From NCBI GenBank assembly GCA_951799405.1, contig OX637359.1, forward strand, positions 8,614,201 to 8,678,200: a stretch of 64,000 nucleotides of DNA, in the 5' to 3' direction. The translations under genes and the position numbers were made by a program. Positions 1 to 64,000 of this stretch are shown piece after piece (position 1 is the first letter of the stretch; each line of letters begins with the position of its first letter). The stretch is from Agapetus fuscipes. Lineage: Eukaryota; Arthropoda; Insecta; Trichoptera; Glossosomatidae. The notes beneath the pieces are model-generated. The model was not told where the DNA came from. It saw nothing but the letters and a program-made list of their open reading frames with translations, and searched no databases.

Positions 1-41
1 TTATTAGTTGTGTTTTTTTTTTACTAAAATGTGATGTTACT

Positions 42-278
42 TGACTGATGGGCTGGACCCCTGATCTCCCAAGCTGTTAAAAGTGTTTCCCTTTTTGCCA
101 ATGAATGCCACCCCGGTGCCAGGAAAATGCTGCAATATTTGCAAATTTTATGCTCATATGCAGTAAGTACACATGCAGTATGTGTGAGCGCAAACTGACA
201 CGTGTCTGCTTGTGGGCATGCGTTAAATAAATTCTTAATTTAAATATATATTTGCAGCTTAGATTTTAGATTACAGTT
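42..278 (+). mobile_element. Family A element, diverged
   Basis: Retains TTGCCAATG, CACATGCAGTATGTGTGAGC, GTGTCTGCTTGTGGGCATGC and the TTTGCAGCTTAGATT tail. Confidence 0.6.
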
Positions 279-640
279 GATTAATATTTCTGACCGCCTC
301 ATTTTAGTTCCTCTTTTGATTCAAACATTCATATGTGTATCGTTTTATATGGAGATGTATGAAAATATATGGCTTAGGATGATTTATGCTAGTTTTGTAA
401 TATAATGCACCGCTTTTTTGCTGCCAATAGATGATCGCTAAACATTCTCCATTCATGCGTGATATTTGTTTAGCTGCTTTGCATGCTAAAGACTTGCTTA
501 TTAAACTACTATGTTCAAAATACTGTATAAGATGACTTATTTTATTTCTCGAATTTTTTATCGATTAGTATTTAATCTGCTTCTTAGTAATATTTCTCAG
601 GTATTAATCTATGTAAGAAGCAAAAATATATGCTCTTTTA

Positions 641-825
641 GAAAGCAATATTTAATGTAGGCCCACAAGCAAATACGTGCAAGTTCACGCACTTACACCT
701 TCTGCATTACGTATACTTATAGAATAAAAATCCAAGCCTCAAATCAACATATATATTAAAATAGCTCTGCAATTTTTGCCGACCTTTCCTTAATCTTGGG
801 TGATATTGGCATAACCTTCCCCCAG
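641..825 (-). mobile_element. Family A element, partial
   Basis: Lacks the tail end. Has CCCACAAGCAAATACGTGCA and TTGCCGACCTTTCC. Confidence 0.6.
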
Positions 826-888
826 TGCTTCTTTGGCTTAATTATAATTTGATCCAATGATGAAATTTCAATTAAATTGACTTTTTTT

Positions 889-1060
889 AATTCTACACAA
901 TCTGAACTAAGAAAATAACATAAAACACGATAGTGTGAGGGTTGTTTTAAATAATTGTGTTCGTGAGAGTTGTGGCTGTACTAAAAAAAAATATTTGTAT
1001 TTGTTCGACATTGTGTGAGTGTTTACTCGAATATTCTAAATATAATATTCTAGCGAAATC
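889..1060 (+). repeat. Dispersed repeat shared with 29138 and 8885
   Basis: TTCTACACAATCTGAACTAA and CACGATAGTGTGAGGGTTGT match 29138-29200. TTTACTCGAATATTCTAAAT matches 8940-8965. This links it to the element carrying the hammerhead at 29266. Confidence 0.55.
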
Positions 1061-2044
1061 TTGCATGTGCCAGTTCTCAATGTTATGAGAGTAACCCTTA
1101 TTTTCACCAATAAATAGAGACCGCGATGCTCGGTAGCCAGATTGGTATTTGAGCCATCGAGCTCAAATACCAGTCTGGCTGCAGCTTAAAAGCAACTCTG
1201 TGTACGAACCGTATCCCAAATTAAATTGTGCAAAATAAATACCCACAATTTGTATTAAATTGAGCCCAGTAAAATCATAAAGATACCGTGTTGCACACTC
1301 AAGAATGTCACGCATGAGTGATGGCCCATAGAGAGCACTATAAACATAATATTGCTATATGGCAGACAACGTTGGGGCATCATTCAAATCTGACAATAAT
1401 GGTATATTGTGCCAGCTCTTATCGCCTGGCATCTAGCGACGAAAGGAAATGAAAAAATATAGCAGCATGCTGTTTGGATGTACTTTATGGACATTCATAA
1501 ATGATGATGTGTGTATCCTTAATGTATAATCTAAGCTGCACATATATGCTACCGTTGGAATTAGTGCTTTTTAGCGACTACCATGAATATACTATTTATA
1601 TGGGTTCATATGAGGTGGACCACTCTAATTTTAAATATTAATATATCTTTTCAACTTAGATTATAGATTTTTATTATAGAAAGATTCATGACTTTTTCCA
1701 TACATTTAAAAGTGAAAAACTCTTCATTTAAAATTATCTTGGCATTCTGAAATACAAAAGTAAACAAAACGATTTTTTTTTTAACAAAGCCCAGTGAAGC
1801 AAATTGTCGTCGGACTTCGAGTATAAAACATGGTGATGATACTCAACCATCGCGTAAATGTAAAATATAAATGCATCGAAACTAAAACACTCAATAGAGG
1901 CGCTGTGGTGTCTTCTATACATCATTCTATTTACGAGATAATGCTTCTACAAAAAAGAACAGCTACTAAGCTATACCTATAGTGTCACTTCTTGCTGGGT
2001 TTTCCAAGAAGGGATCTATAGTTATAAACTTAGATTATAGATAG

Positions 2045-2340
2045 ATTGCATGTGGCGAGTGAAACTATTTATTTTTGCAGGTAACGGGGCCAGTATTACG
2101 CCAACCCCTTCAGTTGAAGTGTTGGTAGTGTCTGCATTCCACCGAGAAGATTTACTCAGCTTTCACCATAAATGACTATCAGCCCACTCGGAAGCTGGGA
2201 AACTTTCACTTCAACCAAAGTGTTGGCGTAAGGCCGTTCCCCTAACGTGTAAAAAATGAATGTGTCACCTCGCCACATGCGACTCTTTCGGAAATAACAC
2301 AGTAAGGCGTTGCAATATATGTGTAGCTTAATTGCGTTTC
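2045..2340. mobile_element. Two SINE B pieces, tail to head
   Basis: 2045-2135 is a minus-strand piece (GCATGTGGCGAGTG to GCCAACCCCTTCAGTTGAAG); 2130-2340 is a plus-strand 3' part. Confidence 0.7.
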
Positions 2341-2570
2341 ATTCGACACATTTTTTTCTCTTTCTGGATGTACCTACTCACTTTAGTTCGTGCCAGTATC
2401 TCACCTAGAAAGCTTAAGGTCTACATTCCCACGATCGCTGCAAGGCTCTACATACAAAAACCGCAGGGGGAAATCATCCTTATGGATTTCAACTTGATTG
2501 TATTTTGTTAGAACAACTCGAAAAAAAAACTGAACTGAAGGTTTTCAAGTAGAAGCGACTGCTGCAAAAA
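2340..2570 (+). repeat. Unclassified repeat following SINE B, copy 1
   Basis: Shares about 230 bp with 23712-23945, including GTTCGTGCCAGTAT, ACCTAGAAAGCTTAA and CACGATCGCTGCAAGGCTCT. Both copies directly follow the 3' end of a SINE B, so the unit may be an extended SINE or the 3' end of a partner LINE. Confidence 0.65.
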
Positions 2571-2592
2571 TCTGAGTTGCAAAGATAGCAAG

Positions 2593-2826
2593 CTAATCTA
2601 ATCTAATCTAATCTAAGTCGCAAAGATATGTTACATTGAAGATTCACATTACATACATTTTCACAAGCAGACACGTACAAGTTCGCGCTTGCACATGCCG
2701 CATGTGAGCCTACAACATAAAAACCAAATCTCAAATTGACATACACCCTGCAACTATTGCCGTCCTTCCCTGAAACAGGGGTGACATTGGCAAAGTGAAC
2801 CATTTTTACAGCATGGGTGGTCAGCT
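2593..2826 (-). mobile_element. Family A element, near full length
   Basis: Begins with a (TAATC)n tail on the plus strand and ends CATGGGTGGTCAGC. The frame antisense to it is open for 66 codons, as in 4219 and 52140, which reflects sequence identity and not coding. Confidence 0.85.
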
Positions 2827-2859
2827 AAAACGCAAATAGTGGAACTTCTACCCAAAAAA

Positions 2860-3397
2860 GTCGCATGTGGCGAGTGAACCTATCTATTTTTTACAGTTAA
2901 GGGGATCACGCACTCCAGTTGAAGTGGAGGTTTCCCAGCTTCCTAGGGCAGGGGTAGGCAAACCTTTTGAGTCGGAAGAGCCAAAAATTACAATTTACAA
3001 ATTTCAAAGTGTGTAAAGAGCCACAATTTTCTTGTTGAAGCACTATATATTGAAAGTTATATTTTATCCACAAAAATTCTGTAGACGTGGGGGGGGGTAG
3101 TCACTCACGCAATTTTTATAAGTGTTTTCTTTGATAAATTTCAATATTTGCGTATGGAACTAAACAGCCGCAACTTCACACCCAAAGAGCCGCATGTGGC
3201 TCGCGAGCCGCAGGTTGCCGACCCCTGCCCTAGGGGGCTGGTACTCATTTCTTGTGAAGGCTGAGTAAACCTTGCCGGTATTTTATTTTGTGGTTCAATT
3301 AAACTGAAACAGGATATCAGCTCTAACACACTCGGTGGGATTCGAACCTGAGCTCTCGGCACTGAATGCAAGCACTCTACCAACTGAGCTATCGATC
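2860..3397 (-). mobile_element. SINE B split by hAT-like MITE
   Basis: Head at 3330-3395 on the minus strand carries the tRNA-like AGCTCAGTTGGTAGAGTGCT and GGTTCGAATCCCACCGAG boxes. The body continues to CGCATGTGGCGAGTGAAC. Confidence 0.85.
2949..3227. mobile_element. hAT-like MITE inside a SINE B copy
   Basis: Left end CAGGGGTAGGCAAACC, right end GGTTGCCGACCCCTG. Flanks TCCTAGGG (2941-2948) and CCCTAGGG (3228-3235) match at 7 of 8. Contains a run of G near 3089-3097. Confidence 0.85.
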
Positions 3398-4218
3398 GTC
3401 ACTTTTTTTAAACTTTTTTTTTCATCGCATAGGTTAAACATTTTCACTGTTTAAAATATATTCCATAAACATAAATCACGAATAGAATTTTCATTGTTCA
3501 AATTATATTTATATGATTTTCAGCAGCCTACATTAAAATCAATATGTTATAAAATTAACTGGAGCATATTCATTATTATTGTACCTAAACAACATACGTA
3601 CTTGCTTCCGTGTCACCGTGTTACTAATAAACAAACTACTGGGTGACTACAAATCATCTGATATATTTTTATTTTGATGGAGAAAAAAATAGAAACTACT
3701 TTTTTTTTATTTTTCAGCCGAAAACGCCAAACGGCTTTCTTATAACCTATAACTAAGTAACAGTTTGCTTTTTCCCTAGCAACCCGGCGGTGTGTCGCCA
3801 CAACCTTTCGTCTTAACAACTTGTAATGTATTTATTATTTTTTAAGTGTCACTTCTGTAGACTCTTGCTAAGGGAATGTCACAGGTAAAATGGAATAGAA
3901 TGATGAAAAAAGCGATATTGAGAATGAAAAGAATTTGCAAAGTGAGAAAAAGAGAAGATACTGTATGAACAGAGGAAAGTAAAGGACATGAAATAAGTTC
4001 GCAAGACCGATCAAAGTCGAGGCACATCTCCGAAGATACTGGCCACTCCTAGCGGAATGACATAACGGCTGCATTCTTAGAGGTCAGCCTCATTTCAAAC
4101 TACGAGTATAAGTCAAGAATATATGTTTGCATGTATATTTAACTGATTTATACTTAACTTTATAGAACTTTATAACTTACAAAAATTCTAATGAGACACT
4201 CTTTTATTTTCACTCGAT

Positions 4219-4472
4219 TTATCTAATCTAATCTAAGTTGCAAAGATATGTTACATTGGAGATTGACATTACATGTATTTTCACAACCAGACACGTACAA
4301 GTTCGCGCTTGCACATGCCGCATGTAAACCTACAACATAAAAACCAAATCTCAAATGGACATACACCCTGCAATTCTTGCCGTCCTTCCCTGAGACAGGG
4401 GTGACATTGGCAAAGTGATCCATTATTACAGCATGTGTGGTCAACCGCATACCAACCTATAAGTCAAGGAAC
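4219..4472 (-). mobile_element. Family A element, full length
   Basis: Complete from (TCTAA)n tail to CCAACCTATAAGTCAAGG. One of the best copies for defining the consensus. Confidence 0.9.
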
Positions 4473-4574
4473 ATACACGACAAATTACATTTTATAAATC
4501 AATAAATAATAATATCTATGGACATCAAAACTAAAATAGAAAACAGATTTCAATTTAATAAACCCTAGCCGCCA

Positions 4575-4695
4575 ATATATCAGATCAACCGCCATTTATT
4601 CATGTCCTTAGATACTTCTTTCATTTCCTCCAGAGTCATAATCTTTTTCATACAGGCTCTTCTTTTATTATGACTCTGGATATTCCATTCATTAA
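4575..4695 (-). pseudogene. Short RT C-terminus fragment, related to 56440
   Basis: Plus-strand sequence CAGATCAACCGCCATTTATT and TTATTATGACTCTGGATATT match the 3' end of the element at 56440-56885. The CAGAGTCATAAT and ATTATGACTCTG segments form a 12-bp inverted repeat. Confidence 0.65.
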
Positions 4696-4968
4696 AATAA
4701 AATTAATGATAGAGTGAAAATAAAATTGTGTTTCATTAGAATTTTTGGAAAGTTCTATAATAGTTATTTATGCCACTGCCAAGTAATGATAGTCTTTTTA
4801 ACACGAGTGTTACAAAGACTAATTACGTGCAGTGGCATACAATACTTTTTCTACGACCATGAGAGAATTAACAAAATAGTGAATAATAGTCATTATAATG
4901 TACTCGTCCATTTGAAGTAATTAAAACCTTACCTTTGTCAAAACGTGTGATTTATCATTCCCTTCGAT

Positions 4969-5198
4969 TATCTAATCTAACCTAAGTTGTAAAAATAAAT
5001 TATATTTAGGTTTCATATTGAATTCATGCCCACAAGCCGACACATATGTATAAGGTCGCGCTTTTACATCCTGCATATAAGCTTAAACATTCAAACCCAA
5101 AACTCAAATAAACATATGCCCTGCAGTTGTATTGGCAGGTGAACCAAATTTGTACAGCATAGGTGATCAACCTCATACTCACCTATTAACCAAGTAAC
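4969..5198 (-). mobile_element. Family A element, diverged
   Basis: Tail TCTAATCTAACCTAAG, internal deletion of the CTTCCCTGAAACAGG box. Confidence 0.75.
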
Positions 5199-5389
5199 TT
5201 TTTGAGTTTGTTTATTTTTTGCGGTGAAATTTTTTGTATTGTTTTCCTTTCAAGCCTTTTATTTTCCATTGAAAAAAGGAAAGCTTTATTTGGAGCAATC
5301 CGATAAATAAATTCGATAAATTTTAGCACTATTAACAATTTTTACTTGACTCTACACATAAAATATACTTATTTATTTTCATCTGAACA

Positions 5390-5625
5390 GGGCTGAAAGT
5401 CTCATCACCACGGTAATTCCTACCTACCGAATATCACTAATATTGTATGAAGCCTAATCAGCTGATCGCTTGCGGCCATCTTGGATTGACAGGTCTTCAT
5501 ACCCCCATACAAGGTTGACATTTGAAATTAAAAAATGGTTCCAATTCTGACAATGCGCATGCGCACATGTTCATTTTAACACGGTTACCGGTTGCATAAT
5601 GTAACATTATGCAACGGGTGTAGAA
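5390..5625. mobile_element. GGCTGGAAGTCTCATC-family MITE, diverged
   Basis: GGGCTGAAAGTCTCATCACC, CATCTTGGATTGACAGGTC, then the perfect 25-bp palindrome GTTGCATAATGT-A-ACATTATGCAAC at 5591-5615. Confidence 0.65.
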
Positions 5626-5991
5626 ATGTATGGCATTGTGATTGCGTTAGCCGTTTTGTAATTAGTAAATTACCAAATGGGAGTAGAAAAAATTTATAAG
5701 AAATCAATCAACATGACTTTTCAGTGTGTATACACAAACCTTACAAAATATCTGAAATTTTTTACTTTTTTCAGGATACCCAGTATTTTTCAGTAGGTTC
5801 AGTATAGGTTGTTTAGCGCGCTCAGGCCGGAGGTAACCATGCGTTATGATAATTATTGGCACTTTGTGAAATTAGTCCCGGGCCAGTGAGGCGAGACTAA
5901 TGCTCCGTAAATAATGTGCACCCTATAGCTGTTCACAAGCATTCCTAAGCCGGCGCCCAAATCACAATTCCATAAAAACTGTTATTTACTT

Positions 5992-6361
5992 GTCAACGAA
6001 GATACCATGTTGAAAGCACCGGTTCTCATCAGTACCCTTAGTACGAGTTGCAAAACTTGTGTGATGTAAAGTTTACGGCAATTATTAAAGAGTGATTTCC
6101 CCCAAAATCTGCCGTTTTTGTTTGTTTGAACTTGATTTTCTTCATCACTGTAACTCATTTGCTATGACCATAAAATGTTAGAAACAAAAACGGCAGATTT
6201 CGGGAGAAATCACTCTTTAATATTTTCGGTAAACTTTAGTTTTCTCAAGTTTTGCAACTCGTACTAAGGGTAGGTACAGATCACCGAAGTTCAGCAACAT
6301 TGGGCGCGGACAGTACTTGGATGGGTAACCGCTCAGGTACACCGCGTGTCGTTGGCATCTT
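5992..6361 (+). pseudogene. 5S rRNA pseudogene split by a MITE
   Basis: Left piece 5992-6032 (TCAACGAAGATACCATGTTG ... CACCGGTTCTCATCAG) and right piece 6276-6361 (GATCACCGAAGTTCAGCAAC, GGGCGCGG, AGTACTTGGATGGGTAACCG, ACCGCGTG, GTTGGC) match animal 5S rRNA, including the internal control region. Substitutions and the 240-bp insertion make it non-functional. SINE D begins directly after its 3' end. Confidence 0.88.
6033..6272. mobile_element. MITE with ~90-bp TIRs inserted in 5S pseudogene
   Basis: Termini TACCCTTAGTACGAGTTGCA and its complement. Internal arms include AAAGAGTGATTTC, AAATCTGCCGTTTTTG and their inverse. CAG flanks the insertion on both sides when a GGTA remnant is allowed, a possible 3-bp duplication. 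Superfamily not determined. Confidence 0.8.
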
Positions 6362-6660
6362 GGACCGGTCCATAGTTCAGTGGCAACACTTCAGACTCGT
6401 AAATGAATCCCGGCGGAGCATAAAAAAAATACCATTTATATTTCCAAATATGCTCTTTCGCTGGGTTGAAAAAATTCATAAAGCCTTTACGAAAGACCGG
6501 TCACTAAAGGTCCATCCAGCCTTACAGCAACTGGGTCTTTCTTGAGTATTGGCACTTTGTAGCCACGACCAAGCTCATACACCTCTGCGGCACTACAGTT
6601 AGTGTCATAGACCCCTAAAGTCTCTAGAATCTAGGGAGTCTCCCGTACAGAATTTAAAAA
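6362..6660 (+). mobile_element. SINE D (tRNA-derived), directly after 5S pseudogene
   Basis: GGACCGGTCCATAGTTCAGT is the head; GAATCCCGGCGGAGCA the box B remnant. Body contains GGTCCATCCAGCCTTACAGC and AACTGGGTCTTTCTTGAG, then the TCTAGAATCTAGGGAGTCTC end. Confidence 0.85.
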
Positions 6661-6742
6661 AAAATACTACAAGACAGGTAGGTCTTAGGGTTTTTTCTGA
6701 ATACTACATACTTCTGTAAGAGACTCTTTTTGTTGTGTATGT

Positions 6743-6924
6743 GCCTTGACTTATGGGTTGGTATGCGGCCAACCACCAATGCTGTAGAAAATGTTTCACT
6801 TTAACAATGTCACCTTTGTTTCAGGAAAGGTCGGCACGAGTTGCAGGTTGTATGTTCATGTCTGCTTGTAATGTGAATCTCCAATGTTACATATCTTTGC
6901 AATTTAGATTAGATTAGATTAGAC
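6743..6924 (+). mobile_element. Family A element with internal deletion
   Basis: Head CCTTGACTTATGGGTTGG and tail (TTAGA)n are present. About 75 bp missing between TATGTTCATG and TCTGCTTG. Confidence 0.85.
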
Positions 6925-7051
6925 TACCTTGGACAAATATTACAGGCAACGAGCTATATTCGCTGTGCTAAAAGTATGGTCTTAAAAAAAATGTTATTTT
7001 CTATGTTTCTATGTTTGCATTCTTGATTTATAATCTATAATCCAAGTTGTT

Positions 7052-7315
7052 AAAAAGGTCGATAGTTCAATTGGTAGAATGCTTGCATTCCATGCCGAGA
7101 GCAAGGGTTCAATCTCAAAGGTTTACTCAGCCTTCACAAGAAATGAGAACCAGCCCCCCCAGGAGCTGGGAAACCCCCCCTTCAACTGAAAGTGGTTGGT
7201 GTGAGGCCGGCCCCCTTACCTGTAAAAATAAATAGGTCCCGAAGCGCCACATGCGACCCCTTCGTGGATAACGCAGGCAAGAAGTTACACTACATGTGTA
7301 GCTTAGTTGCAAAGT
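7052..7315 (+). mobile_element. SINE B (tRNA-derived)
   Basis: TAGTTCAATTGGTAGAATGC (box A-like) and AGGGTTCAATCTC (box B-like), then the usual body ending TGTGTAGCTTAGTTGC. Confidence 0.85.
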
Positions 7316-8279
7316 TGCAAGTTGAAAATATTGTAAATTTGGAAGACGTCTCGTATGGTCTGGAACACGAAAAGTCAGTTCATTCGTCATGTATAAATAC
7401 TTGCGGCGGTTATGTAAAGGATCAGAAACCCTTTGATACCCAAGCCGCGAAGCCGCCAATACAGAAGTGAAATAGTGAACCATTTGTAATCGATTTGTTT
7501 AAAATAAATACTGTAAACTAAGTTCAACTGCAGTTTTATTAAATGTGAACTCGAAATAAATCATAATATTATATAGTCGACACTTCATACAATCAATTTT
7601 CAGAGTAGATTATTTAAATTTTCATCCACGTCCATTTCACATTTGGATAATTTCCCTTTTTGAGCGCTAAGCGTTAGCCAGTTGTGAATAATTTGGTCTG
7701 CATTATTATTTTAGAACAGTTTTCATTGTCCCAAATTTGAAATTAATTAACATTTAAATATGCTATCAACGGGTGAATTGATCAATGGCGCAGCCATCTG
7801 TTGAAAAGTGGGGAAAGTTTAATTTTAATATTAATTTAATGGAAGTTTCTAGACGTTCTAGACCTTTTTATGGTACTTTTTTGAGGGTCACTACGTTTTT
7901 CATTAGTCTAGAAGACTTTTTTATAGTACTTTTTCGAGGGTCACCAAACATCATGTTTTCTTTAGATGCTGCAGTTTTAAATTGAGAAATGGTCAAGATT
8001 TTTGAGATTGTATTCATGTCTCCAAAATTAGACATTTACGGATATAAAAGGGCGTAAGACAGTGAAAAAACACTGTTTAACCTGTTGCAACAATCTCCAA
8101 TCAATATTTGATTGACACATGAATTTTGATTTCTTCATTCTGGTAAGGAAATATTTCTCGGAAGTGGGTAATAGTATGATAGAATGTGAACAAGAAAGAT
8201 GATGTATATAAGCTTTGATGGAAGAAATCATACTTTTAATTTTGATTTCTGTCGAATTGGAGCTCGGTGCAACAGGCCC

Positions 8280-8815
8280 TAAGACGGTTAGAAAGAAGGG
8301 TGGAGGATTGTAATGCGACAGGAGTTTTACTCTGGAAGAGAAAGGATTTGGACAGACCTCAATGATTAATTATGATTGATCAAGGGATCGTATCCATCTT
8401 TCCACGCTTTAGGATGTCTACCAGCTGTGTGTTGGACTATTGGCATCTTATTAGCTTGGATGTATCCGAGTATTTCATGAATCAACTGGAAACCCGATCT
8501 CTCTAAAATCACCTTCTGGATTTGCTTCATCTAACTATGCCCTGTATTTTAAAGGATTTTATCATGTTGCCATTGCGGTTAGCGTTGTTTATAGAATGAT
8601 CACAGGTCGAACATTGCAAGATCTGATCTTCAACGACAACACGAGAAACCCTTTGAAATAGTGGGCATAGTTAGATGAAGCAGTTCCAGGAGGTAATTTG
8701 GAGAGATCATGTCTCCAGAATGAGTCATGGAAGACTCGCAAATATCTAAGATCACGAGATGTCAATAGTTCAATGCCCAGCTGGAAGACCTCGTAAAACG
8801 TAGAAAGATGGATAT
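8280..8815 (+). pseudogene. Probable non-LTR retrotransposon RT remnant
   Basis: The end reads WRDHVSRMSHGRLANI and, after frame changes, PAGRPRKT-KDGYC-like residues. The 5' part is too decayed to assign. The following block 8885-8975 repeats 945-1055. Confidence 0.5.
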
Positions 8816-9043
8816 TGTTACGAATATTTGTGATTGTGTGTCCGTGTGTTTTTACTTGTGTGAGTGTGTCTGAGTCTCTAGATCTAGGTGTTTAAATAAT
8901 TGTAGGTAACTACTTGTATTTGTTCGATATCGTGTGGGTATTTACTCGAATATTCTAAATAATTCTAACCAACTAAATTAAACTGTACAGAGGAAGAAAA
9001 TATAGATCATTTTTAATAATTTTTTGTTGTCTTTTGTCCACAG

Positions 9044-9193
9044 ATAAAGCTCCTTCCGAAGCCACTTTCCGAGGATCAGAATTCCTCTCCTACGACCTGA
9101 CCCAGACTGGAGGAGAACCGATAGTCAGCACCCAAGATGCAATCTCCATATACTTCAAGACCAGGCAGTCTAATGGACTACTCTTCTATACAG
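9044..9193 (+). CDS. Nrx-1: Neurexin-1 exon: first part of LNS2 domain
   Basis: This 150-bp exon encodes the opening strands of a laminin G/LNS domain. It includes KAPSEATFRGSEFLSYDL, then a stretch ending NGLLFYTG, the signature of the second LNS domain of neurexin-1, a presynaptic cell-surface receptor. The acceptor is a pyrimidine-rich tract ending CCACAG. The donor is GTAAAC after the first base of a Gly codon (phase 1), and the next exon supplies GT to finish that codon. The exon starts with the last two bases of a split codon. The ORF continues past the donor only to a stop at 9235, as expected for intron read-through. Nrx-IV/CASPR also carries LNS domains, but the ATFRGSEFLSYDL stretch points to Nrx-1. 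Recognition is from memory of the family, without a database search. Confidence 0.9.
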
Positions 9194-9992
9194 GTAAACC
9201 AAGAAAATACTCCTCTTCCAAGCAGCAGTTAATGTAGGAATAAAGGGCTTGGAGTATTTGAAAAGTCAGGGAATAGAACAATGCCATTTGGCCAGGTTTG
9301 TTCTAAGCCTGACCGTCAGAGACACTAATCTAATCTAGCTAGCTAATAGATGCAAATATTTTTCCATCTGCTAAATCTTTTGGGGGCTCGAATTTAAAGT
9401 TTTTGTTTTTATGTCGCTTTATAATAATAAAATAAGATAATTCAATTTTCTAAAGCTAGTGCATTCAACTCAAAAAATGTGAAAATAAAACTTTGTTATA
9501 AAAAGTTTTTTTTAATTGAAATTGAGATAGTTAAACCACCACCACCACCCATATGACCACCCATACTGTAAAAAATGGTTCACTTTGCCAATGTCACCCC
9601 TGTTTCAGGGAATGTCGGCAAGAGTTGCAGGGCTTATGTTCATTTGAGGTTTGGATTTTATTTGTAAGTACACAATCAGCATTTGTAAGCGCGAACTACA
9701 CGTGTTTGTTTGTGAGCATACATCTGAGAGCTTTGAATGAATATATCCTTGCAACTTAGATTATAGATTATAGATATAGAAACCCTTCTTACTTGGTTAA
9801 ATCTGCGAAAAACTTGAAAAATTATGGATTATTGTACATTAAAAAAACTTTTATAATTATTCAAATTAAAGACATTAATATGACATATATGTATGTATAA
9901 ATGACTACATTGTACAACAACTTCAGCTTTCAAAGTAATTTAACGCAATAATTTCACAAAAATAATAAAATTGTAATTGTCTTTGTTCCAAG
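9194..9992 (+). other. Nrx-1 intron, 799 bp, phase 1
   Basis: GTAAAC donor and TTCCAAG acceptor. A family A copy at 9551-9778 occupies more than a quarter of it. The remainder is AT-rich with no recognisable feature. Confidence 0.85.
9551..9778 (+). mobile_element. Family A element lacking the head
   Basis: Starts at TGACCACCCATACTG and ends in a TTATAGA-type tail. Lies inside the short 799-bp intron. Confidence 0.85.
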
Positions 9993-10153
9993 GTCACGGG
10001 CAGGACTACCTGAACTTGGCCGTGAGAGACGGAGGAGTGTCCTTGACAATGGGCTTGTCCAACGGCAAGCAAGAGATGCACATCAAGCCTTCCAAGGTGC
10101 GCTTCGACGACCACCAATGGCACAGGGTCACTGTTCATAGGAGGATCCAAGAG
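9993..10153 (+). CDS. Nrx-1: Neurexin-1 exon: middle of LNS2 domain
   Basis: This 161-bp exon encodes (G)HGQDYLNLAVRDGGVSLT, then MGLSNGKQEMHIKPSKVRF, then DDHQWHRVTVHRRIQE. The YLNLAxRDGGVSL and HQWHxVxVxR patterns are standard LNS strands. It finishes the Gly codon begun in the previous exon and ends in phase 0 after GAG, followed by a GTAAGA donor. The end, immediately after HRRIQE, is the position where neurexins carry alternative splice site 2. The next coding block in frame is either the 27-nt microexon at 20853 or the exon at 53966. Both joins keep the frame. Confidence 0.92.
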
Positions 10154-10280
10154 GTAAGAAAACATTTCTATATATTGTACAGAAACGTACTCTAGTGGTG
10201 AACACTTGGGACTCATGCTTGGAAAAAAATACTTCATTCAGAACGCAAACGGACTAAAAATTAGACACAAATTGTCGGTG

Positions 10281-10470
10281 TTATGGCCGCGGGGATCGAG
10301 TCGAGTTATTTGGATCCGGATAACGTTGGTTCGAATCCCGCGACGATAACTTCGACCCTGGTTCAACAGATGCCGTTGTATGCACACAAGCTTCTGCTTT
10401 CGCATGAAGACAACTGGCCAGGCAAAATAGGTTGGTGGATTGCATTCCTTTCCACAAATGTATTAAAAAA
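10281..10470 (+). mobile_element. SINE C (tRNA-derived)
   Basis: Contains TTGGTTCGAATCCCGCGAC (box B), GACCCTGGTTCAACAGATG, the CACACAAGCTTCTGCTTTCG body and GGCCAGGCAAAATAGGTTGG end. Confidence 0.8.
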
Positions 10471-10627
10471 ATAATAAAAATTAAAGCAAAATATCACAAC
10501 GTAAAAAACCGCAAAAGGATAAAAAATCGTTACACAAAATTAAAAACAAATCGAAACATTAAATTTAAGGGTTTCTGTATTGATATTGTGAATCTTTTTG
10601 TTAAATTAATGCCTTGTTAAACTAATG

Positions 10628-10904
10628 TTCCTTGACTTATAGGTTGGTATGCGGCTGACCACCCATACTGTAAAAAAAAAAATAATAAAAAATGGTTCAC
10701 TTTGCCAATGTCACCCCTGTTTCAGGAAAGGACGGCAAGAGTTGCAGAGCTTATGTTCATTTGAGATTGGATTTTTATATTGTAGGTCCACATGCGGTAT
10801 GTGTTAGCGCGAAATTATACATGTCTGCTTGTGGGAATGCATTTAATATAAATCTTAAATGATATATATCTTTGCAGCTTAGATTAAATTAGATTAGATT
10901 AGAT
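10628..10904 (+). mobile_element. Family A element, full length, near HHR-type palindrome
   Basis: TTCCTTGACTTATAGG to (TTAGA)n, with an extra A-rich run at 10672-10692. It lies just before the palindrome at 10920 and may split that element. Confidence 0.88.
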
Positions 10905-10919
10905 GGCGTAAAAATTAAA

Positions 10920-11062
10920 CACTGTTTTTCTTCACGAGTTAATACAAATCCTCGAGCGCTTTCGATCTTACATATTCCATTATTATATAGAGAATCTGTT
11001 GTTATCTTGATACCATCCAAAACGCTCGAGGAAATTAATCAACTCGTTAAGAAAAACTTTCT
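10920..11062. repeat. Inverted-repeat element with hammerhead-like 3' halves
   Basis: ACGAGTTAATACAAATCCTC at the left pairs with sequence ending TTAATCAACTCGT at the right. Both arms carry CGCTCGAGG-type ends, with GAAAGCGCTCGAGG (minus) and TTGATACCATCC-AAAACGCTCGAGG (plus). The left flank of the same element may resume upstream of the family A copy at 10628-10904, where TGTATTGATATTGTGAATC lies at about 10577. Confidence 0.55.
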
Positions 11063-11109
11063 GTTCTTACTTTTTACATAATTCATTTAATTTTTAACTA
11101 AAAGGAGTG

Positions 11110-11205
11110 TTTGTATGAAAAAAGGCTATGACTGGATGAAATGAAAGAAGTATGTAAGGACCGAAAAAAATGGCGGCTGATCTGTAATGTGCCAAGAATA
11201 ATTTT
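11110..11205 (+). pseudogene. RTE-like LINE 3' end fragment
   Basis: Encodes MKEVCKDRKKWRLICNV, the C-terminal end of an RTE-like ORF. Similar tails occur at 23365-23440, 30060-30115 and 18600-18720. Confidence 0.55.
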
Positions 11206-11364
11206 TCATTTAGATGTTTTGTAGATTTTTACTTTCTTGCTATAGCTGAAGGCTATAAAGAAAGTATTGATTTGGTGTGAAAATTTGTTTTCGAGTTTTT
11301 CACGGAAATGAGCTGTCCTGGTGCAGGACATGCCAAAAAACACTATCTTTCAAAAACGTCCGTC

Positions 11365-11367
<3 letters not shown>

Positions 11368-11402
<35 letters not shown>
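11368..11402 (+). repeat. (TG)n microsatellite
   Basis: About 15 uninterrupted TG repeats, then TATGTATG. Confidence 0.95.
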
Positions 11403-11405
<3 letters not shown>

Positions 11406-12470
11406 GTGTCACTTTCCAAAGTATAAGACCTAGAAATACCAAATTTTGGTTACATCAATTTTTTTGGACATGTATTAAGTATGAATAACATGGCATTACA
11501 CCAACGTGAAAATTCAAGATGGCTGCCATACAAAAAAAACATAAAATTGCACTTTTCTCAAAAACGGCTCGAAGAATTTTTCTTAAATTTTCAGAGTTGC
11601 CACTAATTAATTTTTAACTTAATAAATTATGTATGGCAACACTCTTGCTAATCTGTGTATATGGGCTGCGATATGAAAAAAACAAACAATCGTGATTTTC
11701 TCGAAAGTTAAGGGGTTAACAAAAATATAATGTTCTACAATATTATAAAAAACATAAATTTCTACAAAATTAAAAAATAAATATTTTGAAAAAAATATTA
11801 TAAAGCACAGTTTACACGACCTCAAATTTTAAATCGAAAATATAACAAAAACCCATTAAAATTCAAGATATTTAAATTTGTATTAGATTTAAAAGAAAGA
11901 ACAAGTTTGTCACTACAATTCATAACGAAAGATTTTTTTCTTTTTTGAAAATTCAAGGTGGCTTCCGAAGAGCTGAAAATTTTAAATGTGATTTTCTCAA
12001 AAATGGCTTCAACGATTTTTCTCAAATTTTCTGTGAATTCGTAAATTTAATAGTGCTATCTACTGATAATAATCATTACTTCATCATGATCTCGATTTAG
12101 GGAGTTGCCATACAAAAGAAAAAAAAATGAAAAATCCTCGGCAGTTAGAGGGTTAATAAAAAAATGATGTTCTACAAATGTAAAACAATAATAATAACGT
12201 ATATATTGCCATCATTATTTTTTCCAAAAAGTGAATAAAGAGTATAGCCGCCATACAAAGTGAAAATTTTCCATACAAAATGACGTATTGGCAATTTTCT
12301 TGGTAGTCAAAGGATTAAAATAAGATAAAAGGCTGCGATTCTTAAAATTTTATAAATACCAATAATAATCAGTTGTTACGTTTTTAAAATATAACTAAAA
12401 AGTTTACCCACCATACAAAGTCCTAGTTTGCATACAAAAGGGTTCAATGACCATCTATATATCTATATAT

Positions 12471-12729
12471 CTAGATTCTAGATTCTAAAATCTAAGTTGC
12501 AAAGATATATTTAAATTAAAAACTCATATCAAATGCATGCCCAGAAACAGACACGTGTAAATTCGCGCTTAAAACGCTGAATGTGTACTTACAAATTAAA
12601 ACCAAATCTCAAATGAACATAAAACCTGCAACTCTTGCCGACTCTCCTTGAAACAGGGGTGACATTGACAAAGCAAATTATTTTTTTCACTATGGGTGGT
12701 CAGCTTTATACCAACCTATAAGTCAAGGA
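12471..12729 (-). mobile_element. Family A element
   Basis: Full length with a degenerate TCTAGATTCTAAAATCTAAG tail. Confidence 0.85.
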
Positions 12730-13090
12730 TCTTTCTTGTGTAATTGGCGCTTTTTCCAGAGAAGACCAACCTCGCAGAGGGCTCTTGAGGTGTGATTCAC
12801 ACAAAACGGCGCTCAACAAATAAATCAACCAAATATGTCTATTCATTTAAGTATTTATATGGCTATATCCATATTGTACAAGTATGCAGGTACACACCGC
12901 GGTGGAATAAAATTGATTTATAATTGATATATTATATTTTTTAATGAAACGGCATAAGCCGGTAGATGATTCTAGCTTTACATACGTCATACAGTGGGTT
13001 AATTTTTGCAAGAAAGTCGAGTACAGATTCTGTGCAATTTATTTAGTGTTAGTTTGTTTGTATAACTGGATGTAATTAATTGCTTGTATT

Positions 13091-13359
13091 CTATGACTAT
13101 AAGGTTGGGATGAGGCTGACCACCCATACTGTAAAAAATGGTTCACTTTGCCAATGTCACCGTACTGTACTGTTTCAGGGAAGGTCGGCAAGAGTTGCAG
13201 GGCTCATGTTCATTTGAGATTGGGTTTTATATTGTACATAGGTCCACATGCGGCATGTGTGAGCGCGAAATTATGCGTGTCTGCTTGTGGGAATGCATTT
13301 AATATGAATCCTAAATGATACATATTATCTTTTCAACTTAGATTTAGATTTAGATTTTT
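13091..13359 (+). mobile_element. Family A element
   Basis: Full length; tail is (TTTAGA)n, and the CACC box is followed by a small GTACTGTACT duplication. Confidence 0.88.
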
Positions 13360-13977
13360 AAACATATCTCAAAGACCGTAAAAAAAACGCGTGAATGTGT
13401 CTCCAAAACTCCAAAAGAAGCACAAACGCCTACATAAGCATAGAAAATCGAAAAAATGTATGAAATCTAAAGAAGAAAATTAGGGTTAATCTTTAATAAA
13501 TGTTCTTCATTAGTTCGCAAGGCCATCAGATGTTAGGTCCTGATAGTTACGCAAGTGAAGTCTCAGCAATTACTAATTCAACAGTTTTGCTCAGCAGAAA
13601 CTCTGCCTGCGCAAGGCCGCTAACTTTTTGGTCCTCGCAACGCAAAGTTTGCGTCTCTGAATAACTGATTTCTACAATGTACTTCCTTATACTACAAACG
13701 TGTGTGAACAGAGTTGCTAGCTACACTAGAAAATTTAACACTTATTTTTTTTGTTACGGAAATTTGAAGAAAAAAAACTCTAGCAGTCGGTGTAGATTTT
13801 TAGCCAACAGACTGTTTTTTGTGCGACAATGGTCTTGTTAATTTCGTTATTAAAACAAGAGTTAAACAAAACAAAAAGCTAAAAAAAAAATCATGTTTCT
13901 TACTTAATTGTATAGAAGAAAAAACAAGATGAATATTTCTTTTATTAAAACACTTTTTACTTTCAGTTAATTTATTG

Positions 13978-14021
13978 ATATAGTAACGCTTTCGATCACT
14001 CACGATCATCATCAGGTACAA
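13978..14021 (-). ncRNA. Hammerhead-like motif, left arm of split palindrome
   Basis: Minus strand: core CTGATGA (plus 14009-14015), stem II GATC/GATC intact, GAAA, GCGT, TA. The stem I closing pair is C-C, with the next two pairs retained. It is the inverted partner of 14352-14395, and a family A copy (14056-14300) separates the arms. Confidence 0.6.
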
Positions 14022-14055
14022 CAAAAATCTATCATAAATGAAATCTGATTTGAAG

Positions 14056-14300
14056 TTCCTTGACTTGTAGGTTGGTATGCGGCTGACCACCCATGCTGTA
14101 AAAATGGTTCACTTTGCCAATGTCCCCCCTGTTTTAGGGAAGAAGAGTTGCAGGGTGTATGTCCATTTGAGATTTGGGTTTTTATGTTGTAGGCTCACAT
14201 GCGGCATGTGCAAGCGCGAACTTGTACGTGTCTGCTTGTGAGAATGCATATAATGTGAATCCCCAATGTAACATATCTTTGCAACTTAGATTAGATTAGA
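14056..14300 (+). mobile_element. Family A element between palindrome arms
   Basis: Full length from TTCCTTGACTTGTAGG to (TTAGA)n, inserted into the spacer of the HHR palindrome. Confidence 0.9.
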
Positions 14301-14351
14301 TGAAATCTATTTTAGATGCAATTTATCTGATATGATGATGATGGATTTTTG

Positions 14352-14395
14352 TTGTACCTGATGATGAATGTGAGTGATGGAAAACGTTTGTATAT
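14352..14395 (+). ncRNA. Hammerhead-like motif, right arm of split palindrome
   Basis: Core CTGATGA (14358-14364), GAAA (14380-14383), ACGT, TT as cleavage dinucleotide, stem I TTGTAC with GTATAT (five pairs including one G-T). Stem II has two mismatches compared with its partner arm, so activity is doubtful. Confidence 0.6.
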
Positions 14396-14789
14396 GTTTT
14401 AATAAATTAAGTGAAAGTAAACAATTTTTAAAAGAATAAAGTTTTTTTTTTCTATACAATTTTACTAAAGATCAATTATGAATTTTCACATCGTACATAA
14501 ACCATACAAAAATAAAATACATTGTGTTACAAGGAGTAAGGCAGTGTTCGACGATCCCATAAAGGCAAATCAGTATCAATTGCTTTCCTTTTGTTTGAAG
14601 CCGTCAGACTTCAGTAGGGAACATTCCCTTTTGTTCCAGTCGTCCATCATATGTCACTTTGCATAACAAATTTAATCTACCATACGAGAAATAAGTCCAT
14701 GAGAAATGCGTGTGATTGAAAAGTGGAAGATTTATAGACATTTTTGTAGAAGTGTCACTTATTTGTGAATTTCCATTACTGCTATATAC

Positions 14790-15647
14790 TGTTATGTAAA
14801 TATGAAATATAAATATTAAAATAAGTATAGGTATTAGTTATAGCTAATAGGAATTCTTTATTGTATTGGTGGGTAGAATTGATGATTGTGAGTAAATAGA
14901 GAAGTCACTAGATACTTTAATTATGTATGTGCTTCGAGAACAGTCTAGCAACAATGTGTTCTCGACAGTTCCATCTTCTTAGTATAAAAAGGGTGCAAAT
15001 TGCTTGCACTAGGCCAGAGGTTCCCAAACTTTTTCAAGTCACGGCACCCTTTGAAATTTTGAGTTTTCTCACGGCACCCTAGTCATATAATATCGATCTG
15101 TGGTAGGTATATTTCATATTTGTACGGCTGAAGAAGAAATCAGGTAAGAAAATAATACAACTCGTATTTAAAATTCACAAGTACATTTATTCGTTTACAC
15201 GTTCCGTGCCTAGAACGCGGTCCGGCCACGTGGGTTATTTTCCATTCCATAAAATGTTTGTATTCATGTATGCACACAAGCTTCTGCTTTCGCATGAAGA
15301 CATCTGGCCAGGCAAAATAGGTAAAATAAAAAATGTAAAATTTTGATTTTTAGTAGAGACTTCAGGGGCGCCTCGCGGCACCCCTGATCTCTCTCCGCGG
15401 CACCCCAGGGTGCCGCGGCACCCACTTTGGGAACCTCTGCACTAGGCAGTTGGTATTCAAGCTCTAACAAATACAGTCTTATCTGTGAGCTCCAATACAA
15501 TAAACGAATTCGACCAGTGAACTCAAACCAAGTGTAATGAAATAAATGAAAGTGTCTTTGTAAAAATAAATATAAACGTGGAAAATAAATAAGTAAAAAG
15601 AAGAGTAGTGTTTTATTTGAAAAGTATCCGAACCAAAAATCGTAACA
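14790..15647 (+). mobile_element. Solo LTR with 4-bp target-site duplication ATAC
   Basis: Begins TGTTATG and ends CGTAACA, flanked by ATAC at 14786-14789 and 15648-15651. A TATAAAAA box at 14983-14990 and AATAAA signals further on suit an LTR. No internal retroviral coding is present, so this is a recombined solo LTR. The 4-bp duplication suits a Ty3/gypsy-type element (family knowledge). About 425 bp once the nested MITE and its duplication are removed. Confidence 0.8.
15015..15439. mobile_element. hAT-like MITE nested in the solo LTR
   Basis: TIRs CAGAGGTTCCCAAACTTTTT and TTTGGGAACCTCTG, flanked by an exact 8-bp duplication CACTAGGC (15007-15014 and 15440-15447). The 8-bp duplication and CAGNGGTTCCCAAAC ends are hAT hallmarks. 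Its interior includes a minus-to-plus piece of SINE C (around 15270-15325). Confidence 0.92.
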
Positions 15648-15800
15648 ATACATAAGAAGATAGTTCAGTAGGTAGAATGCTTGCGTTCCATTCTAGAGAG
15701 ATAGTGTTTGATTCCGCAAAGGAGGGCTCTTCAGGTGTGATACACACAAAAACAGCGCTCACCAAACAAATCATCCTAATATTAATATTATTATACGAGA

Positions 15801-16081
15801 ATATCGATACCTTTAAGGTAAAACCGAATAAGTAACATGGGTTTCTCAGATAAATGCACCTTTTTCTCTGTTTTCTACGAGAAAAAACACCTTAAATTGT
15901 TATTAAAGCATTTTTCCATTAAGAAAGTGTAAACATCCTGTAGTTTACAAGTCTTCCATGAGCACTTCTATATAATTAGTTCACTTACTATGAGAGGTAA
16001 CTCCTAATAAAATGTTTTATGTACAATTTCTCAAATCATTGAATCAGCATTTATTAAGTTTTACCCTTAAAGTGGCGATAT
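15801..16081. mobile_element. MITE (ATATCGATACCTTTAAGG family), copy 1
   Basis: Left ATATCGATACCTTTAAGGTA, right TTACCCTTAAAGTGGCGATAT, 24-bp TIRs with few mismatches. Confidence 0.8.
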
Positions 16082-16124
16082 AATAAGGATAAAATAAGTT
16101 TTTTTTTTAATAAATAGATTTGTG

Positions 16125-16350
16125 AAGAGGAATGAAATTCACCAACCTTTTCTGCCTGGCCAGAAACAGTTATTAATATCATCAATTAATAATTCATTTT
16201 TGTTTATTTTAATGAACTATTAATTAATAATTACCCATTAACATCTGTTGAACCAGGGTCAAAGTTATGGTCAAATGACCCAAGCGGGGATCGAACCAAC
16301 GTTATTCCATTACAAACACGCTAGAACGATCGGCCCACTTGGGTTTTGGT
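16125..16350 (-). mobile_element. SINE C with AT-rich insertion
   Basis: CACCAACCTTTTCTGCCTGG, then an AT-rich insertion (16180-16240), then TTGAACCAGGGTCAAAGTTA and GGGGATCGAACCAACG. Confidence 0.75.
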
Positions 16351-16494
16351 GTTTATATCAAACAGGAAATCGAAGTAGGCGCAGGGCTTACTCAATATTT
16401 ACAATGAATAAAACGCAGCCCCCTCTGGAGCTGAGAAACCCCTACTTTAACTGAAGTGGTTGGCGTAAGGCCGGCAAACATAGCCTACCAAATA

Positions 16495-16685
16495 CACTGC
16501 AAAAAATTGGTGCACTTGGTTTAGAAGGTTTTTATTCATATGAGGTTTTATTGTTTTTTTGTACGAAAGTGCATAAACAACATGTTTAAACGTGAAATTA
16601 CGCGTGATGTTTGTGAGCGTGTGTTAAATATGACTTCAAATTGTTCTTATGTATGGTTTTGCAACGCAGATTATAGATTAAAGCT
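16495..16685 (+). mobile_element. Family A element, strongly diverged
   Basis: Shows AAAAAATTGGTGCACTTGG, TTATTCATATGAGGTTTTAT and GCAACGCAGATTATAGATTA in order. Confidence 0.5.
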
Positions 16686-17032
16686 CTGTTGTGGATCTGA
16701 ACTATGTACATTCAGATCAGAAATCCGATGCGATAACTGGACCCTGTATTTTACCACTCCTTCTTCCTCTTCTTTGTCTTACTTTCTTCTCTGTCCTTCT
16801 TCTTTTGTTTCTTCCTCCACCTAAAGTTGCACACGCACTTCTCGCTTGGGGAAAGGGCTTCGTATATAAAAGGACATCCGGCCAGTAAAAGCTTCCCCCA
16901 CTCAAGGAAATTGTTGAGAAAATGTCCTCCGTGTTTCTTTGAGAATTTCTAGAAAACTAATATCTTATTATTTCGTAACAATTTATTTCAAATAGTAAAC
17001 TGTAATAACCTCCATTATCTAGGTTTTTTTTA

Positions 17033-17160
17033 TATTGTAAGTCCACATGCGGCATGTGTAAGCGCAAAATTATGCATGTCTGCTTGTGGGAATGCATTTA
17101 ATATGAATCTCAAATGATATGTTTGCAGCTTAGATTTGGATTTGGATTTAGATCTAAGTT
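17033..17160 (+). mobile_element. Family A element, 3' half
   Basis: From TATATTGTAAGTCCACATGC to (TTTGGA)n tail, directly abutting SINE D. Confidence 0.8.
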
Positions 17161-17164
17161 ACAA

Positions 17165-17290
17165 AGACCTTTCGGTAGTCTAGTGGTAACGCTTTGGAAG
17201 CGTTAATGGAAGGTCGTGGGTTCAAATCCCCGATAAACACAATTAAATATAGCATTTATATTTTCAAATATGCTCTTCGTAGGTATGTAG
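17165..17290 (+). mobile_element. SINE D, 5' part
   Basis: TTTCGGTAGTCTAGTGGTAA and GGTCGTGGGTTCAAATCCCC. Confidence 0.8.
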
Positions 17291-17351
17291 TATGGAAAGA
17301 TTTCCCGTTTTGATGTTTATCTGGTATTTGGTGGTTATTTGGCATACATCA

Positions 17352-17575
17352 AATTTCGGTCCGAAGTATAATGGTAACGCTTCGGACTCGTTAATGGAAG
17401 GTCGTGGGCTCGAATCCCCAATGAGCACAAAAAATATAGCATTTATATTTTCATGTTGGGCTTAAAAATTCTTATACCTGTATCAAAAACCGGTTACCAA
17501 AGGTCCATCCAGTCTTACAGCAACTGGGTCTTACTTGAGAAATGGTGCTTTCTATGGTGATGACCAAACTATATC
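17352..17575 (+). mobile_element. SINE D
   Basis: GGTCCGAAGTATAATGGTAA, GTGGGCTCGAATCCCC, then AAGGTCCATCCAGTCTTACA. Confidence 0.82.
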
Positions 17576-17826
17576 ATCTATAAATGTTATCTAAGTTACG
17601 AAGATATGTTTACCTTTAAGATTCATATTATATGCGTGCGCACAAACAGATACGTGTAAGTTTGCGCTCACAAATTCTGCATGTGTACCTACTTACAAAA
17701 TAATATTCAAGCCTCGAATGAACATAAACCCTGCAAATTTTGCCGACCTTCCCTGAAACAGGGTTGTCATCGGCAAAGTGAACCATTTTATGCATATTTA
17801 TGTCATGCCAACCTTTAAGTCAAGGA
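17575..17826 (-). mobile_element. Family A element
   Basis: Runs TATCTAAGTTACGAAGATAT to CCAACCTTTAAGTCAAGG. Confidence 0.82.
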
Positions 17827-18164
17827 ATAGGTGGGATTCACACAAAACAGCGCTCACCAAATAAATCATACTAATATTACTATTAACCAAAAATGGAGTG
17901 TATTTAGTAAGTCACTATTGGCAAACATAAATCATGAATCGGTTATTTCCCCTCGTAATCCGGACCTCTCTCCCCCATTCCACCTCCTCAATTTCAACTG
18001 ACTCTCTTTTTCAGTTCACTGAGATACCATAGGCGTAGGATACTTCCATCTTTAATCTATAATCTAAGTTACAAAGGTACCCAAATATTTAAAAACCATG
18101 ACTATAAAGAAAAACAATACTTCATTATTTAAATACTGCTTTAGTAAAAAAAATTGTATTGATT

Positions 18165-18210
18165 ATAAATTGATACCACTTTCGGCGCTCATGCCATCAT
18201 CAGGTACTAT
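18165..18210 (-). ncRNA. Hammerhead-like motif, core intact, stem I lost
   Basis: Minus strand: CTGATGA (plus 18197-18203), one unpaired T, stem II GGC/GCC around ATGAGC, GAAA, GTGG, TA. Flanking GTAC no longer pairs with the sequence after the cleavage dinucleotide. Confidence 0.5.
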
Positions 18211-19429
18211 AAAACTTAAAAATCCGTGAAAAAGGTGATACATTGCGAAAACCCACCTCATATTGATTCCATTTATACACTTTCATCCGGGAAAGCGTAC
18301 CACAGAACGCTCATGCAATGCTATAATTTTTTTAGTGGCGGAAGGCCTTCTTGATGGTTGTGATCCGACCCAGCAGTGATTCTAGATTTACCTGTTCGTC
18401 CACTAGAGAAAACAGCAAAAACCCGAAGTTATTGACTCGGTGCAATGTCATCGAGATACGCTTCTTACTACTTCGTGCCGATCACAAAGGATGTGCTGAT
18501 GGCGTCCTCAATTGACTGGGAGGAGATCCAGTCCGGGGCTCACGTAAGAGGCGCAAAAGCGCTAGAAGGTTCCAATAGTTATCCCTTGTGGACACGAAGT
18601 CGGCGTACCCTGAATGAACTGAAAGAGCTATGAAAGGATAAGAAAAAATGGAGGCCAATCTGCAGAGGCTTTTACCACTTCTATGGGAATGACCAAAGAG
18701 TTACAGTTACAGAAACAAAAACTGAAATAAGTATACTTGTCGGTACCATGATTTCATTGTGTAAGAAATTCACTGATTTGCGAAATGATGTGAATAACTC
18801 TTAAACGCAAGTGTTCTACCAGTTGAGCTAACAGACCCCGCATTTTTTAAGTCGTCAAAGTTAAATTACAATAAGCGCTTAAACCTAAGAAAAAACTCTC
18901 GATACTGCACTGTCCAAAATCTCACATAAATCTATTCGACAAAAAAAATGGTTTTGAAAAAATCCAAATTTCTATATTATCAAAAGCCATCACAAAGTGC
19001 GGCCCCCGATAAACTTGTGGGGGGCCCTCTTTTCGGGTCAGAGTTCGGAATTTGAGGCCCAGAATGACCTTACAACGGAGATTTATGGAATTATACCTCG
19101 CTCACCTTAGAAAGGCGCGTACTTCAATACCAGGCTTAGCCGTCGGCTGAGAAAAATGAGGCCCATTTATTTTGCGGGGGCACCGAAAACAGTGATGCAA
19201 TTTTTCGGACAAATTGATACGAAGCAATTTGTCTGCTGGAATAGAAATGGCTTTTTTTAATGTTTTTTTTTTTTTAATGTAATCGAAGAAAAAAAGATTT
19301 GTGAATAGGAATGCAAACGGCACCTTTATAAAACATCTCATTTATGATTGGGAGGGCCCTTGAGGTGTGAACACACAAAAACGGCGCTCTTTAGTCATGC
19401 ACAAAACAAAAATAAATAAATCATCCTCA

Positions 19430-19640
19430 TACATATATATAATGCAATTTCTCAGCCTATTTTGCCTGGCTGGAGGACTTCATGCGAAAGCAAAAGCTTG
19501 TGTACCTGCAATGGCGTCTTTTGAACCAGGGTCGAAGTTATAGTCAAAGAGCGAAGTGTGATTCGAACCAGCTTTATTCTGTTGCAAATAAGCTAGTCTT
19601 ACATAGCGACTTGAGCCTCGACCATAACATCGATAATTTA
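19430..19640 (-). mobile_element. SINE C
   Basis: CCTATTTTGCCTGGC, TTCATGCGAAAGC, GAACCAGGGTCGAAGTTATA and GTGATTCGAACCAGC in order. Confidence 0.8.
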
Positions 19641-19674
19641 TAAAATATTTTTATCTTATATATTGCATTTTTAT

Positions 19675-19945
19675 GGCATGCATTGGAATCTTGTCACCGA
19701 CATTGATGTATGGAAGTGAATCATGGACTACGAGTGATAGTGGAATGAGCAAGGTATGTACGGTGGAAATGCAAAACTTGAGAAGAATTACATGAGAAAC
19801 TCATAAAGAAAACATAAAGAATCAAGAATTAATGGATAAAAGAGAAATGCAAGTTGAAAGAGGATGTGTAAGTTAAAGTGAAAAATTATGTGATGAAAAG
19901 ATTTGACATGTGGAAAGAATGGATGATGAAAGTATGACAACGTTT
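19675..19945 (+). pseudogene. Non-LTR retrotransposon RT fragment, decayed
   Basis: Translates to TLMYGSESWTTSDSGMSKVC, TVEMQNLRR, and after stops HVERMDDESMT, the same motifs as 56440. Sequence from 19945 to 20075 looks like another fragment on the opposite strand. Confidence 0.75.
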
Positions 19946-20075
19946 TCTTTCATTTCCTTCTGGATATACACTTTGTCAGTGTTTCGTTATCCACTCTTTC
20001 TACATATCCAAACCCTTTATTTTTATTTATCACATTATTCTATTCCTTCACCTCCATCGTGCATTTCCTCATTTT

Positions 20076-20240
20076 ATAATCTAAGCTGCAAAGATATGTT
20101 AACAATTAAGGCTCATATTAAACGCATGCCCACAAACAGGCATCTAACTTACCTTTCTTAACCTACATGTGCCAGTCTGTCGGCATACATTTAACATGAG
20201 CCATAAATATTAACATAACTTTGCAACTTAGATTATAGAA
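20076..20240. mobile_element. Two truncated family A pieces, opposite orientation
   Basis: 20076-20140 is a minus-strand tail end; 20165-20240 is a plus-strand tail end finishing GCAACTTAGATTATAG. Confidence 0.6.
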
Positions 20241-20618
20241 TCACTTCCATCTTGCATATCCTTATTCATGATAAGAAAAGCTTAACCAAAAAAAAATCAA
20301 AACTTTCTTTAGTCTTGTAAATCCGGCATTAGTTTTGGCAGCATAGCTGTAGTACAATGAGAGTGTTGGTTGTATAGAATGGAAGAAATGCCAACACGGC
20401 GGCTAAAGAACGTTGCCAGGAAGTACACGCTTGTCCCGAAAAGAGGGCCCTTTAGGTCTGCAGCAAGAGCTGTGAAAAAGGGTCCCGTAATCAAACAGGA
20501 GCCTTGACCTTCTAGCGGTAAGGTATATCCGGTTTTGTAATACTTTTATGAAGAACCATTTTTTTTTGTGAAAACCTTTATAGTATTAGTATTAAGGTAT
20601 CTTTTATCTATTATCTAT

Positions 20619-20732
20619 TCTATAATCTAATTTGCAAATATATATTACATTTAAGATTCATATTAAATGCATTCACATAAGCAGACACTTGTAAGTTCGG
20701 GCTTACAAATGCTGAATGCGTCATATAACCTA
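20619..20732 (-). mobile_element. Family A element, 3' part
   Basis: TATAATCTAATTTGCAAATA to GGGCTTACAAATGCTGAATG. Lies about 120 bp upstream of the microexon. Confidence 0.7.
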
Positions 20733-20852
20733 TTTATTTTCACATTTATATAATGGACCTGTCTAAACATCCATTTTTGCAAAGTAGGGTTAAACAAATA
20801 TTTAATATTATTTTATCACACATAATAAAATACATTTTTTCTTCTATTTCAG

Positions 20853-20879
20853 ATTTCACCAATCACGAGCTTCTGCAGG
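20853..20879 (+). CDS. Nrx-1: Neurexin-1 27-nt microexon, putative splice site 2 (SS2) cassette in LNS2
   Basis: The 27 bases encode ISPITSFCR. They are bounded by a strong pyrimidine tract ending TTTCAG and a GTGAGT donor, and both ends are phase 0. They join HRRIQE of the upstream exon to VSVVVDDVY of the downstream exon. As I recall, insect neurexin-1 has a closely similar segment here, and vertebrate neurexins have the SS2 insert at this site, where short peptides are spliced in or out between two LNS2 strands. Skipping leaves the canonical domain in frame, so it could be a cassette. Whether it is constitutive cannot be told from DNA. It was found by splice phase and context, since it is too short for ORF calling. 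Confidence 0.85.
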
Positions 20880-21633
20880 GTGAGTGATCTGTTTTTATTT
20901 TAATTTTTAAGAAAAAAAAAGACACTTAGAACTTCAAATTTTCTTAATAAATAACTAGAATGCTGACATTGTGTGTAGCACAAGGAGGCAGGCTTGTTTA
21001 ATGTAAAATTATTAACGACGAAAAAAACTTTTTGTAATCAGATCGACCTCAAACTTCACAGGAATCATTTAGAGAATATTTGAAATGTTTTCTATAAAGA
21101 GCCGACGGTGATTCTCTTCTTCCAAAATCCGTACGCAATTTTCGCACACATTCTGCAACATTACCATGATTTTCAAAGTAATGTCGCAATATTTCCCAGC
21201 GTTGTTCAAGCGTATACACAACCATATTCGTTCAGCGGAAGGATAAAACTAATTATCTGTCAAATCAGACATGAGCTAAGTGTTACCATTCACGAAATAA
21301 GCACTAGTTGAAAAAAAAAAAGTTATTTGGCTGACCCTTATAACACAAAAATCAGTTAAGTGGTGTAGGAGCCAATAGGGAACATCTGTTTGTTAGAAGA
21401 AGAAGACTGTATTATTTTGTAAATTCTATCTGGTTAGACCATGTTCTACAACTATTTGCAGTTTTTTTATCTGCCGGCGTTTCGCATTCACAAGCAGAAA
21501 GCATTACCAAGGCTTTTTAGTGAAGCGGCGCGGCGGCATTTGAAGTTGCTTACTATTGGTAACACTGATGAGCCGTTCCGCATATGCGAGCAGACAAGAT
21601 GACGCCCAAATGAACTATTTTTTCCGAAGCGCA

Positions 21634-21785
21634 AAAGTTGCAGGGCTTATGTTCATTTGAGGTTTGGATTTTATTTGTAAGTACACATTCAGCATTTGTA
21701 AGCGCGAACTACAACTCTTTGTTTGTGGTCTTGCATTTGAGATCTTTAAATGAATATATCCCTGCAACTTAGATTATAGATTAAA
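21634..21785 (+). mobile_element. Family A element, 3' two thirds
   Basis: Starts AGTTGCAGGGCTTATGTTCA and ends GCAACTTAGATTATAGATTA. Confidence 0.8.
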
Positions 21786-21954
21786 GACCTAAAGACGCCA
21801 CAGTCACAAGCGTTCAACATTTATTCGGAATGTACCTTTGAAATCCAAAATTGGTTTCAATTCTCTATTATCGATTGCGGTCTGCACAGACTTGGTCCAA
21901 TTGTGTAATAAACGAACAGTACTCCTAGTATAATACACGTAAACTCACCTCACG

Positions 21955-22095
21955 GGCGTAAATCTAAAAAATGTATGAAAACTAAATCGCTCTCTAGTTG
22001 CGCCAACGTATATTTCATACATTTTTTTTATTTACGCAATCGATGTGAGATTTACTTGATATTTTATACTCGGCGAACAAAATCCCGATCTGAGA
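21955..22095. repeat. Family F palindromic repeat
   Basis: GCGTAAATCTAAAAAATGTA and TTTATTTACGCAATCG are inverted halves with ACTAAATCGCTCTCTAG between. Related copies at 1740-1940, 22255-22330, 22685-22960, 44005-44185, 55368-55535, 58915-59000 and 62935-63310. Confidence 0.6.
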
Positions 22096-22367
22096 TCGGT
22101 GCCGATTCAATTTTCCCTAAACTGTGGTCGACCCTTACAATCACACCCCGAGTGGTAAAAGGGTCTTTAAGATAAGGTGCTATACAGAGTATATTCGCTT
22201 ATTTAAGTTTAGCCTTTTGGGTTCTTTTTGACAATCGAAACAGTACCGCTAGTTGGAAATATTTCCATTTACTCCCCTCGATCGCGTAAATCGAAAATGT
22301 GTGGAATACAGGAACGTATGTAAGCTTAGTCACTTACTTGGTGTATTCTTGTACTATTATACGCAAG

Positions 22368-22675
22368 GAGTTGCAAGGTTTATGTTCACGCGAGGTTTGG
22401 TTTATTTCGTTAGTACACAGTAAGCATGTGTAAACGCTAACTTACACGTGTCTGCCTGTAATCTAAAATCTAATCTAAGTTGCAAAGAAATGCATCATTT
22501 GAGATTTATATTAAATGACCTTCCCTGAAACGGGGGTGACGTTGGCAAAGTGAACCATTTTTTACAGTATGGGTGGTCAGCCTCATACCAACCTATAAGT
22601 CAAGGAATAGCGTGCATTAAATGAAAACCTTAAATGTCAATATATTTTTGCAACTTAGGTTATAGGCTATTAGAT
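22368..22675 (+). mobile_element. Family A element split by another family A copy
   Basis: GTGTCTGCCTGT before and GCGTGCATTAAATGAAAACC after the inner copy are adjacent parts of one element. Confidence 0.75.
22461..22610 (-). mobile_element. Family A element nested in family A
   Basis: Minus-strand copy with an internal deletion, complete at both ends (TCTAAAATCTAATCTAAG to CTATAAGTCAAGG). Confidence 0.8.
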
Positions 22676-23454
22676 AGTTCTCTCGATCGATCGCGCAAAT
22701 CTAAAATGAATGGAATAGACGATAGCACTCCTCGTGAGGGATTTAGTTCACATACTTTTTTTTTAATTTACGCGATTGTCGGGAGCTCACGCAATGTTTT
22801 GCACTCGGGATACAGAACCTCCAATTTGAAACATCGCGTAAACTCCCAGCCTTCGCGTAAATATAAAAAATGTTTAGGATGTAAATCAGCACTACTAGTG
22901 AGTGATTTGGGTTTCATGTTTTTTTTTCTATCCAAGTACGCGAATACAAAAGAAGAAGAAGAAAATAAAAACATTTAATTCTATGGAAATTCTCTTCGAA
23001 ATGTTAAAAAAAAATTGCCCTTACCAAAGACCGGTATCAAAGGTTTAACCAGCTTTCAGCAACTGGGTCTTGCTTGAGGAATTCCGGAATGCCACACAAT
23101 TTATGGAAAGAAGAAGAAAAAATAATGAAATATACTCTCTATTGGCTTGAAAATGCTCAGCGGTATTTTTCACAGTGTCAACATTCTGCAAATGAATTGA
23201 TGAAATTACGGTCTCCCGCCATTTTGGTTCGTGACGTCACATTTTAAGTAAATTTGGCGCGAACACCGCCGACGCCATTTTAAATAAATACATAAATACC
23301 TAACGGCGTTCCAATAATTCAAATACGTGCAGAAATGAAGTATTCAAATGAATCAATGGGCGAAAAAGGTTACGGTGAAATAAAAGAAGTATGCGAGGAC
23401 CCAAAAAAATGTCGGTTGATCTGCAATGTTGGTGGCTTATTGTTAATTATATTC

Positions 23455-23711
23455 CAGTGCTTGCATTACATGCCGAGGACTAGAGTTTGATTCCACCAAA
23501 TGTGTCAGAAATAATTTCCGGTATCGGTGCTAATTGTAATTTCAAAATAAAATACCGGCATTGTTACACGTTCTTCACAAAAAATGAGAACCAAACCCTC
23601 TCGGGAGTCGGAAACCCCCCTTTTTTAACAAGTGTGGTTTTACCTGTGAAAATAAATAGCTTTGGGATTGCACGGTAAGAAATTGCACTATATGTGTATC
23701 GTAGCTGCATT
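23455..23711 (+). mobile_element. SINE B, 5' truncated in the head
   Basis: TGCTTGCATTACATGCCGAG then AGAGTTTGATTCCACC. 3' end merges into the repeat at 23712. Confidence 0.75.
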
Positions 23712-23945
23712 GCGTTGTGTTCCGTGCAATTTTTTTTTCTATTTCTGGATTCTTTCACTGAAGTTCGTGCCAGTATTCCACCTAGAAAGCTTAAAGTCTA
23801 TATTCCCACGATCGCTGCAAGGCTCTGCATACAAAAGCCGCATGGGGAAATGATCCTTAGTGATTGCAACTTGATTATATTTTGTTACAACAACTCGTAA
23901 AGGAAACGAACTGAAGCTTTGAAGTAGCAGCGACTGTTATAATAA
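23712..23945 (+). repeat. Unclassified repeat following SINE B, copy 2
   Basis: See 2340-2570 for the match. This copy has TTTACGAG-free ends and no coding signature I can assign. Confidence 0.6.
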
Positions 23946-24447
23946 TCTAAGTTGATCTATATACGAGTATGCAGCTTAATTGCGTTTTTTAAAGCTGTTT
24001 AAAAAGTGTCATGATGAATGCCAATTTCCGATGTAAGCGGCACTTAAAGAAGAAATATTCTTGGGCACCCACCCATCTCAAACTGTTTAAAATGAAATAA
24101 AAATTGGCCGTGGTGGGTTTTCGTGACTTGGGTTCTAACATGGTGGTTTGTAGGCTTGAAAAACTATAGTAGTTATGTAGTAAGTGGACAGTGAAAAGTT
24201 AGTAACTTACTAACTTACTTACTTAGTTAGTTAGTAACTTACTTAGTGGTAAGTATCAGACATTAATATTTTGTATTTATTTAGTTATATATCTCTATTT
24301 CACAATTTGTTTCATTTATTGCCTGTTTTTCCCCTGCTTAAAAATGTACTTGATAATTTTGGTTCCTTGATGTTTTGTAGACTTAAATTCTATTGCTTTT
24401 ACTAAGTGATATGCTTTATACAGTTGACTGTACTTAATTGTTTGTAT

Positions 24448-24640
24448 TCCTTGACTTATACACTTTGCCAATGTCACCCCTGTTTCAGGAAAGGTATGCA
24501 AGAGATGCAGTGCTTATTTTCATGTGAGATTTGGGTTTCTATGTTGTAAGTCCACATGCGGCAAATGTAAGCGCAAACCTATACATGTCTGCTTATGGGA
24601 ATGCATTATACATGAATCTTTATAGTAAGATATCTTTTAG
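24448..24640 (+). mobile_element. Family A element, truncated by SINE D
   Basis: Head TTCCTTGACTTATA joined directly to CACTTTGCCAATGTC. The 3' tail is replaced by SINE D at 24640. Confidence 0.75.
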
Positions 24641-24945
24641 CTCAGTGGTAACACTGCGGACTCTGAATGGGAAGGTTGTGGGTTCGAATCCCGGCGGAGC
24701 ACAAAAAATATTCCATTTATATTTTCAAATTTGCTCTTTGCTGGGTTGAAAAATTCATAAACCTTAAGCAATGACCGGTCACCAAAGGTCCATCCAGCCT
24801 TACAGCATCTGGGTCTTGCTTGAGTATTGGCGCTTTGTAGCGACGACCAAGCTTGTACACCTCTGCGGCACTACAACAAGTGTCATAGACCCAGAGTCTC
24901 TAGAATCTAGGTAGTCTCCCGCACAGGATTTCTTAAAAAAAATAT
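24640..24945 (+). mobile_element. SINE D, near full length
   Basis: TTTAGCTCAGTGGTAACACT, GTGGGTTCGAATCCCGGCGG, body, and CTAGAATCTAGGTAGTCTCC end. Confidence 0.88.
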
Positions 24946-24989
24946 ATACATGCTTTGCATAGATGGCTATTTACGGTTGCAGCCTTTAT

Positions 24990-25110
24990 GGGGGCCAACA
25001 AGCCCCACTTCAACTGAAGTGGTTGGCGTAAGGCCGTCCCCGTCAACTATAAAAAAACGGTTCCACACACCACCTGCGAACCCATAACAGGGTAAGAAGT
25101 TTCTTACGTT
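24990..25110 (+). mobile_element. SINE B, 3' fragment
   Basis: CCCACTTCAACTGAAGTGGT and GGGTAAGAAGTTTCTTACG. Confidence 0.7.
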
Positions 25111-25674
25111 CATACAAAGCTATTTTTTTTTACAAGTAGCGGAAATCTTTGCCGTGAAGTTAAAAACAACGGCACCACAGAGAGTATACCTCGAGTGGTA
25201 CTCCTTATGGGATCACTGCTATGCACAAGTAGGATGAGGAATAAAAAAATAAAACAAAAAAGAGGATTATTGGGAATCCGCTTCGGATGCAGCTTTACAA
25301 AAAGAAGCGAAAAAAATGTTTAAAAGCTGAGAAATTCTACTGTCTTGGTTTGAAGCTGTCGTAGAAGTTACCATTGCCTCTACGGAAAGCGTAGCACCAT
25401 TTTAATGTATTCGAAAAGCATCGCAGACCAGTAATTTATAGCACTAAGTAGGTAAATTATTTATTCTGCGGGAACCGCTCATTCAGGATGTACCCGGACT
25501 AATTTCGCAAACTGATGAAATGAGACAAAAAATGAACGAAATTGCGTGAAAATTGACGTTTAAATACATTAAAATTACTTCCTAATAATATTAAGTTTTA
25601 GCTTTTTATTTTGCGCAAGAAAAAAAAACTAAAAAACGTGACTACGCAACATGGGGTAAAAAATGTATCGCATA

Positions 25675-25965
25675 TGGCGCTTGGAACCTATTTTTTCTTT
25701 ACATGTAAGGAAGCTGGTCTTACGCCATTCACTTAAGTTGCGGTGGGAGTTTCCACTGCGAAAGCATTCAACCTTCCAGTTGGGGGGATTTGGTTCTCAT
25801 ACCTTGTGAAGTCTGAGTAAATCTTGCCGGTATTTTGTTTGAGTTCTAAATAAACACCAATACGCAAAATAATATTTTAAAAACTCAGTGGGGATCAAAG
25901 CCTAGCCCTCAGCATTAAATTCAAGTATTCTACCTAATGAGCCATTTACGAGTTCTTTGTAAATG
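25675..25965 (-). mobile_element. SINE B, diverged
   Basis: CGCATATGGCGCTTGG, TTACATGTAAGG, CTTGCCGGTATTTTG and a degenerate head CTACCTAATGAGCCATT. Confidence 0.75.
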
Positions 25966-26927
25966 TCACAGAGCTTTTTGTTAAATATATTTTACTTCAA
26001 GCAATGTCACTCCCATTTCAGGAATTGTCGGCAAGAATTGCAATGTGAATATTCATTTGGAATTTGAGATTTAATTTTTTAAATAGCGGTGCAAGGTTAA
26101 TGAATGGTGTAGAGATAAAATGAACTAAAAAAACTTTTAATAGACAACGTTGGTAACGGTTCATATAAGCTACCTTGCCTTGAACCTATTTTTTTGTAAA
26201 TCAGTAATTTTTCTACTTAAAGAAATTGGTAAACATAGATTAAAATCACATTTATGTTTACTCAATTGGTCAACCCACTTTCTGATCTACCCTCTTGATC
26301 AAAGACAGAAAATTATACTCCAGTGCTTCTCAAAGTATTTGAATTAAAAACAACCATTTTTTTTTTACTGTCTCTAAAACCATCATTAGCTCGACAGCCT
26401 GGGTGGGGCTTGGTAGAATCCAGGATTCTCTTCGACTCTCGCCTGTCCATCACCTTTTCTCTTCAGCAATGTATGTGTGTCTTGTCTATATCTGCGACAC
26501 TACCCATCCATTGCATTGCCTTCTACGAATCACTCAAAAACATATCCCCTTTTTTCATGGCTTAGATTTAAATTTCCTAACTCCCACCCCAGTCATTTTT
26601 CTAATTACTTACGGTGTTATTCATATACAACAAAGCTATGGCTCGACGATTCATGGATCAGCTACAGATCAAACGTGTTCCAAATAACCCTGTCAGGATT
26701 TTACTGTAATATTATTTGGCAATGCACGATTCTTTGTTTTATTGTGTACCGTTCTGTAAAGCTGCTTTTAAAACTCTTATCAAATTCAAATCCATAAATT
26801 CCTTCATCCGATCAGCCCATGTTTTCTTGCTAAAATAACAAGGATGATTTCTATTCGGTTTTTATGACCAGTTACTTATTGCAAAGCCTTTGAATGACGT
26901 CAATATCATTTTTATTTTTACGGCCCA

Positions 26928-28138
26928 GGATGCGTGTTCCCATTCCACCACTCAACTCGAATGTTCACTCACACATGCACACGGAAGTATTGCCATATTA
27001 TGTTAAATACGTACAGCAATGGTAGGTAATAATTATGTGGATAATATAACGCATTGCGTTATTTTTTGCATTCTGGTAATACGCGAAAAAGTGCTTTTGC
27101 TTCAAGAAGAAAAAGAAGTAATGTGCCGCGCATTTTAAAAACCGTTGATTGTATTATTATTTCATTTCGATGTGATTGAACTGGATTGAACGTGATCCAG
27201 ACCAATCCAGACGTGATTTCGATTTTCGGCAGATCGTTGAAGTTTATTTATTTATTTATTTATTTATTTACGGCATAAGCCTTTTACAAAAAAGTACATG
27301 TTAAGTGAGTTTGTACAAAACTGCGAAACAAAAAACAATAAAATACAAGAAAAAAAATATGAAAAACAATAAAAAACAATAAAATACAAAAAAATATATA
27401 AATATGAAACATTGCAGTAAAAAATAAAAGAATAACCAAGAAAAGAAAAGAAAAAATAAACCTATATGTATATAACCAGAAGGTTAGTACGAGTACTCCT
27501 TTTTGAGGTGTCATTAACATATTTCCTCAATGAACTGTATGTTTTACCATATTATTATCTTTTAACTTACGAGTTTCACTCAGTTACTAGGAAATATATA
27601 TTTGCTTTTCGAGAACATTTTCGTGCTGTTTTTGGTGAACTTTCGATTTTTTCAAATTGCTGATCCAATTTTATAAAGTTTTTAATACAATCTGCAGCGA
27701 ATTCATTACATTGGGCTATAATTCAATTCTACCTCGATATCGAAACGAAATACCTTTAACTTATAAAGGTTTGTGCATTTACTTAGTGAAAATTCATCTT
27801 AATCTATTGAATTTCTTATAAAACGTAAGTATTTTTCTTTTTTTAATATTTGTTATTTTATCCTCGAGTATGTACTTTCGACTGTCGTCATTTTCAAGAG
27901 TCATTTATATAGAAATTAAATAAAAAAAACTTCAACTTTTCATTAAATGTAATCCAGCTGTCTTATTTATCAATTTTCAACACTCATAACTGTGTATGTG
28001 CATTAAATTGCTTGTGTGCCAGTATATAGCTATTTGATAACAGTTGGTTTTCAGCTAGGTTCACTCATCTGCAATACTTCCGTGTGCATGTGTGAGTGAA
28101 CATTCGAGTTGAGTGGTGAAATGGGAACACGCGCCCAG
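26928..28138. mobile_element. 1.2-kb TIR element, non-autonomous
   Basis: GCGTGTTCCCATTCCACCAC and TCACTCACACATGCACACGG at the left recur inverted at 28072-28135. TIR about 65 bp with few mismatches. Interior is AT-rich with a (TTTA)n run at 27245-27272 and no transposase signature. Exact ends and target duplication unresolved. Confidence 0.82.
27245..27272 (+). repeat. (TTTA)n microsatellite
   Basis: Seven TTTA units inside the 1.2-kb TIR element. Confidence 0.9.
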
Positions 28139-28210
28139 AATGACCAAGAAATACGTATTGTTACAGATTTGTAACGGTGCTCGTCACTTCAAGTCTATTA
28201 AACTTTTTCG

Positions 28211-28452
28211 GGGCTATTCTTGAACATTTAAGTCGCCCGTTGAGCCCACGCTTTGACAAACTAATGATGCATTTGTATAAAGAGATGTCAATCCAAGATG
28301 GCCGCCAGCGAACAGCTGATTAGTTTTCATACAAATATTACCGATATTCGGTAGGTAAGAATGACCGCGGTGATGAAACTTTCAGGCGAGGCACATTAGT
28401 TTGTCAAAGCGTGGGCTCAACCAACGAATAAAATGTTTAAGAATAGCCCCGT
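28211..28452. mobile_element. MITE with ~55-bp TIRs (GGGCTATTCTT family)
   Basis: GGGCTATTCTTGAACATTTA and GAGCCCACGCTTTGACAAAC at the left recur inverted at the right end. Contains an inner TACCGATATTCGGTAGGTAA segment shared with the element at 32722. Confidence 0.88.
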
Positions 28453-28604
28453 TTGTATCTGGAATATTTAGCTACCGACATTTTGAAAGTAAAGTTAATT
28501 AAAAGTACTAGTTCTAACAAAAATAATACTGAAAGTGAAAATACTGGGTCTTAGAGAGTATGCCATCAAAGCCTTGAAGTCTTCGTTTGAGAAGCAGCAG
28601 CCTG

Positions 28605-28726
28605 TTTATGTGTATGTACAATGTGCATGAATGTGTAAGAGCGAACTCACAAGTGTCTGCTTGTGGGCATGCATTAAATACGAGCCCTAAGTGGCAAGAT
28701 ATATTTGCAACTTGGAATATAGATTT
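28605..28726 (+). mobile_element. Family A element, 3' half
   Basis: GTGTAAGAGCGAACTCACAA, GTGTCTGCTTGTGGGCATGC, then TTTGCAACTTGGAATATAGA. Confidence 0.7.
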
Positions 28727-28991
28727 TATTCGTATTTTACGATTTTATCTTGGGTTCATTTTTAATAAAATTGCGGTTATATTTATTTTTAAAAACTTGA
28801 TAACATAATACGGTTTTCTCTGTAACTTATTTTGTCGGTTTCACGGCTAAAACGTAAATCTTTCACTCGATCACTGGCTGTTTCACGGAACTGCATCTTT
28901 TTATATGTGATAAAGGCCTATTCTCGCATGCTCTTGACGCCTCTAGAATAAAATGTCTCCAGGGAGTGCGAGAAATACAACATTCCAAACC

Positions 28992-28992
<1 letters not shown>

Positions 28993-29029
<37 letters not shown>
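28993..29029 (+). repeat. (CA)n microsatellite
   Basis: About 18 CA repeats. Confidence 0.95.
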
Positions 29030-29035
<6 letters not shown>

Positions 29036-29265
29036 GCCAGTAAGCACGCAGATATACATTCCGCTCCCCCAGTTCTTGTTTACCGTATACGCCAATCTTG
29101 TCAAATATGACTTTTTCATGCAGTTGTCTTATGAATCAAATTCTACACAATCTGAGCTAAGAAAAACCGTTAAACTCGATAATGTGAGAGTTCTTTTAAA
29201 TATTTTTAAAATAAATTTATTGTAGTAGATCACAGTTCTCATCAAGATCTTCATCATCATCATAC

Positions 29266-29312
29266 TTCACGCTGAAGAAGCCCATCGTAGAAATGGGCGA
29301 AACGTCCGGAAG
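29266..29312 (+). ncRNA. Hammerhead ribozyme, type I-like, core intact
   Basis: Core CTGAAGA (29272-29278), one unpaired A, stem II GCCCAT (29280-29285) with ATGGGC (29293-29298), GAAA (29299-29302), CG, then TC with predicted cleavage after C29306. Stem I TTCACG versus CGGAAG pairs at two inner and two outer positions around a two-position internal loop. Flanks recur near 42600-42750 in inverse orientation, showing it belongs to a dispersed element. Confidence 0.7.
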
Positions 29313-29809
29313 CTCCAGCTCCCACAGACCACGGCAACAGATCCCGGAAAACTTCACTCCAGCATAAATTTATTGTTTTCATAAGACACATTGGTCCAGT
29401 ACACATGCAAACATTGCTCGTGTAAAATTTTCTCAATGGCGTATACGGTAAGCAATAACTAAGGCAGCGATTCGTAACAATATTCGTAAACAATAAAGAC
29501 TTTGGGAATCACTGGCAATATTAAAGCGCCATCTGTCGGCGACTAAAACAAACAAAACTTTTAAATGAGGGTCGACCGGGAAGCTCGCAGATCATATTTG
29601 ATGATAATTAATAACAAATTTCGCAAAGTTTTGTATGAAAACAAATAAAACACTCGCAGTTCATAGTCGGCGAGCCAATAGAATTTATTTACTCGACAAT
29701 AATTGCTATTTATTTTAAGGGAAAATTTCTAGATGCTGATTTTTTTTATGGCATTTCAAAAGATTATATTTTCGTCGTCATTCCTTAATCTTTATAATTT
29801 TTAATAATA

Positions 29810-30052
29810 ATCTATAATCTAAGTTGCAAGGATATATTCATTCAAAGCTCTCAAATGCATGCCCACAAACAAATACGTGCAGTTCGCGCTTACAAATGCT
29901 GAATGTGTACTTACAAATAAAATCCAAACCTCAAATGAACATAAGCCCTACAACTTTTACCGACCTTTCCTGACACAGGAGTGACATTGGCAAAGTGACC
30001 CATTTTTTACAGTATGGGTGGTCAGCGTCATACCAACCTATAAGTCAAGGAA
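29810..30052 (-). mobile_element. Family A element
   Basis: Full length, ending CCAACCTATAAGTCAAGG. Confidence 0.85.
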
Positions 30053-30124
30053 TAATGATAAAATGAAAAAAATATACAAGGACCAAAGGAAATTGCGGTT
30101 GAATTGCAGTAAACGCAACGCAAA

Positions 30125-30435
30125 CGCAAAACGCAACTAAGCTTCACATATATCGTAACTTCTTGCCTACGTTATCCCCGAAGGAATCGCAGGTGGCGAT
30201 TCAAAACCTATTTATTTTTACAGGTAAGGGGGGTGGCCTCGCGCCAACTACCTCGATCAAAGTGTAGGTTTTCCATTTCTTTTGAAGACTGAGTAAACCT
30301 AGTCGGTTTTATTTTGGGTTTTTGAAATAATCACCGAACCGGGAAACCATTTATGACACCCTCGCCTCGGTGGGGACCGAACCCTTGCTCTCGGCACGGA
30401 ATGCAAGCATTCTACCAACTGAGCTATCGTTCGGA
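30125..30435 (-). mobile_element. SINE B, near full length
   Basis: Head ACCAACTGAGCTATCG on plus; box B AGGGTTCGGTCCCCACC on minus. Confidence 0.85.
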
Positions 30436-31099
30436 CTCTTTAAGAGCTTGATCGTCGCTACAAAGCTCTAATTTTCAAGAAAGACCCAGTAGCTGTAAGG
30501 CTGGATGGCACTTTGGTGACCGGTAGACTACAGACCAGTCCTGCAATGTTGGTGGCTAAGGTTATTTTATTTCTCTACTTTATTTTTTAACTTATACGTT
30601 GGTATGAAGCCGGCCATCCGCACTCGGCTAGAGTTGCAGGGCTCATGTTCATGGGAAATTGGGCGTTTTATTTTATAAGCGCGATCTTTGGAGTCCGTCC
30701 TCTGAAATATCCCTTTAATTGCTGCCCTCCTAAATCGATGTTTTTGCCACAACCACCCCTCTCAGATCTAATTGAGATATCTTGATTTATTGCGGTCTAT
30801 GTTGTCATGAAAAAGGCAATGTTGATCCCACAACACAACCCGTATCTTGTTTTTGTTATGTCTATTGACTAATACGTTGGTATAAGGCTGCCCGCCCTTG
30901 TTGAAAATGGTTCAGATTTGCTAATGTCATCCCCGTTTCAGGGAAAGGCGCGAGTATAATTATTCAAGGAAAAATATGTGATTTTTTTATAAGTCAAAGG
31001 TCATTCGACCGCGATCAATAAAAAACAGCTTAGCTGCGCATAAAGTGAAACTTCTCAATGCGTTGTCTCCGACAAGATTGCATGTGGCGTGTGACAAAG

Positions 31100-31410
31100 T
31101 TAAAAACTAAACTAAGCTACACGTATAGTGCTACTTCTTTCCGCGTTATCCTTGAAGGGTTTCGCATATGGCGAGTTGAACTTATTTATTTTTACAGGTA
31201 AGTGGGCCGGTTTTACGCCAGCCACTTCAGTTGTAGCGGGGCTTTTCCAGATCCCAAAAGGGCTGGTACACATTTCTTCTGAAGACTGAGTTAACCTGAC
31301 CGTTAATTTATTTCTGGGTTTAAAATAAACACCAAAACGGGAAATCATTTTTAACACCCTCGGTGGGATTCGAACCCGAGCTTACAGCATGTGATGCAAG
31401 CACTCTGCCA
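31100..31410 (-). mobile_element. SINE B, head partly lost
   Basis: Body and GGGTTCGAATCCCACCGAGG box intact; joined to unrelated ACCGGATATG at the head. Confidence 0.82.
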
Positions 31411-31648
31411 AGACCGGATATGAATTTATTTTCAAGGAGCTGACCTCTAGCTAATCACTTCATTTCGGTTGATGATTCAATTGATGATGTATGTACATAT
31501 CTGTTTCTGGCCAGGCAAAAATAAATTGGTGAATAGCTGTACTTCCAATTTTGTAGATTATAAGAAGCATTCACTTTGTTATCATTCATCTCAAAAGATA
31601 AAAATAAAAACGACTTAGTTTTAGATTACGGCGAGTATATTTAAAATT

Positions 31649-31691
31649 CCGCGACCGGTTTCGCAAACAATCCATTTGCATCTTCAGGTGG
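31649..31691 (-). ncRNA. Hammerhead ribozyme, type I-like, core intact
   Basis: On the minus strand: stem I CCAC with GCGG (3 of 4 pairs, one A-C mismatch), core CTGAAGA (plus-strand 31681-31687), one unpaired T, stem II GCAAA with TTTGC (5 of 5) around TGGATTG, GAAA, stem III CCGG, then TC as cleavage dinucleotide. Confidence 0.72.
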
Positions 31692-32041
31692 CTCATAATT
31701 ACAGAATGTAGTCCCACTCGAAAACTAATCAAAAATAACCTCAGTAATAGTATGCTCAGACGGTGTGAGTCGAGCATTTCAATAATAAATGAAAGTAATA
31801 CTAAGTGTTTTTTGGCTCTCACGTACGGTAGTGAACATCTGTGAGCGTATTTACATACTTGCCGCCATGTATTTTAGTTAAGTAGACATGTAAGCGGCTT
31901 AGCGTCTACGGCGCACTTCCTCTACAAAACGAACGGAAAGACGTTCACACGGGGACAGTGAATTAAAGTCAGAAATTGAAATTGACTACGAGAAAAATCT
32001 CTTACTGTCCTAAAAACACCCTATTTTGTATTTTAAGGAAT

Positions 32042-32569
32042 CTCTCTCAAGAAGTCAGAAGCAGACTAGAGCAAGCCCGAAATGTCTTCGCTAAAATGAG
32101 CAAATTACTGTTGTGCCGAAATTTAAGCCTTGAACTCCGGAAGCGCATAGTGAGGTGCTACGTTTTCCCAATCGCTCTGTATGGTATGGAGGGATGGACT
32201 CTCACGCAGGCACTGGAGAGACGTATTGAAGCATTCGAGATGTGTCTATACCGAAAAATGCTTCGGATCTCTTGGCGTGATCGAGTCACCAATGAAGAAG
32301 TCCTTCAACGAATGCGCACTACAAAGGAGCTCCTGCCTACCATTAAGCAGAGAAAGCTAATGTACTTCGGTCACATTATGAGAAATGAGAAGTACCGTCT
32401 CCTTCATATTATCATTAAGGGTAAGATTGAGGGGAGAAGATCTCAGGGACGCCGAAGGACATCATGGCTGAAGAACCTGCGACAGTGGTTCGGCAGAAGC
32501 ACCAAGTCCCTGTTTCGAGCCGCAGCATCAAAAATCAAAATAGCTATGATGATCGCCGATCTTCGTTAG
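32042..32569 (+). CDS. RTE-like non-LTR retrotransposon, C-terminal reverse transcriptase region
   Basis: An uninterrupted frame (from an ATG at 31976) carries LSQEVRSRLEQARNVFAKMS, then a thumb-like region with RIVRCYVFPIALYGMEGWTL, FEMCLYRKMLRISWRDRVTN, YFGHIMRNEKYRLL and GRRRTSWL. These are typical of the C-terminal end of endonuclease-reverse transcriptase polyproteins abundant in insect genomes. The catalytic YxDD region and endonuclease are absent, so the copy is 5'-truncated. It ends at TAG, followed within 10 bases by a GAAGAA repeat (32580-32600), the simple-repeat tail expected for RTE elements. The open frame suggests a fairly young insertion. It belongs to a mobile element, not to the host. 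Confidence 0.85.
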   Translation, partial: LSQEVRSRLEQARNVFAKMSKLLLCRNLSLELRKRIVRCYVFPIALYGMEGWTLTQALERRIEAFEMCLYRKMLRISWRDRVTNEEVLQRMRTTKELLPTIKQRKLMYFGHIMRNEKYRLLHIIIKGKIEGRRSQGRRRTSWLKNLRQWFGRSTKSLFRAAASKIKIAMMIADLR

Positions 32570-32721
32570 AAGTGGCACAAGAAGAAGAAGAAGAAGAAAG
32601 AATCTCGTGGGGGAGACTCCCTACATTTCAGAGACTCTACGGGTCTACGCCATGTTTTATTCAGTCATATCTTCAAATATATACTGTAAGATCTGCCAAC
32701 GGTTGTTGAGACTTCCACCCC

Positions 32722-33187
32722 TGGGCTGGAAGTCTCATCACCACCATAATTCTTACCTACCGAATATCGGTAATATTTGTATCCGATATTTGTGTCCGGT
32801 CGATAGCTCAGTTGGTAGAGTGCTTGCATTCCATGCCGTGAGCTTGGGTTCGAATCCCACCGAGTGTGTCAGAAATGATTTCCCATTTCGGTGTTTATTT
32901 CAAACCTCAAAATAAAATACCGGCAAGGTCTACTCAGCCTTCACAAGAAATGAGTACCAGCCCTCTCGGAAGCTGGGAAACCCCTGCTTTAACTGAAGTG
33001 CTTGGCGTAAGGCCGGCCCCCTTACCTGTAAAAATAAATAGGTTCAACTCGCCACATGCGACTATTTCGGGGATATGAAGACCTGTTAATCCAAGATGGC
33101 AGCAAGTGAACAGCTGATTAGTCTTCATACAAATATTACCGATATTCGGTAGGTAAGAATTACCATGGTGATGAGACTTTCAGTCCT
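32722..33187. mobile_element. TIR element (GGCTGGAAGTCTCATC family) split by SINE B
   Basis: GGCTGGAAGTCTCATCACCA at the left and its complement ending GATGAGACTTTCAGTCC at the right. SINE B 32796-33075 occupies the centre. Confidence 0.82.
32796..33075 (+). mobile_element. SINE B, full length, inserted in TIR element
   Basis: GGTCGATAGCTCAGTTGGTA and GGGTTCGAATCCCACCGAGT give intact pol III boxes A and B. It separates two inverted copies of TACCGAATATCGGTAATATT. Confidence 0.9.
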
Positions 33188-33350
33188 GGTCTTCTTCGGT
33201 CTTATGGTGCTGAGAGTGTTAGGCTTGCGTTTGCGTTTGGGTTTGCGTCGTTCATTCTTAGGATGTGCCCAGCCCACTGAAAGCGCCTTTCTGTGATGGA
33301 ACTGATCACATCGGGCTCCCTGTAGATGTCATACGGTACTATTCTTACAC
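33181..33350 (-). pseudogene. Non-LTR retrotransposon RT fragment
   Basis: Minus strand translates to YDIYREPDVISSITERRFQW and AGHILRMNDA, a C-terminal RT signature distinct from the RTE copy at 32042. Confidence 0.75.
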
Positions 33351-33725
33351 ATTTGAGTCGTCCGTTGACAAACTAATAATGCCTGGGCTGGAAGTCTCAT
33401 CCCCACGGTCATTCTTACCTACCGAGTTTTGGTAATATTTGTATGCAGAAAAATCAGCTGTTCACTTGCAGCCATCTTGGATTGACAGGTGTTCATCAAA
33501 TGCATTATTAGTTTGTCAAAGCGTGGGCTCAACGGACGACTAACGGGTCTATTCTTAGACATTTTAGTCGCCTGTTAAGCCCACGCTTTGACAAACTAAT
33601 AATGCCTGGGCTGGAAGTCTCATCACCACGGTCATTCTTATCTACCGAATTTTGGTAATATTTGTATGCATAAAAATCAGTTGTTCACTTGCGGCCCTCT
33701 TGGATTGACATCTTGGATTAACTTG
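33345..33725. mobile_element. Two overlapping GGGCTATTC-family MITE copies
   Basis: GCCTGGGCTGGAAGTCTCAT occurs at 33382 and 33605; AGTTTGTCAAAGCGTGGGCT at 33510. The second copy is truncated after GGATTGACATCTTGG. Confidence 0.75.
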
Positions 33726-33734
33726 GATTAACAT

Positions 33735-34590
33735 TAAATTCATATCACCGAAGGAGTCGTATGTGGCTAGTTGAACCTTTTTTTTTACAGGTTGTTATGT
33801 TATTTTATAATAACATTGAAAGAACAATCCCGAAGTGCGCAGTGTATGTTTGTGGGCCGAACGGAGCCGAACAGTCACGGAAGCGGCCGAACTGCGCCGT
33901 GTGAACTAATCGGGCCGTCGGTCATCAGTTCCCGGCAAGATGCCAAGCGATTAAGACGTTAGCGACCAAGCACCAAGCGGTGCAAGAGGGGGCACTACAA
34001 TGGAGCTCCCCCCCCCATCTACTTGGATTTCCTGCCAGCAAGGCACCCGCCTTGTGGACCAGAGGCATAGGAGCGCCCACCCAGGGGCTCCAACGTGTGG
34101 AGGCGTCCGCCTTGTGAACCGCCGCTAGCCTGGGGCGCTGCCCCAGGCCTTCCGTTTAGAACTCCAGCCAACGGAATAGGGAGTGTTCTGGTGACAACCT
34201 GTAGGTCTGGCCAATCCCTTATTTCCCCTTTTTCCCCCCATATTAGTACAGTAATAAACCTTTATTTGTTCATGTCAAACTTATCTTTTAATTATAGAAC
34301 CCTTCCCATGATATAAGTAAGCAATACCAAAGAAAGAACCCCACGCCCTGAGAGTGATGCTGATGAGAGCTAGCCGGATGTAAGTATCCTGAAGATACCT
34401 TTCAATCCAAACATAACAAGGTAAGGGGGCCGGCCTTACGCCAACCACTTCAGTTAAAGCAGGGGTTTTCCAGCTTCCAAGAGGGCTGGTACTCATTCCT
34501 TGTGAAGGCTGAGTAGACCTTGCCGGTATTTTATTTCTGGGTTTAAAATAAACACCGAAACGGGAAATCATTTCTGGTTCATACCACCCA
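33735..34590 (-). mobile_element. SINE B split by solo LTR
   Basis: Pieces 33740-33792 and 34419-34580 rejoin at TTTACAGGTAAGGGGGCC. Head lost. Confidence 0.82.
33793..34418 (+). mobile_element. Solo LTR-like element, 4-bp duplication AGGT, inside SINE B
   Basis: Begins TGTTATG and ends CATAACA, with AGGT at 33789-33792 and 34419-34422. The SINE B sequence reads through once it is removed (TTTACAGGTAAGGGGGCCGG). It is GC-rich and contains AATAAA near 34254. Different sequence from the LTR at 14790 but with the same terminal heptamers. Confidence 0.75.
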
Positions 34591-34740
34591 TACAAGGTTG
34601 ATATTTGAAATTAAAAAATGGTTCCATTTCTGACAATGCTCATGCGCACATTCTCATTCAACACGGTTACCCGTACAAATGCATCATTTGTTTGTCAAAG
34701 CGTGGGCTTAACGGACGACTAATGTCTAAGAATAGCCCAG
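34587..34740. mobile_element. GGGCTATTC-family MITE, right half
   Basis: CATACAAGGTTGATATTTGA to GTCTAAGAATAGCCC. The left part matches 5510-5580. Confidence 0.7.
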
Positions 34741-34959
34741 ATAGTGCTCTTTGTTGTGCCGATGACGCCAATTATTGTTATCTCTTACCAATTTTACTAA
34801 CCACTTACTACTTACAAGATATTCTCCTGTAAAGCCGGCTTTTAAGCTCTGAACAACTGCATAAGTTCTGGTGACGGCTCATTTTGTATGAGAGCTAACT
34901 AAATAATGAAGCTTGCAAACTCTACGCGTCAGACTACACTCCAAACTATTACTACTGAA

Positions 34960-35145
34960 AAACTAAACTAAACTACACGTATAGTGTGACTTCTTGCCTG
35001 CGTTATTTCTACAAGGATCGCATGTGGCAATTTAGGACCTATTTATTCTAACGGGTAAGGGGGCCGGCCTCATACCAATCACTTCAATTGAAGTGGGGTT
35101 TACCAGCTCCCGAGGGGACTGGTACTCATTTCTTATGAAAAAATA
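34960..35145 (-). mobile_element. SINE B, 3' part
   Basis: CTACACGTATAGTGTGACTT to GGGACTGGTACTCATTTCTT. Confidence 0.8.
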
Positions 35146-35399
35146 AAGACATTTATTTGAATTCTCATTAATGTGGTTTTACGATTTTTTATGTCACAAG
35201 CGCCTTTAGGACAAAAAAGGCCGAAATCTTTTCGGTTACACCAAAACGCAGTTATTTGTTTGGCCATAAACAACAACAAAAATCATCGTAGAGCTAATAT
35301 GGGAGTTCGCGCATTAGAAAGAGCGAATTTTTTTAAGTAGGGTAGCATTCATTTTTGACCAAAACGTACTTCTTTTTAACCATCGGTATTTATCTAAAT

Positions 35400-35650
35400 A
35401 CAGGCTTCAACTGCCTCTTCGATGGAACAGAACCGGTTTCGGAGACAGGGCTTTTAGTTCGGCTGGTCCGTCCTGCTGGAACAGTCTACCTATGGAGTTG
35501 AGAACAGAGACCAGTGTTGGCAGTTTCAGGAAGTTGCTTAAGATGCATTTGTTTAACAGAAGCTTCAACACATAAAAGCGCCCTTGGGGTGGCTAGTGCC
35601 ACTAAGGGCGCTGTATACAAATTTTACAATTATTATTATTATTAAATACA
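35400..35650 (+). mobile_element. LINE 3' end with TTA-repeat tail
   Basis: One frame reads FQLPLRWNRTGFGDRAFSSA, GPSCWNSLPMELRTETSVGS, FRKLLKMHLFNRSF then stop. This AGPxxWNSLP...L..F...LK..LF pattern closes many CR1/L2/Jockey-type ORFs. A GCGCCCTTGGGGTGGC...GGGCGC hairpin follows, then (ATT)n. Confidence 0.8.
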
Positions 35651-36382
35651 CCTTTTGTTTCCTTTCTTACGCATTTCGAATTTGAAAAAAAAAACACTTT
35701 GGTGCATCAAATATTTTGAAAAATTATCTTTATTATATTTTGAAAAATTATCTGTCATCAGTGAAAAGATATCAAAGTAACAGTTCATTTTTTTTAAAGA
35801 TTTTATAAAAAAAATGTTCATAATATCAAAATCCAAGTACAAAATTCCTCTAATCAGCTCTCAAATTTGCAAAAAGTATGCTAAGGAGAACAAGATAACA
35901 CCAAATTCAGAATGAAAAATTCAAAATCAAATTCTAATTTTTAACCTAAAAAGCAATTTCTTTTAACTAACAAAAAAAAAATTGAATTTATTTATTCTAA
36001 AAAATATATAAGTATTTTTGTATTATTTTTTAAATACTTATTTTTATGTGAAAGAGAATGAATTTATATTTGTAAGGGGTGATTAAACAAAGACGGCCTT
36101 CTTGAATCATCCCTTAAGATCAAAGATATCAGTCGGTTCTGCCCTGGGGCTATTTAATTTTTGTACAGAAAATTACCTTGTTTTGTGCAAAGAGGGTCCA
36201 AAATCAACGTCGTTCAAGAAATCCTCTAATCTAATCAGACCGCTCTTTCCCGACAAAGGGGAAGATCTCTTTCTTTCTTTTTTTTTGATGATGATCACGT
36301 GTGTTTTTTTTTTGTATGAAAAATATTTTTTCAACTCTTGAGAGTTGCTTTCCGGGAGCTGCTATTGGAATCGAGAATGGGG

Positions 36383-36429
36383 CTTCTGGACGTTTTGCCC
36401 ATGTCTTCGATGAGTTTCTTCAGCGTGAA
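36383..36429 (-). ncRNA. Decayed hammerhead-like motif, same family as 29266
   Basis: Minus strand reads TTCACG, CTGAAGA, a stem II pair (ACTCAT/ATGGGC, partly mispaired), then AAAA in place of GAAA, CG and TC. Loss of the invariant G before AAA should inactivate it. Family membership is clear from the surrounding match to 29266-29312. Confidence 0.6.
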
Positions 36430-36539
36430 TATAATGCAATGTTGATTTTCACGAAACTGTTAACTCTCTTAACGTATTGTTACTGAGTTGAAAAACAGTG
36501 GCATGAAAAGGAGACAAAAAAATCTGTAAGCTGTAACTG

Positions 36540-36870
36540 TAACTTCGTTGCTATTCCACTCAGGGTGGTCAGAGACACTGCACAGTTATCTATCTTCCAA
36601 GTTTTGGATACATCTTTCAATTCATTCATATTATCTATCACCTTTTTAATCTATTTCCTTTTCTGACATTCACTTTGGGTATCCCATTTTTCATAATTTT
36701 TCCAATGTTATCTATGTTTATTCCTTTCACATTACCTCTGTTTATACGTCTTTTTTAAATCATCAGTTTGTTCAACATGTCCAAACCATTCCATCACATT
36801 ATTTTGTAATTTATCTTTCACATCCTCTTTCAGTTTACAATTCTCCTTCATCCATTCTTTCTTAATCTCT
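36540..36870 (-). pseudogene. Decayed non-LTR retrotransposon fragment
   Basis: Pyrimidine-rich plus strand resembling 61430-61750 (CTGTAACTGTAAC, GTGGTCAGAG/GTGGCCAGAG, CATCACCTTTTT). On the minus strand short stretches such as NGLDMLNK resemble the tail of the element at 56440. No intact frame. Confidence 0.5.
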
Positions 36871-37088
36871 TAGAAGTTTTAGTATAAGTTCAACCAAAGA
36901 TGGTAGAGATACTGAAACCGTTCTTCAAATAAATGTGCTCAAGTGGTAAAAAACAAAGTTGTATTTTTTTTTTTTTAAATATGTTTTTTTTATATTATCT
37001 AGATTTTCAGCAGTTACTTCGTGAAAGTTCATTTTAATACAATAAAATAAAAATTGCTTTGTTTTAATTCACATGAGTTTATTTTTGG

Positions 37089-37133
37089 ACACGACCAGTT
37101 TCGGGAGAAGCAGTACCTCCCATCTTCAGGTGT
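37089..37133 (-). ncRNA. Hammerhead ribozyme, type I-like, left arm of palindrome
   Basis: Exact reverse complement of the motif at 37160-37204, with the same stems and core. The two copies are separated by about 26 nt. On one transcript only one of them can be in ribozyme sense, and the full palindrome would compete with ribozyme folding. Confidence 0.8.
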
Positions 37134-37159
37134 AAATAAAAAGAAAATAGTTTCTACTT

Positions 37160-37204
37160 ACACCTGAAGATGGGAGGTACTGCTTCTCCCGAAACTGGTC
37201 GTGT
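37160..37204 (+). ncRNA. Hammerhead ribozyme, type I-like, right arm of palindrome
   Basis: Stem I ACAC (37160-37163) pairs with GTGT (37201-37204). The core is CTGAAGA (37164-37170), then one unpaired T. Stem II is GGGAG (37172-37176) with CTCCC (37186-37190) around a 9-nt loop. Then come GAAA (37191-37194), a tiny stem III CTGG, and TC with predicted cleavage after C37200. All invariant core positions are present. An identical motif lies on the other strand in the left arm. Confidence 0.85.
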
Positions 37205-37740
37205 CCAAAAATATACTCATGTGAATTAAAACAAAGCAATTTTTATTTTATTGTATGTTTTTTTATTATTTTACAATAAACCTTTATTTCTTAGAGTTTT
37301 TCCTGTCTTACTCATATACTCAAAATAATATATTTTTTCAATAATAATCAAAGTAGGGATGCTTCTTTTTTACCCTATTTTTTTATAAAGTAATCAATCA
37401 ATCAAAGTAATTAAAAAATCATCAACCCGACTATCGTTCCAAGTCAGCTAATTGCCTTTCCGTTTACCTTTTGCAAAAGTCAAACCACATCAGCGGCGAG
37501 AAACTTTGTGAAAGCTGAAACAACACACTACAAGCTTTTTCTGTGTAGAAACAAAAGCGTAGAACAAACATGCCTAGCGAAACAACGGCCTTTGTCGTAG
37601 AACAAACCGTAGAGCAGTGATTACCAAACTTGTATGTTTTATAACCATTGAATTTTTGTTTTATTGCGACTCTCAAAAAATGATACATAAAACTATCATT
37701 TACTCCATATAATTCCATCTTCTAAAAATCCTTTACTGTT

Positions 37741-38045
37741 AATTGGTTCGCCCACACCTTGAGTACTCCAGTGTTATCTGGTCTCCATGCTATGCTACCC
37801 ACATTGACCGTTTTATCAGTACAGCATTGATTCCTGCTGGAAATTGGGTCTGAGTTGAGATGACTATACCTGTTGAAGACATTGAGCACACCTTGGGCTT
37901 TTCATCTCTAGAAACACGCAGACAACATATTCAACTTATCTGCGTTTATAAAATCATTCATATCATATTCGATTCCCCTCATCTTTTAGAAAGTATCAAA
38001 TTCAATATTCTCTGTAGATTAAAAACCAAACAATTGATTTCTCTT
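37741..38045 (+). pseudogene. Non-LTR RT C-terminal fragment (CR1/Jockey-like)
   Basis: Encodes LVRPHLEYSSVIWSPCYATH, then IDRFISTA, a stop, and DIEHTLGFSSLETRRQHIQL, ICVYKIIH. The LVRPxLEYSSVIWSP motif is characteristic of non-LTR reverse transcriptases. No catalytic motif remains. Confidence 0.8.
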
Positions 38046-38084
38046 GTCCGTGTATTATTCCATGTTGGTTCAGTTGGAACCCCA

Positions 38085-38310
38085 GCGAGAGTGTCAAAAA
38101 TTATTTCCAGTTTCGGTTTTTATGCCAAGCCCAAAATCAAATACTGGCAAGGTTTACTCAGCCTCCACAAGAAAAAAGTACCAGTGAGCTAGAAAACCTC
38201 CACTTTAAAAGAAGTGGTTGGCGTAAGGCCAGCCACCTTGCCTGTAAAGTGGTTCCACTCGGTAGATGTGTCCGCTTCGAAGAAAATGCAGCAAAAAGTT
38301 ACACTATATA
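38085..38310 (+). mobile_element. SINE B, head truncated
   Basis: GTGTCAAAAATTATTTCCAG to AAAGTTACACTATATATTGT. Confidence 0.78.
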
Positions 38311-39067
38311 TTGTGTAGTTAATTTTTGTTTGTTTATTTTGAGTTCGACTTGTAGATATGGGCGTATACAAAATATATATACAGGTCCACTCGCCACATG
38401 TGTCCGCTTTGAGACAAAACGTGGCAAAAAGTTACAATATATGTTTAACTTAGTAGTATCTCACAAAAAAACGACTAAGGAAAGATAGGGTCAAGAAAAA
38501 AGGAAGGATATTGTAGCAAAATAAAAAGTTTGACAAACGCTGTCGTAGAAGCTATCGTAGCACCTAGAGAAGCTTTGTCGTAGCACGGAGAGAATAAGCG
38601 CTACTGGTGCGTGCGCCAACAAAACCGAGCGGGAGGTTTTTCCTTGTTTAAAAAAGCTCTCTTTGTGCAGTGTTGAGTCTCTCATGACCTCATGTCATTT
38701 TAAAACTGTAAGCTCAAATGATGAGATGACTTAATTGTACATTGAAGCTTTCAAGGTCGGTTTTTGTTGACATAACAATAGCTTTTTTCAGGCTGTGTAG
38801 CCGTGGTCTGGTTGGTTTTAAAGGCCAGCGTCGTTTCGAGAACACCAAATCCTGTAATAAGTTTGCAGCGCCTGGCCAACCGCCGAAGATGCCTATCGGA
38901 GAAATGGTTGAAACTGTCCAGAAAGAACACAGCTACCTATGGTTTGATTGGTTCTTTCTGGGATGTGTAGACACTAGACAGTCCGGAAAAAGCTCTTGTT
39001 ATATCAACAAATTATGTTTTTTACATATTTTGTTTTTAAGACATTTTTCTGTCTGATTCTTAATATG

Positions 39068-39329
39068 ATCTAAATCTTAATCTAAATCTAAGCTGCAAAG
39101 ATAATGTATCATTTGAGATTCATATTAAATGCATTCCCACAAGCAGAAATGCATAATTTCGCGCTTACACATGCCGCATGTGGACCTACAATATAAAAAA
39201 AACCAATCTCAAATGAACACAAGCCCTTCAACTCTTGCCGACCTTCCCTGAAGCAGGGGTGACATTGGCAAAGTGAACCATTTTGTACAGTATGGGTGGT
39301 CATTCACATACCAACCTAAATTATTGATA
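39068..39329 (-). mobile_element. Family A element
   Basis: Full length apart from the last few bases; tail (TCTAAA)n. Confidence 0.85.
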
Positions 39330-39349
39330 ATAATAATAATAACAACATT

Positions 39350-39630
39350 AGTATGAATTATTTTCTGAGCGCGGTTTTTGTGTGAATCACACCTCAATTG
39401 CCCTCTGAAAGCTTGGTTGTCGCTAAAGAAAGCGCCAATTTTCAACCCCAGTTGCTGTAAGGCTGGATGGACCTTTGGTGACCAGTCTTTGGTAAAGGTA
39501 TATGAATTTTTCAACCCAGCGAAGAGCATATTTGAATATATAACTGATCCATTTTTGTGCTCCGCCAGGATTCAAACCCACAACTTTCCATTTACTAATC
39601 CAAAGCGTTACCACTAGAGTACGGACCAGT
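39350..39630 (-). mobile_element. SINE D
   Basis: Plus strand reads GTTGCTGTAAGGCTGGATGG and ends CTAGAGTACGGACCAG. Confidence 0.85.
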
Positions 39631-40854
39631 CTTGTATAAAGCTGACTAATTATTTAGTATGAGGCTGACTATTTTAGGGAAAAGTGGCTACACTTACAGA
39701 TTTTTTCTTGATAAGAAGTTTGGTTTTTCTCCTCTATGTACACATGCATTGTGTGTAAGCATGAACTCACATATTTTTGCTTGAAGCCATGCAATATGTG
39801 TGAATCTTAAATTTAGACAAAATCATTTAACCAGTATGGTTTGTGTATTAACACTGAAAATTCATATTTGATTTCTACTAAATTTTATAAAACCAAAATA
39901 ATTCTAATTAAACTCGAATAATGATTATTATTTAAATATAGTTCAATTAAAAAAAAAAACAAAATTAAATTAATAAATTTATTCAACTAACATGATCTGT
40001 AAATACGAGTATATGAATCAAATACCGCATTAAATTGGTAAATTTGTGTACATTTTTGAAATTGAGATGAGAGTAAATTTAAAAAAAAGCTCTAGTTGAA
40101 AGCTCAATCCTTTAAGTTCTTAATTGCAAAGCGGGAGGCTAAGGTTTGAATCCAACCTATGTCAAAAAATGTAACCCTGTGTCAAAACATATTAACCTGT
40201 GTCAAAAATATTCTATGAAAAAACTTACACCTCAAAAATTAAATTAAAAATCAAGCACGCACGAGTTCACAAATTTTCCAAACGTGTATTCGTTTTCCTT
40301 TATACTAAAGATTCTGAAATCTTGAAGCCCTCAAAATAAAAAAAATACATGAAATCTACATCAAAGTAAAAATAATATTCAAACGTTTTTCTTTTTATTT
40401 CAAACATATCACAGGGCCTGAGATTTTTTTTCGTTTTTTTTTCATGTTATAATATTCTTTTCAAATATATTACGGGCATTATTCATTGTATCAAAACATG
40501 AGGATATATTTCCAAATGTATTTTTTCCAACGAGAAGGCGAGCGTTTCATGTTTTCATGTAAAAAGAAGCCATTCTGGAAATGACTTACATTGTTTTTTT
40601 TCCGCATTTCCTACCCACTGAATGTTTTTAATTTCACATAATTCGAAGAATTTTTTTAAGGATTTGTGTATTAAAACTTCATAATTGTTCAAAATGGATT
40701 TCCACAAAAAAACAATATTTGTTATTGTAAAAGTTGTAGGATTTGTGTATTGACATTGTGTAGATTCGTTTTAAATTAATAATGTAAAAATAAAAGACAA
40801 AGTTTTTCCACGAGTTGATTTATTTCCTCGAACGCTTTCGATGTGATCACACCA

Positions 40855-40905
40855 TTATCCACTTGATAATGGTGCGATAACATTGAAAGCGCTCAAGAAA
40901 ATTAA
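40855..40905 (+). ncRNA. Decayed hammerhead-like motif (TTGATAATGG class)
   Basis: Contains TTGATAATGGTG followed by a hairpin, GAAAGCGCTC and AAGAA. Same class as 54821, 63560 and the palindrome at 10925-11060. Stem I does not pair well. Confidence 0.4.
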
Positions 40906-41049
40906 TCATCTCGTGAAGAAAAAGTATGTGTTTTATTTTTAAATACCTAATCAATATTTTTATTGGAGCTTGTTGCATAGATCTATGTCGTTTGCCCGCC
41001 AATATTTTTTTAATTTCATATTTTGTGCCGAGACTACGATCCTTAATAT

Positions 41050-41260
41050 ATAATCAAAGACACAAAGGCATCTTCAAAGTAAATGTACTCCCACAAGCAG
41101 ACACGTATACACAAGCAGGCGCACATGTTCACTAACACCAAAAAAACATAAATCTCAAATGAACATAAGCCCTGTATCTCTTGCCGTCCTTCCCGGAAAC
41201 AGGGGTGGATTTGGCGTAGTGCAATATTTTTTACAATATAGGTGGTCAGTCTTCTACATA
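41050..41260 (-). mobile_element. Family A element, diverged
   Basis: Keeps CTCCCACAAGCAGACACGTA, CTTGCCGTCCTTCC and TAGGTGGTCAG. Confidence 0.75.
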
Positions 41261-42100
41261 TCTGCACAAAATGTTTTTTACAAATTACTTGTTAAAAATA
41301 GTTTTGTTCACTTCTGAACACAATTCCGAGAACTAGAACAGGATAGAATTTATAATCTTGAAGTAAAGCACCGAACATAGAAAATCCTTGCACATTCTAA
41401 GACGAGGTCATGTCCTGATTTTGCTACGAGTGTTCTTTTATACACAGATCTGTACGTTATAATACGGCAACCCAATGCAGGAAGACTTGAAAAATAAAGA
41501 GCAAGGATTTCTCCGCAGATAAAAATAATTAAAACAAACAAATGAAGGCATTGTCTTCCTTTTTAAAAAAAAAATCATCTCTTTTTTTTCACTGATTTTT
41601 ATTTTGTTCTGAAAAACGTATGCAATGAAATTTACTGCTTTGACCTATTTGAAAAATATGACCTGAAAAAATCTGATTCAAAGGTTGCAGAAGTGCTTCG
41701 GTCTTTACGTATTTTTATGTTTTTAAGCGGGTTCTATTTAACAACAACTGCGGTTTATTTATTTTACGCAATTTTATTTTATCCCTTTCGGTTCAGTTAA
41801 ATTTTCACAGTATAGTTTGGCACTTGATGGATTACTCAAGCTACATGGAATTTTGATCCTAAATTTATACAAAAAATAGAGGTCATTCTCAAAACATAGA
41901 GAATCGCTACATACCACCTTGCCAGACTTCACCAGCTGAGAAACACCCACTTTAGCTGAAGGGGTTGAGTTTCCTTACCTGGGAAAAACAGTAGGTTCCA
42001 CACATGCAACCTTATCGATGGCAAAGCGTTTTTTATTTAGAAATTTGGTTATTAAACAGTCGGTTATGTTTCTTACTTACACAACTTTCAACACTTCGTA

Positions 42101-42365
42101 TTCTAATCTAATCTAATCTAATCTAAGCTGCAAAGATAGATATCATTTAAGATTTATATTAAATGCATTCCCACAAGCAGACATGTATAATTTCGCGCTA
42201 ACACATACCGCATGTGGACCTACAATATAAAAATCCAATCTCAAATGAACATAAGCATTGCAACTCTTGCCGTCCTTCCCTGAAACAGGGGTGACATTGG
42301 CAAAGTGAACCATTTTTTGTTACAGTATGGGTGGTCAGCCGCATACCAACCTATAAGTCAAGGAA
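42101..42365 (-). mobile_element. Family A element, full length
   Basis: Four clean TCTAA repeats at the tail and a complete head. Very similar to 60763. Confidence 0.9.
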
Positions 42366-42477
42366 CATGGACCATATTATTATCATGAACCTTTATTTTA
42401 TGGTCTTGACACGTCTTTCATCATCAAATAACTCACACATCGTCCCCCAAGTGTTTTTTTTCTGTTTATGTTAGGAC

Positions 42478-42602
42478 TAAATTTGTAAATACACATGCAG
42501 CATTTGTAAACGCGAACTACACGTGTATGTTTGGGGCATGCATTTTATGTGAGCTTTTAATGTTAATACATCTTTGCAACTTAGATTACATATTATAGAT
42601 AG
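42478..42602 (+). mobile_element. Family A element, 3' half
   Basis: AAATTTGTAAATACACATGC to TTTGCAACTTAGATTACA. Confidence 0.7.
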
Positions 42603-42604
42603 AT

Positions 42605-42755
42605 GTACATTAGAGGTTATTTCACATGAGTAACGTCTGCATGTGTAATGGACCAATGTGTCTTATTACAACTGGACTTTGTTTTTAAAAATATTGAAAA
42701 CAACTCTCACATTATCGTGTTTTACGTTTTTTTCTAGTGTAGAATGTGATTTTTA
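42605..42755 (-). repeat. Dispersed repeat related to HHR element at 29138-29420
   Basis: TGGACCAATGTGTCTTATTA is the inverse of 29380-29400, and CAACTCTCACATTATCGTG is the inverse of 29180-29200. The hammerhead segment itself is missing here. Confidence 0.6.
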
Positions 42756-43216
42756 AGACAATTACATTTAAAGGTCACCTTTGAATCAAATGGTATAAAA
42801 GAAAAAAAAAACACGGATGGGAGAAGGGGGGGGGGAGACTTGTCACGATTTTTTCTATTTTATTTCTTACTCCATCTGCTCCCAGTGGATAAGCGTCACT
42901 GCAACACAGCACAGTAGTTTTACAGATTACGGTTGTATTCTCATAACGGGTAACGGCGTCGCTACCTGGCGTCGCGGTCGTTACATAACGGCGCAGCCTT
43001 GACCTCCCGCCCCTCCCCCGACCCACCACCCCTTCTATACAGCCTTACCGACCACTGACTCGTTACTACAAACGTACTCACGCTCGTACTATGCCTTCAC
43101 ATTACTACGTGACGGGTAAAAGCGAATTTATGAAGTACCTAGTTTGGGAAATGAAAAAATAAATAGACTGATTGATTTGTAAGCGTAGTTTCAGGCCTGG
43201 TATTTTTAAGTTTAGT

Positions 43217-43350
43217 TCTAAATCTAAATCTAAATCTAAGTTGCAAAGATATTTATCATTTGAAATTCATATTGAATGCATTCCCACAAGCAGACACATA
43301 TAAGTTCGCGCATACACATGCCGCATGTGGGCCTCCAATATAAAACTCAT
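43217..43350 (-). mobile_element. Family A element, 3' half
   Basis: (AATCTA)n tail to CACATGCCGCATGTGGGCC. Confidence 0.75.
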
Positions 43351-43394
43351 AGCCGCTGTGTGTGTATCTTAAAATAAATTGAAAAAATTAAATT

Positions 43395-43640
43395 AGGCTG
43401 ATTTATTTGGTGAGCGCTGTTTTTGTGTGTATCACACCTCAAGAGCCCTCTGCGAGCTTGGTCGTCGCTTTAGAAAGCGCCAAGTCTCAAGCAAGACGCA
43501 ATTGTTGTAAGGCTGGATGGACCTTTTGATGACCGGTCTTTGGTAAAGGTTTATGAATTTTTCAACCCAGCGAAGAGCAAATTTGAAAATATAAATGGTA
43601 TTTTTTTGTGCTCCACCGGGATTCGAACCCACGACCTTCC
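43395..43640 (-). mobile_element. SINE D
   Basis: GGTGAGCGCTGTTTTTGTGT to GGGATTCGAACCCACGACCT; tRNA-like head truncated. Confidence 0.82.
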
Positions 43641-44004
43641 AGTATGAATAACTGCAATTTTTTAATGTAAATCGCATAAATCAAAACAAAATAATAAAAC
43701 GGACATTATCTATAAGCCTTAAATGTCAATATTTCTTTGCAAATCAGATTATAGATTCACAATCTGACTACTGTACCACTCTAATTAAGTATATTTTTGG
43801 TAAAACAAGACATTAGAGCTTCGCTGAATCGTCTTATTCAGTAAATATGTATGGTCGCAAACACATAGTTTTGCAGTTAAGAGATAATTAGCAATAAATC
43901 ACGGCTTAAAGTCCCCTTAAAGCGGTCCCCTCGGGGTCAGAAAACGAATTAAATTGGGGTCGGAATTCTCCAAGTTGGACCTTTGTGTGTTGCGGGAAAT
44001 GTCT

Positions 44005-44185
44005 CATTTCAAATCTGTACCCAGAGTTTAAAATATTGCGTAAATTTCACCTTGATTTTGTAATTGAAAATGTATAGAATACACGACAGCACTCCTAGAG
44101 AGTGATTTAGTTAACATATTTTTTTAATGTACGCAATCGTTGTGACAATGCAATGATTTTTTGTACTCGGGGTACTGAACATTTA
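44005..44185. repeat. Family F palindromic repeat
   Basis: AAAATATTGCGTAAATTTCA, AGAGTGATTTAGTTAACAT and TGTACGCAATCGTTGTG in order, ending at TACTCGGGGTACTGAAC. Confidence 0.6.
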
Positions 44186-44191
44186 AACACT

Positions 44192-44316
44192 AACAGGGCT
44201 ATTCACAACAAATTTGACCCGAAGCTGATCCATGGACCATCTTTTGTGGATGGAAAATTTACGTTAGTTGGCGGTTGAGCCGTGGATTTGCTGTGCGTGA
44301 ATAACACCGTAAGGGA
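44192..44316. mobile_element. Short MITE (GGGCTATTCACAACAAATTT ends)
   Basis: GGGCTATTCACAACAAATTT left; AAATTTG-like ATTTGCTGTGCGTGAATAAC right, imperfect 20-25-bp TIRs, about 125 bp. Confidence 0.65.
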
Positions 44317-44444
44317 GTATTGATTCAATGATAAATTAAAGATTTTTTATTGACAAAAAGATGGTAAAATATTATAGTTAAAAGGTTATAGTTTCAGGGG
44401 AAGATCGAGGAAATAATCTAAAATATTTTTAATCTAAAATTTCT

Positions 44445-44735
44445 AGGGGTCTACGACACTTGTTGTAGAGCCGCAGAAGTATTGTTTACGAACTTGGTCG
44501 TTGCTACAAAGTGCCAATTCTCAAGCAAGATCCAGTTGCTGTAAGGCTGGAGGGAGTTTTGGTGACCGGTCTTTGGTAAAGGTTTTTTTTATGATTTTTT
44601 TTTCAATCCAGCGAAAAGCATATTTTAAATATATTTTTTTGTGCTCCACCGGGATTTGAACACACAAACTTCCATTCACGAGTCCGACGTGCTACCACTG
44701 GACTACGGACCAATCTCCAATAATTTATTTTCATC
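44445..44735 (-). mobile_element. SINE D
   Basis: Alternative 3' end TCTAGGGGTCTACGACACTT, as at 47950; head CCACTGGACTACGGACCA. Confidence 0.85.
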
Positions 44736-44799
44736 TGAGTCGCATCGCAACCAGTGACGACGACTGAATAGCGTCGGAGCCGTTCTGCACACTGCGCTC

Positions 44800-45060
44800 G
44801 GCTGAAACTGGAGCCAAATCAAATATTGAAGAACCGATAAGAAGAGTTAACACAATGTTTGGAGGGCGTGCATTTGCAGTTGCTGGTCCTCTGGCCTTGA
44901 ACCACCTGCCACATCATGTGAGAGAGATAGAGGATTATGAAAAGTTCTGAAATGCACTGAAGACAAGTAAATTTCTGCCATCATTTACACAAGCGCCCTT
45001 GGAGTGACTACATCACGAAACGGCGCTATACAGAAATCATCAGGTCATCATCATCATCAT
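44800..45060 (+). mobile_element. LINE 3' end with TCATCA tail
   Basis: Encodes RAFAVAGPLALNHLPHHVRE then a stop and LKTSKFL. This is followed by GCGCCCTTGGAGTGACT...GGCGC and a (TCA)n tail, the same 3' organisation as 35400-35650 and the insertion at 58380. Confidence 0.72.
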
Positions 45061-45812
45061 CAAACACAATGTACGCGACATTAAGGCGGTTAAACGCTGA
45101 CGTCTTGACGCGCGTTAAAAACGCTTCCTTTCTTTAGGACGCCTTTAATACTCGTAAAATACAAATTTAATCTTACAGTTATTTTGAAATTCGTTTTTTT
45201 CATTAAATTTCACTGTAATTATATAATTCCTAGTAGGAGTTGTATGTTCGGCGTTACACAGGGGTACTTTCCCCTTTGGGTTTCAGTATGAGAAACAAGT
45301 TACAGTATGGGATCAAAGCCTTCAGCAATTTTCATAATATCAGCCTCGTTCGGAAGCTCTCGAGACTTGCGACTATTTTTTCAGTAAAAAAAAATTCCGG
45401 CCACAGAAGTTGTTTTTTTTCCTCTCGAGAAGCAATTAAATTATTTTAAATTTCTGTTTAAAAAAATACACTCCGCCATGGAATTTTAGTTACATCTTCT
45501 GTCTCTTTCAGCAGGATTTTCAGTGAATTTTTATAAACTTTCTGCAAAAGTTATTTTCATTTATCTAATTAAAGCTCAATATTAAACATTCAAGCTCTTA
45601 GACAATAAAGTAAATAAGTAAATTAAAATCCAGTTTGTTTATTTGGTGAGCGTTGTTTCAAGATTGTGTCAATCCCACTTTAAGAGCCCGCTATATGCTT
45701 GGTCATCGTTAGTCATCGCCAATTTCACAAGCAAATACCTTGTTGCCGTACTGCTAAATGAGCTTTTAAGATCAGTATTTTGCGATTGGCAATAATTTTA
45801 TCAATGCAGCTA

Positions 45813-46103
45813 AGGGGCCGTCCATAAATTACGTCATCGATTTTGGCCGATTTTCGACCCCCCCCCCCTTCTTACAATCATCCTATAGTCATTATCTAAT
45901 GACCCCCCCCCTCTTGCTGTTATAATGGATGAGCTTAATAATTAATAATGTTATATTACTTACATAATATTTTGTATATTTTATAGAAATTGGTATTAAC
46001 AAGAACGACGTCACTTTTGGTACTTGTACATCATTTGCCATCATCCGCAGACCAGATTCCCCCCCGCCCCCTTAATGCAAATGACGTAATATATTTTTGA
46101 GAT
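45813..46103. mobile_element. MITE (GGGGCCGTCCATAAATTACGTCA ends)
   Basis: GGGGCCGTCCATAAATTACG left, AATGACGTAATATATTTTTG right. C-rich runs near 45860 and 45903 and G-equivalent CCCCCCCG at 46060. This terminal motif is common in animal genomes. Confidence 0.72.
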
Positions 46104-46288
46104 ATTTCTTTCCTTCACAGGGGAACGATCTCACGACCTTCTGTTCCCGAGTTTTTTCGTTGTATTAATCGCTAGGCTACGGACCGGTTCATGATACTGA
46201 AAATAGCAAACGCTAAAATGTCTCTGTCTATAGTATAAATTCCAAAAATAAACATATTTAACGGCACCTGTAAATTTGCGTCTACACA

Positions 46289-46526
46289 ATATCGCCACTT
46301 TGAAGGCTAAACTGAATTAGGGCTGATTCACTGATTTGGGAAATCGTAGACCGAACGTTGTATTGGGTGTTAAGTAAGTGAACTTATTTTATGAAAGTTC
46401 TCATGACAAACTTCTATACTATAAGACTTACGTCTTCTCTCGTAGAAAAAAGGAAAAAAAACGATGCATTTATCTGAGAAACCCGTGTAAGCTTAATGTG
46501 CCACTTTTACTTTTAAGGTATCGATA
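46289..46526. mobile_element. MITE (ATATCGATACCTTTAAGG family), copy 2
   Basis: Opposite orientation to 15801: ATATCGCCACTTTGAAGG to TTTTAAGGTATCGATA; interior shares GAGAAACCCGTG/CATGGGTTTCTC. Confidence 0.75.
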
Positions 46527-46530
46527 CATT

Positions 46531-46803
46531 CTAGTACATCTTTAGTATAGAAGTATATACTCTAGTACATCCTTTGTATAGAAGTACATACTCTAGTACA
46601 TCCTTAGTATAGCAGTACATACTCTAGTACATCCCGAGTATAGAAATACATACTCTAGTACATCCCGAGTATAGAAGTACACACTCTAGTAAATCCTTAG
46701 TATAGAAATATATACTCTAGTACATCCTTAGTATAGAAGTACATACTCTAGTACATCCTTAGTATAGAAGTACATACTCGTACATCCCGAGTATAGAAGT
46801 AGG
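46531..46803. repeat. Tandem repeat, 31-bp unit, ~8.7 copies
   Basis: CTAGTACATCCTTAGTATAG then AAGTACATACT. Two alternating variants (CCTTAGT and CCCGAGT). Starts immediately after the MITE at 46289-46526. Confidence 0.93.
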
Positions 46804-47492
46804 GAAACGTTGCGTTGACCGTGTGAGGAGTAACTTTTAATTGAACCCATAACTAAGTGTGGCTAACGGGACGCCCTCTAGCTACACTCCCTCTGTACTT
46901 GCTGTGTATACACACAAAGCTTTTTGTTACAAAGTATCCTGCAAGTTTGTAAACACACACAACATCTTATACTTACAGATACACTTTACTTTGTGTAAAC
47001 AACTCTTTAGATCACACTTATTTCATACAACTGCAGTCTCTTTTTTTACACTGTAGATCTGTTAACAAGAAAAAAATATTTATTTTTTAGGAGCGTGCAA
47101 AGCGTAGAGGCCAATACATTACATAAAAAAAAATTGTCTCTCTCTCCACAAAGCTTAACAGATATTTTATACATACACTGCACATCTTATCCGGATTGTA
47201 TGAGAAATACTTCATTATTCCCGGCGCGTGTCCGCAACTCTATCTTATAAATTAATAACACTATTTTCCGGATCCGCTGTGTCCGGAATGACAATCCGGT
47301 CTTGCGAGTGCCTCATGCGTTATGGAGGACCCGCCACATGACCGAAACAATCAATATCTCATACATTTCATTAATAATTTATACGGAAAGGAGTCAAATA
47401 TATCCGGTTTATTTTATTTTCAACCGGATTTTCCTTTCCCTATAAGCACCTTTAATAATAATAATAGAATGATTTAATTATGATAGGATGAT

Positions 47493-47812
47493 GACCGATC
47501 GATAGCTCAGTTGGTAGCGTGCTTGCATTCTATGCGGGGAGCTCGGGTTCGAATCCCGCCGAGGCTGTGTTAGAAATGATCTCCCGTTTTGGTGTTTATT
47601 TCAAACCGGCCAGGTTTACTCAGCCTTCACAAGAAATGAGTACCAGCCCCCTCGGGAGCTGGGAAACCCTCCCCTTCACTGAAGTGGTTGGCGTAAGGCC
47701 GGCCCCTTACCTGTCAAAATAAATAGGTTCACTCGCCGACCCCTTCGGGGATAACGCGGCAAGAAGTTACTTTATATGTGTAGCTTAGTTGCGTTTGCGA
47801 TTTGTGTGAATT
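47493..47812 (+). mobile_element. SINE B, full length
   Basis: GATCGATAGCTCAGTTGGTA and GGGTTCGAATCCCGCCGAGG. Lacks the TTTCAAACC-to-CCGGC AT-rich spacer of other copies. Confidence 0.9.
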
Positions 47813-47814
47813 AC

Positions 47815-48238
47815 TCCTCAAGCGCCCTGGACGAGCTTGGTCGTCGCTGTAGAAAGTGCCAATTCTCAAACAAGACCCAGCTGCTGTAAGGCTGGGTGGA
47901 CCTTAAGTGACAGGTCTGTTTTTTAGAAATCCTGTGCGAGGGACTCCCTAGATTTCTGAGACTCTAGGGGTCTATGACACTTGTTGTAGTGCCGCAGAGG
48001 TGCTTACGAGCTTGGTCGTCGCTACAAAGCGCCAATACTCAAGCAAGATTCAGTTGCTGTAAGGCTGGATGGACCTTTGGTGACAGGTCTTTGGTAAAAG
48101 CATATGTATTTTTTTACCCAGAGAAAAGCATATTCGAAAATGTAAATGGGATATTTTTTGTGCTCCGCCGGGATTCGAACCCACGACCTTCCATTTACGA
48201 GTCCGAAGCGTTACTGCTAGACTACGGACCGGTCTTTG
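47815..48238 (-). mobile_element. SINE D pair or duplicated 3' body
   Basis: GAGCTTGGTCGTCGCT occurs at 47832 and 48007, so one copy carries both known 3' variants or two copies are fused. Head CTAGACTACGGACCGGTC at 48218-48235. Confidence 0.82.
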
Positions 48239-48269
48239 GTATAAAATATCGTTAAAAATCCCATATCAA

Positions 48270-48400
48270 TATTCTAAGCTGAAAATATTTATTGATATTT
48301 CAGGTTCCCATTTGATGCATGCCCACAAGCAGACGCATGTTAGTTCGCTCTCACACATTCCGCATGTTTACTTACAAAATAAATACCCAAATTAAAAGGA
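48270..48400 (-). mobile_element. Family A element, 3' half
   Basis: GCATGCCCACAAGCAGACGC and TCACACATTCCGCATG present. Confidence 0.65.
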
Positions 48401-48429
48401 TTATAACCTTGACTTATAGGTTGGTATTA

Positions 48430-48684
48430 TTCCTTGACTTATAGGTTGGTATGAGGCTGACCACCCATACTGTAAAAAATGGTTCACTTTGCCAGTGTCA
48501 CCCCTGTTTCAGGGAAGGTCTGCAAAAGTTGTGGGGCTTATGTTCATTTTAGGTTTGAATTTTATTTGTAAGTACACAATCAGCATTTGGAAGCGCGAAC
48601 TACACGTGTTTGTTTGTGGGCATACATCTGAGAGCTTTGAATGAATATATCCTTGCAACTTAGATTATAGATTATAGATTATAT
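48430..48684 (+). mobile_element. Family A element, full length
   Basis: TTCCTTGACTTATAGGTTGG to a triple TTATAGA tail. The head is preceded by an extra head fragment at 48408-48425. Confidence 0.88.
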
Positions 48685-48795
48685 AAACCTTACAACTATT
48701 ACCGATCCTCCTAAAAATAGGTGTGACATTGTCAAAGTGAACCAATTTCTACAGTATGGGAGGACAACCTCACACCAACCTTTTATTCAAGGAGG
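48685..48795 (-). mobile_element. Family A element, 5' half
   Basis: Abuts the previous copy tail to tail; ends CCAACCTTTTATTCAAGG. Confidence 0.7.
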
Positions 48796-48825
48796 GCGCA
48801 GAGCAAGATAAAGAATAAAACATGC

Positions 48826-49062
48826 ATCTATTAGCTAAGTTGCAAAGATGTAGTACATTTAAGATCCATATTAAATGCATTCCCATAAGCAGACACGTAC
48901 AATTTCGCGCTTACATTTGCCGCAAAATAAAAACCCAAATATTCAATGAACATAGGCCCTGCGACTGTTGCCAAACTTCTTTAAAACAGGGGTGGCATAG
49001 AAAAAGTAAACTATCGTTTCCGGTATAGGTGGTCAGCCTCATAACAACCTATAAGTCAAGGG
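48826..49062 (-). mobile_element. Family A element
   Basis: CTAAGTTGCAAAGATGTAGT to ACAACCTATAAGTCAAGG. Confidence 0.8.
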
Positions 49063-49510
49063 ACTTGAACATGAAGATAGTAGTGAATGTCGAGGAGACG
49101 AAAGAAGTGTGTAAGAGAGAACAAAGTGGAGACACATCAGCTGGTATACTGGCCACCCCTAGCAGAAACACAGCTGGATACAGTAACAGAAACAGAAGAA
49201 AAATCACATCCAATTAGTGGATATTTTTTCTATGAATTGTATTATATTCATTTTCAGGAAATAATAGAAATCTCATTATTCGATAATAGTCTCTATTTGA
49301 AGAGCTCTTAAGGGATATAATTGAAAACATGAATTCTGGGATTTTTTATATAAATAGGTACAACTTTTTCCACACGTGTAGGGATTAATCTAGAAGCAAT
49401 ATTGTATTGATTTGAAAGGAAGGAAATAATTATGATTTTATTATAATAATTTTATCAACGCCTTTGAAAAATGGTAAAATGCCACATCTTCCCAATTTTA
49501 CTTTATGGCA

Positions 49511-49752
49511 TTCCTTTACTTATAGGTTAGTATGTGGCCGACCACCCATACTGTATAAAATGGTTTACTTTGCCAAGGTCACCCCTGTTTCAGTGAAGAG
49601 TTGCAGGGTGTATGTTCATTTGACGCTTGGGTTTTTATGTTGAAGGTTCACATGCGGCATGTACAAGCGCGAATTTATACGTGTTTGCTTGTGAAAATGC
49701 ATATAATGTAAATCGCAAATGTTACATATCTTTGCAACTTAGATTAGATTAG
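49511..49752 (+). mobile_element. Family A element
   Basis: TTCCTTTACTTATAGG to (TTAGA)n. Confidence 0.85.
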
Positions 49753-50104
49753 TGTTATACCTGTTACCCTACAAATGATGTGTTTTTTATAAATTTCCCC
49801 ATATTGTTTTTTTCCCCACTTTTCCACACTTTGTTTTTCCCATACCCATAGTGTGGTACGTGTTTACGGTATCTCATTGTTTTTCCCCAAGGGTGGGGAA
49901 AAATTCAATCGCCAACGCCAAATTCAGTAAAACCTCAAAATTCGAATGTTTCGGGAATCGTATATTTCAGTCGTATACGCGGACCAAGACTGTAACTTTG
50001 ACTAGCGTACTTATTTATTAAAAAAATATATCAATTATCAATGGACTCATCACATGATATGGACGAGATTGTGACGTCACACGGCCGAATTGCTCGGAAA
50101 ACCC

Positions 50105-50415
50105 CAAGCAACTAAAAAACGCATATAAGCTACACATATTGTGTAACTTCTTGCCGCGTTATCCCCGGAGGGTTTTACATGTGGCGAGTGGAACCTATTT
50201 ATTTTACAGTTAAGGGGGCCGGCTGTACGCCTTCCACTTCAGTCAAAGTGAGGGTTTCCCAGCTCCCGAGGGGGCTGGTACTCATTTATTGTGAAGGCTG
50301 AGTAAACCTTGCTGGTATTTCATTTCAGGTTTTGAAATAAACACCGAAACGGTAAATCATTTCTGCTTCGAATCTGGGCACTCGGCATTGAATGCAAGCA
50401 CTCTACCAATTACTA
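50105..50415 (-). mobile_element. SINE B
   Basis: Full body; head degenerate at 50355-50415. Confidence 0.82.
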
Positions 50416-50534
50416 AGTAATCTACCGGAAGCAATTATTCTATTAATGCTTGCTAAGGACTGCAGTTCCATTCAAGTGTGAAGTTTGGCCTGCCGAGAAA
50501 AAAATGTAAATTCAAATTTGTGCCGAGTCAATTG

Positions 50535-50600
50535 AAAATGTGGATATCTGTTTCTGGCCAAGCGAAAATAGGTTGGTGAATTGCATTCCTCTTCACAGTT
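50535..50600 (+). mobile_element. SINE C, 3' fragment
   Basis: TCTGTTTCTGGCCAAGCG and AAAATAGGTTGGTGAATTGC. A shorter piece lies at 31498-31545. Confidence 0.6.
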
Positions 50601-50874
50601 TTTTTTATCGAAAAAGAATCTCGACATATTAAAGCATATTATACCGTCCTTGGTATCCCATTTTAAGGGTTGGTCAGCGCCTAATCCAGAGCCGGATCTG
50701 CACATCATAATTATTGTATTATTTGTTTTTGTATGTTTTCTGCCAGGTCAGCATTGGGTATTGGATTTCTGCGTAATCACCCGTGGGCAGAATATTACAG
50801 AAAAAAACGCAAATCATAACGTAAACAATTATATATTTTATCGCAAAAATAACTCATGCTTATCTATAATATCT

Positions 50875-51150
50875 TTAATCTATAATCTAAGTTGCAAATA
50901 CGTATTACATTTGAGATTCATATTGAATGCAGTCCCATGAGAATACGCGTATAGTTTGCACTTACACATGCCGCATGTACCTACTGTAAAAAATGGTTCA
51001 CTTTGCCAATATCACCCCTGTTTCAATGAAGGTCGGCAAGAGTGGCATGGCTTATGTTGTAAGTCCACATGCGGCATGTGTAAGCGCGAACTTATACGTG
51101 TCTGCTAGTGGGAATGCATTTGAAATGTAATATATTTTTTAACTTAGATA
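50875..51150. mobile_element. Two family A pieces, head-to-head
   Basis: 50875-50975 is a minus-strand 3' part; 50980-51150 is a plus-strand copy starting at CTGTAAAAAATGGTTC. Confidence 0.75.
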
Positions 51151-51183
51151 ACAAATTAAAGATTTTCCATGGATCAAATAAAG

Positions 51184-51365
51184 ACTACAGGGGAAGAACA
51201 AGGAATGTCAGTTGAAGAAAATTATGAGTATCAAAATTTGAAATTTGAAATCATGGTTATTGCCTGTCACAAAGAACCGGAAATACCGCCATAAACTGTG
51301 ATAGAGACTGTTGTTGCATTACAAACTTTGCAGAGCTTTCGATACACACAGATGCCACTAGATTT
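51184..51365. mobile_element. TIR element (CTACAGGGGAAGAACAAGG), partial copy
   Basis: Inverted relative to 51963-52486: GATGCCACTAGATTTTAG here matches the complement of CTATCTAGTGGCATCTG there. One terminus missing. Confidence 0.75.
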
Positions 51366-51714
51366 TAGCTTCTTTTCTTACTAACGTATTTTATTAATTT
51401 TGCTCATATTCCTTGTTTTTCTCCTGTATTCTTCAAATTTTGTTTGAATATCACTGCTAGAATTTGTATTATGTTTCAGTTGTATAAAATACGTGTACAA
51501 TAAGTAATAGATTGGTAGATTACCTTGCATTGCCCCTACATATCTACGCACGGCATCTGCCCTAGTTTCTTTTGTGTTCGCATACAAAAGTTTCAGCTCC
51601 ATACGCCGGAATATTTGATAAGTCTACTCATGACAATGCATTTCAAAGCAGTCAAGAACTTATCAATAATCTAAGTTGCATATACTACTACATTATGTTT
51701 ATTGTTAAACGCTT

Positions 51715-51965
51715 CTATGCTACACGTATAGTGCAACACCTAGCCGCGTTCTCCCCGAAGAGGTCGCATGTTACGAGTGGAACCTATTTTTTTTGTAGAA
51801 CGCAAAATTATTTTTAAAAACGTCGTAAACTAAGCAGCATTAATAATGCTACTTTTTATCTCATTGTGAGGAAAATAAGATAAGAGCCTCAGAGGATGCA
51901 TGTGGAAACTATTTATTTATATAAGTAAGAGAGCCGATCTTACGCCAGCCACTTCAGTAAGGCTA
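51715..51965 (-). mobile_element. SINE B fragments
   Basis: 51715-51795 (ACACGTATAGTGCAACACCT) and 51895-51960 (GCATGTGGAAACTATTTATT) with unrelated sequence between. Confidence 0.6.
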
Positions 51966-52486
51966 CAGGGGAAAAACAAGGAATGTCTACAAAAATAGTA
52001 AAATCATCTACATACTAATGCTATCTAGTGGCATCTGTGTGTATCTAAAGCTCTGCAAAATTTGTAATGCAACAACAGTCGCTATCACAGCTTATGATGG
52101 TATTTCCGGTTATTTGTGATAGGCAATAACCATGAGAAATATCTAATCTAAGTCTAATCTAAGTTGCAAAGATATGTAACATTGGAGATTCACATTACAT
52201 GCATTACCACAACCAGACACGTACAAGTTTGCGCTTGCACATACCTCATGTAAACCTACAACATAAAAACCAAATCTCAAATGGACATACACCCTGCAAC
52301 TCTTGCCGTCCTTCCCTGAAACAGGGGTGACATTGGCAAAGTGAACCATTTTTACAGCATGGGTGGTCAGCCGCATATTAACCTATAAGTCAAGGAAATA
52401 CAGACATAAAAATATATAATTTTGATTTAATCGAAATGTTCTTTAACTGACATTCCTTGTTCTTCCCCTGTAGCCTTCAGTTAAAG
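51963..52486. mobile_element. TIR element (CTACAGGGGAAGAACAAGG), split by family A
   Basis: Left end CTACAGGGGAAAAACAAGGA, right end CCTTGTTCTTCCCCTGTAG. Family A at 52140-52397 is inserted. Confidence 0.82.
52140..52397 (-). mobile_element. Family A element, full length
   Basis: Inserted inside a TIR element (51963-52486). Close relative of 4219. Confidence 0.9.
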
Positions 52487-52914
52487 TGGAAATTTTATTA
52501 ACCGAGCTACATATCTACCAAACTATTTTATTAACTAACTTAAGTTGCATAAAGCGTCATACAAAAATGTGTTTTGAGTACTCAAAGTATAGACCGGCAA
52601 TTAAAACAGGCTCTCCATTAAACTTGTTGCCGTTTTGAATAAATTGCATGCTCCGTCCGCCAACTCGACGGCGATATTTTCTGAAAGTTTCTTGCAACAT
52701 TTAATGGCCACAATATTCTCATCTAACGTGGAGTTGCCGTCTTGTTAGATAAGATATAATGCCACTCCAAGTATCACAAAGTACCATATTTATAGATGAA
52801 ATTTAAAACACTTTCAAGTATTACCGAGTGCTAGATTTACGGGAAAATTTACGTACTAAATTCACAAGTATAACTGTAACTTTACAATATCATAATAGTA
52901 ATAATATTAGTAGG

Positions 52915-53178
52915 ATGATTTATTTGGTGTGCGCTGTTTTTGTGTGTAACACACCTCAAGAGCCTTTTGCAAGTTTTAAAGAGAGAGCCATTTCTCAAGG
53001 AAAACCCAGTAGCTGTAAGGCTGGATGGGCCTTTGTTGAAGGTAAATGAATTCTTCAACCCATCGAAGAGCATGTTTGAAAATATAAATGGTTTATTTTT
53101 GTGTTCCGCTGGGATTCGAGCCCACAACCTTCCATTTACGTTTACGAAACACTAACCACTAGACTACAGATCGGTCAT
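52915..53178 (-). mobile_element. SINE D
   Basis: ATTTATTTGGTGTGCGCTGT to CACTAGACTACAGATCGG. Confidence 0.83.
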
Positions 53179-53850
53179 TTATTTCTGTAAGTATAGCACA
53201 AATTTCAGAGGACATAGTGCTTTGTCATTGCTATATAGAAAGCACAATTTTGGATAGTTACTGTAACTATTTAGTGACCGGTCTTTGATCACGTGGATGA
53301 TTTTTTTTTCAGCTCTACCTACGAAGATTTTTTGCATTTCGACCATTCTAACCATCTGCGCTCAGCGCAGTATATCAGTGTGTATGGGAAATATAGGTAT
53401 AAATTTATATAAATGTAATAGATAGATATTAAATATATAGTTAGATAGTGAGAAGGCTACTGGCGTCCTCTGGCCGGTCTAGAGCTCGCAGTTGCGGACT
53501 CATGGTACGACTGACAGAAGCGCCTAAATGCAGTATAGTTGGCTCTATTGGCTATGAGATCAGAGTATCCGACCGGTCCTGACGCCGGGAAATACCCGTC
53601 AGGGAGGATTTCCCGTCAGGCACATTAGCTTCAGTAACATCGAAATTCGGGGAAGGGGGGGTTCCTTAGAGTCATGCAATAGCCTCTGATCTGGAGGACT
53701 TTTTTTTCTTTGACACGAATAGAGTTACACTAGCTGATTAACTTCATCGGGAAGACCCTCAGCCACTTGAAAAAAAATTGCAATGTTGTTCACCGAGTGA
53801 AGCAACTCCGCATGAGTTGTATGAACTGGGTGGGAGGTGGTGGGAGAGTG

Positions 53851-53894
53851 CCATTCTAACCCGAAAGCCTAGTTAGGCTTTCGGGTTAGAATGG
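53851..53894. repeat. Hairpin, 21-bp perfect arms, 71 bp upstream of exon
   Basis: CCATTCTAACCCGAAAGCCTA, GT, then the exact complement. Lies within the 3' end of the 33-kb intron, preceded by G-rich GTGGGAGGTGGTGGGAG. Confidence 0.9.
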
Positions 53895-53965
53895 TAGCAA
53901 AGCACGTCTAGTATGAAATATCTGTAATAATATGTGTTTAATGTATTCTTCTTTTTCTTCGGCAG

Positions 53966-54124
53966 GTCTCTGTGGTGGTGGACGACGTGTACGGCGAGCA
54001 CTCGCACGTGGCGGGGCAGTTCAGCATGCTGGCCTCCAGCCGCGCCCACGTGGCGGGCTCCATCAACCCCAGGGCGCTGCTGGGCTCCAGGGTGCACAGC
54101 AACTTCGTGGGCTGCCTCAAGAAG
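53966..54124 (+). CDS. Nrx-1: Neurexin-1 exon: C-terminal part of LNS2 domain
   Basis: The 159-bp exon (53 codons, phase 0 at both ends) encodes VSVVVDDVYGEHSHVAGQFS and continues through NPRALLGSRVHSNFVGCLKK. The NFVGCLKK ending is the conserved close of a neurexin LNS domain, with the Cys that normally pairs with a Cys encoded further downstream. The acceptor is GGCAG and the donor GTGAGG. The next exon lies beyond the window. Codon third positions are strongly G/C (for example GTGGTGGTGGACGACGTG), in contrast to the AT-rich introns. A 21-bp-arm hairpin lies 71 bp upstream of the acceptor. Confidence 0.93.
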
Positions 54125-54820
54125 GTGAGGAGCAACACTTCTATCATTCAAAAATAATCAAATCAAAGCTCAGCAAATCTGGGGTGGAAGTCTTGACGAT
54201 AGATCTTACCGTAGGTATATATTTGAAGATAGGACCAAATAAGACATGGCCATCATTAACTTTTTGTGGAATTTGGTCCATCAATACATTTTTAGGTGTT
54301 TTTTATCTGAAAAAATATTATAAATTCTAAATATTCTATTCTAAATTTGTTTTGCTGAGGAAAGTATAGGTATTTTATTTGACTGTGCTATTATGTTTTA
54401 TTTTTTATTTATTTTTATTTTAATAGGACAACAAACAGCGTTACATAAGAAATATAATAATAACAATTACAAAAAATATGGCCAATTATATGTTGCCACG
54501 GATATCAAGTTTAGAAAGTTGGAAAGAATTTCAAGTTGTTAATTACAAGTGCCTAATTACAAGAAAAAAAATACTGCTCTCAAAACAGAACAGTAAATGT
54601 AATCCTAATCCTTGATTTTTTTCTTTCTTTGTTATTCATTGTAAATTACCTTGTCATAAAATTATGTAAATGGACTATCATGTCCGTTAATAAAATAAAA
54701 TAAAAAATTGTAATTATATTATGTGTCATTTCCTTATTGTACCTATTTGTCATACCTAAATCATTATTTTTATTTTATTTCTCTATGGTGTTTGTCTTGT
54801 CAATTTTTGTAATTTAGTAT

Positions 54821-54860
54821 CCTCTTGATAATGACGTGAATAAGTCGAAAGTACTTGAGG
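54821..54860 (+). ncRNA. Hammerhead-like motif with catalytic G8 replaced
   Basis: Stem I CCTC with GAGG (4 of 4), core TTGATAA instead of CTGANGA, stem II GAC/GTC, GAAA, GTAC, TT. The paired stems survive but two invariant core bases, including the catalytic G8, are changed. Confidence 0.5.
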
Positions 54861-55367
54861 TTGAAATAAATACTCAATTTGTGAAAATAAAACTCTGTGT
54901 TTTTTATAATTTTTTATAATTATTTATAAAAATGAATTTTCACTGTGTGAATACACAAACTTTAAAAAGTCTAAAATAAAAAAAAGATAAAATATCACTA
55001 AATCGCTTAATGAATTTCACTTTGAGGACGATTGGGATTTTTTTCCTTTCATAAAATTGTAGATTCAAAATTTCAAAATGCAACTGCGTTTTTTTTTAAA
55101 TTAAATATACAGGGCAGTTTTCTATTCTAGCTGTTTAAAACTAGCACATCTTCGATTGTCGGTGAAAAAATGTATGTTTCATGTGAACCCAGAATATGTT
55201 TTAAGTCAATTTTCTAATGTTAATCACTTTTTGCTCAATTTAATGAATGTCACCAAAATACGATGTAATTTCACACATGTATTATTATGGTAATACCAAC
55301 AAATTCAGCGGGTTATGCGTAAGCCACGGTGCGGTAGGAAACCGCAGATTTAATAACCAGTCTCAGT

Positions 55368-55535
55368 ATCCCCGAGCGTCAAATATTGCGTAAATTCCCC
55401 GCAATTGCGTAAATCGAAAAAATGTAACGAAACTAAATCACTCACAAGGAACGCCCTCATGTGTTCCATGCATTTTCAATTAACGAAATCGAAGGGAGTT
55501 TGTGTAAATGCTTTACACTCGGCGTACAGATCTCA
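55368..55535. repeat. Family F palindromic repeat
   Basis: AATATTGCGTAAATTCCCCG, AACTAAATCACTCACAAGGA and TTTACACTCGGCGTACAGA. Confidence 0.6.
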
Positions 55536-55805
55536 TGTATGTGGATCAACCAGAATCAACCTACACAAACATTTAGTATAGAATATGTCTGTTAGCAGAT
55601 ACGGAGCTGGAGTACATGTGAATTGGCGTTGACCTAGGGCGGATTTTCTAAAAAAAACAATGAGCAGATAAATCTTTGAAATATCATAATTGACAAAGAC
55701 AATATTGTGTCGTCACCCTGCCGGGTAGGGAAAAGGCAACCGAATATTTTGTTATTAGTTTTATAAGCTATAATTGTTGTTATTCCTTGACTTATAGGTT
55801 GGTAT

Positions 55806-55945
55806 GACCGATCCGTATTCAAGTGGTTAGCACTTCTGACTACTAAAATATAAATTGTATATTTTTGTGCTCCGCCAGGATTCGAGCCGACGACCTTCCA
55901 TTTACGACTCAGAAACTTGTAAACCACAAGACTACGGACCGGTCT
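55806..55945 (-). mobile_element. SINE D, 5' part
   Basis: GTGCTCCGCCAGGATTCGAG and CACAAGACTACGGACCGG; sits between two family A pieces. Confidence 0.75.
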
Positions 55946-56148
55946 ATTCTCACTAGCATACACGTATAAGTTCGCGCCTATACAGTATACATGCCACATG
56001 TGAACCTTTAACATAAAAACCCAAACCTCAAATGAACATGCACCCTCCAACTCTTGTCGACCTTCCATGAAACAGGGGGGACATGGGCAAAGTGAACCAT
56101 TTTCTACAGCATGATTGGTAAGCCACATACCAACCTATAAGTCAAGGT
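55945..56148 (-). mobile_element. Family A element, 5' two thirds
   Basis: Ends CCAACCTATAAGTCAAGG. A separate plus-strand head fragment lies at 55785-55806, with a SINE D piece between. Confidence 0.8.
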
Positions 56149-56439
56149 ACATGGGCCCCTTTTTCCCCTTTGCGTCTCTGCCTTCCGCTCGTCATGCAGA
56201 TTGAGTGATAGCCAAATTCAGTGCAAATAAACAAATGTTGACTCGCGAGCATCGCCGAGATTACGCGGGAATCTGTTTGCTGAAGGATTTTTGCTTAAAC
56301 CAGCTTTTAGCCAGCTGGAATGTTGCAAATATTAACCATCATAATCTCAATGTTAACCGCATAATCAGAGATTCAAAATTTCAGCTTTTTTGGAATATCT
56401 ACATATACAAATACAGGTATAATCCGCCAACATAACAGA

Positions 56440-56885
56440 TCAACCGCCATTTCTTTCTATTCTTACATACTTCTTTATAACCTTCATCATACAAGCTCTT
56501 CTTTTATTATGACTCTGGATATTCCATTCATTCGCAATTTCGGATATTTGGTCCATCCATACCTTTCTCGGTCTTCCTCTACCACGACATCCATCTATTC
56601 CACCAACATATTATACTTTCTTTGTCAGTCTTTCCTCATTCATTCTCTCCATATGCCCAAACCATCTTAACAAACTTCTTTTAATTTTCACTTTCTCTTG
56701 CACCACATTCTTCTCTTACAAAATAATGCCTTTACCCACCCTGTCACTTCGTTTTTTCACAATCATACTTCTTAGAAAGTCCATTTCAACAGTATGGACT
56801 TTACGAATTTCACTTTCATTCACCGTCCAGGCTTCGCTTCCATACATCAAGGTGGGTAAAAGTATGCCACTGTGTACCGCATAAT
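56440..56885 (-). pseudogene. Non-LTR retrotransposon RT C-terminus, decayed
   Basis: Minus strand encodes LMYGSEAWTVNESEIRKVHT, VEMDFLRS, then with frame breaks WFGHMERMNEERLTKKVY and GRGRPRKVWMDQISE. Same type as insect RTE-like elements but a different family from 32042. No intact frame spans it. Confidence 0.8.
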
Positions 56886-57184
56886 TCATAATAATTCATA
56901 ATTCATAAGGTCTTTATTGTTTCTATCAATATGTACAAAATATTACAATAAAAATAAATTTAAAAAATCTAATTACAATAAATACTCCCCAAAGTAAGCA
57001 AAGCTTGTGTTTTGGGGAGGATCAATATCAATTCTTCCAGAAATATGAAAATCCTATGTATTTTGTGAACTACCCACGGTTCAAATGCTGTGCACGTCTC
57101 TGCTTGTTATTAGTACCCATGCGTATTATGTAAGAGTGAACATACACGTGCCTGCTTGTGTATATAATAATAATAGGTACTATT

Positions 57185-57472
57185 AGATGATTTATTTGGT
57201 GAGCGCTGTTTTTGTGTGTATCACACCTCAAGAGCCCTCTGCGAGCTTGGTCGTCACTCTAAAAAGCTCCAATTCTCAAGCAAGACCCAGTTGTTGTAAG
57301 GTTGTATGGACCTTTCAGTGGCCGGTCTTTGGTAAAGGTTTACGAATTTTTCAACCCAGCGAAGAGCACATTCGGAAATATAAATGGTATATTTTTGTGC
57401 TCCGCCGGGATTCGAATCCACAACCTGCCATTTACGAGTCCGAAGTGCTGCCACTGGACTACGGACCGGTCC
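57185..57472 (-). mobile_element. SINE D, full length
   Basis: GATTTATTTGGTGAGCGCTG to CACTGGACTACGGACCGGTC, with box B GGGATTCGAATCCACAACCT on plus. Confidence 0.88.
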
Positions 57473-57489
57473 AAGATGTAACGTTTGCG

Positions 57490-57740
57490 TTTAAAACCAG
57501 ATGGCTAGGGTTTGATCCCAACCAAGGGTGTCAGAAATGATGCGAGACATACTCAGATTCAACGAGAATTGAGAACCTGCCCCCTTGGGAGCTGTGAAAC
57601 CTTCACTTCAAGAGAAGTGGTTGATGTACGTCCGGCCCTCTTATCTGTGCAAATAAATATGTAGGTCACACACGTCACATGCGACTCCTTCGGCTGTAAG
57701 AAGTTGCACTATATGTTCAATTGATTGCGTTGTGCCAACT
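57490..57740 (+). mobile_element. SINE B, diverged
   Basis: AGGGTTTGATCCCAACCAAG and the CCTTCACTTC-GAAGTGGTTG body. A short deletion removes the TTTATTTCAAAC spacer. Confidence 0.75.
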
Positions 57741-58061
57741 TATCGAGAAACTCAACCACCCCTAGTAGAATATCGACAGAGTTACAGTGAAGGTTACATA
57801 AAAACGTATCGATTCCAAATAAAACATAAAATATAGATATGGAAAGCAATGGCATATGATTTTCGACATGTCCGATCCCATTGGCGGAACCATATTACAT
57901 TTTTGTAGCCTTCGTAAATCTCTACATCAGAAGTTTCGGGGTCTAAAAAAAGCCTTTGCCTGGATTATGTACCAAGTCATATTTCAGTAAACCAAGTATC
58001 AAACTTTATGTTTAAACTCCAACGTAGCGTTTATCCTGAAAAACGTCAATATAATATAAAA

Positions 58062-58292
58062 TATGCTTGATTTTCTGGTACCGGGGTTTGACCGTGGTCC
58101 ATGTTTTTGCTTGTCTTCTTCTTTTTTTCTTTTATCAGTAGCGAGCAGAACTCCGAAGAAGTCACCCACAGAGGAGACGAAACGTAGGCTGAAAGTCTTC
58201 AAGAAAGAATAAAAAGAAAAAAAAAAAAAAAAGAAGACAAGCAAAAACATGGATCACGGTCAAAACCCGGTACCAGAAATTCAAGCATCTAG
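58062..58292. repeat. Inverted repeat, ~70-bp arms, enclosing HHR-like centre
   Basis: Left arm from ATGCTTGATTTTCTGGTACC through TTTTGCTTGTCTTCTTC, right arm its complement ending AAATTCAAGCAT. The purine tract at 58208-58234 pairs with the pyrimidine tract at 58110-58134. Confidence 0.8.
58149..58190 (+). ncRNA. Hammerhead-like motif in the loop of an inverted repeat
   Basis: Core CCGAAGA (58153-58159; U4 changed to C), one unpaired A, stem II GTCACC/GGAGAC (5 of 6), GAAA (58179-58182), CG, TA, then GGCT. Probably inactive because of the core change. Confidence 0.5.
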
Positions 58293-58329
58293 ATCCGGCC
58301 GTGAAAGCCTAAAAATATTTACTATATAA

Positions 58330-58665
58330 TAATATATAATCTAAGTTGCATAGATATATCAACATTTAAAGCTCATATCATGGCGCCCTTGAGATGGTCC
58401 TGGACCATTAAATGGCGCCACAGGAAAGAAATCATCCATCATCATCATCATCATCATCAAATGCGTGCCCACAAACAAACACGTGTAATTCGCGCTTACA
58501 AATGCTGAATGTGTACTTACAAATAAAATCCAAACCTCAAATGAACATAAACCCTACAACTTTTGCCGACCTTCTCTGACACAGGGGTGACATTGGCAAA
58601 GTGAACCATTTTTAACAGTATGCGTGGTCAGCCTCATATAAACCTATGAGTCAAGGAATTCGTAA
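58330..58665 (-). mobile_element. Family A element interrupted by LINE stub
   Basis: Tail at 58330-58379, remainder at 58461-58665. A second head fragment follows at 58666-58685. Confidence 0.82.
58380..58460 (+). mobile_element. LINE 3'-end stub inserted in a family A copy
   Basis: TGGCGCCCTTGAGATGG ... ATGGCGCCACAGGAAAG with a (CAT)n tail splits family A between CTCATATCA and ATGCGTGCCC. Confidence 0.7.
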
Positions 58666-59159
58666 CAACCAATAAGTCAAGGAATACGACTATAAGAAAT
58701 AGATGGAGCATCAGAAGCATTTGGCGTGCTGAATTTTTGACATTTTATGGCGTCAAAGAGGTCTTCTTATAAGCAAATTCCAGGCAACCTTTCAATGAGT
58801 ACTGTCTAACACAAATCGTTGTCATCTTAAAGCGTCCCCTGATCAAGCTAAAAAAACGATCTAGAAATTACCTGTTACCTCAATTATATAATCTACATAA
58901 AACAGATATATATTTACGCTCACTAGAGGCGCTTTTTGGATTTCAATGCAGTTTTTTGTGAAACACTACGTTAGAGTTACAACGTAAAGTTTTATACTCT
59001 TGGTACTGATCCGCTCGTGTTGAAAAAATGTGGAATAATCTAACTTTGAAATGAACCTTGAGAGTTAAGTGTGCATAAACGCAAACATTTGAATGCTGCG
59101 TGTCAATTTTGAATGTGAAAAATTAAAAATTGTAAAAGTAGATAATTTTTTATGTATAA

Positions 59160-59240
59160 TTTGTTGTGCTCTGCCTGGAATTGAACTCACTACCTTTTGT
59201 TTACGAGTCCGTAGCGTTAATAACTAAACTGCCGCGGACT
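59160..59240 (-). mobile_element. SINE D head fragment
   Basis: GTGCTCTGCCTGGAATTGAA and TTACGAGTCCGTAGCGTTAA. Confidence 0.65.
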
Positions 59241-59315
59241 TGTCCGCAATTGGCAAGCCCTACAGTTACTCAATATTGTTTGTTCAATCCGTCTGTGACG
59301 GCTTTTTTTTGTAAA

Positions 59316-59650
59316 GGCAGTGCCTTGTTCTGCTAGCCATTAATTGTCTCTGCTGCTCGCCATCCTCTTTTTAAGGCAGTGCCTTGTTGTGCCAGCCATC
59401 TGTCTGTTGGTTGCCATCCTCTTGTAAAGGCAGAGCCTTGTTGTGCCAGCCATCTGTCTGTTGGTTGCCATCCTCTCGTAAAGGCAGTGCCTTGTTGTGC
59501 TACCCATTTGCCTCTGCTGGTCGCCATCCTCTTGTAAAGGCAATGCCTTGTTGTGCCAGCCATCTGTCTCTGTTGGTTGCCATCCTCTTGTAAAGGAAGT
59601 GCTTTGTTGTGCCAGCCATCTGTCTCTGTTGACTGCCATCTTCTCGAGCT
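59316..59650. repeat. Minisatellite, six units of 54-59 bp
   Basis: Units starting GGCAGTGCCTTGTTGTGCCA begin at 59316, 59375, 59429, 59483, 59539 and 59595. Each carries GCCATCTGTCT and GCCATCCTCTTGTAAA. Open frames on both strands result from periodicity, not from a gene. Confidence 0.92.
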
Positions 59651-60005
59651 GCGAATATGAGGAGGCATCCGTGAGACGCTTCAAATTCTGAAAGCATGTT
59701 GATTTTAGTGAGTATGAATTCCTTTCGTGTACGTTCGCCTAATATCGGCTCCGATCGACTTTTCTTCGAAAGATATTTTATAAGGAGATTATGCAGAGAG
59801 TTTTAAATAGTTTAAACGTACATTAAAATACATGACACGGAAAGTTCGCCAAAGAACCAGAGCTAAAGTTAGTCATTTTAAATAGAATCCGGTCAATATA
59901 CAATTTATTGTAAACGGTTTCCAAACTCGAAGCATTCTTAAAAGTTTCAAAATTTTTAATCATTTTTTTAAAAGCATAAAGCTTTTTCGTTGGAGGATTT
60001 ATTGT

Positions 60006-60050
60006 AATATCGTAGTTTCGTTTACGTCGTAGTCAACGTCTTCAAGAGAT
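60006..60050 (-). ncRNA. Decayed hammerhead-like motif, left member of inverted pair
   Basis: Minus strand: ATCTC, TTGAAGA (C3 changed to T), stem II GTTGAC/GTAAAC, GAAA, CTAC, GATAT. Stem I keeps four of five pairs. The U before the cleavage site is replaced, so it is probably inactive. Confidence 0.5.
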
Positions 60051-60090
60051 GTTAGCTGAACTCATCTTTAATCGTCACAATACAAGGGAG

Positions 60091-60132
60091 TCTCCTGAAG
60101 ACGTTGTCTGTGAAGCAAACACAACGTCGAAA
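60091..60132 (+). ncRNA. Decayed hammerhead-like motif, right member of inverted pair
   Basis: Reads TCTC, CTGAAGA (60095-60101), a degraded stem II, ACAA in place of GAAA, CG, TC, then GAAA in place of GAGA. Clearly the same family as 62411-62452, including the following ATAATGTAA. Confidence 0.55.
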
Positions 60133-60762
60133 ATAATGTAATAAAACAATGGTTCGTGAAATATTGTACAAATTCATAAGTAATGAGATGCCAATTAGGT
60201 TAAGACCCAGCTGCAAGACCTACTAAAAGTGGAAAGATAGCTGGAAGTCTTCATCTCAGGATCCATGAGCCGATATGAAGTCCATTACTTGAACATTATC
60301 TTTTATTGATATTCCCGGAAAAATTATTACGAGTGTCCTTTTAGGGATTAAAAAATCACAAAATAGATTATACGAAAGCAATCATTATTTGTAAAATTTT
60401 TGACAGATTATTTTTTTGAAAAAGTTAAATTAAAAAATCTGACAAGTCCGCGATATCATCAGGAAAATCAAAAACTAATTACTTCAGATTTGAAATCAAT
60501 TAAAAAAAACACGATTTCACCGTTAATGCGAAAAACGTGTAACTTCGAACAAAAAAAAACGAACATTGAAGGACAATTAAGGTCGGGAGTTTTTTGTACT
60601 TTTTTAGTAGGTTGTTTGTAAGGTTTTTTTTTAATTTTGAGACCTTTAATAATACAAAAAAAATACCCGGTTTTCATCATCATCATCATTAATGGCAAAA
60701 AAAACAGGGGTGTATAGTCTCGTTGATAAACCTCAGCCACCGCTGCCTGTGCATCGCCTTTC

Positions 60763-61024
60763 TAATCTAATCTAATCTAAGCTGCAAAGATACATATATA
60801 TTTAACATTTAAGATTTATATTAAATGCATTCCCACAAGCAGATATGTATAATTTCGCGCTAACACATGCCGCATGTGGACCTACAATATAAAAATCCAA
60901 TCTCAAATGAACATAAGCTCTGCAACTCTTGCCGTCCTTCCCTGAAACAGGGGTGACATTGGCAAAGTGAACCATTTTTTACAGTATGGGTGGTCAGCCG
61001 CATACCAACCTATAAGTCAAGGAA
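60763..61024 (-). mobile_element. Family A element, full length
   Basis: Clean (TCTAA)n tail, all internal boxes intact. Confidence 0.9.
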
Positions 61025-61084
61025 CAGCCTTTGCCTTTGTCCTCCTAAATCTAGGTCTCCCATTGTACTGTAACCCTTTGGTCG

Positions 61085-61175
61085 GTGACCGGTGGCAGTC
61101 GAACGGTTAACGCTACTTTATCTTAATCAGGAAGTATTGAGTTCGATTCCCAGCAAAGCACAATAAAAATAACAT
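61085..61175 (+). mobile_element. tRNA-like SINE head, unassigned family
   Basis: CAGTCGAACGGTTAACGC and GAGTTCGATTCCCAGCAAAG resemble pol III boxes A and B; followed by AATAACATTTAATTTTC as in SINE D. Confidence 0.55.
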
Positions 61176-61429
61176 TTAATTTTCAAAAAATTACAAACGT
61201 GTATTATTTAGCCTTAGAGAAACTAGGGCTTGCTTTAGATGATCCATTATGATCTATTACACTTTTGATCTATAATTGACTAAGTTGTATTTTTATTATT
61301 ATTTGAAATTCATATTTAATGCACGCTCACAAGCATCACATGCAAGTTCGCGCTCACATATGCTTCATGAGAGCCGACAAAATAAAAACCAAATTTTAAA
61401 TAGACACCAATCCTGCAACTCTTGCTGAC

Positions 61430-61750
61430 CTTGCTGCACTGTAACTGTAACTGTTACTCTGTTGCCGTTCCGTTAGGGGTGGCCAGAGCTTTTTCAGAGC
61501 TGCCTCCATTTTTTCCTATCCTTACGTACCTCTTTCAGTTCATTCAAATCCATCACCTTTTTCATGCATTTTCTTTTTTTACGCTCTCTTTGTATAATGT
61601 ATATACCATTCCTTCACAATCTCCTCAATACTTTTCTCGATCGTCCCTTACCTCTTTTTACTTTCACACTTCCCCTGTATATAATATTTTGTCAGTCTAT
61701 CATTATTCATTATTTCCACATGCCCAAAACCATCTCATCAGATTCTGCCT
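61430..61750 (-). pseudogene. Decayed non-LTR retrotransposon fragment
   Basis: Related to 36540-36870. Contains ATGCCCAAAACCATCTCATC, the antisense of the RT tail, as in 56650-56670. Confidence 0.5.
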
Positions 61751-62104
61751 ACCCAACAATAGGGCATTGGCAAAGTGAACCAATTTTTACAGTATGGTAG
61801 TCTGCCTCATACCAAATTATAAGTCAAGGATGTTCTGATTGCAAATATAAGTATTCATCTAGAAAAAGTGAGTCTTTTGTGCTTCGTTTATGAAACAAAT
61901 TGAAACTTTTAAAAACCTCAAGGCGATCATTTACAAAGTTCACATGAGAGGGTTAATTTAATATTCCAAAAGTTTTTTTTTCACCGCTACCCTGTATTTT
62001 GGTACTGAGTAATATTATTTAAAATTTCCAAAGGTCTGGGGCGTCTAGGGACATTATATGTATTAAGGTCAACGATATTACAACACCAAGATAGCGTTTT
62101 CTGT

Positions 62105-62345
62105 CCATAATTTAAGCTGCAAACAAAAGCATTTAAGATACGTATTAAATGAATGCCCACAATCAGACACGTGCTTAACTGCTTATACATGCCGCATGTG
62201 AACTTATTATAACTAAAATTTCAAGTAAACATAAGCCCTGCAACTCTTGTCCACTTTCCTTGAAACAGGGGTGACATTGGCAAAGTGAAACTTTTTTTTA
62301 CAGTATGGGGGGTCAGCCTCATACCAACTTATTAGTCAAGGAATG
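62105..62345 (-). mobile_element. Family A element
   Basis: TAATTTAAGCTGCAAAC to ACTTATTAGTCAAGGAATG. Confidence 0.82.
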
Positions 62346-62410
62346 CAAACAATTAATTACAGTTAACTACGACGACTGAGGATGAACTATTTTTTCATGT
62401 AAAGAGGGTG

Positions 62411-62452
62411 TCTCCTGAAGACGTTAGCTACGTCGCTAACGAAACGTCGAGA
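62411..62452 (+). ncRNA. Hammerhead ribozyme, type I-like, core intact
   Basis: Order read directly: stem I 5' strand TCTC (62411-62414); core CTGAAGA (62415-62421); one unpaired C; stem II GTTAGC with GCTAAC (62423-62428 and 62435-62440) around loop TACGTC; GAAA (62441-62444); CG; then TC with predicted cleavage after C62448; stem I 3' strand GAGA (62449-62452). Stem I pairs 4 of 4 and stem II 6 of 6. Stem III is a single C-G beyond the A-T pair, as in the minimal hammerheads of Penelope-like elements and animal retrozymes. Cleavage activity is inferred from structure. Confidence 0.85.
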
Positions 62453-62564
62453 TTAATGTAAGTTCTCTTATAACGGTTCGTCCATTATCCGAGTACAATT
62501 TTTCACTGTGTGGTTATTATTATTGTAAAAACAGCGCTCATCTTATTATAAATGTTTTTTTTTC

Positions 62565-62735
62565 ATATTTTGTATGGTTTGTGTATTAACACTGTGAAAA
62601 TTCATATTCAATAATTTATTTAGATTAAGGATTTAAATCAAACACTGTTCTATATTTTCACTTTTATAATTTTACTTTTTAAATTTTACTAACGTTTTCG
62701 ATCTTAGATCATCTTCAGGTATACAAATTTTTTAA
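62565..62735 (-). mobile_element. HHR-bearing dispersed element (TTTGTGTATT flank)
   Basis: The far end TTTGTGTATTAACACTGTG with AAAATTCAT recurs near 39838 (+), 40740 (+, diverged), 54935-54960 (inverse) and 10577 (+, diverged). Several of those loci also carry a hammerhead-like motif 60-200 bp away, so flank and motif travel together. Confidence 0.55.
62687..62721 (-). ncRNA. Hammerhead ribozyme, type I-like, short stem I
   Basis: Minus strand: stem I TAC with GTA (3 pairs), core CTGAAGA (plus 62712-62718), one unpaired T, stem II GATC with GATC around TAA, GAAA, ACGT, then TA as cleavage dinucleotide. It lies in a block that begins near 62570 with TTTGTGTATTAACACTGTG, a flank shared with other hammerhead-like loci here. 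Confidence 0.65.
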
Positions 62736-62934
62736 AACAAAAGTCAATGGTACCAAAAAGTTTTTTTTTCATTTAGATGTAAAGGCATGTAAGGGCTATG
62801 TCATCTCATATTATTAATATCCAACCAGGATCAGGTGTGTGTGGGTTTTAAACGTGAAAATGTGGGAGGATCAGATAAACGTAGGTGTTAGAGAGGCACA
62901 GTATACCCTAAAAAGAATACTTTACTTCCCTCTC

Positions 62935-63310
62935 AGCCATAGCGTTTTACTATAAAAATTAACTGACACCAAAACGCTCAAAAGAGGCACTGTTTCAATT
63001 TCAAAACATTTTTTGGTATCTACATCTATCTGTGAGTTTAAACGTAGGGTTTTTAATTTATGATACTTATTTCATCTAAGGGGTGATAAACTATAGGATA
63101 GCGTATAACAAAAAATGTGCGAAAACCAAAACGCTAAATATAGAGGGTTATTTCAATTTCCGTGCGTTTTTTCGATAGTAAATTATCGAGTTTAAGCTTG
63201 TGTCTAAGCACTTGGTGCTTATTCCATAAATGTATATAAACTAAAACGCACACTAAAAGCGCTGCTTTCATTTACTTACATTTTTTGGTAAAACGCAATT
63301 GTTGAGTTTA
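62935..63310 (+). repeat. Three tandem, diverged family F-like units
   Basis: AAAACGCTCAAAAGAGGC, AAAACGCTAAATATAGAGG and AAAACGCACACTAAAAGCGC each precede a TTTCAATTT/TTTCATTT block with a T-rich GGTA/GATAGTA box, about 130-150 bp apart. Confidence 0.5.
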
Positions 63311-63549
63311 TGGGCAATGTTATTTAGTTAAGGTACAGGACGTGGGTGGTCAGCCCACGCAGAATTATGGCGGCAAAAGTTGCTGGAAAACGGAGGAAAT
63401 GGATTATCCTAGAGCCTAACTTTTAGACGTTTTAAGGCACATTTAAGCTGCGAGTGGACGGTCTTTTAATATTTCAATTAATTTACACGTAAAATTTTAG
63501 GTAGGTGTAATAAATAAAATTAACTATGAATGAGAGTTCATTACTAAAA

Positions 63550-63610
63550 CTGAAAATAACTTGAAAATGGTGCGGTAGCACTCCGAAAGCGCTCGAGATA
63601 TTATAATCAA
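63550..63610 (+). ncRNA. Decayed hammerhead-like motif (TTGAAAATGG class)
   Basis: TTGAAAATGG, then hairpin GTGC-GGTA-GCAC, then CCGAAAGCGCTCGAGA. Shape and 3' half match the class; the core heptamer is lost. Confidence 0.4.
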
Positions 63611-63697
63611 TCAGTAAAGAAAAACATTCATATTATTTTTTCCATATTAATTTCATATTTTCCAAGCCTAAATCACATATTTGCAAATTTTATATAT

Positions 63698-63860
63698 GTA
63701 GGTTGGTATGAGGCTGACGTTCATGATGTAAAATTTTGGTTCACTTTTGCCAATGCCACCACGGTTTCAATGAAAAGCGGCAGGAAATGCAACGTTTCTG
63801 TTCATGAAGCCTGTTGTTTTTTTACATATACAGCATGTGTAATTGTGAACTTATCGGTGA
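63698..63860 (+). mobile_element. Family A element, truncated by SINE D
   Basis: GTAGGTTGGTATGAGGCTGA to ACTTATCGGTGAAGG, with the tail lost at the SINE D junction. Confidence 0.7.
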
Positions 63861-63865
63861 AGGCT

Positions 63866-64000
63866 GGTCCGTAGTCTAGTAGTTGGCATTTCGGGCTCGT
63901 GAATGGAAGGTTGTGGGCTTGGATTCCGGCGGAGTACGAAAAAGTATTTCCTTTTTAAATTGTTCTCTTCGCTGGGTTGAGAAATTAATCTGCCTTTTCC
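63866..64000 (+). mobile_element. SINE D, cut by window end
   Basis: GGTCCGTAGTCTAGTAGTTG, GTGGGCTTGGATTCCGGCGG, then CTCTTCGCTGGGTTGAGAAA. Confidence 0.82.

What the first reader, a model, noticed from the sequence alone, without database searches (positions are those of the whole stretch)
10577..63610. About 16 hammerhead-like motifs in 64 kb, several in inverted pairs
Loci: 10920-11062, 13978(-), 14352(+), 18165(-), 29266(+), 31649(-), 36383(-), 37089(-), 37160(+), 40855(+), 54821(+), 58149(+), 60006(-), 60091(+), 62411(+), 62687(-), 63550(+). They fall into at least five sequence classes with different stem II sequences but the same architecture. Such density suggests ribozyme-bearing retroelements are a major component of this genome.
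Basis: partly seen in the sequence, partly recalled or inferred. Interest (0 to 1): 0.85.

Follow-up and report, generated by a model that had tools for sequence, protein, structure and literature searches.

The report
Penelope retroelement ends carrying minimal hammerheads
The hammerhead-like motifs are real: they are decaying end-repeats of Penelope-like retrotransposons, a known kind of jumping gene that carries a stripped-down self-cleaving RNA motif, and the genome around them holds tens of thousands of copies.

Summary
The window, which carries laminin G exons and looks insect, holds about 20 copies of a hammerhead-like motif. Six pass a full descriptor against 0.023 per shuffle, nine match strict genome patterns, others are decayed. 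In the window's own 618-Mb genome four related patterns match 23,804 places against 169 for reversed controls. They are pseudo-LTRs of Penelope-like elements: reverse transcriptase and GIY-YIG frames lie between paired motifs, and in 20 selected head-to-head pairs a tail sits on exactly one arm in 19, with target-site repeats above control in most. The 'inverted pairs' are single insertions, as known for Penelope. Stem III is missing; in its place is a mostly self-complementary 2- or 4-mer, the design of dimer-cleaving hammerheads. Core pair 3-8 is C-G, U-A or U·G, rarely C×A. Each of these features (save U·G, which I did not look up) is in print; finding them in thousands of copies in one genome is the useful part. 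By my estimate they cover about 0.6% of it. Cleavage is untested.

The parts
37089..37133 (-). Hammerhead-like motif A1 (C3-G8; linker CUGG), left arm of a head-to-head pair
37160..37204 (+). Hammerhead-like motif A2 (C3-G8; linker CUGG), right arm of the same pair
37009..37033 (-). PLE 'tail' of pair A, on the left arm only (score 21; background 99% = 11; right arm 7)
36980..36990 (.). Left target-site duplication TATGTTTTTTT of pair A
   Evidence: control 95% = 8 bp, max 10
37254..37264 (.). Right target-site duplication of pair A
31645..31692 (-). Motif A3 (C3-G8; linker CCGG; stem I with a mismatch), tail near 31590(-), score 15; ends approximate
62410..62453 (+). Motif B1 (C3-G8; linker CG; stem I 5 bp)
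60005..60050 (-). Motif B3, decayed left arm of head-to-head pair B (U3, G8); ends approximate
60090..60136 (+). Motif B2, dead right arm of pair B (GAAAC block missing); ends approximate
62687..62721 (-). Motif C1 (C3-G8; linker ACGU; UUA cleavage triplet)
62576..62600 (-). PLE tail of C1 with AC-rich stem-loop GTGTTAATACAC (this copy served as the query)
13978..14019 (-). Motif C2, left arm of a head-to-head pair split by an inserted dispersed repeat
14354..14394 (+). Motif C3, right arm, stem II decayed; weak tail near 14481 (score 10, below the 99% background of 11)
18170..18207 (-). Motif C4, cleavage triplet lost; ends approximate
54821..54860 (+). Motif D1 (U3-A8; linker GUAC; stem I CCUC/GAGG)
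54935..54961 (+). PLE tail of D1
27863..27900 (-).
40825..40860 (-). Motif E2, 5'-truncated left arm of a head-to-head pair; tail near 40760(-), score 13
40860..40900 (+). Motif E1 (U3-A8), right arm, no tail; ends approximate
10950..10989 (-). Motif E5, decayed left arm; a tail at 10594(-) lies beyond an inserted dispersed repeat
11003..11037 (+). Motif E4, decayed right arm
63558..63600 (+). Motif E3 (U3-A8; linker GCGC)
29265..29310 (+). Motif F1 (C3-G8; linker CG); the class has 2,117 strict copies in the genome
29211..29376 (.). F1 element bounded by a 13-bp duplication ATAAATTTATTGT (29211-29223 and 29364-29376)
   Evidence: control 95% = 8 bp, max 10
36383..36430 (-). Motif F2, decayed (GAAA to AAAA)
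58149..58195 (+). Motif G1, hammerhead-like with a core change; no second copy looked for; weakest of the list

Best explanation
The motifs are minimal, dimer-type hammerhead sequences in the pseudo-LTRs (pLTRs) of several Penelope-like element (PLE) lineages. Shown here: the motif recurs with flanks, tails and target-site repeats, and PLE reverse transcriptase and GIY-YIG reading frames lie between motif pairs in the same genome. Shown here: stem III is missing and replaced by a short, mostly self-complementary linker. Inferred from published work: two RNA copies pair through that linker to build a full ribozyme that cuts after the UH triplet, perhaps only with the help of the PLE protein. 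The PLE protein starts reverse transcription at the tail about 100 nt downstream and inserts into AT-rich DNA with short duplications. Copying on both target strands, or self-priming, joins two 5'-truncated copies head-to-head; that gives the inverted pairs. Many copies in the window are dead remnants.
For: Motif density: 6 against 0.023 per shuffle. Genome: C3-G8 15,197 (control 29), U3-A8 5,893 (84), U3·G8 2,211 (31), C3xA8 503 (25), class F 2,117 (0). Of 98 distinct strict matches in fetched loci, 65 also have stem II, UH and stem I; with the downstream 25 nt shuffled, UH plus stem I turn up in 4.3%. Coding: RVT_1 E 4.8e-13 and GIY-YIG E 1.3e-5 in L077 between head-to-head C-G motifs; GIY-YIG E 2e-5 in L078 (U-A) and 3e-6 in L083 (U·G). 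Tails: exactly one arm in 19 of 20 selected pairs, none on both; flank repeats of 9-14 bp in 13 of 19 and 6-7 bp in 6 (mean 10.0) against 5.5 (sd 1.3, max 12) in swapped flanks. Linkers: of 70 four-nt linkers 50 are Watson-Crick palindromes and 67 count with wobble. Tail distance resembles PAc, whose RT starts in an AC-rich stem-loop 111-118 bp into the ORF (PMC11167929). Head-to-head pLTRs with a tail on one of them and TSDs are described for Penelope (PMC3846280 passages).
Against: No PLE reading frame was found in the window itself (150 of 160 ORFs of 66 aa or more left after a low-complexity filter). GIY-YIG in L079 is below Pfam's cut-off, and three of the eight frames scanned gave no match. 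In all six hits one extra base stands between A9 and stem II (my reading), unlike the textbook hammerhead, which could weaken cleavage; in fetched loci it is 60 of 67, but most of those were found with patterns that require that base. Rfam's hammerhead models do not match. 33 of 98 strict matches lack one of the further elements. Nine of eleven window elements show no target-site repeat above control. PLE assignment of classes B and G is by architecture only; for F a GIY-YIG-like frame between two F motifs was read by eye, not scored.
Confidence: 0.94

Rival explanations
1. Non-LTR retrozymes: small tandem repeats with a type I hammerhead that spread through circular RNAs.
For: Same ribozyme type; retrozyme-like repeats are said to occur in insects too (PMC7229834 passages).
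Against: Neighbours of one 3-8 class within 500 bp are head-to-head, not direct: 29 of 29 in three lists; 7 of 10 in a fourth. PLE coding frames, tails and target-site repeats are present. None of the 19 tandem-array rows of the window is an array of the motif.
Confidence: 0.03
2. The motif is kept for a structural reason (protein binding, reverse-transcription template structure, or self-priming of the cDNA 3' end), not for self-cleavage.
For: In vitro PAc inserts as well with a dead hammerhead, and its hammerhead cuts only when protein is present (PMC11167929). An extra base beside stem II (with the bias stated). In 12 of 20 selected pairs the two cores lie only 14-41 nt apart, so the 5' ends of these copies crowd at the motif.
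Against: UH, stem I, GAAA and the 3-8 pair are kept together with a mostly self-complementary linker in different families, which is what catalysis as a dimer needs. The pairs were selected by me for having both motifs close together.
Confidence: 0.2
3. Ordinary inverted-repeat (MITE-like) DNA transposons with chance hammerhead likeness.
For: Short palindromic units with duplicated target sites.
Against: One-sided tails and PLE reverse transcriptase/GIY-YIG frames between arms; thousands of motif copies against tens in reversed controls, with stem II sequences that differ yet self-pair (80 of 98 distinct strict matches have stem II of 3 bp or more).
Confidence: 0.02

Closest known systems
Minimal type I hammerheads of Penelope-like elements (Cervera and de la Pena 2014; Luense, Weinberg and Breaker 2017; neither text held; titles and reviews seen)
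   Same: Stem III lacking, dimer design, location in pLTRs of PLEs, thousands of dispersed copies in many metazoan genomes (PMC7761336 passages).
   Different: Here abundant families carry U3-A8 or U3·G8 at the core pair; I could not check whether the 2014 and 2017 papers list such families.
Penelope elements of Adineta vaga with inverted pLTRs (PMC3846280, passages)
   Same: Head-to-head inverted pLTRs, optional tail of 31 bp on one of them, TSDs of 8, 9 and 10 bp in the passages seen, some copies without TSD.
   Different: The 20 units sampled here are short (157-434 bp between outer arm ends), too short for an ORF; hammerhead is not mentioned in that paper (0 occurrences).
PAc (Poseidon of Anolis carolinensis) hammerhead and RT start site (PMC11167929, main text read)
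   Same: C3 and G8 before the start codon and ORF starting at stem II, as with the ATG after G8 in most classes here; AC-rich stem-loop about 110-120 nt downstream where copies end.
   Different: The PAc sequence was not compared directly; tails here vary by family; classes B1 and F lack the ATG.
Natural U3-A8 hammerheads (PMC3088659, passages and section 8)
   Same: The same compensatory change, reported in several natural examples and said to have been proven active in vitro; dimer-capable palindromic stem/loop III in Aedes aegypti and others.
   Different: Here thousands of copies in one genome, together with a U3·G8 class.
Metazoan retrozymes (PMC7229834, passages)
   Same: Type I hammerhead, non-coding repeats, weak stem III with a palindromic loop in axolotl.
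   Different: Direct tandem repeats and circles there; head-to-head pLTR units with PLE tails here.

Membership tests
Penelope-like elements | Single ORF with reverse transcriptase and GIY-YIG endonuclease | tested here: met
   Both domains met in one genome relative (L077, in two overlapping frames of a broken copy), GIY-YIG alone in L078 and L083; 4 of 8 frames scanned passed the cut-off of either domain; not found in the window itself.
Penelope-like elements | pLTRs, direct and/or inverted, head-to-head | tested here: met
   Arms of 109-168 nt, 88-100% alike in 20 selected pairs; 29 of 29 close neighbours head-to-head in three lists, 7 of 10 in a fourth.
Penelope-like elements | Optional tail on one pLTR, near an AC-rich stem-loop | tested here: met
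   19 of 20 pairs with one tail, 0 with two, 1 with none recognised (tail queries adapted from these families). In the window 5 of 20 copies score above the 99% background (one is the query itself), at 96-118 nt from the core.
Penelope-like elements | Short target-site duplications | tested here: met
   Mean shared stretch 10.0 bp against 5.5 in swapped flanks (19 pairs, 6 of them within the control range). Window: pair A 11 bp and F1 13 bp; the other 9 elements not above the 95% control.
Minimal dimeric type I hammerhead | Core, stem II, GAAA, UH and stem I together | tested here: met
   65 of 98 distinct strict matches in fetched loci have stem II, UH and stem I of 3 bp or more (C-G 29 of 43, U-A 30 of 44, U·G 5 of 7, CxA 1 of 4); shuffled control for UH plus stem I 4.3%.
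Minimal dimeric type I hammerhead | Stem III missing in the monomer but able to form between two copies by a self-complementary linker | tested here: met
   Of 79 distinct copies: 67 of 70 four-nt linkers self-complementary with wobble, 50 without; of 7 two-nt linkers 5 CG and 2 CA; 2 eight-nt linkers not, one of them a likely chance hit in the window.
Minimal dimeric type I hammerhead | Self-cleavage | not testable with these tools
   Needs a bench assay.
Canonical hammerhead (Rfam) | Match to Rfam hammerhead models; stem II directly after A9 | tested here: not met
   No Rfam match; one extra base after A9 in all six hits (read by me) and in 60 of 67 copies (a sample biased towards it by the search patterns).
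Retrozyme | Direct tandem repeats of 150-400 nt each with a hammerhead | tested here: not met
   No direct neighbours of one class within 500 bp in the lists; one direct pair, of different stem II, in the list. Lists cover the first places only.

The most novel reading that the evidence does not exclude
In this genome PLE hammerheads have evolved along the core pair 3-8 from C-G through U·G to U-A in several lineages, and lineages have also changed their dimer linker to different self-complementary words. These lineages would then be orthogonal ribozymes that pair only with their own kind (CCGG with CCGG, GUAC with GUAC, ACGU with ACGU), so that the linker acts as a recognition tag for like RNA in cleavage or packaging.
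Probability: 0.2. Interest if true: 0.65.

Novelty: new member of a known kind. Interest (0 to 1): 0.36.

Why it matters
It settles what the motifs are, and shows that Rfam's hammerhead models miss a very abundant form in this genome. The genome offers a natural experiment: thousands of copies each with C-G, U-A and U·G at the core pair that includes the catalytic G8, and several different self-complementary linkers. That makes the open question of whether PLE hammerheads are kept for cleavage testable by comparison and by simple cleavage assays.

Tried and rejected
Rfam at gathering score and at E up to 10, whole window and two 101-base stretches: no hammerhead. The loose hammerhead descriptor was rejected as evidence: 24 hits against 7.65, five of them copies of one unrelated repeat. 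Pfam on window ORFs found laminin G and weak matches that look like chance, no PLE domain. MAFFT alignment of ten motifs misaligned the stems, so no covariance model was built. IMG/VR pattern scans gave 0, 0 and 2 places and GTDB 11 places in prokaryote records; I did not look into them and suppose chance. Within one stem II family (first 100 of 1,316 places) my reading gives C-G 10, U·G 61, U-A 28, C×A 1; Fisher P 0.17, so covariation inside that single family is not significant; the genome-wide lack of C×A rests on families, which are not independent. One search used the narrower C-G count; one search repeats it. Literature: searches for Penelope-like + hammerhead + Lepidoptera, hammerhead ribozyme + Watson-Crick + C3-G8 and hammerhead ribozyme + G8A returned no paper; Cervera 2014, Luense 2017 and Craig 2021 are not held, so what they report on U-A cores is unknown to me. 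The U3-A8 variant that I first took for new is in print (PMC3088659).


Full report
What was checked. All 17 loci of the finding were printed and the copies anchored on core base 3. I count 20 copies in classes A-G. Six of them satisfy a complete dimer-type hammerhead descriptor, against a mean of 0.023 in 300 dinucleotide-preserving shuffles; five satisfy a stricter version against 0.003. With a classical descriptor there are five hits against 0.08, one of which (51212) I regard as chance. With the loosest scan there are 24 hits against 7.65, five of them copies of one unrelated repeat. Rfam 15 has no hammerhead match for them.

Surroundings. A 25-nt block, TTTTCACAGTGTTAATACACAAACC, taken from the copy at 62600, occurs 8 times in the window with up to 7 mismatches (the query included) against 0.5 in 40 shuffles. 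With five tail queries, five copies (A1, A3, C1, D1, E2) have a tail above the 99% background, 96-118 nt downstream of the core on the same strand; C1 is the query itself, D2 equals the background value, and C3 and B1 lie just below. Classes C, D and E share sequence downstream of the motif (its own 99% background from random window pairs was inflated by repeats, so I rely on the shuffle z-scores of 8-13). The block holds an AC-rich stem-loop (GTGT-TAAT-ACAC). In the anole PLE PAc, reverse transcription starts in an AC-rich stem-loop 111-118 bp into the ORF, the ORF starts at stem II, and genomic copies end there, the so-called tail (PMC11167929, main text read). The equation of the two is my inference from position and composition; the PAc sequence was not compared.

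The genome. The window is C27:8614201-8678200 of a 618-Mb assembly. Patterns of the form C-X3-TGAN-Y8-ATG-N8-30-CGAAA gave C-G 15,197 (reversed control 29), U-A 5,893 (84), U·G 2,211 (31) and C×A 503 (25). If positions 3 and 8 were independent, C×A would be about 4,160; copies of a family are not independent, so this is no test of significance. The C×A places listed are scattered over many stem II sequences, by my reading mostly single mutants of other classes (first 100 listed). Class F, with another base after the core, has 2,117 copies and no control match. The window holds 9 strict copies against 2.45 expected. Of 98 distinct strict matches in the fetched loci, 80 have stem II of 3 bp or more and 65 also UH and stem I of 3 bp or more; with the 25 nt after GAAA shuffled, UH plus stem I turn up in 4.3%.

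Pairs. In the position lists (100, 99 and 84 places used) all 29 neighbours within 500 bp are (-,+). In the broader list it is 7 of 10, the three others joining copies with different stem II. Twenty of the 22 close (-,+) pairs in the lists were taken; their arms are 109-168 nt long and 88-100% alike. Nineteen carry a tail on exactly one arm, none on both, one on neither (the tail queries were adapted from these families, so the one-sidedness is the result, not the presence). The flank outside the tail repeats the flank outside the other arm over 9-14 bp in 13 of these 19 and 6-7 bp in 6 (mean 10.0; swapped control 5.5, sd 1.3, max 12). In the window, pair A shows the tail on the left arm only and an 11-bp duplication, and F1 a 13-bp duplication; nine other window elements tested show none above the 95% control. 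Each pair is therefore best read as one insertion. This is the Penelope structure described in Adineta vaga: head-to-head inverted pLTRs, a tail on one of them, TSDs (PMC3846280, passages).

Coding proof. Eight wider regions were taken. Between the arms of a C-G pair (L077) lie frames matching RVT_1 (E 4.8e-13) and GIY-YIG (1.3e-5), both above Pfam's cut-offs; between arms of a U-A pair (L078) GIY-YIG at 2e-5; between arms of a U·G pair (L083) 3e-6; L079 is below the cut-off (6.5e-4) and three further frames (L076, L080, L081) had no match. For class F a GIY-YIG-like frame between two F motifs was read by eye only. So all three core types occur in Penelope-like elements.

How the ribozyme would be built. 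In 79 distinct copies with stems I and II and a UH triplet (window and fetched loci; the linker was chosen by stem length, not by self-pairing), 70 have a four-base linker between GAAA and UH; 50 of these are Watson-Crick palindromes and 67 count with wobble: CCGG 23, GUAC 16, GUGC 9, CUGG 8, AUAU 5, GCGC 4, ACGU 2. Of seven two-base linkers five are CG and two CA; three four-base and two eight-base linkers are not self-complementary. A random four-mer is a palindrome one time in 16; five different four-base palindromes and CG together have a chance near 2e-7 if families are independent, which is only approximate. A self-complementary linker can form stem III between two copies. This is the design of hammerheads that cut as dimers, known from newt and avocado sunblotch viroid (PMC6155905 passages), proposed for Aedes (PMC3088659) and reported for PLEs (title of Luense et al. 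2017; reviewed in PMC7761336). The C3-G8 to U3-A8 change has been reported in several natural hammerheads and said to be active in vitro (PMC3088659 section 8). One point against textbook activity: one extra base stands between A9 and stem II in all six hits (my reading) and in 60 of 67 copies, most of which were found with patterns that require it. In PAc the hammerhead cuts only with the PLE protein present and is not needed for insertion in vitro.

Verdict. Observation largely confirmed and extended; interpretation partly right. The elements are Penelope-like, not retrozymes; the inverted pairs are single insertions; the share of the genome is near 0.6% by strict count (estimate). The kind is known. 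What is worth keeping is the abundance, in one genome, of three core-pair classes and several self-complementary linkers, which makes the purpose of PLE hammerheads testable.

Noticed in passing
9977-10192 (+), 53942-54154 (+): ORFs matching laminin G (E 1.2e-9 and 1.3e-4; 8977-9234 only 0.037): probably exons of a neurexin-like gene (the name is recalled, not from a call).
   Followed up: partly
5716(+), 39862(-), 40685(-): PLE tail blocks (6, 4 and 7 mismatches) in which I saw no motif upstream: probably further remnants.
   Followed up: no
31967-32566 (+): Protein fragment with 49 relatives, some with a reverse-transcriptase domain; named ones in butterflies, moths, a beetle and a psyllid.
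   Followed up: partly
2708-62301, e.g. 17691-17794: A dispersed repeat with 15 copies of a 104-nt stretch in the window at 60% identity or more, some inserted inside PLE remnants.
   Followed up: no
46530-46801 and 59309-59644: Tandem arrays of a 31-bp and a 56-bp unit.
   Followed up: no
37084-37209, 6078-6227, 58102-58249: Hairpins that score as miRNA precursors below Rfam's cut-offs; the first is the head-to-head PLE pair A, so such pairs could be mistaken for miRNA genes or give double-stranded RNA.
   Followed up: partly
L053, L056, L067, L068 and other sampled pairs: The inner ends of many head-to-head arms crowd at the motif: cores 14-41 nt apart in 12 of 20 selected pairs; why copies end just upstream of the hammerhead is unexplained.
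   Followed up: partly
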